Shown here: in pieces, positions 1 through 64,000 of the stretch
Layout of the letters: each line of letters opens with the position of its first letter
How positions within the stretch are numbered: the stretch's first letter is position 1
DNA from: Halichondria panicea
Taxonomy: Eukaryota; Porifera; Demospongiae; Suberitida; Halichondriidae
Assembly (NCBI RefSeq): GCF_963675165.1
Contig: NC_087382.1
Location: 1,426,001 to 1,490,000, forward strand
Length of the DNA stretch: 64,000 nucleotides
Reading direction: 5' to 3'
Program-made: the position numbers and the translations under genes
The notes under the pieces: model-generated
What the model saw: the letters and a program-made list of their open reading frames with translations, nothing else
Told to the model about the DNA's origin: nothing
Database searches by the model: none

Positions 1-3000
1 TCACTTGAATTGTTGGGAAATTCCAACACCTCGGTTGCACCATCAGGATAATCCAAGACCCTGTATTGCAATGCAGCAATGATAAACTGCAAGAGTTTGG
101 AATAAGAGAGTAGGACGAGTGTGCCTAGGGCAGCAACTGGGTTCCTGTTGGAGAGGAGCTTTGCAAATGAGTCAAAGTACTTGCTCAAAATGATTATTAA
201 GAACATCAAAAGAAACATGTAAGCAGGAAAGACAATCTGAAGGAGCACTTTTGCATGAGAGTTCATTCCATCATAAAAGCATGTCTCAATACCCAAGTCA
301 AGATTCACCCACGATATGAAAACTGTCAAAGGGTTATGAAAAGGTATGAAAATAGACTGATTTGCAGCTAATATATTAGTGTAGAAGATCAGCCCATGGA
401 TAGTGCCTGTTGCTATGGTAATGTTGAAAAGGAGAATGAATACAACTAGTACTATGCCTGCCAGGGCAAACGGGAGTAGCAGGAGAAGGTAAGAGTTTGA
501 ACAGAGTTCACATCTTGAAGTACCTAACACAAGACTGAGCCCTGGTTCACATTCTCCACACAAGACACCACTTCGATTGTAGGCACATTGTTCGTCAGGG
601 TTGCTTAGACTGATGTTGACTGGCTTTAGTACACAATAGTCAAATGTACAGTTACTAACAATATACCCACTTCCGTTAGTGGTATTAGTCACTCCTATCC
701 ATATGTTGTTATTGCTTTCCAGCTTTATGGTCCCATTTTCTTCAGAACAGTTTGTTATCTGCTGCAACAAGACTGGATCACAGTCACACTTGCACTCAAT
801 TGAGGACATAATTGGTTGGAGTCCAATAGGGCAATCACACTTTTGAAAAGATATGTTTAGAATTTGTTTTGAAATTCCCAAATTGTTGCATGGACCCTCA
901 GCATAGAGTTCCACTTGAGCAGAGCTGTCTTGTGAGAATACATTGTACTCTAATTCTGTGCACTGATTGCCAACTTCCTGTTGTGCTTGTCCTTCTTTGA
1001 GACGATCAACTCTACGGCTCTCAGTGATAACAGAACTGTGAATTATGGCATTATTCATTGGATTTCCAGCTTGGTCTACAGCCATAACACTGATTGTGAA
1101 TGTTGTCCTTTTCTAACAGAAATGGTCTGTTTGGTGGTGTTACACAACTTCACTCTGACAGCCTTCGAAGCTATCGATGAATAATGCACAGTATTGTTCA
1201 AGTACTCAAATCCGTTGTCTGATGAAGAGAGTTCGGCTGATACATCCACCGTACACCTGTCAAACAGACCTCCGTAAATATCTGCTCCTGACTTGAAAGC
1301 TGTGTTGTTAGTCAAAAAAGTGTTGCGATGATTAATTGATGTATTGTTCAAACACTTAAGTACTTCTTCATATGAAGACTGGGAAGTTTGCACTAAAGGT
1401 ATCAAAGTCTTAACAAAATTGATATCAAAACCATAGAGATCTTGAGTTTGAATGAAGCATTCTGTTTGTGTCAGATCTCCTGCAGTAGTTACATCCTCTC
1501 CTCTACACACACCACTCTCAGTACTGTCTGCCACAAATATCCCCCCTCCATACTGAGCCGTGTTATTGTGGATTTCCAGTATGACCAGCGTTTTACCAAG
1601 CTCTAGCTCCGAGTCCTGTTTCAAAATATATATCTTGGAACTTTGTTGTAGATACACTCCACTCCGCTATTGTTTGCCGAGTTTATTTTGATTTGGACGT
1701 AAGCGTGAGAAAAAGCCTTAATGTTTAAAGCGACTGCATAAATACCTCCTCCATTTTGAGCATCATTTCGATCTATAATACTCACAAACAGTACAGTCTC
1801 CATGTCACTACATGTACACGGGACAAAGTTATCATTAAATAAACAACCAGTAGTGACCTTCGAATCAAATTCAATTTCGCTTGAGTATGCATAAATCCCA
1901 CCACCATTGTGTGCTGTGTTGTGAGAAATCTCTATTGGATAGTGAACAAAGAGTGTACCCTCTCTCAGAAACACACCTCCTCCAACAGTAGCAGTATTGT
2001 TAGAAATGACCACTCCTTCTGCATTGATATAGATTTGACTCTGGACTGCTCTGATGGCTCCACCCTGCACACCACGATTGTTACTGAGAGTTGTGGGTCC
2101 ATTGAACTCCACTCGACTGCTTAGAGCATACACAGGGTTTACATTATTGCTAACATTGTTAACTCCCGTAAATGACAAGTTAGAATGCACTACGTAAAGG
2201 ATATTTTCACCATCTAAATTGTCAAATATGCTTGTATTAGTAATTATCAAAGTTGAGATAACAACCGTAATCACTCCATTATGCTGAGTAGCTCTGTTGT
2301 TTGTGACCACAGAGTCGGAAATGATCACAGTGCCATCAGCAACAAAAAACACTCCACCAAAGTCAGCACTGTTATTTTTAAACATGATTTTGGAGACGGA
2401 TATAGTTCCAGTATATACCAAAATCGCTCCACCAAGACTAGTTTCTCCATTATCAACTACAGCTTCATTATCTGTTATATTACAGCTCAAGATAGATGCA
2501 TCACCCGCGAAAAGTCCAATCGCTCCACCAGAGGTAGCCTTGTTGTTTGTTAGCTTGCTATCGGATATCAGTAACTCTCCAGTAAAAACCGAAATCGCTC
2601 CATCTGATCTACCAGCACTGTTGTACGCTAGCTCACTGTCGGAGATTGAGACACTCCCTCCCTGGATATTAATTGCTCCACCGTCAAGAATAGCATTATT
2701 GTTTAGTAGGGCACAGTTGGAAATGAACAAACTACTTTCGGAGGTGGAAATTGCTCCAGCACTTTCAGCAATATTATTTGTAAAGTTGCATAAACTGATA
2801 GTCACACTTGCAGAGTCCACTTCCACTGCTCCACCAAATCCAAATATAGCAGTGTTAGAATTAAACCTTGAATTTTTAATAACAGTTTGATTTGATATAA
2901 TATTATGAATTGCTCCACCACCATCATGAATAGCACTATTGCTCAGTAGTGTACAATTGGAAATGAACAAACCACTTCCAAAGGTGAAAATTGCTCCACC

Positions 3001-3867
3001 TGCTTTTTCAGCACTGTTGTACGCTAGCTCACTGTCGGAGATTGAGACACTCCCTCCCCGCCTATAAATTGCTCCACCGTCAAGAATAGCACTATTGTTT
3101 AGTAGCGCACAGTTGGAAATAAACAAACTACTTCCAAAGGTGATAATTGCTCCACCAAAATTTAATTGAGCAATATTATTTGTAAAGTTGCACCAACTGA
3201 TAGTCACACTTACAGAGTCCACTTCCACTGCTCCACCATATGCAGCAGTATTGGAATCGAATCTTGAATCATTAATAACAGTTTGATTTGATTCAATGTT
3301 CACTGCACCACCATCGTTACTGAAGAAGTCGCTCTTTTCAATGTGCACATTATCAGCTTCAACAGTCAATGCTCTGTCAGTGCTAGTGTTGTTCACAAAG
3401 AGAACTCGTTCAATCGTTACAGTTACTGTATGAGCGATCTCGAGTGTGCAAGCTTCCAACTTTAGCAATTTCAAGCCTACCAAATAGCATTGAGAAATGT
3501 ACATATAGCCTGAACTACTTTCATCACCTGCTCCAGTGAAATGCAAACCTTCGATACTCAATGCACTGATATTAGATAACAGCACTCTACCAGTTTTGAT
3601 AGTGGCATTTTGGCCAGCAATAGTCACCTCTCTGAAATTACAAATGTAAAGCATTTCACTTAATAAATGATCTCCAGGTAGAAAGCTCAAGGTGAGATTG
3701 TCTCCACCAGACAACAGGGCTGTTTGAACAAGCTGCTCGAGAGTGAAATAAGTTCCATTTTTGTAGTCATGACAAGAGTCAGCTGAATCCACTGGCACAA
3801 TGTGATAGTGCTCACTCCTGGTAACAGTAGCTAGGGTCAGTAGCAGCACCAACCAGCTGGTGTGCAT
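1..3867 (-). pseudogene. A-type beta-helix / multi-TM surface protein gene, 3' end outside window, two frame breaks
   Basis: The ATG at 3,867 opens a signal peptide (MHTSWLVLLLTLATVTRS). About 700 residues of right-handed beta-helix follow, with recurring GGAI, NNxA and FxNN motifs, as in Pmp-type repeats. Next come a Cys module (CTFDYC, then RSGVLCGECEPGLSL, about + strand 480-660) and the first membrane segments, which run off the window start. There are no introns. Aligned with the sister copy at 25,079-28,539, it lacks one C near 1,668 and one base near 1,100, so three reading-frame segments must be joined to cover the gene. Its ectodomain carries about 132 extra codons of rungs compared with that copy. 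It could be a pseudogene, or an intact gene carrying two assembly indels. The family assignment is firm; the disabled state is less so. Confidence 0.78.
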
Positions 3868-3885
3868 GTTCTCTCCGATACTATA
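3868..3885 (-). promoter_or_regulatory. Conserved 18-base leader directly before the A/B-type start codon
   Basis: The bases just upstream of the ATG read tatagtatcggagagaac in the gene direction. The same 18 bases precede the ATG of the genes starting at 24,460, 28,539 and 59,637. This supports those ATGs as the true starts and suggests a shared promoter-proximal or 5' UTR element. The E-type genes do not carry it. Confidence 0.45.
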
Positions 3886-5075
3886 AAATTACAAGTATAT
3901 TTAAATACAATTAATGCAGTATCAGTATACTAGCTGCTATTGCTACTTCTACTTTGTACTTAAAGCGTGTATACTGTAAAGCATCTACAGAGGTAGAACA
4001 TGTGGAATAAGCTAATTAATGGTCACCAGAGCAGGGCCGTAAGAAAAATTTTTAGGTGGGGGGGCAGAAAAAAGAAATGGACCCTCCCGCCAGAGGCGAA
4101 CTTTTTACATGTATATGTTCTCAGAGATAAACAGGAGAAACATATCGAGCTTCGTAAGAAAAAGGTCTTAGTTAGTCCTACCTTCTTCAATTCTGTTCGT
4201 TTATCTATGATTATATCGAGCTGTGTTGCACCATGTAGCACAGCTAGTCTGTCAGCCAGCCTTTGTCACAAACATTACTTTGTTTTTATATCACAATTAC
4301 GTTACAGGCTGTAAAGTCATAATAATAATATAATAATAATAATCACGAAATCGTAGATCTACTGTTACTATTATAAACGGGTACTAATTTTAGCGAATTT
4401 TAGCGAACATGAAGACACCAAGCAAGCTAGCCCTTTTTTTCATCTGTATCTGGCTCCAAACTTTCCATTCAACCTTAAAACTCATACTTGTACTCTTTTG
4501 AATAATTATTGTGGTAATGAATTTGTTACAAATCCGCCAAAATTAGTACGTACCCTAAAAAAAGAAAAAAATCTGAAAACGCTAAAATTCCTACCCGTCT
4601 ATAATAGTAATATTAAGGTAGCATACTTACCTATTACTGTATATACCTTTTAATTCCAGACCAACAGACACAAGGACACAGTGCACAGATTGATACAGCA
4701 GTATAGCCAGAGACTGAGTATATATAGCTATAGATCTATAAGAAAGCTGTATCTAGTGTTATACTGCATGGTCAGATAATTGTGAACAGAGTTGTCCCTG
4801 TACATGTATTATAGAAAATGTTGGATATTACCAAAAATCCCTAACTACTATATATAGGAAAACATCACAATGTCGTAATAATGTTTCTTATACTGAAACA
4901 CTTGTATATAGTACACATGCACCAGCAAATCAAACAGAAGAGCTATGAATACAGTATCTATTAGCCCATAACCATGACATTGTATATACACCTTCAAAGG
5001 AGGGGCAGACCAGATGGTGGGATTCTATTATAAGTGTGAAACCATACCCGTGTGCACGAGGGTAGCTATATAGGA
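3886..5075. repeat. A-type upstream region, shared with 28,557-30,350
   Basis: No gene is recognised here. The block matches the upstream region of the A-type copy starting at 28,539. About 250 bp (about 4,232-4,482) is present here but absent there, and the other copy carries an insertion of about 800 bp corresponding to position 4,620. A G-rich segment near 4,050-4,090 and scattered AT-rich runs are the only other structure. It probably contains the promoter of the A-type gene. Confidence 0.6.
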
Positions 5076-5209
5076 GTATGGCATGGAATAAAACTCTGCA
5101 ATATTGCATGAAAATGGGAGAGATGGATATCCTAATTATATATACTCTGCATGGTCAGCAAGACAGTTCTCACAATTTTCATTATTTTGTTTTAACCCCG
5201 GCCTCCCCC

Positions 5210-5435
5210 CTCCATGCATGCACCCACACCTCACTCACACTCACACCGACACACACTCACACCCATGCACACTCACACGCACACACACACACACACACCA
5301 CACACACCTCACTCACACTCACACCGACACCGACACACACACATGCACACTCACTCACCTCACACCTCCCACCCACACTCACACTCGCACACACACACAC
5401 ACACCACACACACACACCACAGAACACACGACTGG
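5210..5435. repeat. CA/CACT microsatellite
   Basis: An imperfect array of (CA)n mixed with CACT and CACC units. Long open frames cross it in several frames on both strands, as expected for a simple repeat; none is treated as a gene. Confidence 0.95.
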
Positions 5436-6291
5436 TCCTGGTCACCATTGACTAGTACTAGAGCTCCTCTCCCTCACAAAGACTAACTACACAACAACTC
5501 AAGGAGACACTGCAAACATCGCAGCCATTTATAGCTATAAAATGTAAGCTAATACTAATCTGAGACCTGAAACTATAATAGTTTATACAGACATAGAACA
5601 ATACACGAAAGAGTACGTTACTTATTCTTCATGCAAGTTTATTTCTCGCCCTAAAATGCGGCCACTTGCTATCCCGTGTACTGGCAACTTTTTTCTACTA
5701 TAGTCCATTCCACCAATTCAAAACACCTGCCAAATTGTTGTATTTGTTAATTGTCTCCACAAGCTTAAAAACACTGGTAAATATTCTTGTCAATGATTGC
5801 AGCAAAGGTAGAACATGCAGTACAGAACCTTATTAATAATTGCTAAATAAAGCAGACACGCAGTTGCATTTTATTATAGTATAAATAGTCAAACGCTTTC
5901 TGTACTTGAGTCCAGAAGGAGTTGTTGTGGTACCTTCATTCCTGTTAGGCTGTGCACCCATGCAGTTCTTTTGCTGTAATGACTAGCATAGATACACGTG
6001 CAGATATACACATTTCGCGCACACTTGCAGACAATTATATAATTATATAGAGCTATAATTAATATGATTGAAGCAGACATGTTCATGCCAATGTTTTAAC
6101 GTAATCTTTCAAACACTTTTCACTTGAACGATACGAACTCGTACCATTGTTTGCATAATTTAATAACTACACAATCCCAACAAACTGTTGTAACATAATT
6201 ACATAAAAGCCTTTGTCGCGACAAGAAAAAGAATAATTGATCCTGATCCTAACGCATGACAAAGTGAAACAATAATTATTATATCTAAGCA
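5436..6291. other. Intergenic region, no gene recognised
   Basis: AT-rich sequence. A segment of about 60 bp at 5,461-5,522 is nearly the reverse complement of 62,255-62,315 and is therefore a dispersed repeat. The right end should hold the 3' UTR of the Kelch gene that ends at 6,292. Confidence 0.5.
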
Positions 6292-7943
6292 CTAGCTTAT
6301 TGACAAGAAGTCCACAGTTTGAATGTAACCACCAGTGTTTGTGTATCCTCCGGCTACAATGACCTCTCCACTAGGAAGTACTGAGCATGTGCAACTGTCT
6401 CGTGCAGTAGGCAGGTATCCCACTTTCACCCACCTACTGGTTTCAGGCTGGTAGAGGTGGATTGATGAACTTGGGTTGTCTCTGTCTTCCCATCCACCAA
6501 CGGCTAATAGTGACCTCTCAATACTGAGAGGAGCTGACAACACGAGTGGTACTTCTTGTAAGGTTTGCCAGAGAGTGGGTGTGTCCAGGTTGGAAAGGGC
6601 CTTTGCAATGAGTTTATTGAGGTTGACGTGGTGCACTGTCTTGGTTGCCCTCCCAGTGTAATCGATCCCTCCCATGAGGTAGAGGTTGTTTCCTATGAGA
6701 GTCGATTTCATTTCTGTTCGTGGGTTAGGTAGTGACTGAGCAATGTACCATTTTTTTGATGCCACGTCCAACACCTCCACAGAGGAGATACGTACTTCAT
6801 CATCATACCAACCAGCTACAATAATGTGGTTGTTGAAAGAGACAGCTATTGAGGAAGATCGAGAAATGTTCATTGGTGGATACGGATTAGTCCATTCTCC
6901 TGACTCAAAAACAGCAAGTTGGTTGATTCGTTTGTTGTTTCTTGGATCACGTCCTCCCACCAGCACTAGTCGATTAGCGAGTGATGTCATAGCAAAGTAC
7001 TTGGAAGTGTACTCTGGTAGTTTGGTCCATTGATCTTGCTCGAGCTTCATCACTGTACGATCTTTGCCTGCATGCCCTCCACCAACATACACCGTATTAC
7101 CGATAACAACACTCTGTACTGAAGTGCCCATCTTGATTGGCATGTCTTTTCCTCTTCTCCATTTCAGAGTGATTGGAGGTCTCAACTCTCTGGGAGGGGG
7201 ACCCTGAATAATGAATAAGTGTAATTAGGATAGTGTCTACTAACAAGCGAGTGACTTGTAGCAATAATTGTATGCACACTAAATCACTTTCTCTAATTAG
7301 TTTAAGAGGCGACGCCCACCAGTTCACTAGAATGTACTGTACGATTATAACAGACCAAAGCTTCTACTATAGCTCTGTAATATTATAGTGGTGCATTTTG
7401 TCTCACCTGTTTCTGCTGTTGAATGATGGCGGCTCTCCTGACCAGCTCAGCATCTTTGTGCTCAATTTGTTCCCTGTGTGCCTGTACAGGGGAACGTTGG
7501 TGGAAATATTCAAATCTCAGAACAGAGATGTGAATACTATGATCAGTGTAACAGTGGAGAATATAATTGTAACAGTGGACAATTCTACACTCATGACAGT
7601 ACTAGAGTATAAGAGTGTGTGCATACCTGTAAGAGAGCGTCCCTCTCAACTAGAGCAGCCTCTCTCTGGGAAATGAGAACAGTGATCCTTGACTCTTGTT
7701 CACTGAGTGGTCTGTCTTTGTCAGCAATCATACCATCTTTAGTGGCAGCATTAGCACGGACACTATTCAATATCTGTACCAAAATGTGGTACAGATATTG
7801 ACAAGATAGATAAATGACATGGATATAGGTTATCAACTTGATGGTTAGCCTTGACCCCTGGCCAGTCTGGCCAATCCATCTCCAATTGAACACTAGGTCG
7901 CCTCCTCGGTCTGGTATTGATTGTATCTGGGCATGTGCTGTGG

Positions 7944-7984
7944 TTGCTCAGGTATTCGCTCAAAACGAGCGAATACCTGAGCAA
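7944..7984. repeat. Perfect 18-bp hairpin with a 5-base loop
   Basis: ttgctcaggtattcgctc (7,944-7,961) is followed by aaaac and then its exact reverse complement. The motif gctc.gcgaata is repeated again just downstream. It lies inside the TIR element, just inside the left TIR. Confidence 0.8.
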
Positions 7985-8254
7985 GGTTGAGCGAATAGAA
8001 ACACTAATAGTGTATGTAAGCATACTTACTCCGTAAAATCACAAAGAACATAGGTCATATAGGTCTATTCTTTAGCTTTTTTGCAAGTTTAGTTTGTCAG
8101 AGACAGCTATGGAGTGTGAGCTGTTGTGCGAAGGATCTAGGAAGAAGTAGCATCACTCTTGTGAAAACACAGACCTAGGTTCTCCAGTTTCTGCTATCAG
8201 TAAGTTTGCTACCTTTGATTGACTACACAATTTAATACAAGCGCTTGATTGAAA

Positions 8255-8466
8255 ATGAAGGCAATTACCCTGCTGGCTATTCTTTCCATTGTGGGGAGCT
8301 GTTATGCTGCTCTGCCAATTGTTACTTGCAAATCAACAAATGGTATGTGTTAATGGGTTCCTGGTAAAAATAATATACATTAAATCCTCAGACTCCGGCT
8401 ATCGATATCTTGTATACTATGATCAGGGGTATCCACAAGTGGCTGGGCCTGGGATGTATTGTCAAG
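8255..8466 (+). pseudogene. 5' fragment of a small secreted-protein gene, two exons
   Basis: The ATG at about 8,255 opens a strong signal peptide (MKAITLLAILSIVGSCYA). Exon 1 ends at a gtatgt donor near 8,340 in phase 1. An exon at about 8,391-8,466 continues in frame (DSGYRYLVYYDQGYPQVAG) and ends at a gtgagc donor. I could not place a convincing third exon. The family is not recognised. The whole fragment sits inside the 7,846-9,254 TIR element, so it may be a captured 5' portion of a host gene rather than a functional locus. Confidence 0.45.
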
Positions 8467-8816
8467 GTGAGCGATATATCTCAATAATACCTTTCATCAT
8501 TGGAAATTGTACATTATAGCCTATATAAAACTATAGCCAATCCTTGGTACCTGGATCAAGATATGACATTGCGCCGGTATTGTGTTAGCCTCCTCACCAG
8601 CTTTCAAGGAAGTGCGGCCTGGGATCGAGGCTAGTGCTGTGCGGACCATCACTGTGAGTTACAAAATGCAGTGGAATGATGTTCATACTAATTTGTATAC
8701 AGGAGCAAAATCGAACCTTTCCCCTCCAACCCCCATCGTACCCTCTTAGCTGCATGATGGGTGCGAACTCATTGAAAGGGGATGCCCTAGTGCCACTCAT
8801 GTCTTTCCTAAGGGGC

Positions 8817-8876
8817 CGATCTTATAGAACTACCTGTACTGACGTGGATCTTATAGAACTACCTGTATGACGTGGA
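8817..8876. repeat. Tandem duplication of about 30 bp
   Basis: Two adjacent copies of gatcttatagaactacctgt followed by (c)tgacgtgga, differing by one indel. It lies inside the TIR element. Confidence 0.8.
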
Positions 8877-10784
8877 ATGGCTGTTTTAACACTTCTGGTT
8901 GCTATCCTGACAGTGACGTCAGGATTCTACTGTCTCTTGATGCACTGTGAACACATAATCTTTGTCATGCCACCTGAAGGCTTAGCAGGCATATAATTAT
9001 ATGCAGTATTTGGAAGCTCTTGTTTGAGATCTTTGATTCTATGGACGCAGTGCTCTATTGCCCACATGGACTAACAGTCTAGTGTCATTATATCACTGTA
9101 TTTTTAGCCAACTGATAAACTGAAGATTTTACAGCATGCACAAAATAATTATAACTATGTACCAGTTTCCGGTCACGCCCAGATACAATCAATACCAGGC
9201 CGAGGAGGCAACCTAGCGTTCAATTGGAGACGGATCGGCCTGGGGTCGAGGCTACTTGCTGACCTGTTGCTGTCTAGCAAGTTGAGTATCTTTATCCGCC
9301 AGAAGTGCAACCTTTTGTTCATTATGGTTGTTTTTTTGCACTATAACTGCATCTTTCTCAGTCAATTGCTCATCTTTCCTCTCCAGTATCCTGTCCTTCT
9401 CGACCACCTCTCTCTGAGAACAGATTACAGCATGCAGTGTCAGACCCTTGCACCCACTAGCTCACTGGACTGGACTCACCTGTAGAGCCTCTATCCTCTT
9501 CTCCTTTGCCCTGAGGGTCGTGGCAGTCTTCACTCGTGCAATGTCCAGCTGGAGCAGTCCTCCGTCCATCTCCCTCCCCACCTCCTCCAGAGACGAGAGG
9601 AGCTCAGCGGTGGTCGGTCTTCTCTCTGGGGTGTTGGCCAGACACTCCCTCACCAGACCAAACAGAGGGTGTTCACGTCCACCCGCCGGACTCCTCTCAA
9701 GGAGAGCCGTGTAGGGACCTCGGCGCTCAAACTCTGAGCGAGCTAGGAGGTGGTATGGGTTGTTAAGGTCACTGTACGTGGGGGCAAGGAGATCTCCTGG
9801 AAACACCTGGAGTGGAAGAGCATGTCAATACTGAGTGTCATGATTGCATGTATGTACGTATGTGTGAAGTGTATATGTGTCACTATCATTCCATTAGTGC
9901 ACAATGCATTGCAATACAGATGAAGTTCAACTATTTACCAACAAATAGAGTACCCCATTACCCAAAGTAAACTGTAATACTGCTATCATTAAACGAAACA
10001 CATACTTGTGTGAGTGCAAACAATTGCAGCACTCCGAAAGAGAAGACTGGGTCCGTACACACTATGGCCTCTGTCAGAGAGGGCCTCGGGCGGCATGTAC
10101 ACCAGTGTCCCAGGAAACCTCGTTAGAGTCCTGGCCAGTCGACCAGGCTCCAGATTCACAATACGAGAGTTACCAAAGTTTGTGATTTTGGCTCTCAGAG
10201 ATGCCGTCAGCAGGACGTTTCTGGCAGTGAGGTCACGATGGACCATGGACTCACAATGCAAGTGGAGCAGCCCTCGAGCCACACAGACCAGAATGTACTA
10301 GGAGACAGAGAGGGGGATGTTGGGGGTGGATTCCAGGAGATCGTCCAGACTTGAGTCCAGCCTCTCTATGACCAGGAGGGGCAGTCGAGAGCCAGTCACG
10401 AAACACAGCCCAATGAACTGGGTGATGCTGGGGTGACGGATGCGAGCCATGAGTCAACATTCTCGGTGGTAGTTCCCAGCTATGTTGGCCACTCCACCAC
10501 GCTCGTCCGTCTCCAGGAGAACCTCGTGGATCTTCTTGGCTGCATACACCTCACCATTGATTATCACCTATCCATGGAGGCAGTCACACTTGAATAGCTA
10601 GCAGATGCACTAGAGACAGTGCACAGAAACATCATAGTATATAGCATGCAGTGACTGACCTCTTGAACAGAGCCATAGGAGCCAGTTCCTAGAACTCTCT
10701 CCTCTCCAAAGTGCTCCACATTTTCCAGCACAAACTCCCTCAAGTTAGCGTCATCTCGAAGAGAAAACATTGCAGCTATTCTTA

Positions 10785-11205
10785 TTAGGACAAAGTCAAT
10801 TTGTAGTTAAGTTTCTCAGGGTGTCCTACATTTAATGATAATGATATTCATCGAATTTTTATTGAAAACACACCCACAACTTCCTCAATAATCGGAAGTG
10901 TGATAATTTAATTTTGGTCATAATTATATTCATGACAAACAGACCACGTTCTAGTGCCGTTAATTTGAGGTCACGTGATATTTGAAAAGCGCAAGGGCCT
11001 GAGAAACTACAAATTGACTTTGTATTGCCTTAACGGTGTAGAAGCGATATGGGGCTCCCCCCTTGGGCCCTAAACCACTAGTGATTTGGCGCCATACCCT
11101 GAGAAACTTAACTACAAATTGACTTTGTGTGTGGCCTATAATAAGAATCTCCCACGGCCCTATTTTACTAGCGCTTTGAGGCCCCTCCAGCGATATGGGG
11201 CCCCC
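10785..11205. repeat. Foldback-type repeat cluster
   Basis: A segment of about 30 bp, caaagtcaatttgtagttaa followed by gtttctcag (10,789-10,818), recurs inverted at 11,001-11,024 and 11,097-11,131. A second motif, agcgatatggggc, occurs at about 11,044 and 11,192. This has the structure of a small foldback or MITE family. No coding sequence is seen in 10,771-11,613. Confidence 0.6.
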
Positions 11206-11589
11206 ACTTACAACTTTCAGTAGCTTTATGGTATCTATGCTTGTAGCCTCAGCCTCATGCTCTGAGATGTCCCTTGCTGACTAGTGCTTACTCACTCATA
11301 TAACTATAGTCTATGGGTGCAGCTCCTATATCATTCACCAATAATAATAACCAAGTTCTCTTGCTGAGAGTTTGTGTGTGTGTGTGTGTGTAGACTGCTA
11401 CAGCTGCTCAATTAAGGATCAATGAAGTGCAGCAAGTAAGAGTTTCTATAGTTATATTTTCAATTCGTGGATTTGCAAAATAACGCTTATAATTATAGTT
11501 CTCGATTTGTGCCTAGTTTTGCCTAGTTTTGCATCTAGACTACTTGAAATGCCATTGCAACCTTTTCAGAAGAATTCGTAGAAAAAATT

Positions 11590-12000
11590 GTCCATGGAGT
11601 GTTGCTACTCTATACTTAGTAGCTAGTTAGCTCTGCACTAGGTATTCGTAGCTGCAAAAATGAGAAGAGAGCTGCATTAGGCTCTGCATGCTGATGCCAG
11701 CATTAATTTTAGACTTTGACTTTTGGCATCGATCCCTTTTAACAACAATCATGGTCGATCATTGCATGGTCAAGCATTACCACTCTTTGAGTTTCTGGAT
11801 TTTGACATGCAGCAAAAAAAGCAAAATGTTCATCATGCATGATTATAATGACTTTTTATGTGTATAAAAGCTCTTGCTAATAAATTATAGCTTTATGTTA
11901 TGCATAGCTTTGACACTTCTACCGAGGATCAGCACCCGCGGTGCTTTCATTATTAAACATTGTTCTCTATAATGTACGAACAATGTTATAATTAAGGTGC
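11590..12000. repeat. Dispersed repeat of about 400 bp, crossing the left edge of module 1
   Basis: It shares its core with 47,030-47,400 and, inverted and diverged, with 30,536-30,775. Landmarks are agctaactagctactaag and the palindromic agcacccgcggtgct. Homology to module 2 begins at about 11,614, although the repeat itself extends further left, so the module boundary lies inside a repeat. Confidence 0.6.
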
Positions 12001-12079
12001 CTAATTAATATGCTCCAGCATACTTAGTTTCAGGTGAAGATTTTGTGCAAATGCATATAATATGGATGAACTAGTCCAC

Positions 12080-12580
12080 CAAGAAATTCAAACTACCCCA
12101 TGCAGATGCTGAGGAGAGAGCGTACTTCCTCAAGACCCAGGCCGAGCGGAGACAGAGACACTTGAAGGGGAAGAAGCACAACCAGATGAGGGGACAAGAT
12201 AAGGTGTGTGTGGTGGAACCTCTTACTATTGCATGGGACCTATAGGGTACTGTGAATACTGACGTATCCTGATCTGGGTTTGATTTAGCACCTTAGAATG
12301 TACATGCCCAATAATTCTAATTATGATGTGTACATAATTCTAAACATTATATATTATATAGTTTTATGAGTATTTTTATGATTTATTCCATGTACATACA
12401 CACTGACAGGTGATCAATAAGGCGCTGAGGAGAGGTCGTGGTTATGAGGAAATGAGATACACTGATAGGTCAGTTGATAAGTCATGTGACAAGTCAGGTG
12501 TCAAATCCAGTGAACGTGTGCCTCCTGTGAAAAGCAAACGCGTCCACATTAAGTTCTCTGATAGTGACACTGAACAATAA
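12080..12580 (+). pseudogene. 3' exons of an unrecognised gene, decayed copy
   Basis: A basic exon reads PHADAEERAYFLKTQAERRQ and continues to a donor near 12,203. The final exon, 12,410-12,580, ends SKRVHIKFSDSDTEQ and a stop. Compared with copy 2 (47,442-48,724), this copy has a 7-base gap at the exon start and a TAG in place of the TAC tyrosine codon of NYSTKKF. No upstream exons were found, so it appears to be a truncated 3' piece. The basic, Lys/Arg-rich character suggests a nuclear protein, but I do not recognise the family. Confidence 0.5.
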
Positions 12581-12592
12581 TCACTCCTCATG

Positions 12593-13260
12593 CAGGGGCG
12601 GATCCAGAGGTAGTTCGTTGGGTTCCTACGAACTACCCTTCCACCTAGTATATATTAGCTAGCTAGCTAACTGTACTGTCGTGACAAAGTCGTACAAAGT
12701 ACGTCCTCTCTGCTTAATAAAAGGGTGGGGCTGGTTCTCTTTGCATAATAAAAGGGTGGGGCTGGTTCTCTCTACATAACAAGAGGGTGGGGCTGGCTAC
12801 TGCAGCCACATTGATTTGCACCGTGGTCAAGCGATTATTATATCTAGCCATGAATCCTTGACTCCTGGTGTAAGAAGAGGAAAGTTTCAGGTAAGGGAGA
12901 GTGCATGACACTGCATATTGAATGACACTGCATACTTACATGTATAATTGCTATAAAATCAATAATAATTATATTGATGGTCAAGTTCTACAAGTCTATA
13001 TATAGCCAAGTCTCCTCTTCACCAGCCACCACCGGCTGTCTTTCCACTGGGGACCACTACTATCTCTCCTCCAGTCACAACTATCTCTCCTGTGTTTATA
13101 AATTAAATCATGAGGGAGAACATGAGGGTTAATTAGTGGGCGTGGTACTTTAAAGGGGGCGTGGTCACAAAAATTTAGGCGCTGCGCACCGAGTGAACTT
13201 TTTGCGCGGACAAGAATTACTATAAGAACCCCCCTTCCTTAAATCCTGGATCCGCCCCTG
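12593..13260. mobile_element. hAT-like non-autonomous element, 668 bp, present only in copy 1
   Basis: The ends are caggggcggatccag and its inverse ctggatccgcccctg. Direct repeats tcatg (12,588-12,592 and 13,261-13,265) flank it. Copy 2 (near 48,735) shows the empty site with a single tcatg, which proves insertion or excision after the duplication. The terminal sequence resembles hAT-type ends, but the 5-bp target duplication is shorter than the usual 8 bp. It contains no transposase. Confidence 0.85.
12718..12800. repeat. Three tandem units of about 37 bp inside the 12,593-13,260 element
   Basis: Repeating core aataaaagggtggggctgg followed by ttctct, with the third unit diverged. Confidence 0.85.
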
Positions 13261-13412
13261 TCATGCATGCATGCTTTGTAGGTACATGCAATAATTATGT
13301 CATCATTTATTTTGATGCAATAACAACTGTTAATTATTATCAAAAATCAATGACTGCGGGGTAAAGTAACTTGTATAGTGTGCATGTGTCTATTAATTTA
13401 ATTAATACCACA

Positions 13413-13862
13413 CAGTGCGAATCCAGGAATTTTGAGAGGGAGGTTCCAAAACTAAAAAAAAGGGGTCATCACTTTTCCTAAACAATGAGCATTAGAGAGC
13501 CGGCGGACATATCAATTGCAAGACATCAGCCTATATAGTAACTATGTACAGATCATGATCATTCAAGCTGAGTTAGCTAGTTGCTATAGCTAGTACGTTG
13601 ACTACAGTGTGTTCTTGTGTGAAAGGGGAGTTTCAGGGAACCCATGGAACCTGTCTGGATCCGCCACTGCCACAATCAAAGCTACGGAGGGAGAGGATTA
13701 AATGTAAAACTGAATGGCAAAGCAAATAATTAGACACTTATACCCAACAAGCGAGAAATTCCATTGACCACACTTATAAACTATTGCTACGTTATTGCTA
13801 TACAAGTAAATTAATTGTTTTGGAATTACCTCCCTCTCAAATTTCCTGGATCCGCCACTGTG
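13413..13862. mobile_element. MITE with GGATCCGCCACTG-type ends, in both module copies
   Basis: The left end reads cagtgcgaatccaggaattt and the right end is its approximate inverse, ending ggatccgccactg. Both ends run into gagagggaggt. An internal ctggatccgccactgcc near 13,657 suggests nested or composite elements. The counterpart in copy 2 is about 48,899-49,344. No coding sequence is seen. Confidence 0.65.
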
Positions 13863-14401
13863 TGGTATGTATACTTTTATAGAGCAAAGTGTAATAATTA
13901 TGCAGCTGTGTAATCAAAACGCCTGGCTTGCAAGACTATATATAATTATATAGGCATGTACTAGCCGTATTATATATCAGTATACTTCCCTGATAATACG
14001 GCCAAGGGTCGTGTACCTCTATACTGCTCTTATACCTCTTCAATTTACTGTAATAATTATGCTGATCTAGTTTGAATTAAGTGCATGCTCTATATAGGTA
14101 TTAGAAAGTGGAACACAATTAATTATCTTTTTCTCATAATTATTTCGATCACACAAGTACAAGACAACTGTCTTGTGTGATCAAAGAGAGAGCGTTAATG
14201 GACTTGGGAACAGACATGTTATGGCTTGTATAATGAATATAATTATAGAGAGTGTATACTGATCGACACGTACCTCTTTTGGAGCACATGCACTCTCATC
14301 ACTTTACATATGAAAGTATAACAGTACATGTAGCTATTGGTCTGCATGGCTTCTACGAGACTACCTCCCATGTTAGAACTATAATAAACATAGAGCCAGA
14401 G

Positions 14402-14521
14402 GAGGTCAACACACGAGTACCTCGATTAGGGATTAGGCTTGGTCACGTGCAAAATAACAGTAATTAAAATTAAAGTTGTGGTTGCAATTTTAGCCTAATT
14501 GAGGTACTCGTGTCGGACCTC
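14402..14521. repeat. Inverted repeat with arms of about 30 bp
   Basis: gaggtc..acacgagtacctcgatta pairs with taattgaggtactcgtgt..gacctc across a loop of about 60 bp. It is also present in module copy 2 (about 49,886-50,005). The rest of 13,863-14,590 shows no gene. Confidence 0.7.
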
Positions 14522-14590
14522 CGCTGACATTTATAGAGCACTGCCTTCTTAAATTAGTTGGGCGTGGCCCGTCCTAGCCTCAAACCTCCT

Positions 14591-14780
14591 CCTTATAAGG
14601 TGACATGTTTTCGCGGGTATTAATTTCCGCTATTTCAATTCTGTGTAGTCGCAGGTAATTGGCAGTGAATACCACTTGCAAAAATTATAGTTAATTTTAC
14701 AACTTGAGTAGAATTTAATACCAGCAAAATAATCTAAAACAGTGAAATCGCAAACAAGTGAAAATATGTCACCTTATAGG
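14591..14780. mobile_element. Short MITE, about 190 bp
   Basis: The ends are inverted: cttataaggtgacatgtttt against aaaatatgtcaccttatagg. It is AT-rich, without coding content, and is present in copy 2 at about 50,079-50,270. Confidence 0.65.
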
Positions 14781-14783
14781 CAT

Positions 14784-14950
14784 ATATAGGTCAATTTTTC
14801 CCAGTTTGGAGAAAATTGGTTAGAATGAGCATTTTTTGAGAGACAAATAATACATTATTATGCTGTGATGTCAATCTTCTTACATAACGGTTCACGTGAC
14901 AGGTACTTCCGTATTGACATTGCAGTTGCAAGAACTCTGACCCTGCAAAT
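14784..14950. repeat. Dispersed repeat, about 170 bp
   Basis: The series aggtcaatttttcccagttt, aaaattggttagaatgagc, ggttcacgtgacaggtactt and agttgcaagaactctg recurs in module 2. It also recurs inverted at 33,265-33,415, and partly at about 35,605-35,655. Confidence 0.65.
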
Positions 14951-15048
14951 CCCTGTAGATAATTATACCCTATACCATAATTATGCATGTATACAAAATG
15001 TATAATCAATCAATATTAAGATTTGGGAAGGAAATGAATTGACAATTT

Positions 15049-15655
15049 AACTCTATATATACTGTGATTAACTGTGAAAAGGTGTATGTGTATATACACA
15101 CACGTCAATATACTGTACCATTATCAACATGAGTAATTACATAATAGATTACAGCTAATAACAAAGTCCAACGTATACGAAATTATGGTACTATATAAAG
15201 CACACATTTCTCTGGCTCCCCATGCTAACTGGACCAATGGGACGTACAATATGGTCAAGTATTGAGTGAGACCACAAACAAGATGTAACCATGCATGCAA
15301 TCAATAATATTTTGATTTCGGGAATTGAAAATTTCTTGCTATAATTATATTCAACTCTATATACTGTGATTAACTGTGAAAAGGTGCATGTGTATATACA
15401 CACACGTCAATATACTGTACCATTATCAACATGAGTAATTACATAAAGCTATATAGATCACAGCTAATAACAATTAAGGTCCGACGTATACAAAATTATG
15501 GTACTATAGAGCACACATTTCTCTGGCTCCCCATGCTATAACTGGACCAATGGGACGTACAATATGGTCAAGTATTGGTTGAAATCAGACAAACAAGATG
15601 TAACCATGCAATCAATAATATTTTGATTTCGGGAATTGACAATTTCTTGCTATAT
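15049..15655. repeat. Two tandem units of about 303 bp, decayed copies of the E-gene 5' end
   Basis: Units begin at about 15,049 and 15,351 (actctatata.actgtgatta). Each ends near a degenerate version of the mature N-terminus coding sequence (aactggaccaatgggacg, 15,228 and 15,540), whose intact form lies at about 15,850 in the gene. Copy 2 has a single unit (about 50,545-50,833). This is an array of 5'-end duplications that changed copy number after the module duplicated. Confidence 0.75.
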
Positions 15656-15775
15656 ACTCTGATTAACCATGAAAAGGTACTTTTATACGTAAAAAAATCT
15701 ACAGTGTACCATAAAATCAAAACCTATAAAAACTATAATTATAGATCAGCAAGGTCAGACGTACGAAACGTAATA

Positions 15776-18700
15776 ATGATCATCATGACTACTGTGGCAC
15801 AGTTTTCTTCGCTCATTCTTCTACTCTCTCTGACTCTGACCTCCCCCGCTAACTGCTGGACCAATGGGACGACAGTCGAGTATTGGGTGAGACCAGACAC
15901 AATGTCAGAGTGCCCCCACTCCATACCACCACACCAGTGTGTCACTATAACAGATCTGGTGACTAACTCCACAGACACAAGCATCAATGATGGTATGAGT
16001 ATCAATGTATTCTTCATAGCTGGGACTCATGTTCCAAAAACGAATGGTTGGATTGTTGTCGGAAATCCTTATTTAGATCAGGAAGTATCAGCAACTTTTG
16101 CAGCAATTTCAGATGGACAAAACCAACAAAATGCTATAATTGATTGTGAGTCAGGTCACCCAATTAGCTTCGTGTTTCTTCAACTTCTATCTTTAACTTT
16201 GAAAAACGTCGAGCTACAAAATTGTGGTTTTAAACTACACTTTAATATGAGGGGTAACTCAACTATTCTGGATGAAACCACATCATCAGTAGTAGCCATG
16301 GACGTACCCAAGCTGGTAATTGCTAACATCAATATCACTAGCAGCAGAGGAGCTGGCATGGTCATTATTCTGAAGAAATTCGACAAAAATGTCAACATTA
16401 ACCGTTTAATGCTAAATGAAATTGTCATACACGGTAGAAATCATACTGGAAATAAGTTTGTAGGCAACTTGCACGTAATGTTCAGTGCGTCTGAAAATAA
16501 TACACTTAAGAAACCCACGATTTTCTCAATAAAAAATTCTATATTTTCAAATGGAATTGGTAGGTGCTCAAAATTTGCAAATTGCTCTTCCGGTGGACTA
16601 ACAATTTCTATGGTAAACTTACATAATGTAAGTGTATTGATAAACAGGTGCAAATTTATAGGCAATAAAGCTTATAGTGGCGGTGGTATCGGATTGTTCA
16701 TAGACGAAGGTATTCATAGTTCGAATCACATTCATATCACCAAGTCAATATTTTCAAGGAATACAGCTGTTAGAAATGGTGGTGGGCTTGCAATAGAGAG
16801 TGATGATTTTCTCTATCACAATAATATAATGTTACATGTGAATATATCGGAAACAGTGTTCAGTTATAACTCGGCTGAATTTGGTGGTGCAGCATACACT
16901 TCATTTACACAGTCTTTTGACAATTGTACTTTCATAGGCAATGAAGCTAGACTTGGAGCAGCTGTCTATTCAGACGAGTATTATGATATCGACTTGAGCC
17001 AGTACCATCAACAAATCAGTAATTGCACATTCATACACAACACATGCAAGATAAATACAAATGAAGAGACAGAGGAAACTGGTACAATTCATGTCATAAT
17101 ACGTGATGATTATCTGTTCATAAAAGATGTTGAAATTATAGGCAATGATTGTAGAGGTATTTACGTTTATGACACGGACCTAGTACTGTCTGGAACAAGC
17201 GTAATTAACGGTAACCATGCTCACCAGTCAGATGGCGGGGCTATCCTGTTTGAATGTTCAACGGATAGTAATATACTGGTAGGAATTGATATACTGTCAC
17301 TCACTAGCCTCAGGATAATCAACAACACAGCAGCTGGTTATGGTGGTGGTATTGCAATTCGTAATTGTGAGGATGTTATTAATGAATGTATTTTTAGCCA
17401 ACCAACAGATAAAATTACAATTAGTATGAAACACAACACAGCGACGCAGGGAGGTGATGCAATTTATGGAGGCCAACTAGAAGACTGTAAATTGTGGGAC
17501 ATTGTTGATATCATGGAGAGAAATACATCATCAGCTGTTTCCTCTCCTCCCAACGAAGTGTGTATTTGCTCTGACGACTTCCCACAGAAACACACTTGTT
17601 CACACTTCATGCAACTAGACATTTATCCAGGACAGAGGTTCCATATTCCACTAGTGTGTGTCGGGCAGTACAACTATTCCTCCCCTTGCAAAGTACAAGC
17701 ACATTTACAGATGACAAGTTTCGCAAACATTGCTGAAGAAACAATCCTTCAAAACATCGCCAAAGAATGCAAGCAACTGTACTACTCAATAGAAACTCAA
17801 CAAACAAACTATACTGAAACACTGTATCTAACAATAGTCGGCCAGGAAGTACAGTCTTATTACGAATGGATCTTTCTAAATATTGAGATTAGAATTAAAG
17901 CATGTCCACCTGGTTTTATAACAAACTTCAATGCCAAAAAATGCATCTGTACAGAATATCTAGCGTCTAATGGAATCACATGCAACATTGACGATGAGCG
18001 ACTGCACAAGACGTCCTCCATGTGGGTTGGCACCTATTCAGAGGGCGTTGTTGTGCATCAAGTCTGTCCATTTGATTACTGTAAGAGCAACTTCACTAAA
18101 GTCGATCCCTTCAACCAGCAAGAACAGTGTGACTTTAATCGCAGTGGTGTACTGTGTGGAGCTTGTCGACCTGGGCTCAGTCTAGCCCTGGGTACATCGC
18201 AGTGTAAAGAGTGCTCTAATATCAACCTTCTCTTATTGATACTATTTGCACTGGCAGGAGTCGTCTTGGTTGTCCTTTTACTCAAATGTAACCTCACTGT
18301 TTCCACGGGAACTATCAATGGTCTCATCTTTTACGCCAACATCGTACGATCCACACAAACTGCTTTCTTTCCGTCCAACACTGATAACAAATTTGTCAGC
18401 ATTATCTCTGTCTTTATTGCCTGGTTGAACCTTGACCTGGGCATAGAAACATGTTTTGTGAATGGACTCAACACATACTATCGTACATGGCTACAATTTA
18501 TCTTTCCTCTGTACATTTGGACAATAGTAGGCCTGCTAATCTTAATCAGCCGCTACTCTATCAAAGTCTCTAAATGGACGGGCTCAAACACAGTATCAGT
18601 TCTAGCTACACTCTTCCTACTATCGTACGCTAAACTATTGAGGACTACTTTCGATACCTTTTCATCGACCACTCTCATCAATGTCAACGGTACGCCCACC

Positions 18701-19444
18701 ACCCTCTGGCTGCTCGATGGCCGCTACACATTCCTCGAGTGGCCGCACAGCTTGCTCTTTGCAGCTGGCCTGTTCATATTATTAGCACACATACTGCCAT
18801 TCACTATCCTGTTATTAATGGCCCCGATTCTGCAGCGATACACACACTACAAGTTATTACGATGGGTAAACAAGTTAAAGCCTCTACTGGATGCTTATCA
18901 AGGTCCTTACGGAGTCAAGTCTCGCTATTGGACTGGACTACTGCTGCTAGGTAGGCTCGTTATACTAACAGCTGTGTCTTTAAATGTGTCTGGAAAACAA
19001 GCCATCAATTTGCTAGTGATAATCATAGTATTGTCTATTTTAAGGATAATATTGATGGCATTCGGAATAACAATTAAGCTCTATACAAGCAAACTATCAA
19101 ACTTCCTGGAGCTATTTTTTCTGGCAAATCTTCTGCTACTAACTGCCACATCACTGTTTCTGCAGTCAAACCAGACTGATAAAATCAGCGGACAAAGTAT
19201 AACAATCTGTTGTATGGTGGGTAGTGCATTCGTTATGTGTGGCCTCATCTTAGCCTATCACTGCTACGTTATGTGTCAGAGAATAGAAGCCATCAAGCGG
19301 CTAACATCAAGAGTTGTTTCCTCTCTAAAAGGGCCTCGGAATCGAGCACTAACTAACGATGACATCATATGTGTCCCCCCACATAGCACACCCCCCACAG
19401 TCACAGAGGTTGATTTGAGGGAACTGCTACTAGAGGATAACTAA
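15776..19444 (+). CDS. E-type beta-helix / multi-TM surface protein, copy 1, intact
   Basis: Single exon, 1,222 residues from the ATG at 15,776 (a second ATG at 15,785 is equally plausible). The open frame extends upstream, but only from a TTG, and the ATG opens the signal peptide, so the ATG is preferred. In order: signal peptide ending SPANC; right-handed beta-helix with GGGIGLF, GGGLAIES, GGAAYTS and GGAILFE rungs and many N-glycosylation sites; a Cys-rich stalk; the module CPFDYC to RSGVLCGACRPGLSL (about 17.9-18.2 kb); about nine hydrophobic segments including DAYQGPYGVKSRYWTGLLLL; and a tail of about 55 residues ending VTEVDLRELLLEDN. That tail contains a DxxxLL-type sorting signal (DLRELL). 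The predicted topology is an extracellular ectodomain on a polytopic membrane anchor. The function is unknown; adhesion, recognition or channel-linked sensing are all possible. It converges with the B gene at 20,010-24,460. Confidence 0.9.
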   Translation: MIIMTTVAQFSSLILLLSLTLTSPANCWTNGTTVEYWVRPDTMSECPHSIPPHQCVTITDLVTNSTDTSINDGMSINVFFIAGTHVPKTNGWIVVGNPYLDQEVSATFAAISDGQNQQNAIIDCESGHPISFVFLQLLSLTLKNVELQNCGFKLHFNMRGNSTILDETTSSVVAMDVPKLVIANINITSSRGAGMVIILKKFDKNVNINRLMLNEIVIHGRNHTGNKFVGNLHVMFSASENNTLKKPTIFSIKNSIFSNGIGRCSKFANCSSGGLTISMVNLHNVSVLINRCKFIGNKAYSGGGIGLFIDEGIHSSNHIHITKSIFSRNTAVRNGGGLAIESDDFLYHNNIMLHVNISETVFSYNSAEFGGAAYTSFTQSFDNCTFIGNEARLGAAVYSDEYYDIDLSQYHQQISNCTFIHNTCKINTNEETEETGTIHVIIRDDYLFIKDVEIIGNDCRGIYVYDTDLVLSGTSVINGNHAHQSDGGAILFECSTDSNILVGIDILSLTSLRIINNTAAGYGGGIAIRNCEDVINECIFSQPTDKITISMKHNTATQGGDAIYGGQLEDCKLWDIVDIMERNTSSAVSSPPNEVCICSDDFPQKHTCSHFMQLDIYPGQRFHIPLVCVGQYNYSSPCKVQAHLQMTSFANIAEETILQNIAKECKQLYYSIETQQTNYTETLYLTIVGQEVQSYYEWIFLNIEIRIKACPPGFITNFNAKKCICTEYLASNGITCNIDDERLHKTSSMWVGTYSEGVVVHQVCPFDYCKSNFTKVDPFNQQEQCDFNRSGVLCGACRPGLSLALGTSQCKECSNINLLLLILFALAGVVLVVLLLKCNLTVSTGTINGLIFYANIVRSTQTAFFPSNTDNKFVSIISVFIAWLNLDLGIETCFVNGLNTYYRTWLQFIFPLYIWTIVGLLILISRYSIKVSKWTGSNTVSVLATLFLLSYAKLLRTTFDTFSSTTLINVNGTPTTLWLLDGRYTFLEWPHSLLFAAGLFILLAHILPFTILLLMAPILQRYTHYKLLRWVNKLKPLLDAYQGPYGVKSRYWTGLLLLGRLVILTAVSLNVSGKQAINLLVIIIVLSILRIILMAFGITIKLYTSKLSNFLELFFLANLLLLTATSLFLQSNQTDKISGQSITICCMVGSAFVMCGLILAYHCYVMCQRIEAIKRLTSRVVSSLKGPRNRALTNDDIICVPPHSTPPTVTEVDLRELLLEDN

Positions 19445-20009
19445 TCATTGACTAACATTGCACGCACATGCAGAGATAGATAAAACACTTAATTTAGCTA
19501 GTGTATTGGCAAAAATAAGTACCCTCACAATTGTCACACACACAGTGTACTCTCACCTTCTGACACAATAACACGATTTACATGTTTTGAGAAATTGATT
19601 TATTTGGGGACACGTATAGATCTATATACATGCATATACAGGCTCTTACTAAGGGGCAAATAGTTATATGAGAGAGCAGCTGCTTCAAAACACTGTTGCA
19701 CATTCATTTGCTGTCATACAACCAAACAATATCACTTGTATTGTCAACTCATATTAATCAATGGAACAGTTAGTCTCATGTTGCTTGGTCTGGATCTCAC
19801 CCAAAATACTAGATTAGATATTTTTGTCTGTTGGCTATAATTATAATTGAGAGTTTGACGTGTGTTATCTTGTGGACATTAATTAGCTACAGTCACAACA
19901 CAAATCATAATAACAGCTAGCAGAGGATAATTAAAACTAGTAAAACAGCAATGAATATTGTAATCAGCAATTATATCATTCTAATCTAAGTGTGTACCTC
20001 AGCTACAGT
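19445..20009. other. Convergent 3' intergenic region between the E and B genes
   Basis: 565 bp holding the 3' ends of both genes. AT-rich, with no gene and no clear mobile element. The same region is at 54,623-55,188 in copy 2. Confidence 0.6.
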
Positions 20010-23000
20010 TTAGACTTTATTTTGTATGGGACCAATTTCTGTGCATGTAACAGCAGGACGATGGTTGACTCTTGTAGGGGGAGGGGCTGGTCTGTAGTCC
20101 TCTGTGGTGAGGGGGGCTAGCTCATCCATGTAGGGTAATATCATCTGGTCTGGCCTCGTGGCTGGTCTGATGATGGGAGGTGTGATGTAACAATCAGGGT
20201 CAGCTTCTTCCACGGCTCCATCATGATCAGTGTAAGGTGGGTTCAAGGCATCTCTTTGTTCATAGTTGTCTACTGCTTTGAGTAATTCATCATCATCATT
20301 TTCATCAGCTACCAGCTGCTGATACATTTCCCGACCATTGCTAGCTCGTCTGACTACAACATTAGCTCCTAAATTCCTTATGGTGTCTTCTATCTTCAGC
20401 CATGTATTAATATTCTTGAGTACGAATTAGTAAAAAAATGGTAGCAGAGGGTTATTGCAAAGATGACAAAGGATATAGCCATCGAAGTATTGGCTAGGGC
20501 TGACTGATTTTTTCTGGTATCTTTGACAAAGGAGGTGCCAAATGCTAGACAAACAATATTGAGTAGATAAAGAGTTTCGAGGGAATCACGGATTTTGTTT
20601 TTGTACAAACGATTGTTCAGTAATTTCCAGCTGATCAGTCCAACTGATAGAACACCAGCTGATAGAACAGGGAGAGAAGTGTCCAAAGCCAGAGCAGTTA
20701 TTATATTATGAGCGATAAAAGAAAATAGGAGCAGTCCCACCCAGTAGCGATGTTTGGGCGTGAATGGAGCATAGTATGCATCCATGAAGCCAATGTACTT
20801 CGTGTTCTTAGTCCATTTCATGAGTTTCCATTTTGAGCAGCGAGGAAACCATTGTCCAAAGAAGAGCACCACAGTGAACACTACACCAGAAATGAGGATT
20901 ATGGCGGCAAAAACAAACCGAGGGACGTGACCGGAAGTGAAATATTGCACATTGCCGTCATACATCCAAACTATATCACTTGTACCATCAGGATAATCCA
21001 AGACCCTGTGTTGCAGTGCAGCAATGATAAACCGTAAGAGTTTGGAATAAGAGAGTAGGACGAGTGTGCCTAGGGCAGCAACTGGATTCCTGTTGGAGAG
21101 GAGCTTTGCAAAAGAGTCGAAGTACTTGCTCACAATGATTATTAAGAACATCAGAAGAAACAGGTAAGCAGGAAAGACAATCTGAAGGAGCACTTTTGCT
21201 TGAGAGTTCATTCCATCATAAAAGCATGTCTCAATACCCAAGTCAAGATTCACCCACGATATGAAAACTGTCAAATGGTTATGAAAAGGTATGAAAATAG
21301 ACTGATTTGCAGCTAATATATTAGTGTAGAAGATCAGCCCATGGATAGTGCCTGTTGCTACGGTAATGTTGAAAACGAGAATGAATACAACTAGTACTAT
21401 GCCTGCCAGGGCAAACGGAAGTAGCAGGAGAAGGTAAGAGTTTGAGCAGAGTTCACATCGTGATGTACCTAACACAAGACTCAGTCCTGGTTCACATTCT
21501 CCACACAAGACACCACTTCGATTGTAGGCACACTGTTCGTCAGGGTTGCTTAGACTGATGTTGACTGGCTTTAGTACACAATAGTCAAATGTACAGTTAC
21601 TAACAACATACCCACTTCCGTTAGTGGTATTAGTCACTCCTATCCATATGTTGTTATTGCTTTCCAGCTTTATGGTCCCATTTTCTTCAGAACAGTTTGT
21701 TATCTGATATTCTTGTTGCAAGACTGGATCACAGTCACACTTACACTCAATTGAGGACTGAATTGGTTGGAGTCCAATAGAGCAATTACACTTTTGAAAA
21801 TATATGTTTAGAATTTGTCTTGAAATTCCCAAATTGTTGCATGGACCCTCAGCATAGAGTTCCACTTGAGCAGAGCTGTCTTGTGAGAATACATTGTACT
21901 CTAATTCTGTGCACTGATTGCCAACTTCCTGTTGTGCTTGTCCTTCTTTGAGACGACCAACTCCACTCTCAGTGATAACAAAACTGTGAATTGTGGCATT
22001 AATCATTGGATTTCCAGCTTGGTCTACAGCCATAACACTGATTGTGAATGCTTGTCCCTTTCTAACAGAAATGGTTTGCTTGGTGGTGTTACACAACTTC
22101 ACTCTGACAGCCTTCGAAGCTATGGATGAATAATGCACAGTATTGTTCAAGTACTCAAATCCGTTGTCTGATGAAGAGAGTTCGGCTGATACATCCACCG
22201 TACACCTGTCAAACAGACCTCCATAAATATCTGCTCCTGACTGGGAAGCTGTGTTGTTAGTCAAAAAAGTGTTGCAATAATTGATTGACTTACTATTTAA
22301 ACACTTAACTTCTTCAGGTGAAGACGGAATACTTTGGAGCAAATTATACACGATCTTAATAAAATTGATATCAAAGCCATACAGATTTAGAGTTTGAATG
22401 AAGCATTCTGTTTGTGTCAGATCTCCTGCAGTAGTTACATCCTCTCCTCTACACACACCACTCTCAGTACTGTCTGCCACAAATATCCCCCCTCCATATT
22501 GAGCCGTGTTATTCTGAATTTCTAGTATGACCAGCGTTTTACCAAGCTCTAGCTCCAAGTCCTGTTTTAGAATATATATCCTGGAGCTTTGCTGTAGATA
22601 CATTCCACCTCCGCTATTGTTTGCTGAGTTTGACTTGACTTGGATGTGAGCGTGAGAAAAAGCCTTAATGTTTGAAGCGACTGCATAAATACCTCCTCCA
22701 TTTTGAGCATCATTTCGATCTATAATACTCACAAACAATACAGCTTTCATGTCACTACATGTACACAGGACAAACTGACAATTAAGTAAAGAACCAGTAG
22801 TGACCTTCGAATTAAATTCAATTTCGCTTGAGTATGCATAAATCCCACCACCATTTTGTGCTGTGTTATGAGAAATCTCTATTGGATAGTGAACAAAGAG
22901 TGTGCTCTCTCTCAGAAACACACCTCCTCCAAAGGTAGCAGTATTGTTAGAAATGACCACTCCTTCTGCATTGATATAGATTTGACTCTGGACTGCTCTG

Positions 23001-24460
23001 ATGGCTCCACCCTGCACACCACGATTGTTACTGAGAGTTGTGGGTCCATTGAACTCCACTCGACTGCTTAGAGCATACACAGGGTTTACATTATTGCTAA
23101 CATTGTTAACTCCCGTAAATGACAAGTTAGAATGCACTACGTAAATGATATTTTCACCCTCTAAATTGTCAAATATGCTTGTATTAGTATTTATTAAAGT
23201 TGAGATAGCAACCGCAATCACTCCATCTTGTTGGGTTGCTCTGTTATTTGTGAGCAGAGAATCGGAAATGATCACAGTGCCATCAGCAACAAAAAATACT
23301 CCACCAATGTCAGCACTGTTATTTTTAAACATGACTTTGGAGACAGATATAGTTCCAGTATATACCAAAATCGCTCCACCAGAGGGTGCCTTGTTGTTTG
23401 TTAGCTTGCTATCGGATATCAGTAACTCTCCATTCAAAACCAAAATCGCTCCACCTGATCTTTCAGCACTGTTGTACGCTAGCTCACTGTCAGAGATTGA
23501 GACACTCCCAAACCAGATATTAATTGCTCCACCGTCACGAATAGCACTATTGTTTAGTAGCGCACAGTTGGAAATGAACAAATTAGTTCTGAAGGTGGAA
23601 ATCGCTCCACCATATTCAGCGATATTATCCATAAAGTTACAGAAACTGATTGAAACATTAACTGCCGAAATACCGCCACCACTATAATAAAAATCACTGG
23701 CATAAATCGCTCCACCACTGTAATAAACGCTATTATTTGTAAAGTTGCACCAACTGATAGTCACACTTGAAGAGGCCACCTCCACTGCTCCACCATATGT
23801 AGTACCAGTATTGGAAGTGAATCTTGAATCATTAATAACAGTTTGCTTTGAGTAAATGTAAACTGCACCACCATTGTTATTAAAGAAATCACTCTTTTCA
23901 ATGCACACAATATCAGCTTTAACATACAATGCTCTGTCAGTGCTAGTGTCGTTTACAAAGAGAACTTGTTCAATTTTCACAGTTACCACATGAGTGATCG
24001 TGGTGATCCAGAGTGTACAAGATTCCAACTTTAGCAATTTCAGGTCTACCAAAGAGCATTCATCGATATATAATTCTTGAGAAATGTAGCCTGAACTTTT
24101 TTTATCACCTGCTCCTGTGAAATTCAAACCTTCAATACTCAATGCACGGATATTAGATAAATACACTGCTCTACCAGTTGTGTTGGCATTGATAGTGGCA
24201 TTTTGGCCAGCAATAATCACCTCTCTGAAATTACAAATGTAAAGCATTTCACTTAATAAATGATCACCAGACAGAAAGCTCAAGGTGAGTTTGTCTCCAC
24301 CAGACAACAGGTCTGTTTGAACAAGCTGCTCGAGAGTGAAACAAGTTCTATTTTGGTAGTCATTACACGAGTCAGTTGAATCCACTGACACAATGTGATA
24401 GTGCTCACTCCTGGTAACAGTAGCTAGGGTCAGTAGCAGCACCACCCAGGTGCAGTGCAT
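20010..24460 (-). pseudogene. B-type beta-helix / multi-TM surface protein, copy 1, tail frameshifted
   Basis: Signal peptide MHCTWVVLLLTLATVTRS, then a beta-helix with tandem FxNN / GGAI rungs, the Cys module RSGVLCGECEPGLSL, about nine hydrophobic segments and a proline-rich tail. It is single-exon and nearly identical to 55,189-59,637. The A-run at about 20,432 has seven A where copy 2 has five. This shifts frame at the end of the last membrane segment and terminates after a short aberrant tail, leaving the normal tail (20,010-20,327, with YQQL and APLTTEDYRP) in another frame. The ectodomain and membrane region remain open, so a tail-less protein could still be made. A homopolymer sequencing error is an alternative. 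Confidence 0.8.
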
Positions 24461-24973
24461 GTTCTCTCCGATACTATAAGATTACAAGCTAATCCGGCAG
24501 TGTCAGAATAGTGCTATTGCTTCTTCTATATACTGTATATCATCTATAGAGTGGAATAAGATAGCGGTCACCAGCAATTGATATTATGAGGCTCAAATTC
24601 TTATCAGTCATTACACTTAGTTTGCACAGTTATAACTTACCTAATCGATTTCCCTTTTCAGCTTACAAGATCCAAACACAGTCTCACATGCACGTGTGAA
24701 TACAGTAGTGGAGTATAGAGGTAGGACTATATATTAGGCCAAAGGGTGTAGTATCACTGCATGCAGTAGAGCTGTCATCAGATACAAGTCCAAAGCACAC
24801 ACAGAAAATTCCTAATAGGATTACATGTATAGAGATGTTGTTATAGTTCAGACAACCCAATTAGTAGCTGCTTCCCAAGGGAGAAGTGCATGTATACAGT
24901 GTAATACGTTTACATGCTTATAGTATACATACTATATAGATCTACGACCTGTGTTTTTAAGCACACTCCCATG
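24461..24973. other. B-type upstream region
   Basis: It starts with the conserved 18-base leader next to the ATG at 24,460. The block is nearly identical to 59,638-60,150 and probably contains the promoter. No gene is seen. Confidence 0.5.
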
Positions 24974-25078
24974 CATATTTCCCTACAATCTGCTATATTT
25001 CCTTCCAATCTGCCGTATTTCCTTACAATCTGCCATATTTCCTTACAATCTGCTATATTTCCCTACAATCTGCCATAT
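24974..25078. repeat. 20-bp minisatellite, about five units, at a recombination junction
   Basis: Units follow catatttcc[ct]tacaatctg with single-base variants. The array is shared with 60,151-60,255. In this copy it joins directly to the interior of an A-type coding sequence at 25,079. In copy 2 it is followed by unrelated DNA. Confidence 0.9.
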
Positions 25079-28000
25079 GGGAAAATCCAACACCTCGGTT
25101 GCACCCTCTGGATAATCCAAGACCCTGTATTGCAATGCAGCAATGATAAACCGCAAGAGTTTGGAATAAGAGAGTACAACGAGTGTACCTAGGGCAGCAA
25201 CTGGGTTCCTGTTGGAGAGGAGCTTTGCAAATGAGTCAAAGTACTTACTCAAAATGATTATTAAGAACATCAGAAGAAACAGGTAAGCAGGAAAGACAAT
25301 CTGAAGGAGCACTTTTGCATGAGAGTTCATTCCATCATAAAAGCATGTCTCAATACCCAAGTCAAGATTCACCCACGATATGAAAACTGTCAAAGGGTTA
25401 TGAAAAAGTATAAAGATCGACTGATTTGCAGCTAATATATTAGTGTAGAAGATTAGCCCATGGATAGTGCCTGTTGCTATGGTAATGTTGAAAAGGAGAA
25501 TGAATGCAACTAGTACTATGCCTGCCAGGGCAAACGGGAGTAGCAGGAGAAGGTAACAGTTTGAACAGAGTTCACATCTTGAAGTACCTAACACAAGACT
25601 GAGCCCTGGTTCACATTCTCCACACAAGACACCACTTCGATTGTAGGCACATTGTTCGTCAGGGTTGCTTAGACTGATGTTGACTGGCTTTAGTACACAA
25701 TAGTCAAATGTACAGTTACTAACAACATACCCACTTCCGTTAGTGGTATTAGTCACTCCTATCCATATGTTGTTATTGCTTTCCAATTTTATGGTCCCAT
25801 TTTCTTCAGAACAGTTTGTTATCTGCTGCAACTAGACTGGATCACAGTCACACTTGCACTCAATTGAGGACATAATTGGTTGGAGTCCAATAGAGCAATC
25901 ACACTTTTGAAAAGATATGTTTAGAATTTGTTTTGAAATTCCCAAATTGTTGCATGGACCCTCAGCATAGAGTTCCACTTGAGCAGAGCTGTCTTGTGAG
26001 AATACATTGTACTCTAATTCTGTGCACTGATTGCCAACTTCTTGTTGTGCTTGTCCTTCTTTGAGACGATCAACTCTACGGCTCTCAGTGATAACAGAAC
26101 TGTGAATTATGGCGTTATTCATTGGATTTCCAGCTTGGTCTACAGCCATAACACTGATTGTGAATGCTTGTCCCTTTCTAACAGAAATGGTTTGCTTGGT
26201 GGTGTTACACAACTTCACTCTGACAGCCTTCGAAGCTATCGATGAATAATGCACAGTATTGTTCAAGTACTCAAATTCGTTGTCTGATGAAGAGAGTTCG
26301 GCTGATACATCCACCGTACACCTGTCAAACAGACCTCCGTAAATATCTGCTCCTGACTTGGAAGCTGTGTTGTTAGTCAAAAAAGTGTTGCGATGATTAA
26401 CTGATGTATTGTTCAAACACTTAAGTACTTCTTCATATGAAGACTGGGAAGTTTGCACTAAAGGTATCAAAGTCTTAACAAAATTGATATCAAAACCGTA
26501 GAGATCTTGAGTTTAAATGAAGCATTCTGTTCGTGTCAGATCTCCTGCAGTAGTTACATCCTCTCCTCTACACACACCACTCTCAGTACTGTCTGCCACA
26601 AATATCCCCCCTCCATATTGAGCCTTGTTATTGTGGATTTCCAGTATGACCAGCGTTTTACTAAGCTCTAGCTCCAAGTCCTGTTTCAAAGTATATATCT
26701 TGGAACTTTGTTGTAGATACACTCCACCTCCGCTATTGTTTGCTGAGTTTGACTTGATTTGGACGTAAGCGTGAGAAAAAGCCTTAATGTTTGAAGCAAC
26801 TGCATAAATACCTCCTCCATTTTGAGCGTCATTTTGATCTATAATACTCACAAACAGTACAGGTTCTATGTCACTACATGTACACGGGACAAAGTTATCA
26901 TTAAATATACAACCAGTAGTGACCTTCGAATCAAATTCAATTTCGCTTGAGTATGCATAAATCCCACCACCATTTTGTGCTGTGTTGTGAGAAATCTCTA
27001 TGGGATAGTGAACAAAGAGTGTGCTCTCTCTCAGAAACACACCTCCTCCAAAGGTAGCAGTATTGTTAGAAATGACCACTCCTTCTGCATTGATATAGAT
27101 TTGACTCTGGACTGCTCTGATGGCTCCACCCGGCACACCATGATTGTTACTGAGAGTTGTGGGTCCATTGAACTCCACTCGACTTCTTAGAGCATATACA
27201 GGGTTTACATTATTGCTAACGTTGTTAACTCCCGTAAATGACAAGTTAGAATGCACTACGTAAATGATATTTTCACCCTCTAAATTGTCAAATATGCTTG
27301 TATTAGTAATTATCAGACTTGAGATAACAACCGCAATCACTCCATCTTGCTGAGTAGCTCTGTTGTTTGTGACCACAGAGTCGGAAATGATCACAGTGCC
27401 ATCAGCAACAAAAAACACTCCACCAAAGTCAGCACTGTTATTTTTAAACATGATTTTGGAGACGGATATAGTTCCAGTATATACCAAAATCGCTCCACCA
27501 AGACTAGTTTCTCCATTATCAACTACAGCTTCATTATCTGTTATATTACAGCTCAAGATAGATGCATCACCCACGAAAAGTCCAATTGCTCCACCAGAGG
27601 TAGCCTTGTTGTTTGTTAGCTTGCTATCGGATATCAGTAACTCTCCAGTAAAAACCGAAATCGCTCCATCTGATCTACCAGCACTGTTGTACGCTAGCTC
27701 ACTGTCGGAGATTGAGACACTCCCTCCCTGGATATTAATTGCTCCACCGTCAAGAATAGCATTATTGTTTAGTAGGGCACAGTTGGAAATGAACAAACTA
27801 CTTCCAAAGGTGATAATTGCTCCACCAAAATTTAATTGAGCAATATTATTTGTAAAGTTGCACCAACTGATAGTCACACTTACAGAGTCCACTTCCACTG
27901 CTCCACCATATGCAGCAGTATTGGAATCGAATCTTGAATCATTAATAACAGTTTGATTTGATTCAATGTTCACTGCACCACCACTGTTACTGAAGAAGTC

Positions 28001-28539
28001 GCTCTTTTCAATGCACACACTATCAACTTTAACAGTCAATGCTCTGTCAGTGCTAGTGTTGTTCACAAAGAGAACTCGTTCAATCGTTACAGTTACTGTA
28101 TGAGCGATCTCGAGTGTACAAGCTTCCAACTTTAGCAATTTCAAGCCTACCAAATAGCATTGAGAAATGTACATATAGCCTGAACTACTTTCATCACCTG
28201 CTCCAGTGAAATGCAAACCTTCGATACTCAATGCACTGATATTAGATAACAGCACTCTACCAGTTTTGATAGTGGCATTTTGGCCAGCAATAATCACCTC
28301 TCTGAAATTACAAATGTAAAGCATTTCACTTAATAAATGATCTCCAGGTAGAAAGCTCAAGGTGAGATTGTCTCCACCAGACAACAGGGCTGTTTGAACA
28401 AGCTGCTCGAGAGTGAAATAAGTTCCATTTTGGTAGCCATGACACGAGTCAATTGAATCCACTGGCACAATGTGATAGTGCTCACTCCTGGTAACAGTAG
28501 CTAGGGTCAGTATAGCAGCACCAACCAGCTGGTGTGCAT
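25079..28539 (-). pseudogene. A-type beta-helix / multi-TM gene, disabled and 3'-truncated
   Basis: The leader and ATG at about 28,539 are conserved, but an extra ta near 28,512 shifts the signal peptide out of frame. Nonsense changes lie at 26,513-26,515 (CAA to TAA) and 25,832-25,834 (TTG to TAG). The gene is cut inside the membrane region (after GATEVLDFP), where it fuses to the 20-bp minisatellite, so several membrane segments and the tail are missing. The beta-helix is about 396 bp shorter than in the gene at 1-3,867, an in-frame difference of whole rungs. With four independent lesions, this is the clearest pseudogene in the cluster. Confidence 0.9.
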
Positions 28540-28556
28540 GTTCTCTCCGATACTAT

Positions 28557-30350
28557 AAAATTACAAATATAATTAATGCAGTATCAGTATACTAGCTGCT
28601 ATTGCTGCTTCTACTTTGTACTTAAAGCGTGTATACTGTAAAGCATCTACAGAGGTAGAACATGTGGAATAAGCTAATTAATGGTCACCAGAGCAGGGCC
28701 GTAAGAAACATTTTTAGGTGGGGGGGCAGAAAAAAGAAATGGACCCTCCCCGCCAGAGGCAAACTTTTTACATGTGTATGTTCTCAGAGATAAACAGGAG
28801 AAAGATATCGAGCTTCGTAAGAAGAAGGTCTTAGTTAGCCCTACCTTCTTCAATTCTGTTCGTTTATCTATGATTATATCCAGCTGTGTTGCACCATGTA
28901 GCATAAAACTCATACTTGTACTCTTTTGAATAATTATTGTGGTAATGAATTTGCTACAAATCTGCCAAAATTAGTACGTACCCTAAAAACAGAAAAAAAT
29001 CTGAAAACACTAAAATTCCTACCCGTCTATAATAGTTACAGTAAGGTAGCATATTTCCCACCTACTACACTTTTGCTATGTAGTCTAGTGGGGTTTAACT
29101 GTCATAAATTAGCACCTCAGGGCTACAAGGGAAAATATGGCTCATAAATTGGCACCTCAAGCATATGCAGCAAAAATGTTTTTCATTCTGTTTTTTCGAT
29201 GAATGAAGATGAATGCAATGTCTTGCATGAGAAACAAAATCAAAATGAAAACATAGAGACAGAGGGTGTAGTCTGTGGACTAGTTCATCAAAAATTCTGC
29301 TGTGTGAGGAGCTGCTTTAGAGACACTCTGGGAGAGGGCTTGGGCTCAGGCTGAGCTTTTTGCTCACTAGCATGCCTAGTACTGACTGACTGCACGCACT
29401 GCACTGGGCCTGTTCAGCAAAGAAAAAGAAGCTATTTTAATAATAATATAGGAGTGGCTATTTTAAGCTTACCTTTGCTTGCCTACTAGCCTGGCATAAG
29501 AGAGCTGGTCAGGGGGAGTGGCTCTGTACCATTCGCTTGGAGGGAGGGGCTGGCTGCTCATATTTTGTCCAGGCTGCGCAAGATTTGAGTGTGGACAGGA
29601 GCCCTGGTGTGGACGAGCTCTCTTTTCCTAGTTTTCTTCTTGTTTGAATAGTGTTGCTATGTGGTAGTCATGCAAGCTTATATAGGCTGGATGCATAGCA
29701 ACCAGTCAGCCAATCAGATGGGACATATATCAATTAATGCACAGTGCCTCGGGGTTTATGACAGTAAATCACACCTCCCCCTCGGGCTTACGCCCTTGTA
29801 GTCGGGAGGTTTACTGTCATAAACCCCTCTACACTGTACATTAACTAATACATATATACTTACCTATTACTGTATATACCTTTTAATTCCAGACCAACAG
29901 ACACAAGGACACAGTGCACAGATTGATACAGCAGTATAGCCAGAGACTGAGTATATAGCTATAGATCTATAAAAAAGCTGTATATTATAGTGTTATGTAC
30001 TGCATGGTCAGATAATTGTGAACAGAGTTGTCCCTGTATACATGTATTATAGAAAATGTTGGATATTACCAAAAATCCCTAACTACTATAGGAAAACATC
30101 ACAATGTCGTAATAATGTTTCTTATACTGTATAGTACCATCACCAGCAAATCAAACAGAAGAGCTATGACTACAGTATATCGATTAGCCCATAACCATGA
30201 CATTGTATATACACCTTCAAAGGATAGGCAGACAGATGATGGGATTCTATTATAAGTGTGAAACCATACCCGTGTGCACAAGGGTATAGGAGCATGGCCA
30301 TGAGGTTGTTGGAATAAAACTCTGCAATATTCATGGAAATGGGAGAGATG
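28557..30350. repeat. A-type upstream region with an internal insertion of about 800 bp
   Basis: It matches 3,886-5,075 except for about 29,050-29,865, which is absent there. The inserted part carries related sequences near both ends (ggggttta.gtcataaa) and a hairpin at 29,751-29,827. No gene is recognised. Confidence 0.6.
29751..29827. repeat. Hairpin with arms of about 18 bp
   Basis: ggggtttatgacagtaaa is matched by its inverse tttactgtcataaacccc across a GC-richer loop that is itself partly self-complementary. It is probably the end of a MITE. Confidence 0.7.
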
Positions 30351-30535
30351 GATATCCTACAATTATATATATATATAGTACCATCCCACATGGTGTCGGA
30401 TCGGTCAATGGGAGAGATGTTATGACATTGTCGAAGTGAGTTTTCGAATTCCCCCCCAGGCGAAAACATAGTTGATGACAACATGGGTTTTGGAGCTACA
30501 GAGAGATACATATAGTAACAGATTCAAGTAAGCAC

Positions 30536-30775
30536 TTAACACAATAAAAGCACCGCGGGTGCTGATGCCTCAGTGGAAGCATTTTTGTCTTGCAACTGAA
30601 ATAAATTTGCAAGTAAGGAAATGATTGACAAAGACTGTTGCTAAAAAGATGCATAAAGTTCAAAGTCCATAATAATGGCATTGCATGCTCGTTGGCAGTG
30701 GAGCTCTTTCCTCGCTACCAAGTGCAGAGCTAACTACTAAGTAGAGTATCAACATTCTATATGGGTAAGTTTTGC
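30536..30775. repeat. Inverted, diverged copy of the 11,590-12,000 dispersed repeat
   Basis: Shared landmarks are gcaccgcgggtgctgat and gcagagctaact.actaagta, in the opposite orientation to the module copies. Confidence 0.55.
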
Positions 30776-30898
30776 TACGCACTATTCTGAAAGGGCTGAT
30801 GGCATTCAAGTAAAAAAAAAGAGAGCTATAACTCAAGAACAAAGCATTATTTTCGAGTCCAAATCCAATAAAACATGGCTAGAAGCGTATAGAACTTC

Positions 30899-32593
30899 TT
30901 ACTTCTGCAATCGTCGAACAGCTACAGCAATAACACGCACGCACACACACACACACACACTGCCGTATACCTTGCTTACGCATGCGCACCGAGGCATGAT
31001 AATGGACTCACTTGCTTTAGAATCCAGCTTCTGTATATCCTGACATCGTTTAGTTACGATCTTATCAAATTTTTTTTGTTCTCTTTCTTTCTTTTTTAAC
31101 TCTTTTTCAGTCTTTTCTTTCTGTTTTTGTATAGCATCTTGAACGGATTTATTCCCTGTAAGTACGAGCTTGGCTGGATCAGGCTTTATAATGATAGGCT
31201 TCACTTTGAAAGTTGGTGTCTGTATGGTAAGTATGTCATGTATCGTAGATCGCTGTTCAAGTGAGTTATCTCGGGGAGGAGAATCAATGCCTGGGCGTTT
31301 TTCATCATCCGTACCGACAGGAGTCAGACGATATGGTTGCCGTTTCAGAGGGGTGAAGGCAGTACACATGTTAGGCTCATTCGAAAAAGTGGCTTTTCCA
31401 GGAAGTTTCCTAATCACAGCATTTTCATTTAGTGGATAAATTCCTGTAGTTTTGAATCCATTAATGATGTTGATGGCCGTCATGGACTCCACCCATGCTT
31501 TACTCAGCAGGCTGCAAAAACTGTAGATGTTCACCACTCTGCCTGGATTCTTCACTCTATAATCATGGCAAACCTGTCTCCAATGTACCTTAAAGGGGCC
31601 AAAGACACCCTTGTCTAAGGGCTGAGTGAGGTGGGTAGTATTTGGAGGGAGTGCGAACAAAATGACACATTCTTCTGCAGCAAGTTGAATGGTTACAGGA
31701 CTGTAATGAGAGGAGTGCCCATCCATCAGCAGAATAATGGGTCGAACAGCAGACGCATACCTTAAGAAGTGTCGCTTGAACCACTTATCAAAAATTGTTG
31801 CAGTCATCCATCCCTTATCAGAAAGAGCATAAATGGTGCCAGGTATCTCTCCAACAGCAAGCTCTGGGTTCATTTTCTTCCTTGCCCAGATTATCATGGG
31901 AGGTACGTACTGGCCGGAAGCACTCACGCATGCCACTACAGTAACTTGACTCTTCGTACCCTTGGTGACGTGGTAAGGCTGCTTATCGCTTTTTCGATGA
32001 ACAGTCTTCGGTGGTTTTGGCTCGAGGGGGAAGCCGCTCTCATCCATATTGTATATCAGCCCAGGTTGATCAGTCAGCTTCGACTCTTCTAGAGTTTCTC
32101 TAAGAGTACAAAAATATTCGGAGAGTGTCTCAGCGGAAGATGCCTTGACTCTAGCCACTGACAGACAAGAGGATGTCTTTAAAGAGACTTCAGGATGTCG
32201 CTTACAAAATCTAGCCCACCAACCATGCGTAACAGAAGAGGCATCAGTCTTTTCTTTGTTTTTTCGGATCAACATTGTTTCAACTAGAGACAAAACCTGT
32301 AATCTGGTGAAAGGATACCCAATTTCGGCTGACTTGATGAGGAAACACACTAACAGAGCCTCTTCTTCGACCGTGAAATATGTCCTTGGTCCACTCCTGC
32401 TCCCTGGCAAAACTCTTCCTGTGGCATTGTCATATAGAGTTGTCTTTGGTATACCATAGTCAGCGGCAGCTCTGGAGACAGCAACCCCTTTGTGAATAAC
32501 CGCATCGAGAGCTCGTTCCATGCTTCGCTTGCTCCAGGGGCGATATTTTTCCGGCCTGCATGCTCGTATTTTCTTATACTGAGGCGTACGCAT
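30899..32593 (-). mobile_element. pogo/Tigger-type (DDE_1, CENP-B-like) transposase gene
   Basis: The ATG at 32,593 (MRTPQYKKI) begins a psq-like helix-turn-helix (SRAAADYGIPKTTLYD). A CENP-B-type second HTH follows (GYPFTRLQVL, WWARFCKRHPEVSLK), then a DDE_1 catalytic core with YNMDESGF, LLMDGHSSHY and THLTQPLDKGVFGPFK, giving all three acidic residues. The frame is open for about 565 codons from the ATG. The C-terminus runs into a CA microsatellite, but an AAAGCAA|gtgagt donor near 31,012 suggests the last exon ends there. I did not find terminal inverted repeats. It could be an autonomous transposon or a domesticated gene; the intact core keeps both open. Confidence 0.88.
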
Positions 32594-33222
32594 GGGATCA
32601 GAATCAAACGAAAACACTCTATTGCGGAGAGGGGAACATCTCTTTCCGAGGCCAGGTAAACAGAACCTAGATAGATAAAGGAAAAAATGTATGCACCCTT
32701 GCAGATCTTGATATCTCACAGTCACTGACCTATTTAGGCTATTAGTTTCCATTCTCAAGCATCTCAAGTGCAGTGAAGGTGAGCTTCTTCTTCTTCCTGT
32801 GAGCACGTGGCTGGATCTCATGTGCAGGCATGCTGACTCAGCACTATACTAGTCGTCTCGCTCTTAGGCCGCAAGGGCCTCGCTCTTTGCCCTTGTTCTG
32901 AGCGTTTGCAGTGGTTCTTATGAGGCCTGGTAGGTACCAGAAGTCTCTCTGTCGTTCTAGAAGTCGTAGCATAGCTTTGAAACTATCGCAAGAGTCTATA
33001 GTCGGCAATAGGTTGCAAACGTCGCTTATTGAATGTTCGAACCACCGACTTTGAGCTGCTGCTGTGCAAGAGTAAAGCAACAGGATTACTTCTAATTGTG
33101 GTAGGCACGAGATCTGATCATTGTCTATTAGTGCATACAAAAAACTAGAAGATAGCTCTTACTGTCTCTTCAAACGGGCACACGAAAACTGGTGTTGTTC
33201 GGAAATTGGTTGCTTACTCTAC

Positions 33223-33256
33223 CAGGCCGTATTTTAATCGGCCTGGTCTCGAGGCT
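33223..33256. mobile_element. Short palindromic relative of the 7,846-9,254 element terminus
   Basis: accaggccgta..aatcggcctggt is followed by ctcgaggcta, the same end motif as the larger TIR element. It is very short and is probably a solo end or mini-MITE. Confidence 0.5.
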
Positions 33257-33264
33257 AATCTGGT

Positions 33265-33415
33265 ACAGACCTTTGCAGAGTTCGATGTCTAGAGCGGAAG
33301 TGCCTGTCACGTGAACCATTACATAACAAGATTGAATCTGGCTCATTCCTAACCAATTATTTTTCTCCAATAAAGCCTATTTAATTTTGTTAAACTGGGA
33401 AAAATTCGACCTATA
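33265..33415. repeat. Inverted copy of the 14,784-14,950 dispersed repeat
   Basis: gcctgtcacgtgaaccatta, gctcattcctaaccaatt and aactgggaaaaatt.gacc occur in reverse order relative to the module copies, with an insertion of about 20 bp. Confidence 0.6.
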
Positions 33416-33737
33416 TAGGAGGAAGGCTTTGAACATGAACAGCTAGCTAGCTGATGAGTATTTCCAATCGTTTTGTGAGTTACTATTAGTCACACAGCCT
33501 GTGTCAAAGAACTATATATCCAGCTGGAGCTAAGGCTTAGCTTCAAGCTTTTACTGTCTATGACTAGACTCTCAACAGCTTGCAGCAACACAAAATGAGC
33601 GGGCAGGCTGGGGCAAGCCACTTCATATAATACTGGGAAGCTACAATCCTATTTCAGACTTCTCTGAATAACTAGTAACAAGTAATTTAGTGATGCATCT
33701 TGAGAACTCACGTGATGTTGTGTGGCTTTAATGTACA

Positions 33738-35589
33738 TGTATCTTCTTCTTCTTCTTTTTCTTCTTTTTCACCTCCAGTTTTGGAGAGTAGCCCACGAGG
33801 GCAGATCACATGATGAGAAGGTACAAGCTCCACCCTCAGGTGGAGTTTAAAGTTAGAATGTTACTGCAGGTTTGCCGCAGATTGTGGGAGAAAGCGTAAG
33901 ATCCAGTCTTCTTGCACATTGGCATCAGATGGCCAGACTTGACCAAGCAGAAGGCCGCAGAGGTCCCCAGAGCTGTGGTCCTTTATGCTGGCTGGGGCAG
34001 CGGCTATGAGGGCCTCCCTGAGTGAGGAGAGAGCTGGGCAGGTCAGCAAGAAGTGCGAGGGTGATTCTACACCTAGATTGCAAAGTTTGCAGGTTGCATC
34101 TCCCGGTGCAGCGTTGGTTGATCTGTACCTAAATCTTGAGGCGTCAAGTTCTAGGCCATCACAGCCTGTGAGAAGCCTGATCCTGAAGTTAGAGGGGCCA
34201 TGAAGAGATCTGTCTTTCAGGGAGCATGACCACAGCTGGGAGGGCTTCCCAAGATGGGCAAGCAGGGATGAGATATTGAGGTGTGAGCATGCAGGAGTCT
34301 ACCAGATTTACATGCTGTTTGATGAGCATTGACTTTTTCGCAGCTGTTTTGAATGAGTCTTTGTTTTTTCCATTCAGAACCATGTTAGAAATTGGAGGGA
34401 ATGAGTGTGTAGAAGCTAGAGACGCCCATGTCTTGAGTACCCCAGTGAGAGTGTTTAGGAGCAGTCTTTCCATCAGGACTTTTTTGGGGAGGTCTTCTGT
34501 TGACATATTAGCTATAGAGTTAATAAAGCAGAGCTGCCTGCAGTCTACCATGGAGGAAATCCCCATTGATCCAATAAGGCTCGACAGTGCAAGTGAGGGA
34601 CATCTGGTCGGGAGACCCTGAATCGTACGCAGTATTTTCTGTGGGATTTTTCCAGCATTGTTAGTTCAGTTTTTGTGAGTGACCAAAGCTCTGACCCGTA
34701 TAGAGTAACTGGGAGGCAGAGAGAAGAGTATAATTTTGTGGGATGTGATGGGGTGGAGGCAGCCAAATCTTGCTCCAATCGAGTTCAAGGCAAAGAAGGC
34801 ACTCCTCCCTGCAGAGCAACGATTGGATATTTTTACCAGGCCAGATGTAGTTACCAGGCGCAAGATTCCTAGGTGAGAGTAGCTGTCTGCCTCTTGTATA
34901 GTTTCACGGCATACAAAAAAGGAGCGGGAGAGACGGCCAGACGAGCGGGATTTTGACGACTCCCCAAAGATTAAAACTGCAGATTTTGAAGAATTGATTT
35001 CATAACGCCAGGCACTAGCATAGTCTGAAACGATGTCAAGTAGAGATTGCAGCTTGACAGGAGTATCCGCAATGAGAGAGAGATCATCTGCGTACATGGG
35101 GGATGGGCAGTGAACAGAGGAGCCGACCATAGCACCAAGGCAGCATTCATCTAGTTGGACCAGAAGTGCATCCACGTAAACCGAGTAGAGCAGTGGGGAC
35201 AGGATTGCACCTTGGCGGACACCCTGTTTAATACTAAAGACACGAGACCTTTTACCCTTCAAAAGGAAGCAGGAGGAGGAGCGAGAGTACCAGTCGACCA
35301 GAAGGTGCCAGATTCTCGGATGAATGTTCTTTTCATGTAGTTTGACAAACAGGCCCTCATGCCAGACAGTATCGAAGGCCTTCTTGACATCTAGGAAAGC
35401 CACAAACGCCTTTTTCCCTAGGTCACGGAGAGATTGAACAGATTCTTGGAACACAAATGCAGTGTGTATCGAGCTATACCCTACTCTGAAGCCCCCCTGG
35501 AGGTGGTTGAGGGAAATACCATCTGCTGACAACTTGTCTAATATTAGTTTTTCTAATAGTTTCCCGACGTTGGATAAGAGAGAGATCAT
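33738..35589 (-). mobile_element. 5'-truncated LINE (non-LTR retrotransposon) with a decayed reverse transcriptase
   Basis: The frame starting at 35,589 encodes an RT domain: GGFRVGYSS, FLDVKKAFDTVWH, GVRQGAILSPLLYSVY and the catalytic YADDLSLIAD. After a frame break near 34,780 come the RT thumb (LYSSLCLPVTLYGSELWS) and a C-terminal region spread over two more frames, including LLTCPALSSLREALI near 34,040. The 3' end is a (GAA)n-like simple repeat at 33,738-33,772, read on the - strand. The 5' end (endonuclease) is missing. It is inactive by these lesions. Clade (CR1/L2-like or another) is not resolved. Confidence 0.88.
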
Positions 35590-35814
35590 ATATATATGAA
35601 TATCACATGACGGTAAATTCCGCTTTAGACGTCGAGTTGCAAGAACTCTGCAAAGGTCTGTAAGAAGGGTTGTGATAAAACAGGGAATGAGAAATGAGGA
35701 AATGAGGAAATAAGAAATAGGAAATGAGGAAATGAAGAAATGAGAACGAGAAATGAGCTGTTAGGCATATGGGCAGAGCAAGTCTGAAGACGAAGCTAAC
35801 ATCTACTGAGCTAC

Positions 35815-36113
35815 AGGTACGTACCTCCGGTGACAAGTCTCCTGGTGCTCTGCCACCATACAGAACTTATGTTCCTCTGGTACACGGTGTGACACTCTCT
35901 ACCTCTATCTACTTGTGTGCCATGTACGACTGGCATGGTTCAGACATCAGATCTATACCTATACGTAATGGTACTTACATGTACTGTCCTAGGCTACAGT
36001 CCCACAGTCTCAAACAATTTACCTATGCGTGGCTATACTGGCAATACATTCACCGATTTCACAATCCGGTGGGCAAGTGATAGTCAATGGACTGGACTCA
36101 ATGTCAACATCTA
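35815..36113 (+). pseudogene. Captured gene fragment inside the MULE-like element
   Basis: Coding-like stretches include STSIYLCAMYDWHGSDIRS and, in another frame after a possible tiny intron, NTFTDFTIRWASDSQW and GLNVNIYM, ending at a gtaagt donor (about 36,117). The last part faintly resembles the C-terminal half of a CUB domain (hydrophobic-IRW-xSD pattern), but I would not assign it. No complete gene can be built. Confidence 0.35.
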
Positions 36114-36248
36114 CATGTAAGTAACAGCAAAGAAACTTCCAAAACTGTTTGTCAAACCAAGCAAATTCTAATCTGCCAGTCCTGTCGTAAAGCTGCAGGA
36201 AGTAATGACATTAGTACACTGTACTGGTATCATATCCATGCAATCTCG

Positions 36249-36452
36249 CTACAGGGTGAAGAAAGCAATTCCCATTACCATTCTCACAAGCAATGCCTAG
36301 TGAAAGCTGATGCTACCTTTAATGAAGAAAGCTCACTGTGCCATCTGAAGCTACAGGGTGAAGAAAGCAATTCCCATTACCATTCTCACAAGCAATGCCT
36401 AGTGAAAGCTGATGCTACCTTTAATGAAGAAAGCTCACTGTGCCATCTGAAG
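36249..36452 (+). repeat. Exact 102-bp tandem duplication, in frame
   Basis: Units 36,249-36,350 and 36,351-36,452 are identical. 102 bp is 34 codons, so both units read the same frame (GEESNSHYHSHKQC..). Each unit begins with ctacag, which could serve as a splice acceptor, so the event may have duplicated an exon with its acceptor. Perfect identity implies a recent event. Confidence 0.9.
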
Positions 36453-36884
36453 CGATGGTAAAATTTAATTCTTACAATGTGTCTGACAACCTGTACTGTG
36501 TGGAGGTGCCACTATATATATTTGATAACTAAATACTTAGTCACCTACTAGCTTCTTGGCTGATATATCAGTCATTACTTTTGTGCATCTATATAATAAT
36601 TATAACAATGTCATAATTATTGTGATGAAAATTAATGCCATGGTGATGATCATAACCATAAATTATCTATTTCTTATTTCTTCATTTCCTCATTTCCTAT
36701 TTCTTATTTCCTCATTTCTTATTTCTCATTTCCTCATTTCTCATTCCCTGTTTTATCACAACCCCTGTAAGAATTGATTTCGTGGGAGTTGATCTCATGA
36801 AAGTTGATCTCGTGTGAGGTAATCCTTTTTCTTTCCTCTTATTGTAGATAGGTGTGGTCAATAATACTGAACACGCCTACTAAT

Positions 36885-36975
36885 CATAAAATTTCGTGGG
36901 TATAAATTTTCGCGATACAGGCTTAATCCGCGAAAATCGCGAACATTTATACCCTCAAAATATACCCGCTATACA
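36885..36975. mobile_element. Small palindromic MITE
   Basis: ttcgtgggtataaattttcg and its inverse cgcgaacatttataccct surround a short centre containing ttcgcgat and cgcgaaaat. Confidence 0.6.
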
Positions 36976-37754
36976 ATGATACGGTAGGTTAGATTCGAGG
37001 CTACCGCTCCATATGCTTGCAACTGGCTAGGCTGAAAAAGTCTGAGATCTGTGCTCCAGAATTCCATTTGCAGTTGCATGCAGTTGCAAACATTGCGCAA
37101 GGACCTGCAGAGCTGACTCAGCAACAGCAATAATTGACCTATGAACTTTAAATTAGTTGATTATAAGTCTAGTCCCAGCTGCTTGCATCTCTGCTCAAAG
37201 ACACCAGTATCTGACCATTCAACATTGCTGTCATTGGCACAACAAATGGCTTGACTTCACAAAACGTCCGGCTCCTCGGACCTCGCTAGACAAGAGTAAA
37301 GCAGCCCCACCCCTGCAAAACCTTCAACACTGCAAAACAGCCCCACCCAAAGCTGCAATCCAACTCAAGCAGCCCCACCCCAATTAACAGTTCCTCCCCT
37401 GCAAAACAGCCACTCCCCAATTACCAAAATGGTAACGGCCAACTCCGACAATGCCTTCAACGAGTATATATATGACTGTGTCGTAAGCTAGCTGAAGCGG
37501 ACAGTAAAGAACTGGACAAAACTATTTAGATCTACTGGAAGCCTTTGCTATGTGGCATATATTTTTTGTAAAAATACCATGTATATAGTCATTTAATCCC
37601 TCAAGCCTTTGCGGTCAGTGCAGAATATGAGATACAGTGCATATATATTGCACATAGCAACGGGATATAATGCTATAATATAGCTGTCCCGGCATAACAC
37701 TAATAGTTCAGTATGCTAACACACACATGCACGTACATATAAATAGCAAATAGT
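36976..37754. other. Intergenic region, no gene recognised
   Basis: It contains irregular repeats of cagccccaccc (about 37,300-37,430) and AT-rich sequence. An end motif (gattcgaggcta) of the TAGCCTCGA family lies near 36,992. Confidence 0.5.
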
Positions 37755-38507
37755 TTATTCGGTTATTGCTGAAAGGCAAGGTGTAACTTTACTCTCTTCG
37801 AAGCCGAGCCTCTGAAACACTTCAAATGTGCGTGCGGTTGCTATGTCATTTTTATCTTCGGAGGGGGGAAGTAGGGTGTAGAAGATGCGTCCAGCAAAAA
37901 CAGCGCAGTTAGTCTCATTGTCCCCAAGCTTAGGTATCTCGGCCTTCTCAGACTTCTCCAACCTTCTCCTCCAATACGTATCGAAAGGTTTGACGATTTC
38001 AGCTTGAAGCACTCGAACCAGTTCGCAACTAGATGTGTAGGAGACAAAACCTGGTGATGTGTCTGCTGTGTAGTAGTCAGCGTTATTGTTGATACACGTA
38101 GCCAGCTCATTAACAGCAGCTGCTTTAGTTGAGCACATACACACAAAAATCTGTGTACTGAGGCCGAGGCTTGATTCACTCTTCTTATACACAGCGTGAA
38201 GTATAAGGCAGCCTCCCTTGTATGTAGTAGTACTGCCATTTATAGTCACCTCAAAGTCGTTCTCAATCACAAGCCCACAGTGTGGAATGTTAAGTGTTGA
38301 GACGTGGACGTTCACAGCAGTAAAGAAAACAGTCGAGCATTTACTTACTTTGATTCTCACTGGTTCAGACACATCATTACAAAACTTCAAGACATACTTG
38401 TCATCATCAACTACAAAATCTTCTGGCTTTGAGCAGACGATCACAAACTGTTTACCTGGACGATTAATATCCGGGTACAGAAAGTTAAAGTGGGGAGCTG
38501 TCGCCAT
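37755..38507 (-). CDS. Orphan 250-residue protein, intact single exon
   Basis: The ATG at 38,507 begins MATAPHFNFLYPDINRPGKQ and the stop is at 37,755-37,757. There is no signal peptide or membrane segment, so it is predicted cytosolic. The N-terminal two thirds are mixed polar and beta-like, and the C-terminal third is charged and helical (TYWRRRLEKSEKAEIPKL). I do not recognise a family. It is the only intact non-transposon, non-receptor reading frame in the 30-41 kb spacer, flanked by TIR elements. It could be a sponge-specific gene or a cargo or effector of an unrecognised element. The uninterrupted frame and ordinary composition argue that it is real. Confidence 0.6.
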   Translation of the reverse strand: MATAPHFNFLYPDINRPGKQFVIVCSKPEDFVVDDDKYVLKFCNDVSEPVRIKVSKCSTVFFTAVNVHVSTLNIPHCGLVIENDFEVTINGSTTTYKGGCLILHAVYKKSESSLGLSTQIFVCMCSTKAAAVNELATCINNNADYYTADTSPGFVSYTSSCELVRVLQAEIVKPFDTYWRRRLEKSEKAEIPKLGDNETNCAVFAGRIFYTLLPPSEDKNDIATARTFEVFQRLGFEESKVTPCLSAITE

Positions 38508-38860
38508 AGACGATTGTATTGACGCAGAGGAGGGGAGGACACAATTATAGCGCTATAGGCACTAATAGATAAATAATTAATTTTACTATAATTATTATTA
38601 TTATGTTATTATCACGTTTATTTACTATATCACGTTGTCAAGGTTACAAGAATGTAAATAAACAGTATAAAAATGAATATGGAAACTTCCGATCGCTAAT
38701 CCCAGACAGAGGAGGTACGACCAAGAGCGCATACATATACAGAGAAGAGGGCATGCAACTCACCCTATTCTCAGAATCATCCGACTTTGTATTGGGCTAT
38801 TTTTAGAACTGCCTTTTTCTGTTATTTTTAGAATTTTGTATTTCTACTATCTATGGTGTA

Positions 38861-40148
38861 ACCATAGATACTGTACACTCCGTGGATGTGAAACGTAGGT
38901 AGTATACGGGTAGATTACGGAGTATTCGTGTTCACTCACTGCAACGGCACCCAGCTGCAGAAATGGACACTTTTAGTGTTGTTTTTCTTGCACAGCTGCC
39001 CACTTGTGGCTTCAGTGGAGGAGAAGGTCTCCTGTACTCGTAGGTGGGAGGTAAGTCTATCATAGAGCATGGATATTGAGCCTGCATTATTAGTGGATAG
39101 CCTTTTGGAGCTCATTTTTGTCTGTAACTTACTAGGTGACAAGTTTGTGGTTAGGCGATCTTTGGTTGGGTTTATGGTTGGAACATTTCGCTTTGCTTTC
39201 CTGTTAGTCAATGAAGTGAAGTACTGGGAGAATGTGTTCAGCACTTAAGAAAATGTATAAGGCTAGCAGCAAACTGAATGATAGGTCAAAATTAGGTGTT
39301 CAACAGTACCTATCTTGTGGTTAGGCGATCTTGCCAACAAAAAGCTCCATCACTTAAATGATGTGGTCATTCAATAATATAGATGTCCTTATACCAGGAG
39401 AATCTATTTTGACCCTCAGTAAATGTTTTGTTATTTCAGGAAAGCGTGTCTTTTTGTGGTGAACATGTTTACTCATACAAATGTACTGTATGATGATAAT
39501 GCATACATGATCGTACGTACAGCGGCCGGAGTAAATTATTATGTGCATTCTAACATACTTTTTTAATTTAGGTAATGCTCTATCACCAAAGGAAGCGGAA
39601 AGGAGCATAATTATTCCCTGATGCAATGCAAGACTAACAAACAAGTGTACAAGCACAAGTATAGCGATAAGACGAAGAAGAATCCTCCTTCAACTTTAAA
39701 TCAGTTTTAGTTTTCCATTTAGTTGTCTACTACTAAGTCTATCTCCATGCATGGATGCCTGCCTATATAATATTCTGTGTGCATACATGCTGTGCTATAT
39801 ACAATATCACAAAAATTAAGTCAGCAGTGTACATGTAGCTAGATCTAAATTTGTCAGGTTCCAATATGATTTCTGCATTTCCACTTTCATTCATGAACAT
39901 CTCTCTTGGCTCTCCCTGCGCAGAGAATCAGTTAGCACTGGAAGAACTTGGACTGGGAGCTTCAGTTATCCGATCACTCACACGTAGTTAGATTATTATT
40001 GATTATTATTGTATCCATGCAGTAGATTCCGTATACTATACGGAATTCCGGATACTCCGTCCGTGTCATCCGTTGCAATGAGTGTTTCAGGACTTTTGGT
40101 AGTGGGCGGAAGTGTTTCACATCCACGGAGTGTACAGTAATCTATGGT
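38861..40148. mobile_element. TIR element, about 1.29 kb
   Basis: accatagatactgtacactc then cgtggatgtgaaac at the left is matched by its inverse at the right end (about 40,115-40,148). gta is present on both flanks as a possible 3-bp target duplication. The interior has a 102-codon open frame (38,936-39,244, -) of no recognised family and otherwise AT-rich sequence. Non-autonomous. Confidence 0.65.
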
Positions 40149-41240
40149 GTAACCTTTGACCGCGCGCACAAGGTAAATCCGAAGGTCTTTTTTATAATTA
40201 TGATTATCTGCAGCTAGCTAGCTAGCTCGATTGCAGCATAGTAGAACTATAGTTCTCAGCAGCAGTATGGCTCATACTAGCAGTGTCGAAGGCAAAGGCA
40301 AACCATCCAACAGTTGCAACGCCAAGAAGATGAAACCTAGCGGGTACAATAAACCTGTCTTCCTGAGTCTCTGGTACTTCTTAACAATACGCCCAGCACT
40401 TAACTTCCTGCTCGAAGGGGTTGTCAGTTGTCTTGGACCTGGCTGGACTAGGACTGGTCATGACACTTCCTAAATACTGCATGTGTATGTGTGGTATGTG
40501 TGTGTCATGGATATAGGGGTGGTATAGATTATGCTCGAGATATTACCTATTATGCTATTCTTTTCTGCTCAAGTAAACAGCCTATTCTTCTTCAAATCGC
40601 CTATTCATTCCCACATTATTCCTCCAAAGCACAACATAGGCGCCATGTCGTCACACAAGTAACATCAAACTTGCCACGTGACTCGATCTATAATATAGAA
40701 TTGCAAGGAGGTAATTAACCACCAGTAATTCCAATTGTTTATACTATAATTATGACTCGTATACTGACCTGTATTTCTGTGAAACCTGCCTATTATTCTC
40801 ATGCATAATTGCCTTATGCCAGCATAATTCTCACCAAAATAATGTACCTATTATGCTCAAAATGATGCTAGATAATCTACCAACCCCCATGGACCGGTAT
40901 CAGAGGAATGAATGACTCCCCGGTGGGAGTGACCCCCCCCCGGTCATTCCTGCATGCACACTGTTAAAAAAATTCTGGTGAGCTTCACCAAAAAATGGTG
41001 GTGAGATGTTGTCCCATATCTCACCAAAATATGCATGGTGATCGTCACCAATTTAGTTTTCACCAACAATTGGTATAGTGAATTAACTTCACCAGTACTT
41101 TATGGTGAATTATTGATTGGTGAAGCTCTGTTGGTGGTGAGCCTTACTACTGCATGTGTTCTCAACTTCTGACATGCAAATTCTGACATGCATGCATGCA
41201 TGCACATAAAATTAGACACTTTTCAAATCAGAATCAATAC
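40149..41240. other. Spacer with a ggtgaa/ttcacc palindromic element
   Basis: At about 40,967-41,165, cactgttaaaaaaattctgg is followed by many alternating tcacca and tggtga motifs on both strands, typical of a self-complementary MITE. A short frame at 40,267-40,473 (+, MAHTSSVEGKG) has no supporting motif and is not called. Confidence 0.45.
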
Positions 41241-41443
41241 AACATGGATTCACACAAGAACAATTTAATAGGCCAACAACAGGCAATAGAAATAATACAC
41301 TATAACAACAAACACAGACTGGTACACTGCATCATGATAATTATATATAATTATTATTAGGAGAACATAATTATAGTCTACTTTAAAAGTTATAGTTTAA
41401 AAGTCAGAGTTAAAGGCACATGGTGATGCAGAGCTAGCTATAG

Positions 41444-44053
41444 CTAAATGTTTAACTCAGCACAAAGCCTGTTCAGTTTTGTTCTCTTGGAGTCCACCTT
41501 TCTGTCAAGAAAGAATACCTCCAAAGCTGTATAGAAGTTGACACAGCCTTCTGTGAAAGACAGATTAAATACATAAAATGTATACTCAGGAGCACAAGAG
41601 GTGCCATCTTTGGTGGAAATGTTGCCAGTAGATCCCTCTCGACAAAGAGCTTCGTCACTTGAACCTCGCTGGAGGAATGCCCATTTATCCACAGAAGAGG
41701 CTGGGCAGTTAATTCACTCCGCTCTGTTGAGTCATCCTAAAGCAAAAAGATAAGTTGTTAATGTTTGTTTAGCTACGTACGCCCGTTTAGCGTATTACTA
41801 GAATATTTTGCTGGTAAAAACCTTTGCGAATGAGCCAAATCAGCAGAAAATTTGACCCTTTGCGATCTAACTATTGCGTCTGTGTGGATTTTATTGTTGC
41901 ATATTGATCAACCATTGCAAAGTTTGATACTCGCAAAACATTCTAGTAATACGGTATATCTTAATGCGGCGTACATGTATTTTACAGGGAGTGAAGGCAT
42001 AATTATTGTATTGTAAGGGTTGCCTTTACCTCTGTCAGAATAATTCTCTTGTGGTCTGCCTTAAATCGGGTGTCAGTTAGCATGTAGTAGAGGCAGAATA
42101 AACTCAACATACTGTGAGACTCGGCTGTATACGATGTAATGTGCATGCAGCAGTAAAGCAATACGTACAGTTACAGTGTTACGTGCAGTTATACAAAGGT
42201 ATTTCGTCTAGCTATACAGTACATATCCTATAATAGCGAATAATTTTCCCAGTGCATTGTACCTGTTACAAACTCAATGGTGCACGCACGTCAACTTTGC
42301 TAGAGCATCTTGAATTGCCGTACATTCTTGCATGTTAGCGGCTAAGCGTATCACTTTGGGGCACAAAACCTCCCATGCCCTGATGGTGATTTCTTTTCCC
42401 TGGATGCGGCTAAATTCCCTGACTAACTAATAATGTATAATTATACATGTATGTAGTTATTGTGCTGAAATAGTACATGTACCTCAGTTGGCTCTGCCAG
42501 TGGTGGATATTTGGCCACAATGTCCAGTATAGGGGTTATGCTCTCCAATATGTCAGTTCGGCGAAAGCCGAATGTCTTTAACATGAGACTTTTTGTGATC
42601 TGGTCAGATAAAATAGTAATCATGACAATTATAATATAAATTGCAATCACCTCCTGATTGGAGTTGTGTCTTTTGTTGCACTCGAGTGTTAGTCGCTTTA
42701 TGTGCCGTTCAAAAGCAGGCCTATCCTCTGAGAGGTGTGGTGTCATTGAAGGAGCACTAGGAAAAACGATTTTTGTCCCTACTCCTGCTCTCGTTTTCCC
42801 GTTCCCCCTCTTTTCCCTGTCTGGTTTCCGGACATAGTTCATACGGAGTTATATGTCTTGTGCAAGAACTTTCTACATAATTAGATAAACCAATAAGGCC
42901 ATCTCAGAAAATATGCCTATATACATGTACAACGAAATAAATATTTTATGTTACTGTTGCTATGTAGCTAAACCAATGAGTGTGATAATTATAGCTTAGG
43001 ATTGTATAATAGTATGATTGGGATATTTTAGTGGCATATACGTACGTGTCTTCCCAGAAATGGCCATTTTTTCACTGCTTGGAGTGCAACCTCCTGATAT
43101 TCGTCAGACAGTGGCCGGGATTTATGTTGAAAAATAGCTTCTGCAATCGTATTTTGTTCTGTTTCTTCCAATCAATACGCCCTTTTTGATGCTTTCCATG
43201 ATGGTTGCCTGAAAATTTTCAGGCAAAGGAAGCGGCCGTGCATGGGAGTGGCTTTTCCTGAGGTCTCTTTGAGCTGATTCTTGTTTCTATTTTTTTTTTT
43301 TGGTGTTTCCTAGTGCATATAATAATAATAAAAATGCATTGTATACAAACACTGTACCTGATCTAGTGGAGTTGACGCCTCAATAGGTGTTGTGTCCAGC
43401 ATAGATGTTGTGTCCAGCTGTAATTAAGTAATGTATACTGTATATAGCTAGAAATGTTTGCGGCCCAAAAGTTCTGTGAATAGCTGTAAAAAGACCTTTA
43501 ATTTGCGGATAATATTTCTGCGTTTACTCATTCATTCGAATTTTTGGGCCATAGAAATGTTTAGCTCTACAGTATATACATCTAGTAATTAATACATTAT
43601 TAGTTTTACCTGTTGTGAGGTCAACCCGCTGCTGTACGTGCTGTCATGTTGAATTTCATCATCAGACAACTGCCAAATGCATAATTAAGTAAATTTGACT
43701 TCGTAAATCAATTTTGTGAGATGATTACCTCGATTCTCTCGCTAGTACTATAGCTAGTACTAGCGTCCCCCTCGTACAGAGTCTGTAAAAATTAATAATT
43801 TAGAACGTGACATTCATTTGATATATACTACATGTTATTACCTGATTCAGGAAAGAGTCCCCCATGCCTGATACTGATGGTGTGAGTATACAAGTGCCTA
43901 TAGTTATGATAATTAAGCCAATGTTTTCTTACCATGTTAGTATTATTCCGGAGAATAATCGTAACAGTTTTGTATGTGGTCCAACCTTCGGTACCAGCAT
44001 TCTAATTTGGTCGTCAGGCAGCTCCAAGAACACCTCACCATCAATTTCTTGCT
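41444..44053 (-). CDS. SAM-domain protein gene (SAMD3-like), multi-exon, partial
   Basis: The exon at 43,933-44,053 encodes the second half of a SAM domain (QEIDGEVFLELPDDQIRML, PKVGPHTKLL). Small Ser/Thr/Asp-rich exons follow at about 43,735-43,785, 43,611-43,672 and 43,360-43,419. Then come SRPLSDEYQEVALQAVKKWP (about 43,047-43,150), PAFERHIKRLTLECNKRH (42,656-42,846), TDILESITPILDIVAKYPPL (42,482-42,605), exons near 42,300-42,412 and 42,031-42,110, and a last exon near 41,444-41,735 with TFYVFNLSFTEG. The order matches SAMD3-like proteins found in many copies in fish and invertebrates. The N-terminal half of SAM is not found, and the frame seems to shift near 43,175, so it may be decayed. 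It lies head-to-head with the CACTA-like gene at 44,388. Confidence 0.6.
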
Positions 44054-44387
44054 CTATAATAATTATTATATGTAATAATAATTCTACAATGTAAAGTATG
44101 GCTATATGTCACAACTGCATACCGTACTTATTTGATTTAAAGCGACACTAAAAATAATTATGAAGCCAGAGGTCGTTTCCTTTGGAGGTTGAAAAATTAT
44201 GTTGAAGTTCTGGTGTCGCATATTTAGAGGGTCGCATATAATTGGAGGTTATTCTTCTGTCCTCGATTATAGGCCACTTAAATTACATTGTTTCTTGCCA
44301 TGCTAAGAACTGACGCAGTTTGTGAACAGGTGATGTTATTGCTCAGTCTTACGTGACTTGTGCGTAACATACGTTTTAATATTGCAG

Positions 44388-46656
44388 GTGTTGAATTCAC
44401 ATTTTGCCCCTGGTGAAGTGATCAGTGACTTCTGTGACGGACAGAAATTCAGCTCACCAAACTCTCTTTTTTTCAAAGATCCCTGTGCTTTGCAAATACA
44501 GCTGTATTATGATGAGCTTGAGGTGTGCAATCCGCATGGGAGCAAAGCTAAGAAACACAAGCTAGGTAAGCCAGTCTTAATTTATATATATGTACACATC
44601 TATACATGCATGTGCGTACGTTACAATTAGGTCTGGCCTACTATTGTCTGGGAAATCTACATCCCAAGTATCGCTCCTCTCTGAGCTGTATTCAGCTGCT
44701 GTTTGTCACAAAGTACACCAGCATTGAGAAACACGGCTACAACCTCCTCTTTAAACCTATCGTGGATGCTGTGCTTGATTTAGAAAAGGTACGTAGTGTA
44801 TACATGCAATCTTTTATGATAATTTTTTATAAACATTAGGATGATGGTGTCGTATTTGAACGTGACGACGGTACTGAGATGGCGCTTCGAGGCACTATCA
44901 CAACATTCTCAGCTGACAACAAGGCAGCATGGAGCATTGCAGGCTTCAAGGATCTCGGTAGGGCATTTCGGAGGTGCCAGTTTTGTCTAGCTGTTAATGA
45001 AGACATGCAGACCAAGGTATGTCACAGTTTTGACCTTCCTTTATTATTAATAGCATGGTGGATGGAGTGTATTATACCCTTTTGTGAACGAGCTGTGTAT
45101 TTATGTAGCCAATATTTATTGTCATTTGCATAGTATTATCTATGGTATGTTATGTGAACCTAACGTAATAATATTCCCTCGAACGACTTCTTACAGTTTA
45201 TTGAGAGTGTGTTTACCGTTCGAAGTAAAGAGATCTATCATCATCATTGTGAATCATTAGGAGGCCCTCTTCACGAGCATATGGCGACAACATACGGAAT
45301 GTGGAGAAATTCTGAGCTTAACAGGTTAAAATACTTCCATGTCACCACTGGAATGGTATCAGATATTATGCACGATATTTTGGAGGGTTCGTTGGAGCTT
45401 TGTATTCGGCATCTCCTAGTTGAGTATATTCGGCAACGGAAAGCTTTCTCTCTCAGTACTCTCAATGAGCGTATCAAAACGTTCACGTATGGTGTTGACC
45501 TCAAAAGCAAACCCAGTGAGCTATCTACAATCCACCCTGATGTCGCACTGAAGCAGTCAGGTAATACATACATACGTACATGTACATACATACAAAGGTT
45601 TTCTGAGATACGATATGCAGTATAGTTACCTTAGCGCTCGGCAATTGTTATTTGAGTGGAGTCTTATAGCATTTTACATCATTCATGCAGCATCTCAGAT
45701 GTGGTGCTTGGGACGGATTCTTCCGCTTTTGATTGGGGACCTTGTTGAAGAAGATGATGAGAATTGGGACAAATTTCTCAATCTCCTCACTATCATTGAT
45801 TTTGTGTTTGCTCCATCCATCACTCCTGACAAGGCTGACCTTGTTGCTGTTCTTGTTGAAGATTTTCTTTTTGAATTCAGGAAGCTTTATCCATCAAGAA
45901 ACTTGACACCCAAGATGCACTATACTGTTCACATACCGTCTTGGATGAAGCTGTAAGTATTACGTATCACCCCATACTTTATGTATTATACTGTATGTAC
46001 TGCTAACGCAAATGTAGGTGTGGACCACTGTACAGGGTTTGGTGCATGAGGTTTGAAGCAAAGCACAGCTTCTTGCTATCATACTCGGAAATTTAAAGAA
46101 TTTACCAAAAACCCTCAGTGAGCGTCATCAAGCTTTCATGTGCTATCAGCACTCTGACCGCAAAGGATATCTACGATCACCGCCTATGTACAGTAAAGGT
46201 TTGTGAATTAGCAATGGCTAGCTGTATATAATTATGTATATCGATCTATATCCTTACTTACACACAGGCAAATCTGTGTACCCTGTTTCCCTCCCCTACC
46301 TGAATGCCCTCCGAGAGTTCGATCCACTTTTAGATCTGATGGCACCTGTTCAAATGTAATTAATTAATTCAAGTGTAATTAATTTATTTTACAGGGTTAA
46401 TGCAGTAACCGTTGAAGGTACATACTACTGCAAAAATGCTTGTGTTGTTGCCTCTGTGGATGATCAGGATTCTCCTGAATTCTATAGGATATCTGCATTT
46501 ATCATCACTCCTCCCCCAACTAGACAAGTGGCCTTTGTTTGTGAACAACTGGTGACAGAGCATTATTTGGCTCATTATCATGCGTACGCGGTACGTACGA
46601 CGGATATAGTCAAGATCGTTTGCCAACAGGACCTCTATGATTTCCATGGGGAGTGA
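44388..46656 (+). pseudogene. CACTA/EnSpm-like transposase-related gene, eight exons, 5'-truncated
   Basis: Exons by splice sites: 44,388-44,565; 44,631-44,788; 44,840-45,016; 45,197-45,560; 45,691-45,952; 46,018-46,198; 46,268-46,355; 46,395-46,656, all with compatible phases. Introns are 39-180 bp. Motifs include LGNLHPKYRSSLSCIQLLFV, ALRGTITTFSADNKAAWSIA, RRCQFCLAVNE, FHVTTGMVSDIMHDILEGSL, LTPKMHYTVHIPSW and GPLYRVWCMRFEAKHSF. The MHDILEG segment and this order recall animal EnSpm/CACTA-type proteins, an assignment from memory. No N-terminal exons are found. After FEAKHSF the frame is lost near 46,075 and resumes as KTLSERHQAFMCYQHSD, so the copy is probably dead. Confidence 0.6.
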
Positions 46657-47029
46657 AGGCTGTTGGAGGGATGCATGATTCTTTTCTTAGGATTTTAAAG
46701 CAAAGCTTCAACTTTTGCATGCGTCTTCGGATAGACAGTGGCTTTAGGTCCAGGGAGGAGCACAGAAACGGGTAGCTTGATGACCAGTCTTGAGTTATAA
46801 CTCTTCCCGCAAATTCTGAACGTTTTCCAGTAATTTTGTGGATTTTAGTTGGTGGGGGTCCCAAATTGCCCCGCAGTAGTCTAGCTTCGGGAGTACAGTA
46901 GTTTGATATATCTTGTGGCGAAGGTGTTTTGGGGCGTCACGAAAGTTCCTATGTATTCTACCTAGCAGTTGTTTGGAAGACTTGGAGATGTTCTCAATGT
47001 GGGTAGACCACGATAAATTTGGTGTTAAA
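46657..47029 (-). mobile_element. LINE reverse-transcriptase C-terminal fragment
   Basis: Read on the - strand it encodes NLSWSTHIENISKSSKQLLG, then YQTTVLPKLDYCGAIWDPHQ, typical of the RT thumb of jockey/CR1-like LINEs, with a stop and frame change after WDPHQ. It differs from the LINE at 33,738-35,589. It begins directly after the stop of the CACTA-like gene and ends exactly where module 2 homology begins. Confidence 0.75.
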
Positions 47030-47441
47030 ACTTAGTAGCTAGTTAGCTCTGCACTAGGTATTCGTAGCTGCAAGAGTGAAGAGAGCTGCATTAGGCTCTG
47101 CTGATGCCAGCATTAATTTTAGACTTTGGCTTTTGCCATCGATCCCTTTTAACAACAATCATGGTTGATCATTACCCACTCTTTGAGTTTCTGGATTTTA
47201 ACATGCAGCAAAAAAAAGCAAAATGTTCATCATGCATGATTATAATGACTTTTTTATGTGTATAAAAAAGGCTCTTGCTAATAAATTATAGCTTTATGTT
47301 ATGTATAGCTTTGACACTTCTACCGAGGTATCGATCAGCACCCGCGGTGCTTTCATTATTAAACATTGTTCTCTATAATGTACGAACAATGTTATTATTA
47401 AGTTGCCTAATTAATATGCTCCAGCATATGTAGTTTTTCAG

Positions 47442-48724
47442 GTGTCCATTGAAGATTTTATGCAAATGCATATAATATGGATGAACTACTCCACCAAGAA
47501 ATTCAAACTACCCCATGCAGATGCTGAGGAGAGGGCGTACTTCCTCAAGACTCAGGCTGAGCGGAGACAGAGACACTTGAAGGGGAAAAAGCACAACCAG
47601 ATGAGCTCAGGTAGGTTAAGGCAGCTTTTTAGCAAAACAGCATTAAATTGAAGATGAAGTGTACTGTATACAACTCAGATTTATTGTATAATATCTTGAC
47701 AATAGTACCTTTTTCCCCCAAAATGTATTGTGGACATAAATACCATTAATTTGATAACACTATTACCATGGTTACTATCTTGTTGTGTGCGTTAGCTGTG
47801 ACCAAAAATGACTGACCTTAAATAACATTTTAGAAATGCAGCCTCCAATACTACTTTATACAAAGCAATATTACTACCAAAAGAAAGCTATTGGTGATAT
47901 CTAATAGAAAAAAGGTGAGTATTTGGTATGAGGTCATTCTAACTCAGATCACAGTAACTTAATTGATAAAAATGCTGAAAAATGGAGAAAATTAATCATT
48001 CATATGCATACTGTACAAAATACATGAAAGCAGCCCTAAATACTTGCATAGTTCCTACTGTACAATAGTAAGAGCTTTCTTTTGATACTAAGATGGGGTC
48101 ATGAAATTGTGTATTGGAGGCTGCATTCTGAAAAGAGTTGTTTAAAATAAATGGTCACAGGTAACGCACACAACATGTCAGTAACCATGGCAACGATGTT
48201 ATCATACTGATCCTTTCTACGTATAAGATATAATTCAAGAGCAAAAACATGCATTGATGATGCCATTTCACAATGACAAGGCACTTCATTAATTATACTA
48301 TTTATGGCACTGATCTTAATAATTATGCCTTAACCTACCTGAGAGGGGACAAGATAAGGTGTGTGTGGTGGAACCTCTTACTATTGCATGGGACATATAG
48401 TGTACTGTGAATATTGACGTATCCTTATCTCAGGATTTGATTTAGCACCTTAGAATGTACATGCCCAATAATAATTCTAATTATGATGTGTACATATAAT
48501 TTTAGTTTTACGAGTCTTTTTATGATTTATTCCATGTACATACACACTGACAGGTGATCAATAAGGCGCTGAGGAGAGGTCGTGGTTATAAGGAAATGAG
48601 ATACACTGATAGGTCAGTTGATAAGTCATGTGACAAGTCAGGTGTCAAATCCAGTGAACATGTGCCTCCTGTGAAAAGCAAACGCGTCCACATTAAGTTC
48701 TCTGATAGTGACACTGAACAATAA
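47442..48724 (+). pseudogene. 3' exons of an unrecognised gene, copy 2, split by an insertion
   Basis: The exon begins after a tttttcag acceptor with SIEDFMQMHIIWMNYSTKKF and runs through FLKTQAERRQRHLKGKKH to the insertion at 47,606-48,343. The exon remnant and donor follow (to about 48,366), and the last exon is 48,554-48,724, ending SDSDTEQ. Copy 1 lacks the insertion but has a nonsense change. Neither copy has upstream exons, so the ancestral fragment was probably already incomplete when the module duplicated. Confidence 0.5.
47606..48343. mobile_element. Foldback MITE, about 738 bp, present only in copy 2
   Basis: The ends ctcaggtaggttaaggc and gccttaacctacctgag are exact inverses. The two halves remain imperfectly complementary inward; for example atgcagcctccaatac and gtattggaggctgcat both occur. 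Copy 1 at about 12,190 shows the empty site. The duplicated target is short (ag, 2 bp, somewhat ambiguous). No transposase. Confidence 0.85.
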
Positions 48725-50544
48725 TCACTCCTCATGCATGCATGCTTTGTATGTACATGCAATAATTATGTCATCATTTATTTTGATGCAATAACAACTG
48801 TTAATTATTATCAAAAATCAATGACTGCTATTAAGGGCGTATACGCCTATGGGGTAAAGTAACTTATATAGTGTGCATGTGTCTATTACTTTAACACACA
48901 TAGTGGCAGATCCAGGAATTTTGAGAGGGAGGTTCCAAAACTAAAAAAAAGGGTCATCACTTTTCCAAAACAATGAGCATTAGAGAGCCTGTGGACATAT
49001 CAATTGCAAGACATCAGCCTAGTAACTATGTACAGATCATGATCATTCAAGCTGAGTTAGCTAGTTGCTATAGCTAGTACGTTGACTACAGTGTGTTCTT
49101 GTGTGAAAGGGGGGTTTCAGGGAACCCATGGAACCTGTCTGGATCCGCCACTGCCACAATCAAAGCTACGGAGGGAGAGGATTAAATGTAAAACTGAATG
49201 GCAAAGCAAATAATTAGACACTTATACCCAACAAGCGAGAAATTCCATTGACCACACTTATAAACTATTGCTACGTTATTGCTATACAAGTAAATTAATT
49301 GTTTTGGAATTACCTCCCTCTCAAATTTCCTGGATCCGCCACTGTGTGGTATGTATACTTTTATAGAGCAAAGTGTAATAATTATGCAGCTGTGTAATCA
49401 AAACGCCTGGCTTGCAAGACTATATATAATTATATAGGCATGTACTAGCCGTATTATATATCAGTATACTTCCCTGATAATACGGCCTAGGGTCGTGTAC
49501 CTCTATACTGCTCTTATACCTCTTCAATTTACTGTAATAATTATGCTGATCTAGTTTGAATTAAGTGCATGCTCTATATAGGTATTAGAAAGTGGAACAC
49601 AATTAATTATCTTTTTCTCATAATTATTTCGATCACACAAGTACAAGACAACTGTCTTGTGTGATCAAAGAGAGAGCGTTAATGGACTTGGGAACAGACA
49701 TGTTATGGCTTGTATAATGAATATAATTATAGAGAGTGGATACTGATCGACACGTACCTCTTTTGGAGCACATGCACTCTCATCACTTTACATATGAAAG
49801 TATAACAGTACATGTAGCTATTGGTCTGCATGGCTTCTACGAGACTACCTCCCATGTTAGAACTATAATAAACATAGAGCCAGAGGAGGTCAACACACGA
49901 GTACCTCGATTAGGGATTAGGCTTGGTCACGTGCAAAATAACAGTAATTAAAATTAAAGTTGTGGTTGCAATTTTAGCCTAATTGAGGTACTCGTGTCGG
50001 ACCTCCGCTGACATTTATAGAGCACTGCCTTCTTAAATTAGTTGGGCGTGGCCCGTCCTAGCCTCAAACCTCCTCCTTATAAGGTGACATGTTTTCGCGG
50101 GTATTAATTTCCGCTATTTCAATTCTGTGTAGTCGCAGGTAATTGGCAGTGAATACTACTTGCAAAAATTATAGTTAATTTTACAACTTGAGTAGAATTT
50201 AATACCAGCAAAATAATCTAAAACAGTGAAATCGCAAACAAGTGAAAATATGTCACCTTATAGGCATATATAGGTCAATTTTTCCCAGTTTGGAGAAAAT
50301 TGGTTAGAATGAGCATTTTTTGAGAGACAAATAATACATTATTATGCTGTGATGTCAATCTTCTTACATAACGGTTCACGTGATAGGTACTTCCGCATTG
50401 ACATTGCAGTTGCAAGAACTCTGACCCTGCAAATCCCTGTAGATAATTATACCCTATACCATAATTATGCATGTATACAAAATGTATGTTCAATATATAA
50501 TCAATCAATATTTAGATTTGGGAAGGAAATGAATTGACAATTTA

Positions 50545-50833
50545 ACTCTATATATACTGTGATTAACTGTGAAAAGGTGTATGTGTATATACACACACGT
50601 CAATATACTGTACCATTATCAACATGAGTAATTACATAATAGATTACAGCTAATAACAAGGTCCAACGTATACGAAATTATGGTACTAGAGCACACATTT
50701 CTCTGGCTCCCCATGCTAACTGGACCAATGGGACGTACAATATGGTCAAGTATTGGTTGAAATCAGACAAACAAGATGTAACCATGCAATCAATAATATT
50801 TTGATTTCGGGAATTGACAATTTCTTGCTATAT
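50545..50833. repeat. Single unit of the E-gene 5' tandem repeat
   Basis: Equivalent of the two units at 15,049-15,655 in copy 1; one unit of about 303 bp is missing here. It contains the same decayed aactggaccaatgggacg segment. Confidence 0.7.
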
Positions 50834-50953
50834 ACTCTGATTAACCATGAAAAGGTACTTTTATACGTAAAAAAATCTACAGTGTACCATAAAATCAAAA
50901 CCTATAAAAACTATAATTATAGACCAGCAAGGTCAGACGTACGAAACGTAATA

Positions 50954-53900
50954 ATGATCATCATGACTACTGTGGCACAGTTTTCTTCGCTCATTCTTCT
51001 ACTCTCTCTGACTCTGACCTCCCCCGCTAACTGCTGGACCAATGGGACGACAGTCGAGTATTGGGTGAGACCAGACACAATGTCAGAGTGCCCCCACTCC
51101 ATACCACCACACCAGTGTGTCACTATAACAGATCTGGTGACTAACTCCACAGACACAAGCATCAATGATGGTATGAGTATCAATGTATTCTTCATAGCTG
51201 GGACTCATGTTCCAAAAACGAATGGTTGGATTGTTGTCGGAAATCCTTATTTAGATCAGGAAGTATCAGCAACTGTTGCAGCAATTTCAGATGGACAAAA
51301 CCAACAAAATGTTATAATTGATTGTGAGTCAGGTCACCCAATTAGCTTCGTGTTTCTTCAACTTCTATCTTTAACTTTGAAAAACGTCGAGCTACAAAAT
51401 TGTGGTTTTAAACTACACTTTAATACGAGGGGTAACTCAACTATTCTGGATGAAACCACATCATCAGTAGTAGCCATGGACGTACCCGAGCTGGTAATTG
51501 CTAACATCAATATCACTAACAGCAGAGGAGCTGGCATGGTCATTATTCTGAAGAAATTCGACAAAAATGTCAACATTAACCGTTTAATGCTAAATGAAAT
51601 TGTCATACACGGTAGAAATCATACTGGAAATAAGTTTGTAGGCAACTTGCACGTAATGTTCAGTGCGTCTGAAAATAATACACTTAAGAAACCCACGATT
51701 TTCTCAATAAAAAATTCTATATTTTCAAATGGAATTGGTAGGTGCTCAAAATTTGCAAATTGCTCTTCCGGTGGACTAACAATTTCTATGGTAAACTTAC
51801 ATAATGTAAGTGTATTGATAAACAGGTGCAAATTTATAGGCAATAAAGCTTATAGTGGCGGTGGTATCGGATTGTTCATAGACGAAGGTATTCATAGTTC
51901 GAATCACATTCATATCACCAAGTCAATATTTTCAAGGAATACAGCTGTTAGAAATGGTGGTGGGCTTGCAATAGAGAGTGATGATTTTCTGTATCACAAT
52001 AATATAATGTTACATGTGAATATATCGGAAACAGTGTTCAGTTATAACTCGGCTGAATTTGGTGGTGCAGCATACACTTCATTTACACAGTCTTTTGACA
52101 ATTGTACTTTCATAGGCAATGAAGCTAGACTTGGAGCAGCTGTCTATTCAGACGAGTATTATGATATCGACTTGAGCCAGTACCATCAACAAATCAGTAA
52201 TTGCACATTCATACACAACACATGCAAGATAAATACAAATGAAGAGACAAAGGAAACTGGTACAATTCATGTCATAATACGTGATGATTATCTGTTCATA
52301 AAAGATGTTGAAATTATAGGCAATGATTGTAGAGGTATTTACGTTTATGACACGGACCTAGTACTGTCTGGAACAAGCGTAATTAACGGTAACCATGCTC
52401 ACCAGTCAGATGGCGGGGCTATCCTGTTTGAATGTTCAACGGATAGTAATATACTGGTAGGAATTGATATACTGTCACTCACTAGCCTCAGGATAATCAA
52501 CAACACAGCAGCTGGTTATGGTGGTGGTATTGCAATTCGTAATTGTGAGGATGTTATTAATGAATGTATTTTTAGCCAACCAACAGATAAAATAACAATT
52601 AGTATGAAACACAACACAGCGACGCAGGGAGGTGATGCAATTTATGGAGGCCAACTAGAAGACTGTAAATTGTGGGACATTGTTGATATCATGGAGAGAA
52701 ATACATCATCAGCTGTTTCCTCTCCTCCCAACGAAGTGTGTATTTGCTCTGACGACTTCCCACAGAAACACACTTGTTCACACTTCATGCAACTAGACAT
52801 TTATCCAGGACAGAGGTTCCATATTCCACTAGTGTGTGTTGGGCAGTACAACTATTCCTCCCCTTGCAAAGTACAAGCACATTTACAGATGACAAGTTTC
52901 GCAAACATTGCTGAAGAAACAATCCTTCAAAACATCGCCAAAGAATGCAAGCAACTGTACTACTCAATAGAAACTCAACAAACAAACTATACTGAAACAC
53001 TGTATCTAACAATAGTCGGCCAGGAAGTACAGTCTTATTACGAATGGATCTTTCTAAATATTGAGATTAGAATTAAAGCATGTCCACCTGGTTTTATAAC
53101 AAACTTCAATGCCAAAAAATGCATCTGTACAGAATATCTAGCGTCTAATGGAATCACATGCAACATTGACGATGAGCGACTGCACAAGACGTCCTCCATG
53201 TGGGTTGGCACCTATTCAGAGGGCGTTGTTGTGCATCAAGTCTGTCCATTTGATTACTGTAAGAGCAACTTCACTAAAGTCGATCCCTTCAACCAGCAAG
53301 AACAGTGTGACTTTAATCGCAGTGGTGTACTGTGTGGAGCTTGTCGACCTGGGCTCAGTCTAGCCCTGGGTACATCGCAGTGTAAAGAGTGCTCTAATAT
53401 CAACCTTCTCTTATTGATACTATTTGCACTGGCAGGAGTCGTCTTGGTTGTCCTTTTACTCAAATGTAACCTCACTGTTTCCACGGGAACTATCAATGGT
53501 CTCATCTTTTACGCCAACATCGTACGATCCACACAAACTGCTTTCTTTCCGTCCAACACTGATAACAAATTTGTCAGCATTATCTCTGTCTTTATTGCCT
53601 GGTTGAACCTTGACCTGGGCATAGAAACATGTTTTGTGAATGGACTCAACACATACTATCGTACATGGCTACAATTTATCTTTCCTCTGTACATTTGGAC
53701 AATAGTAGGCCTGCTAATCTTAATCAGCCGCTACTCTATCAAAGTCTCTAAATGGACGGGCTCAAACACAGTATCAGTTCTAGCTACACTCTTCCTACTA
53801 TCGTACGCTAAACTATTGAGGACTACTTTCGATACCTTTTCATCGACCACTCTCATCAATGTCAACGGTACGCCCATCACCCTCTGGCTGCTCGATGGCC

Positions 53901-54622
53901 GCTACACATTCCTCGAGTGGCCGCACAGCTTGCTCTTTGCAGCTGGCCTGTTCATATTATTAGCACACATACTGCCATTCACTATCCTGTTATTAATGGC
54001 CCCGATTCTGCAGCGATACACACACTACAAGTTATTACGATGGGTAAACAAGTTAAAGCCTCTACTGGATGCTTATCAAGGTCCTTACGGAGTCAAGTCT
54101 CGCTATTGGACTGGACTACTGCTGCTAGGTAGGCTCGTTATACTAACAGCTGTGTCTTTAAATGTGTCTGGAAAACAAGCCATCAATTTGCTAGTGATAA
54201 TCATAGTATTGTCTATTTTAAGGATAATATTGATGGCATTCGGAATAACAATTAAGCTCTATACAAGCAAACTATCAAACTTCCTGGAGCTATTTTTTCT
54301 GGCAAATCTTCTGCTACTAACTGCCACATCACTGTTTCTGCAGTCAAACCAGACTGATAAAATCAGCGGACAAAGTATAACAATCTGTTGTATGGTGGGT
54401 AGTGCATTCGTTATGTGTGGCCTCATCTTAGCCTATCACTGCTACGTTATGTGTCAGAGAATAGAAGCCATCAAGCGGCTAACATCAAGAGTTGTTTCCT
54501 CTCTAAAAGGGCCTCGGAATCGAGCACTAACTAACGATGACATCATATGTGTCCCCCCACATAGCACACCCCCCACAGTCACAGAGGTTGATTTGAGGGA
54601 ACTGCTACTAGAGGATAACTAA
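50954..54622 (+). CDS. E-type beta-helix / multi-TM surface protein, copy 2, intact
   Basis: 1,222 residues from the ATG at 50,954, with the same length and domain order as 15,776-19,444: signal peptide, beta-helix, Cys module, about nine hydrophobic segments, tail with DLRELL. By line-by-line reading, the two coding regions differ at seven nonsynonymous and three synonymous positions. Five of the seven fall in one 245-bp stretch at the start of the beta-helix (copy 1 coordinates 16,097-16,341): F/V, A/V, M/T, K/E and S/N. The remaining two are E/K in the later helix and T/I in a loop between membrane segments. No lesions. Confidence 0.9.
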   Translation: MIIMTTVAQFSSLILLLSLTLTSPANCWTNGTTVEYWVRPDTMSECPHSIPPHQCVTITDLVTNSTDTSINDGMSINVFFIAGTHVPKTNGWIVVGNPYLDQEVSATVAAISDGQNQQNVIIDCESGHPISFVFLQLLSLTLKNVELQNCGFKLHFNTRGNSTILDETTSSVVAMDVPELVIANINITNSRGAGMVIILKKFDKNVNINRLMLNEIVIHGRNHTGNKFVGNLHVMFSASENNTLKKPTIFSIKNSIFSNGIGRCSKFANCSSGGLTISMVNLHNVSVLINRCKFIGNKAYSGGGIGLFIDEGIHSSNHIHITKSIFSRNTAVRNGGGLAIESDDFLYHNNIMLHVNISETVFSYNSAEFGGAAYTSFTQSFDNCTFIGNEARLGAAVYSDEYYDIDLSQYHQQISNCTFIHNTCKINTNEETKETGTIHVIIRDDYLFIKDVEIIGNDCRGIYVYDTDLVLSGTSVINGNHAHQSDGGAILFECSTDSNILVGIDILSLTSLRIINNTAAGYGGGIAIRNCEDVINECIFSQPTDKITISMKHNTATQGGDAIYGGQLEDCKLWDIVDIMERNTSSAVSSPPNEVCICSDDFPQKHTCSHFMQLDIYPGQRFHIPLVCVGQYNYSSPCKVQAHLQMTSFANIAEETILQNIAKECKQLYYSIETQQTNYTETLYLTIVGQEVQSYYEWIFLNIEIRIKACPPGFITNFNAKKCICTEYLASNGITCNIDDERLHKTSSMWVGTYSEGVVVHQVCPFDYCKSNFTKVDPFNQQEQCDFNRSGVLCGACRPGLSLALGTSQCKECSNINLLLLILFALAGVVLVVLLLKCNLTVSTGTINGLIFYANIVRSTQTAFFPSNTDNKFVSIISVFIAWLNLDLGIETCFVNGLNTYYRTWLQFIFPLYIWTIVGLLILISRYSIKVSKWTGSNTVSVLATLFLLSYAKLLRTTFDTFSSTTLINVNGTPITLWLLDGRYTFLEWPHSLLFAAGLFILLAHILPFTILLLMAPILQRYTHYKLLRWVNKLKPLLDAYQGPYGVKSRYWTGLLLLGRLVILTAVSLNVSGKQAINLLVIIIVLSILRIILMAFGITIKLYTSKLSNFLELFFLANLLLLTATSLFLQSNQTDKISGQSITICCMVGSAFVMCGLILAYHCYVMCQRIEAIKRLTSRVVSSLKGPRNRALTNDDIICVPPHSTPPTVTEVDLRELLLEDN

Positions 54623-55188
54623 TCATTGACTAACATTGCACGCACATGCAGAGATAGATAAAACACTTAATTTAGCTAGTGTATTGGCAAAAAATAAGTA
54701 CCCTCACAATTGTCACACACACAGTGTACTCTCACCTTCTGACACAATAACACGATTTACATGTTTTGAGAAATTGATTTATTTGGGGACACGTATAGAT
54801 CTATATACATGCATATACAGGCTCTTACTAAGGGGCAAATAGTTATATGAGAGAGCAGCTGCTTCAGAACACTGTTGCACATTCATTTGCTGTCATACAA
54901 CCAAACAATATCACTTGTATTGTCAACTCATATTAATCAATGGAACAGTTAGTCTCATGTTGCTTGGTCTGGATCTCACCCAAAATACTAGATTAGATAT
55001 TTTTGTCTGTTGGCTATAATTATAATTGAGAGTTTGACGTGTGTTATCTTGTGGACAGTAATTAGCTACAGTCACATCACAAATCATAATAACAGCTAGC
55101 AGAGAATAATTAAAACTAGTAAAACAGCAATGAATATTGTAATCAGCAATTATATCATTCTAATCTAAGTGTGTACCTCAGCTACAGT
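54623..55188. other. Convergent 3' intergenic region, copy 2
   Basis: Nearly identical to 19,445-20,009, with no gene seen. Confidence 0.6.
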
Positions 55189-58100
55189 TTAGACTTTATT
55201 ATGTATGGGACCAATTTCTGTGCATGTAACAGCAGGACGATGGTTGACTCTTGTAGGGGGAGGGGCTGGTCTGTAGTCCTCTGTGGTGAGGGGGGCTAGC
55301 TCATCCATGTAGGGTAATATCATCTGGTCTGGCCTCGTGGCTGGTCTGATGATGGGAGGAGTGATGTAACAATCAGGGTCAGCTTCTTCCATGACTCCAT
55401 CATGATCAGTGTAAGGTGGGTTCAAGGCATCTCTTTGTTCATAGTCGTCTACTGCTTTGAGTAATTCATTATCATCATTTTCATCGGCTACCAGCTGCTG
55501 ATACATTTCCCGACCATTGCTAGCTCGTCTGACTACAACATTAGCTCCTAAATTCCTTATGGTGTCTTCTATCTTCAGCCATGTATTAATATTCTTGAGT
55601 ACGAATTGGTAAAAATGGTAGCAGAGGGTTATTGCAAAGATGACAAAGGATATAGCCATCGAAGTATTGGCTAGGGCTGACTGATTTTTTCTGGTATCTT
55701 TGACAAAGGAGGTGCCAAATGCTAGACAAACAATATTGAGTAGATAAAGAGTTTCGAGGGAATCACGGATTTTGTTTTTGTACAAACGATTGTTCAGTAA
55801 TTTCCAGCTGATCAGTCCAACTGATAGAACACCAGCTGATAGAACAGGGAGAGAAGTGTCCAAAGCCAGAGCAGTTATTATATTATGAGCGATAAAAGAA
55901 AATAGGAGCAGTCCCACCCAGTAGCGATGTTTGGGCGTGAATGGAGCATAGTATGCATCCATGAAGCCAATGTACTTCGTGTTCTTAGTCCATTTCATGA
56001 GTTTCCATTTTGAGCAGCGAGGAAACCATTGTCCAAAGAAGAGCACCACAGTGAACACTACACCAGAAATGAGGATTATGGCGGCAAAAACAAACCGAGG
56101 GATGTGACCGGAAGTGAAATATTGCACATTGCCGTCATACATCCAAACTATATCACTTGTACCATCAGGATAATCCAAGACCCTGTGTTGCAGTGCAGCA
56201 ATGATAAACCGTAAGAGTTTGGAATAAGAGAGTAGGACGAGTGTGCCTAGGGCAGCAACTGGATTCCTGTTGGAGAGGAGCTTTGCAAAAGAGTCAAAGT
56301 ACTTGCTCACAATGATTATTAAGAACATCAGAAGAAACAGGTAAGCAGGAAAGACAATCTGAAGGAGCACTTTTGCATGAGAGTTCATTCCATCATAAAA
56401 GCATGTCTCAATACCCAAGTCAAGATTCACCCACGATATGAAAACTGTCAAAGGGTTATGAAAAGGTATGAAAATAGACTGATTTGCAGCTAATATATTA
56501 GTGTAGAAGATCAGCCCATGGATAGTGCCTGTTGCTACGGTAATGTTGAAAACGAGAATGAATACAACTAGTACTATGCCTGCCAGGGCAAACGGAAGTA
56601 GCAGGAGAAGGTAAGAGTTTGAGCAGAGTTCACATCGTGATGTACCTAACACAAGACTCAGTCCTGGTTCACATTCTCCACACAAGACACCACTTCGATT
56701 GTAGTCACACTGTTCGTCAGGGTTGCTTAGACTGATGTTGACTGGCTTTAGTACACAATAGTCAAATGTACAGTTACTAACAACATACCCACTTCCGTTA
56801 GTGGTATTAGTCACTCCTATCCATATGTTGTTATTGCTTTCCAGCTTTATGGTCCCATTTTCTTCAGAACAGTTTGTTATCTGATATTCTTGTTGCAAGA
56901 CTGGATCACAGTCACACTTACACTCAATTGAGGACTGAATTGGTTGGAGTCCAATAGAGCAATCACATTTTTGAAAATATATGTTTAGAATTTGTCTTGA
57001 AATTCCCAAATTGTTGCATGGACCCTCAGCATAGAGTTCCACTTGAGCAGAGCTGTCTTGTGAGAATACATTGTACTCTAATTCTGTGCACTGATTGCTA
57101 ACTTCTTGTTGTGCTTGTCCTTCTTTGAGACGACCAACTCCACTCTCAGTGATAACAAAACTGTGAATTGTGGCATTAATCATTGGATTTCCAGCTTGGT
57201 CTACAGCCATAATACTGATTGTGAATGCTTGTCCCTTTCTAACAGAAATGGTTTGCTTGGTGGTGTTACACAACTTCACTCTTACAGCCTTCGAAGCTAT
57301 CGATGAATAATGCACAGTATTGTTCAAGTACTCAAATCCATTGTCTGATGAAGAAAGTTCGGCTGATACATCCACCGTACACCTGTCCAACAGACCTCCG
57401 TAAATATCTGCTCCTGACTGGGAAGCTGTGTTGTTGGTCAAAAAAGTGTTGCAATAATTGATTGACTTATTATTTAAACACTTAACTTCTTCAGATGAAG
57501 ACGGAATACCTTGGAGCAAATTTAGCACGATCTTAATAAAATTGATATCAAAACCATACAGATTTAGAGTTTGAATGAAGCATTCTGTTTGTGTCAGATC
57601 TCCTGCAGTAGTTACATCCTCTCCTCTACACACACCACTCTCAGTACTGTCTGCCACAAATATCCCCCCTCCATATTGAGCCGTGTTATTCTGAATTTCT
57701 AGTATGACCAGCGTTTTACCAAGCTCTAGCTCCAAGTCCTGTTTCAGAATATATATCCTGGAGCTTTGCTGTAGATACATTCCACCTCCGCTATTGTTTG
57801 CTGAGTTTGACTTGATTTGGACGTGAGCGTGAGAAAAAGCCTTAATGTTTGAAGCGACTGCATAAATACCTCCTCCATTTTGTGCATCATTTCGATCTAT
57901 AATACTCTCAAACAATACAGCTTTCATGTCACTACATGTACACAGGACAAACTGACGATTAAGTAAACAACCAGTAGTGACCTTCGAATCAAATTCAATT
58001 TCGCTTGAGTATGCATAAATCCCACCACCATTGTGTGCTTTGTTATGAGAAATCTCTATTGGATAGTGAACAAAGAGTGTGCTCTCTCTCAGAAACACAC

Positions 58101-59637
58101 CTCCTCCAACAGTAGCTATATTGTTAGAAATGACCACTCCTTCTGCATTGATATAGATTTGACTCTGAACTGCTCTGATGGCTCCACCCTGCACACCACG
58201 ATTGTTACTGAGAGTTGTGGGTCCATTGAACTCCACTCGACTGCTTAGAGCATACACAGGGTTTACATTATTGCTAACATTGTTAACTCCCGTAAATGAC
58301 AAGTTAGAATGCACTACGTAAATGATATTTTCACCCTCTAAATTGTCAAATATGCTTGTATTAGCATTTATTAAAGTTGAGATAACAACCGCAATCACTC
58401 CATCTTGTTGGGTGGCTCTGTTATTTGTGAGCAGAGAGTCGGAAATGATCACAGTGCCATCAGCAACGAAAAATACTCCACCAATGTCAGCACTGTTATT
58501 TTTAAACATGACTTTGGAGACAGATATAGTTCCAGTATATACCAAAATCGCTCCACCAGAGGGTGCCTTGTTGTTTGTTAGCTTGCTATTGGATATCAGT
58601 AACTCTCCATTCAAAACCAAAATCGCTCCACCTGATCTTTCAGCACTGTTGTACGCTAGCTCACTGTCGGAGATTGAGACACTCCCAAACCAGATATTAA
58701 TTGCTCCACCGTCACGAATAGCACTATTGTTTAGTAGCACACAGTTGGAAATGAACAAATTAGTTCTGAAGGTGGAAATGGCTCCACCATATTCAGCGAT
58801 ATTATCCATAAAGTTACAGAAACTGATTGAAACATTAACTGCCGAAATACCGCCACCACTATAATAAAAATCACTGGCATAAATCGCTCCACCGCTGTAA
58901 TAAACGCTATTATTTGTAAAGTTGCACCAACTGATAGTCACACTTGAAGAGGCCACCGCCACTGCTGCACCATATGTAGTACCAGTATTGGAAGTGAATC
59001 TTGAATCATTAATAACAGTTTGCTTTGAGTAAATGTAAACGGCACCACCATTGTTATTAAAGAAATCACTCTTTTCAATGCACACAGTATCAGCTTTAAC
59101 ATACAATGCTCTGTCAGTGCTAGTGTCGTTTACAAAGAGAACTTGTTCAATTCTCACAGTTACCACATGAGTGATCGTGGTGATCCAGAGTGTACAAGAT
59201 TCCAACTTTAGCAATTTCAAGTCTACCAAAGAGCATTCATCGATATATAATTCTTGAGAAATGTAGCCTGAACTTTTTTTATCACCTGCTCCTGTGAAAT
59301 TCAAACCTTCAATACTCAATGCACGGATATTAGATAAATACACTGCTCTACCAGTTGTGTTGGCATTGATAGTGGCATTTTGGCCAGCAATAATCACCTC
59401 TCTGAAATTACAAATGTAAAGCATTTCACTTAATAAATGATCACCAGACAGAAAGCTCAAGGTGAGTTTGTCTCCACCAGACAACAGGTCTGTTTGAACA
59501 AGCTGCTCGAGAGTGAAACAAGTTCCATTTTGGTAGTCATTACACGAGTCAGTTGAATCCACTGGCACAATGTGATAGTGCTCACTCCTGGTAACAGTAG
59601 CTAGGGTCAGTAGCAGCACCACCCAGGTGCAGTGCAT
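55189..59637 (-). CDS. B-type beta-helix / multi-TM surface protein, copy 2, intact
   Basis: Single exon, 1,482 residues, ATG at 59,637 preceded by the conserved leader. Signal peptide about 1-18 (ATVTRS/EHYH). Beta-helix about 60-700, with FTNNSVYYSGGAIYA, FMDNIAEYGGAIS and AYNSAERSGGAI rungs. A Cys-rich stalk follows, with the module CTFDYC to RSGVLCGECEPGLSL at about 955-1,000. About nine hydrophobic segments lie at about 1,005-1,350, including DAYYAPFTPKHRYWVGLLL. The cytosolic tail of about 130 residues is acidic then proline-rich, with a YQQL (YxxPhi) signal and APLTTEDYRPAPPP. It is the only B- or A-type gene in the window that is both complete and intact, so it is the best reference for the subfamily. 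It converges with the E gene at 50,954. Ligand and function are unknown. Confidence 0.9.
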   Translation of the reverse strand: MHCTWVVLLLTLATVTRSEHYHIVPVDSTDSCNDYQNGTCFTLEQLVQTDLLSGGDKLTLSFLSGDHLLSEMLYICNFREVIIAGQNATINANTTGRAVYLSNIRALSIEGLNFTGAGDKKSSGYISQELYIDECSLVDLKLLKLESCTLWITTITHVVTVRIEQVLFVNDTSTDRALYVKADTVCIEKSDFFNNNGGAVYIYSKQTVINDSRFTSNTGTTYGAAVAVASSSVTISWCNFTNNSVYYSGGAIYASDFYYSGGGISAVNVSISFCNFMDNIAEYGGAISTFRTNLFISNCVLLNNSAIRDGGAINIWFGSVSISDSELAYNSAERSGGAILVLNGELLISNSKLTNNKAPSGGAILVYTGTISVSKVMFKNNSADIGGVFFVADGTVIISDSLLTNNRATQQDGVIAVVISTLINANTSIFDNLEGENIIYVVHSNLSFTGVNNVSNNVNPVYALSSRVEFNGPTTLSNNRGVQGGAIRAVQSQIYINAEGVVISNNIATVGGGVFLRESTLFVHYPIEISHNKAHNGGGIYAYSSEIEFDSKVTTGCLLNRQFVLCTCSDMKAVLFESIIDRNDAQNGGGIYAVASNIKAFSHAHVQIKSNSANNSGGGMYLQQSSRIYILKQDLELELGKTLVILEIQNNTAQYGGGIFVADSTESGVCRGEDVTTAGDLTQTECFIQTLNLYGFDINFIKIVLNLLQGIPSSSEEVKCLNNKSINYCNTFLTNNTASQSGADIYGGLLDRCTVDVSAELSSSDNGFEYLNNTVHYSSIASKAVRVKLCNTTKQTISVRKGQAFTISIMAVDQAGNPMINATIHSFVITESGVGRLKEGQAQQEVSNQCTELEYNVFSQDSSAQVELYAEGPCNNLGISRQILNIYFQKCDCSIGLQPIQSSIECKCDCDPVLQQEYQITNCSEENGTIKLESNNNIWIGVTNTTNGSGYVVSNCTFDYCVLKPVNISLSNPDEQCDYNRSGVLCGECEPGLSLVLGTSRCELCSNSYLLLLLPFALAGIVLVVFILVFNITVATGTIHGLIFYTNILAANQSIFIPFHNPLTVFISWVNLDLGIETCFYDGMNSHAKVLLQIVFPAYLFLLMFLIIIVSKYFDSFAKLLSNRNPVAALGTLVLLSYSKLLRFIIAALQHRVLDYPDGTSDIVWMYDGNVQYFTSGHIPRFVFAAIILISGVVFTVVLFFGQWFPRCSKWKLMKWTKNTKYIGFMDAYYAPFTPKHRYWVGLLLFSFIAHNIITALALDTSLPVLSAGVLSVGLISWKLLNNRLYKNKIRDSLETLYLLNIVCLAFGTSFVKDTRKNQSALANTSMAISFVIFAITLCYHFYQFVLKNINTWLKIEDTIRNLGANVVVRRASNGREMYQQLVADENDDNELLKAVDDYEQRDALNPPYTDHDGVMEEADPDCYITPPIIRPATRPDQMILPYMDELAPLTTEDYRPAPPPTRVNHRPAVTCTEIGPIHNKV

Positions 59638-60150
59638 GTTCTCTCCGATACTATAAGATTACAAGCTAATCCGGCAGTGTCAGAATAGTGCTATTGCTTC
59701 TTCTATATACTGTATATCATCTATAGAGTGGAATAAGATAGCGGTCACCAGCAATTGATATTATGAGGCTCAAATTCTTATCAGTCATTACACTTAGTTT
59801 GCACAGTTATAACTTACCTAATCGATTTCCCTTTTCAGCTTACAAGATCCAAACACAGTCTCACATGCACGTGTGAATACAGTAGTGGAGTATAGAGGTA
59901 GGACTATATATTAGGCCAAAGGGTATAGTATCACTGCATGCAGTAGAGCTGTCATCAGATACAAGTCCAAAGCACACACAAAAAATTCCTAATAGGATTA
60001 CATGTATAGAGATGTTGTTATAGTTCAGACAACCCAATTAGTAGCTGCTTCCCAAGGGAGAAGTGCATGTATATAGTGTAATACGTTTACATGCTTATAG
60101 TATACATACTATATAGATCTACGACCTGTGTTTTTAAGCACACTCCCATG
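59638..60150. other. B-type upstream region, copy 2
   Basis: Matches 24,461-24,973 and starts with the 18-base leader. No gene seen. Confidence 0.5.
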
Positions 60151-60255
60151 CATATTTCCCTACAATCTGCTATATTTCCTTACAATCTGCCGTATTTCCT
60201 TACAATCTGCCATATTTCCTTACAATCTGCTATATTTCCCTACAATCTGCCATAT
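60151..60255. repeat. 20-bp minisatellite, copy 2
   Basis: Same array as 24,974-25,078, with one base difference visible in the second unit. Followed by unrelated DNA at 60,256. Confidence 0.88.
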
Positions 60256-61155
60256 TCCAGTGCTTCCGTGCAGAGGGTATATTGTTGCAGAAAATACGAT
60301 TATTCTGTCTTTAGTGCAATAAATGTGCGCATGTTCAAAGTGCCATTATATAGCATTATATATCACAAAATCAGTTCAATCACTTCAAGTAAAGCGATAA
60401 TATAAACTGTGCGACAGTTCAAGATATTAATTGATTACACTCAACCATAGGTCAACTAATAATATGCACAAAGCAGACACTGTAAATACTGAATACATAT
60501 ATTCAAATTCAACATTAACTTTAGGTTCCCCTCATGAAATGGCCAGTAACTTCGTCAGCAGTATGATGCTTCCATTGAACATAAAATTAATGTTTGAATT
60601 AGGAATAGAGTAACCAATACCAACCGTCTTGTTTACCTTTTGGTGGCTCTGCCAATGTACCCTTCGATCCCTCCATTTCTCACAAAATGTTTTGAATGTG
60701 GAGTGATTATTGATGCAAGGACAAAACTAATTGCCTGCATGAAACAAAAAGAGTTTTCATAACCTCTTTTTGTTATTGTTGCATTTTGAGTGGGCAGATC
60801 AAAGGAAACACTGTGCCAATATCTGCCATATGGCACAGGTCAAGCCCTGAACTGTGCCACTATCTAGATACTGGCATAGTATGGCTGAAGTTACCTAAAG
60901 CCCACCGTCCACCAAGTAACCTGAAACTGTCCCTTTTATAGTATAACACTGTTAAACAGATTCAGTGGTAGGCAGAAAACGTTTTTCATGCATCTGGAGC
61001 ATTCCACAGCCACCACAAGTAGTTGAAACTAGTAGTCCTATAAAAGGAGTGATGTGTACACGGAAAGGAATGCACAAGGAATGCAACAAATCAGTTGTTA
61101 TACACAGCTCACTTGTGCGCACATGGGATATATTGGCTCATAATATGTACAAGAG
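60256..61155. other. Intergenic region, no gene recognised
   Basis: AT-rich, with short frames only (for example 60,633-60,836, -, containing FVLASIITPHSKHF), none of which I can assign. This block and the next 2.4 kb are absent between the minisatellite and the A-type gene in module 1. Confidence 0.45.
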
Positions 61156-62177
61156 TATGGAACGCCGTTTGCGACAAAATTCAGGCAGAATGTGATAGGC
61201 GTGTGCATCCAATATAAAATCGATTTTTGAAGATCGATTTTTAATAATCGATTTTTTACAGTTGATTTTCGATTTACACGTGAACGATCTTTGACAATCG
61301 ATCTGATATTCGATTTTTGATAATCGATTTTTGATAATCGATTATTGAAATTCGATTTTTGATAATCGATTTTTGATAATCGATTATTGAAATTCGATTT
61401 TTGATAATCGATTTTAGATCTGCTCTGAGGTGGGCTGGGGGGGTCCACTGATCCTAAAGCTGTATCACGTGAGACTATCCTTAGAGAAATTTTGCATTGA
61501 AGAAGCCACTATTCATGACTTCTATTCTATCTGGAATCACCAAACTCTTTCCCAGCTCTCTAAGCACACACAAGATGGCCAAATAAAACAGTGCTGGCGA
61601 GAAAGCATACAAAAATGGGTGCACGAAGGAACTAAATAAGATAGCATCAACTGAACAGTTCTAAAATTAATGATTTTTACTGTGACTTATGGCCCTTCTT
61701 TTTAATGGTTCCAAAAAATAATAATGTTTCGCTTTTGCGTTATAGTCTATCATGTGAGATAGCTAACCAAGCCAAGCTTTGATTCCAGGCCGCGGAGAAG
61801 GAGTTTGTGCATGTTCTGAGTTTCAAGGGCGGCCTAACTGTAGCCTTGAATCCATTTTAATCGGCCTGGATTCGAGGCTAGTATCAATCAATTGCGATTT
61901 TTGTAATCGATTTTCAAAAATCGATTATAAAAATCGATTATTGGATTTTCATAATCGATTTTCATAGTCTAAAAATCGATTAGCAAAAATCGAATTTCGT
62001 TTATCAAAGTCCATTAGCAGATATCAATAATCGAATTTATCAAAGATCGTTCACGTGTAAATCGAATATCAACTGCCAAAAATCGATTATTAGAAATCGA
62101 TCTTCAAAAATCGATTTTATTTTGGATGCACACGCCAATTAATTCTGTCTGAATTTTGTCGCAAACGGCGTTCCATA
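61156..62177. mobile_element. Foldback element rich in ATCGATTTTT repeats, about 1.02 kb
   Basis: tatggaacgccgtttgcgac at the left is inverted at the right end (about 62,158-62,177). The arms continue through gcgtgtgcatcc, aaaatcgatttttgaagatc and gatttacacgtgaacgatct for at least 150 bp. Inward, the arms become irregular arrays of ATCGATTTTTGATA-type units. caagag is duplicated on both sides (61,150-61,155 and 62,178-62,183). A TAGCCTCGA-family end lies inside (61,783-61,882). A short frame in the loop (61,430-61,639, +) has no recognised domain. Confidence 0.85.
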
Positions 62178-62664
62178 CAAGAGTCTATTATTATTCCTAG
62201 GAATTTACCCATTCTTGTCAACTGATACTTGCCATTTAATGGCTGGTAAAAGCGATGTTTGCAATGTCTCCTTGAGTTGTTGTGTGGTTGGTCTTTGTGA
62301 GGGAGAGGAGACACAGTGCACGAACTCAACATTACTTTACCAACTTATCTGAATTTGAACAAGGGAAATAGTTTGCCAAAGACAGTGGAGCAGAAGCTCT
62401 CATACACTATATATATACACAAAGGGTGCCGCTAGGAGCAGGCCGCCAGGCTAGAGCACATAAGCAGTACAAAAGAATAACAGGACTTGTACAATTAAAC
62501 AGTACAACACAGGAGTACATGAGGAAATGACTAATTAAAGGATTTTCTAGCTGGCAAAAAGAAACTAGCTGAATATAGTCTACAAAAGTCAGTGTGCATG
62601 CATGCAATGAGGAGGGCTCAAAAAACGAAACCAAGCTTAAGTATTAGGAGATAATTATACAATG
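62178..62664. other. Intergenic region downstream of the right-hand A-type gene
   Basis: It includes the inverted copy of the 5,461-5,522 repeat (62,255-62,315). No gene seen. Confidence 0.5.
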
Positions 62665-64000
62665 TTACTCTTTCACGACATCGATGACAGTGTGCGTAAC
62701 TTTGGGTGCATTGTCTTGAGGAGGGGGAGGGGCTGGTCTGTAGTCCTCCGTAGTGAGAGGGGCTAGCACGTCCAGGGCAGGCTCTCTCAGCTGTTCCGGC
62801 CTTGTGGCTGGTCGGATGATGGGAGGAGTGATGTAACGATCAGGATCAGCTTCTTCCATGACTCCATTAGTGTACGGATCATATCTGTCCACGTTTGTCC
62901 AGGTTTCTTTGTGGTTTTTCTTCTCCAGTTCCAGTTTGCGAACTCGTGGAATCATTTTTCTTAGTCTGAGTGCATTTTGCTGCCTCTGCAGAACAGGAAC
63001 TTTCTTCAGTATGTACTCGTAAAAGTGGTAGCAAACTATCACCACAAACAAAATAAAAGTCACTGCCATTGAAATGTTGGATATTATGTCTTGATTCCCA
63101 TTGATGTTTCCTATGTAGAGGGTGCCATATGCTAGAATTGCAAGATTGAGGAAAAAGAGTGTTTCCAGTAAATCATTGAATCGTATTTTGTACACTGCAT
63201 AATTCTGCAATTTGAAAATATTAAGCCCAACACTTATAGATCCAGCTGATAGTACGGGGAGAGAAGTGTCTAAAGCCAAAGCAGTTATTAGATTATGAGC
63301 GATCAAAGAAAATAGGAGCAGTCCCACCCAGTAGCGATGCTTGGGAGTGAATGGAGCATGGTATGCATCCATGAAACCATTGTAGTATGTGTTCTTAGTC
63401 CATATCATGAGTTTCCGTTTTGAACAGCGAGGAAACCATTGTCCAAAGAAGAGCAGTACAGTGAACAATATACCAGAGATGAGGATTATGGCGGCAAAAA
63501 CAAACCGAGGGATGTGACCGAGAGTGAAATATTGCACATTGCCGTCATACAACCAAACTATATCACTTGAATTGTTGGGAAAATCCAACACCTCGGTTGC
63601 ACCATCAAGATAATCCAAGACCCTGTATTGCAGTGCAGCAATGATAAACTGCAAGAGTTTGGAATAAGAGAGTAGGACGAGTGTGCCTAGGGCAGCAACT
63701 GGGTTCCTGTTGGAGAGGAGCTTTGCAAATGAGTCAAAGTACTTGCTCAAAATGATTATTAAGAACATCAAAAGAAACAGGTAAGCAGGAAAGACAATCT
63801 GAAGGAGCACTTTTGCATGAGAGTTCATTCCATCATAAAAGCATGTCTCAATACCCAAGTCAAGATTCACCCACGATATGAAAACTGTCAAAGGGTTATG
63901 AAAAGGTATGAAAATCGACTGATTTGCAGCTAATATATTAGTGTAGAAGATCAGCCCATGGATAGTGCCTGTTGCTATGGTAATGCTGAAAAGGAGAATG
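62665..64000 (-). CDS. A-type beta-helix / multi-TM surface protein, C-terminal part only (N-terminus beyond window)
   Basis: The open frame runs in from the right edge and ends at 62,665 (VIDVVKE). It covers most of the membrane region (FISWVNLDLGIETCFYDGMN, DAYHAPFTPKHRYWVGLLLF, FLNLAILAYGT) and a tail of about 95 residues with LAPLTTEDYRPAPPPP, the same tail motif as the B-type gene although the juxtamembrane tail differs. No lesion is seen in the visible part. It is closest to the copies at 1-3,867 and 25,079-28,539 (shared VLDFP insertion absent from B type). Whether the ectodomain is intact cannot be judged here. Confidence 0.88.
   Translation of the reverse strand, partial: ILLFSITIATGTIHGLIFYTNILAANQSIFIPFHNPLTVFISWVNLDLGIETCFYDGMNSHAKVLLQIVFPAYLFLLMFLIIILSKYFDSFAKLLSNRNPVAALGTLVLLSYSKLLQFIIAALQYRVLDYLDGATEVLDFPNNSSDIVWLYDGNVQYFTLGHIPRFVFAAIILISGILFTVLLFFGQWFPRCSKRKLMIWTKNTYYNGFMDAYHAPFTPKHRYWVGLLLFSLIAHNLITALALDTSLPVLSAGSISVGLNIFKLQNYAVYKIRFNDLLETLFFLNLAILAYGTLYIGNINGNQDIISNISMAVTFILFVVIVCYHFYEYILKKVPVLQRQQNALRLRKMIPRVRKLELEKKNHKETWTNVDRYDPYTNGVMEEADPDRYITPPIIRPATRPEQLREPALDVLAPLTTEDYRPAPPPPQDNAPKVTHTVIDVVKE

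Follow-up and report, generated by a model that had tools for sequence, protein, structure and literature searches.

The sponge Halichondria panicea encodes a large family of intronless genes for putative surface receptors, seven of which lie in the 64-kb stretch of DNA analysed here (the window), and we tentatively propose that this animal-encoded family serves in recognition coupled to uptake or signalling. Judged by sequence, the proteins begin with a signal-peptide-like start, go on with an ectodomain of Pmp-type repeats and a conserved Cys module, continue into about nine membrane segments that contain strongly conserved motifs, and end in a tail predicted to be cytosolic. The seven family genes that the original prediction had claimed for the window were all recovered: three are complete, one has lost its tail and three are broken (Table 1). 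The signal peptide claimed for the family was found as a signal-peptide-like start in the complete copies. The frame of B2 stops just past the last membrane segment and the tail is thereby lost. In the broken copy at the left edge, the first frame ends at 1621, a different frame is open again by 1085 and the copy runs on past the window edge; the copy at the right edge, whose tail carries LREPALDVLAPL, is counted as broken because frame changes and stops follow past the window edge. The genes are single open frames, as had been claimed, and in the broken copies the aligned pieces abut without an intron-sized gap. The lack of introns does not set the family apart in this genome, where many genes for family C GPCRs also appear as long single open frames in arrays.

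Table 1 Family genes, duplicated units and domains in the window.
Feature	Position	Strand	Remarks
Duplicated unit, first copy	15299-25078		convergent A + B pair
Duplicated unit, second copy	50499-60255		convergent A + B pair
A1, type A receptor gene	15776-19444	+	complete, 1222 aa from ATG
A2, type A receptor gene	50954-54622	+	complete, 1222 aa from ATG
A2, Cys module and membrane body	53204-54433	+	
A2, cytosolic tail (predicted)	54434-54619	+	LRELLLEDN at end
B1, type B receptor gene	55189-59637	-	complete, 1482 aa
B1, Pmp-type beta-helix region	57568-59340	-	residues ~100-690
B1, domain linking helix to Cys module	56812-57537	-	residues 701-942
B1, Cys module	56614-56811	-	residues 943-1008, weak likeness to Pfam DUF7630
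B1, membrane body	55603-56613	-	residues 1009-1345, nine segments, best fit on family alignment
B1, cytosolic tail (predicted)	55192-55602	-	residues 1346-1482
B2, type B gene	20396-24460	-	open, 1354 aa
Broken type B copy	1-3867	-	open stretches 1621-3867 and 3-1085
Broken type B copy	25043-28468	-	pieces 25043-25831 and 26513-28468, stops present
Type B copy, C-terminal part	62665-64000	-	open inside window

The size of the family was estimated from two motifs. The membrane-motif pattern WxNLDxGI had 200 exact matches in the 131 Mb genome and none when reversed, SGVLCGxC had 151 and none in the control, and family sequence was present at all 16 loci opened from the motif lists. The family is, therefore, not single-copy; the figure of ~200 copies or more is a motif count and includes broken copies. 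Members are often arranged in tandem arrays.

The ectodomain was predicted to be a Pmp-like beta-helix and, indeed, its repeat matched the Pmp family: Pfam's Chlam_PMP was found with E-values of 7.5e-12 in B1 and 4.6e-6 in A2. Chlam_PMP and POMP_repeat were each found in 13 of the 21 full-length members scanned. Motifs of the GG type occur 12 times in B1 and six times in A2 (shuffle means 0.6 and 0.3), numbers which none of 300 shuffles equalled; the looser FxxN-type count in A2 was at chance level, being matched by 60 of 300 shuffles. The rungs of B1 are mostly 25-26 residues long. Structure prediction, which had been suggested as a check, gave models too poor to confirm the fold; the beta-helix model had a mean pLDDT of 37, and block means were 50-79 across residues 201-360, which were modelled in strands. 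The adjoining residues 701-942 of B1 look like a beta-sandwich, as judged by eye only.

A membrane region does follow the ectodomain. Nine segments, in keeping with the approximate number originally predicted, gave the best fit to averaged hydropathy and charge, and the best-fitted topology of the membrane half is N-out and C-in, which would place the tail in the cytosol. The Cys module was upheld in the alignment of 20 members, in which seven cysteines are invariant. Of the DAY..P..K.RYW motif, the D, the W and the following G are invariant in the same 20 members, whereas the remaining positions are a majority consensus only. No Pfam family was matched by the membrane half in a scan of 20 membrane halves with E-values up to 10, a scan in which HMMER filters discard most matches above ~0.1. 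DUF7630 (PF24633) gave weak matches in 14 of the 20 at E-values up to 10 (best 2.3e-4), and the window copies score under its cut-off; genome-wide, four places were above the cut-off, three of which coincide with SGVLCGxC matches of the family. Solved relatives of B1 were not found at E 1, and the only solved proteins retrieved with the membrane profile were two sequences of RNA-polymerase subunits and an endosomal protein (E 0.79-8.5), the matches spanning just 24-25 profile positions within the Cys module. Pattern searches for the membrane half gave 21 matches in the viral and 25 in the prokaryote collection with none confirmed, which leaves absence from either collection unproven. An AlphaFold2 model of the membrane half from seven window rows (mean pLDDT 37, pTM 0.22) had no usable fold. 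Two known bodies were tried as candidates. A family C GPCR body was rejected, with 7tm_3 found in none of 21 members (E 0.01) and none of 20 membrane halves (E 10), and the fungal-type TRP/Flc family PF06011 was found neither in the 21 members nor in the genome, the control genomes being equally silent. The membrane body, which matched no Pfam family, would merit a family name of its own. In the tail, a motif of the type LREPLL or LREPALD was found in 33 of 54 sequences (shuffle mean 0.24, maximum 2). It was absent from the other 21, including B1, in whose tail the LREPALD-type motif has diverged; in some of the 21 it is missing because the copies are broken or the tail is of another type. The classical sorting signal is [DE]xxxL[LI], and most of the family's tail motifs do not conform to it.

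If the main function resided in the nine-pass body, with the helix as its sensor, the proteins would be ligand-gated channels or chemosensory receptors. Seventeen of the 28 columns that are invariant across 20 members fall in the membrane body, polar residues among them, and Dictyostelium GrlP, GrlQ and GrlR combine a Pmp-like region with a seven-pass receptor, according to the accessible text of PMC1885808. However, none of the 20 membrane halves matched a Pfam channel or GPCR at E-values up to 10, and hhalign against six of the sponge's own family C GPCRs (7tm_3 proteins) gave an alignment of 37 columns that lies wholly within the Cys module, with a probability of 4.5 and an E-value of 0.009. 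We consider such a function unlikely.

Birth and death of the family genes, as stated in the original prediction, is well supported by the tandem arrays, a jointly duplicated A + B pair, the broken copies and a C-terminal similarity that does not follow the ectodomains. The two A + B units (9.8 kb) are 98.7% identical across 9783 alignment columns, and the C-terminal blocks appear to have a history unlike that of the ectodomains, as if they had been exchanged. Selection is purifying overall and weakest in the distal helix: dN/dS was 0.17 for the Cys module and 0.28 for the next domain, as against 0.82 for helix residues 191-420, where dN exceeded dS in 13 of 45 pairs. Most length changes also fall in the distal helix, with 347 of 544 gap columns within B1 residues 150-399. 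No large domain had a dN/dS above 1, and a single 60-residue window peaked at 1.20, on 41 columns; constraint may, therefore, be relaxed, and selection for diversity in recognition is not demonstrated. Rung-core positions were less variable than the others, a difference equalled by 38 of 5000 random register shifts; overall register variance was not significant (2373 of 5000). An apparent hot spot at positions +5 to +7 of the rung was rejected: it was equalled in 3 of 5000 with the positions picked post hoc and, once the choice of window was allowed for, in 422 of 5000, which is not significant.

A large clustered family with broken copies, convergent A + B pairs duplicated together and mosaic-looking genes would also suit self/non-self recognition or cell-cell adhesion, in which family proteins of adjacent cells would bind one another, or a partner that is polymorphic, and haplotype diversity would reside in the arrays. 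This is quite unlikely, since the A copies of the window are nearly identical, with 10 codon differences in 1222, three of them silent, and dN/dS is under 1. A surface enzyme or transporter, whose beta-helix binds or cuts polysaccharides for a nine-pass carrier, is very unlikely. Profile matches to solved beta-helix enzymes were weak (best E 0.0022), and Foldseek with the low-quality model gave mostly beta-helix proteins as best matches by name, all with E-values >0.001. By name these profile and fold matches are largely polysaccharide-active proteins, but they may mean a mere common beta-helix form; no catalytic site was identified, and constraint is lowest in the distal helix. It is highly improbable that some of the array copies were created in assembly, by haplotypes set in tandem, and that the true family falls below the count: the near-identical units do sit 35 kb apart, but copies lie in series on the window contig among relatives with 62-98% protein identity, and further copies are found on many other contigs; across the family, identity falls to 27% over the full length and 32% within the membrane half.

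The receptor family for recognition with uptake or signalling is the reading we prefer, and its ligand, partner and function are those we infer. A long outside beta-helix atop a many-pass membrane body makes these proteins good candidate receptors for microbes or other cells, and the recognition or adhesion role of the original prediction remains, as it was there, an inference. The beta-helix would be a long rigid stalk in which the rung cores are kept and the other rung positions and the rung number vary. The stalk would contact an extracellular ligand, most likely glycans or proteins on microbial or particle surfaces, the Cys module would couple stalk and nine-pass body, and the tail could pass the complex to sorting, endocytic or signalling machinery. 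Duplication within arrays and exchange of C-terminal blocks may keep generating new combinations of head, body and tail. A further-reaching proposal, which we regard as improbable, is that the ~200 or more intronless genes form a recognition repertoire of exchangeable heads, bodies and tails, an early-animal, germline-diversified system for microbes or self, in which recombination between arrays would match heads to different C-terminal blocks. The question addressed is how early animals without antibodies distinguish food, symbionts, pathogens and self, and the family supplies concrete genes for it: it is large, its scaffold varies most towards the outer end, its body is conserved and its tail motif recurs. 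A description of the family was not found among the literature matches listed, subscription papers lying largely outside the scope of that search.

The closest precedents are the Dictyostelium GrlP, GrlQ and GrlR and the Trichomonas Pmp proteins, and the sponge family belongs to neither. The accessible parts of the sources allow the following comparison. The SRCR proteins of sponges are likewise a recognition family that has expanded massively and in a lineage-specific way (PMC10855680), but with another ectodomain; SRCR was absent among the Pfam matches of the 21 members. In chlamydial Pmp proteins (PF02415 / TIGR01376), FxxN and GGA(I/L/V) repeats are predicted to be beta-helical rungs, with loops projecting from one face (PMC10715098). 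The FxxN/GGA repeat region occurs here in the 13 of 21 members with Chlam_PMP, but a helical multi-pass body replaces the autotransporter barrel, for which no Pfam match was found in the 21 members. Trichomonas Pmp proteins are similar in that they form an expanded eukaryotic family in which Pmp repeats are combined with a membrane anchor and with motifs in a cytosolic tail; two of them reportedly raise the adherence of T. vaginalis, and the tail motifs are endocytic (PMC6701047). They have one membrane segment as described there, unlike the approximately nine of the sponge family, and, compared by recurrent motif, NPx[YWF] and an acidic cluster in the tail instead of LREPLL or LREPALD. Although the body of GrlP, GrlQ and GrlR is a seven-pass body of Family 3 (C) and that of the sponge proteins is not family C by Pfam or hhalign, both carry a Pmp-type N-terminal region, described as Pmp-homologous in Dictyostelium, on a polytopic receptor body (PMC1885808).

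Among 21 full-length members of the family, Pfam at E 0.01 found Chlam_PMP in 13, Beta_helix in 3 and DUF7630 in 2, and NCBIfam found the POMP repeat in 13 and rhombotarget A in one. In the window, Chlam_PMP matched the type B gene B1 (E 7.5e-12), whose residue numbering is used below for type B, the type A gene A2 (E 4.6e-6) and the 1621-3867 piece (E 4.2e-20). GG motifs, which are fewer in type A than in type B, are spaced in type B mostly by 25-26 residues or multiples of it. A full-length family profile, compared with solved structures, matched beta-helix alpha-galactosidases (E 0.0022-0.0033) and a phage depolymerase (0.32). The AlphaFold2 model of A2 was poor (mean pLDDT 37; block means of 50-79 for A2 residues 201-360). 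Of its 146 Foldseek matches, the best 50 (lowest E 7.8e-3) were mainly beta-helix lyases, epimerases and tailspikes, judging from their names. On repeats, AlphaFold2 is reported to be possibly confident yet wrong (PMC11795689). The originally predicted beta-helix ectodomain is likely from the sequence, but structure prediction was too poor to confirm it. The head can also be absent: L047 (G000:C14:4833700-4839150; 693 aa) has a signal-peptide-like start, the lower ectodomain, the membrane body and an LREPALD tail, and no Pmp repeat was visible in it by eye.

Below the ectodomain, an alignment of 20 diverse membrane halves had a mean column identity of 44%; of its 28 invariant columns, 17 lie in the body, 10 belong to the Cys module and one is in the tail. 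Averaged hydropathy gave ten candidate segments, two of them overlapping, and the positive charges of the loops fit a nine-segment topology with an extracellular N-terminus and a cytosolic tail, in line with the predicted number of about nine. When the halves were scanned against Pfam at E 10, DUF7630 was the sole recurrent family, lying over the Cys module in 14/20, and no other family was seen in more than 2/20; of the four genomic places that exceed the cut-off for DUF7630, at least three fall on motif matches of the family. The nine-pass body had no match in Pfam, and no relatives of the membrane half were confirmed in prokaryote and viral collections. A family C GPCR body was rejected; when the profile was compared with that of six such receptors from this genome, the match had probability 4.5 (E 0.009) and covered the Cys module alone. 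The AlphaFold2 model of the membrane half had a mean pLDDT of 37 and its fold was unusable.

Short tails end with LREPLL-type motifs, and in many of the long ones LREPALDxLxP precedes a proline-rich end. The searched tail pattern was present in 33/54 sequences (shuffles: at most 2) and absent from B1 and seven B-like loci (L007, L010-L015). The motif presumably resembles dileucine sorting signals; in the majority of cases it departs from their classical form.

The window spans C6:1426001-1490000. Seven members were counted in it, as predicted, but only three of them are complete. The two copies of the 9.8 kb A + B unit share 98.7% identity; the type A genes A1 and A2 differ in 10 codons, 3 of these silent, and the type B genes B1 and B2 by 57 nucleotides across 1340 codons, of which 22 were scored as silent and 35 as non-silent. 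Extra type A copies were found at C6:1386599 (99% protein identity, no internal stop) and, with internal stop(s), at C6:1414333 (90%), C6:1405556 (88%) and C6:1269923 (82%). An opposite-strand B copy lies behind the copies at C6:1386599 and C6:1414333, and an opposite-strand family motif behind that at C6:1269923. Between both A + B units lies a transposase-like open frame of 640 aa (30899-32821, -), which matches DDE_1 and Psq and, weakly, Tc5-type DNA-binding domains. The window also holds a reverse-transcriptase fragment of a retroelement (34666-35589, -; RVT_1 E 5.5e-31), a Kelch-repeat open frame of 297 aa (6292-7185, -; Kelch_1 E 2.4e-24) and an open frame of 250 aa (37755-38507, -) without Pfam match below E 0.02.

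Family members and duplicated units in the window, and further arrays on contigs of the same genome
Feature	Position	Strand	Remark
A1, type A	15776-19444	+	complete
A2, type A	50954-54622	+	complete
B1, type B	55189-59637	-	complete
B2, type B	20396-24460	-	open frame, ends past last membrane segment
Type B copy	1-3867	-	broken
Type B copy	25043-28468	-	broken
Type B copy	62665 to beyond window edge	-	broken
Duplicated unit, copy 1	15299-25078		convergent A + B pair
Duplicated unit, copy 2	50499-60255		convergent A + B pair
Further family array	C11:5.35-5.41 Mb		SGVLCGxC matches
Further family array	C14:4.82-4.85 Mb		SGVLCGxC matches
Further family array	C4:2.80-2.83 Mb		among SGVLCGxC matches listed
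Further family array	C3:5.03-5.12 Mb		among SGVLCGxC matches listed

In the whole genome (131 Mb, 39 contigs), B1 had at least 94 matches (32 of 619 first-look candidates scored) and A2 at least 40 (36 of 519), both lower bounds. Counting motifs, which takes in broken copies, gave 200 exact matches of WxNLDxGI and 151 (21 + 130) of SGVLCGxC, each against 0 in the control (reversed for WxNLDxGI); the looser RxGxLCGxC had 310 against 21, and among the matches listed 11 identical ones on C3 resemble an unrelated repeat. From 51 retrieved loci (L001-L051), the B-like loci L001-L016, a sample biased towards the best matches, had a single long open frame of 1446-1673 aa in 16/16. Family sequence was present in all 16 loci hand-picked from the motif lists (L034-L049): the frame is open across membrane body and tail in eight (L034, L042-L045, L047-L049; the start of L044 may be missing from the retrieved piece), frame changes or stops occur in six (L036, L037, L039-L041, L046), and L035 and L038 were placed in neither class.

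The genes had been described as intronless, and this agrees with the 15 loci compared, in which no intron-sized gap was seen within the aligned part; the 5' part was unmatched in several loci compared, e.g. L025, L027, L030, L032, L033, L035, L038, L041 and L047. Intronlessness is a habit of this genome, because many of its family C GPCR genes also appear as single open frames (~700-990 aa) in arrays. Family C GPCRs (7tm_3) had 123 genome matches, with tandem arrays at C4:7234835-7298586, C3:343380-434796 and C17:4936603-4953806. The nuclear-receptor DNA-binding domain zf-C4 had only three, all on one contig (C12:278756-296496), and the animal appears to have very few nuclear receptors; zf-C4 is known only from animals and sponges have very few, so the source is probably a sponge.

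Selection was compared between domains in ten close B genes out of 18 aligned B sequences. Gap-trimmed dN/dS was 0.52 for residues 20-190, 0.82 for helix residues 191-420, 0.49 for 421-700, 0.28 for 701-942, 0.17 for the Cys module (943-1008) and 0.48 for the membrane body (1009-1345); without trimming, the highest and lowest domains were unchanged (0.82 and 0.16), and dN exceeded dS in 13/45 pairs for helix 191-420. Nine more diverged B genes gave 0.50 and 0.36 for the helix parts and 0.27 for the membrane part. Gaps affect 544 alignment columns: 347 lie within residues 150-399, and another 136 lie at residue 1350 or later, where the missing tail of B2 accounts for part of them. Rung-core positions vary less than others (38/5000 random shifts); neither the best three-position rung hot spot (422/5000) nor overall register variance (2373/5000) was significant.

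The C-terminal blocks look exchanged between genes. Base identity of B1 to locus L003 was 93% for residues 421-800, 95% for 1001-1250 and 58% for 1281-1360, and to L014 64, 83 and 83%, respectively. Among 15 sequences compared, residues ~1260-1400, which cover the final membrane segments and the beginning of the tail, occur in three diverged versions. These are spread over two ectodomain groups, a distribution that points to either recombination or gene conversion.

Parts of the family, the Pmp repeat and the DUF7630-like module, are known already, and no description of their combination with a nine-pass body was found in the literature listings searched. The anatomy and the copy number are shown by the sequence; ligand, coupling and outcome of a receptor mechanism we infer by analogy with chlamydial and Trichomonas Pmps. 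The ectodomain would be a recognition head on a stalk, the Cys module would couple it to the nine-pass body, and the tail would call sorting or signalling machinery. In a structural study of chlamydial Pmps, the motifs were proposed to be buried and loops on one face to meet ligands (PMC10715098), and Trichomonas Pmp proteins are reported to raise adherence and to have endocytic motifs in their tails (PMC6701047). For the architecture of the family, GrlP, GrlQ and GrlR of Dictyostelium, as presented in PMC1885808, are a near precedent.
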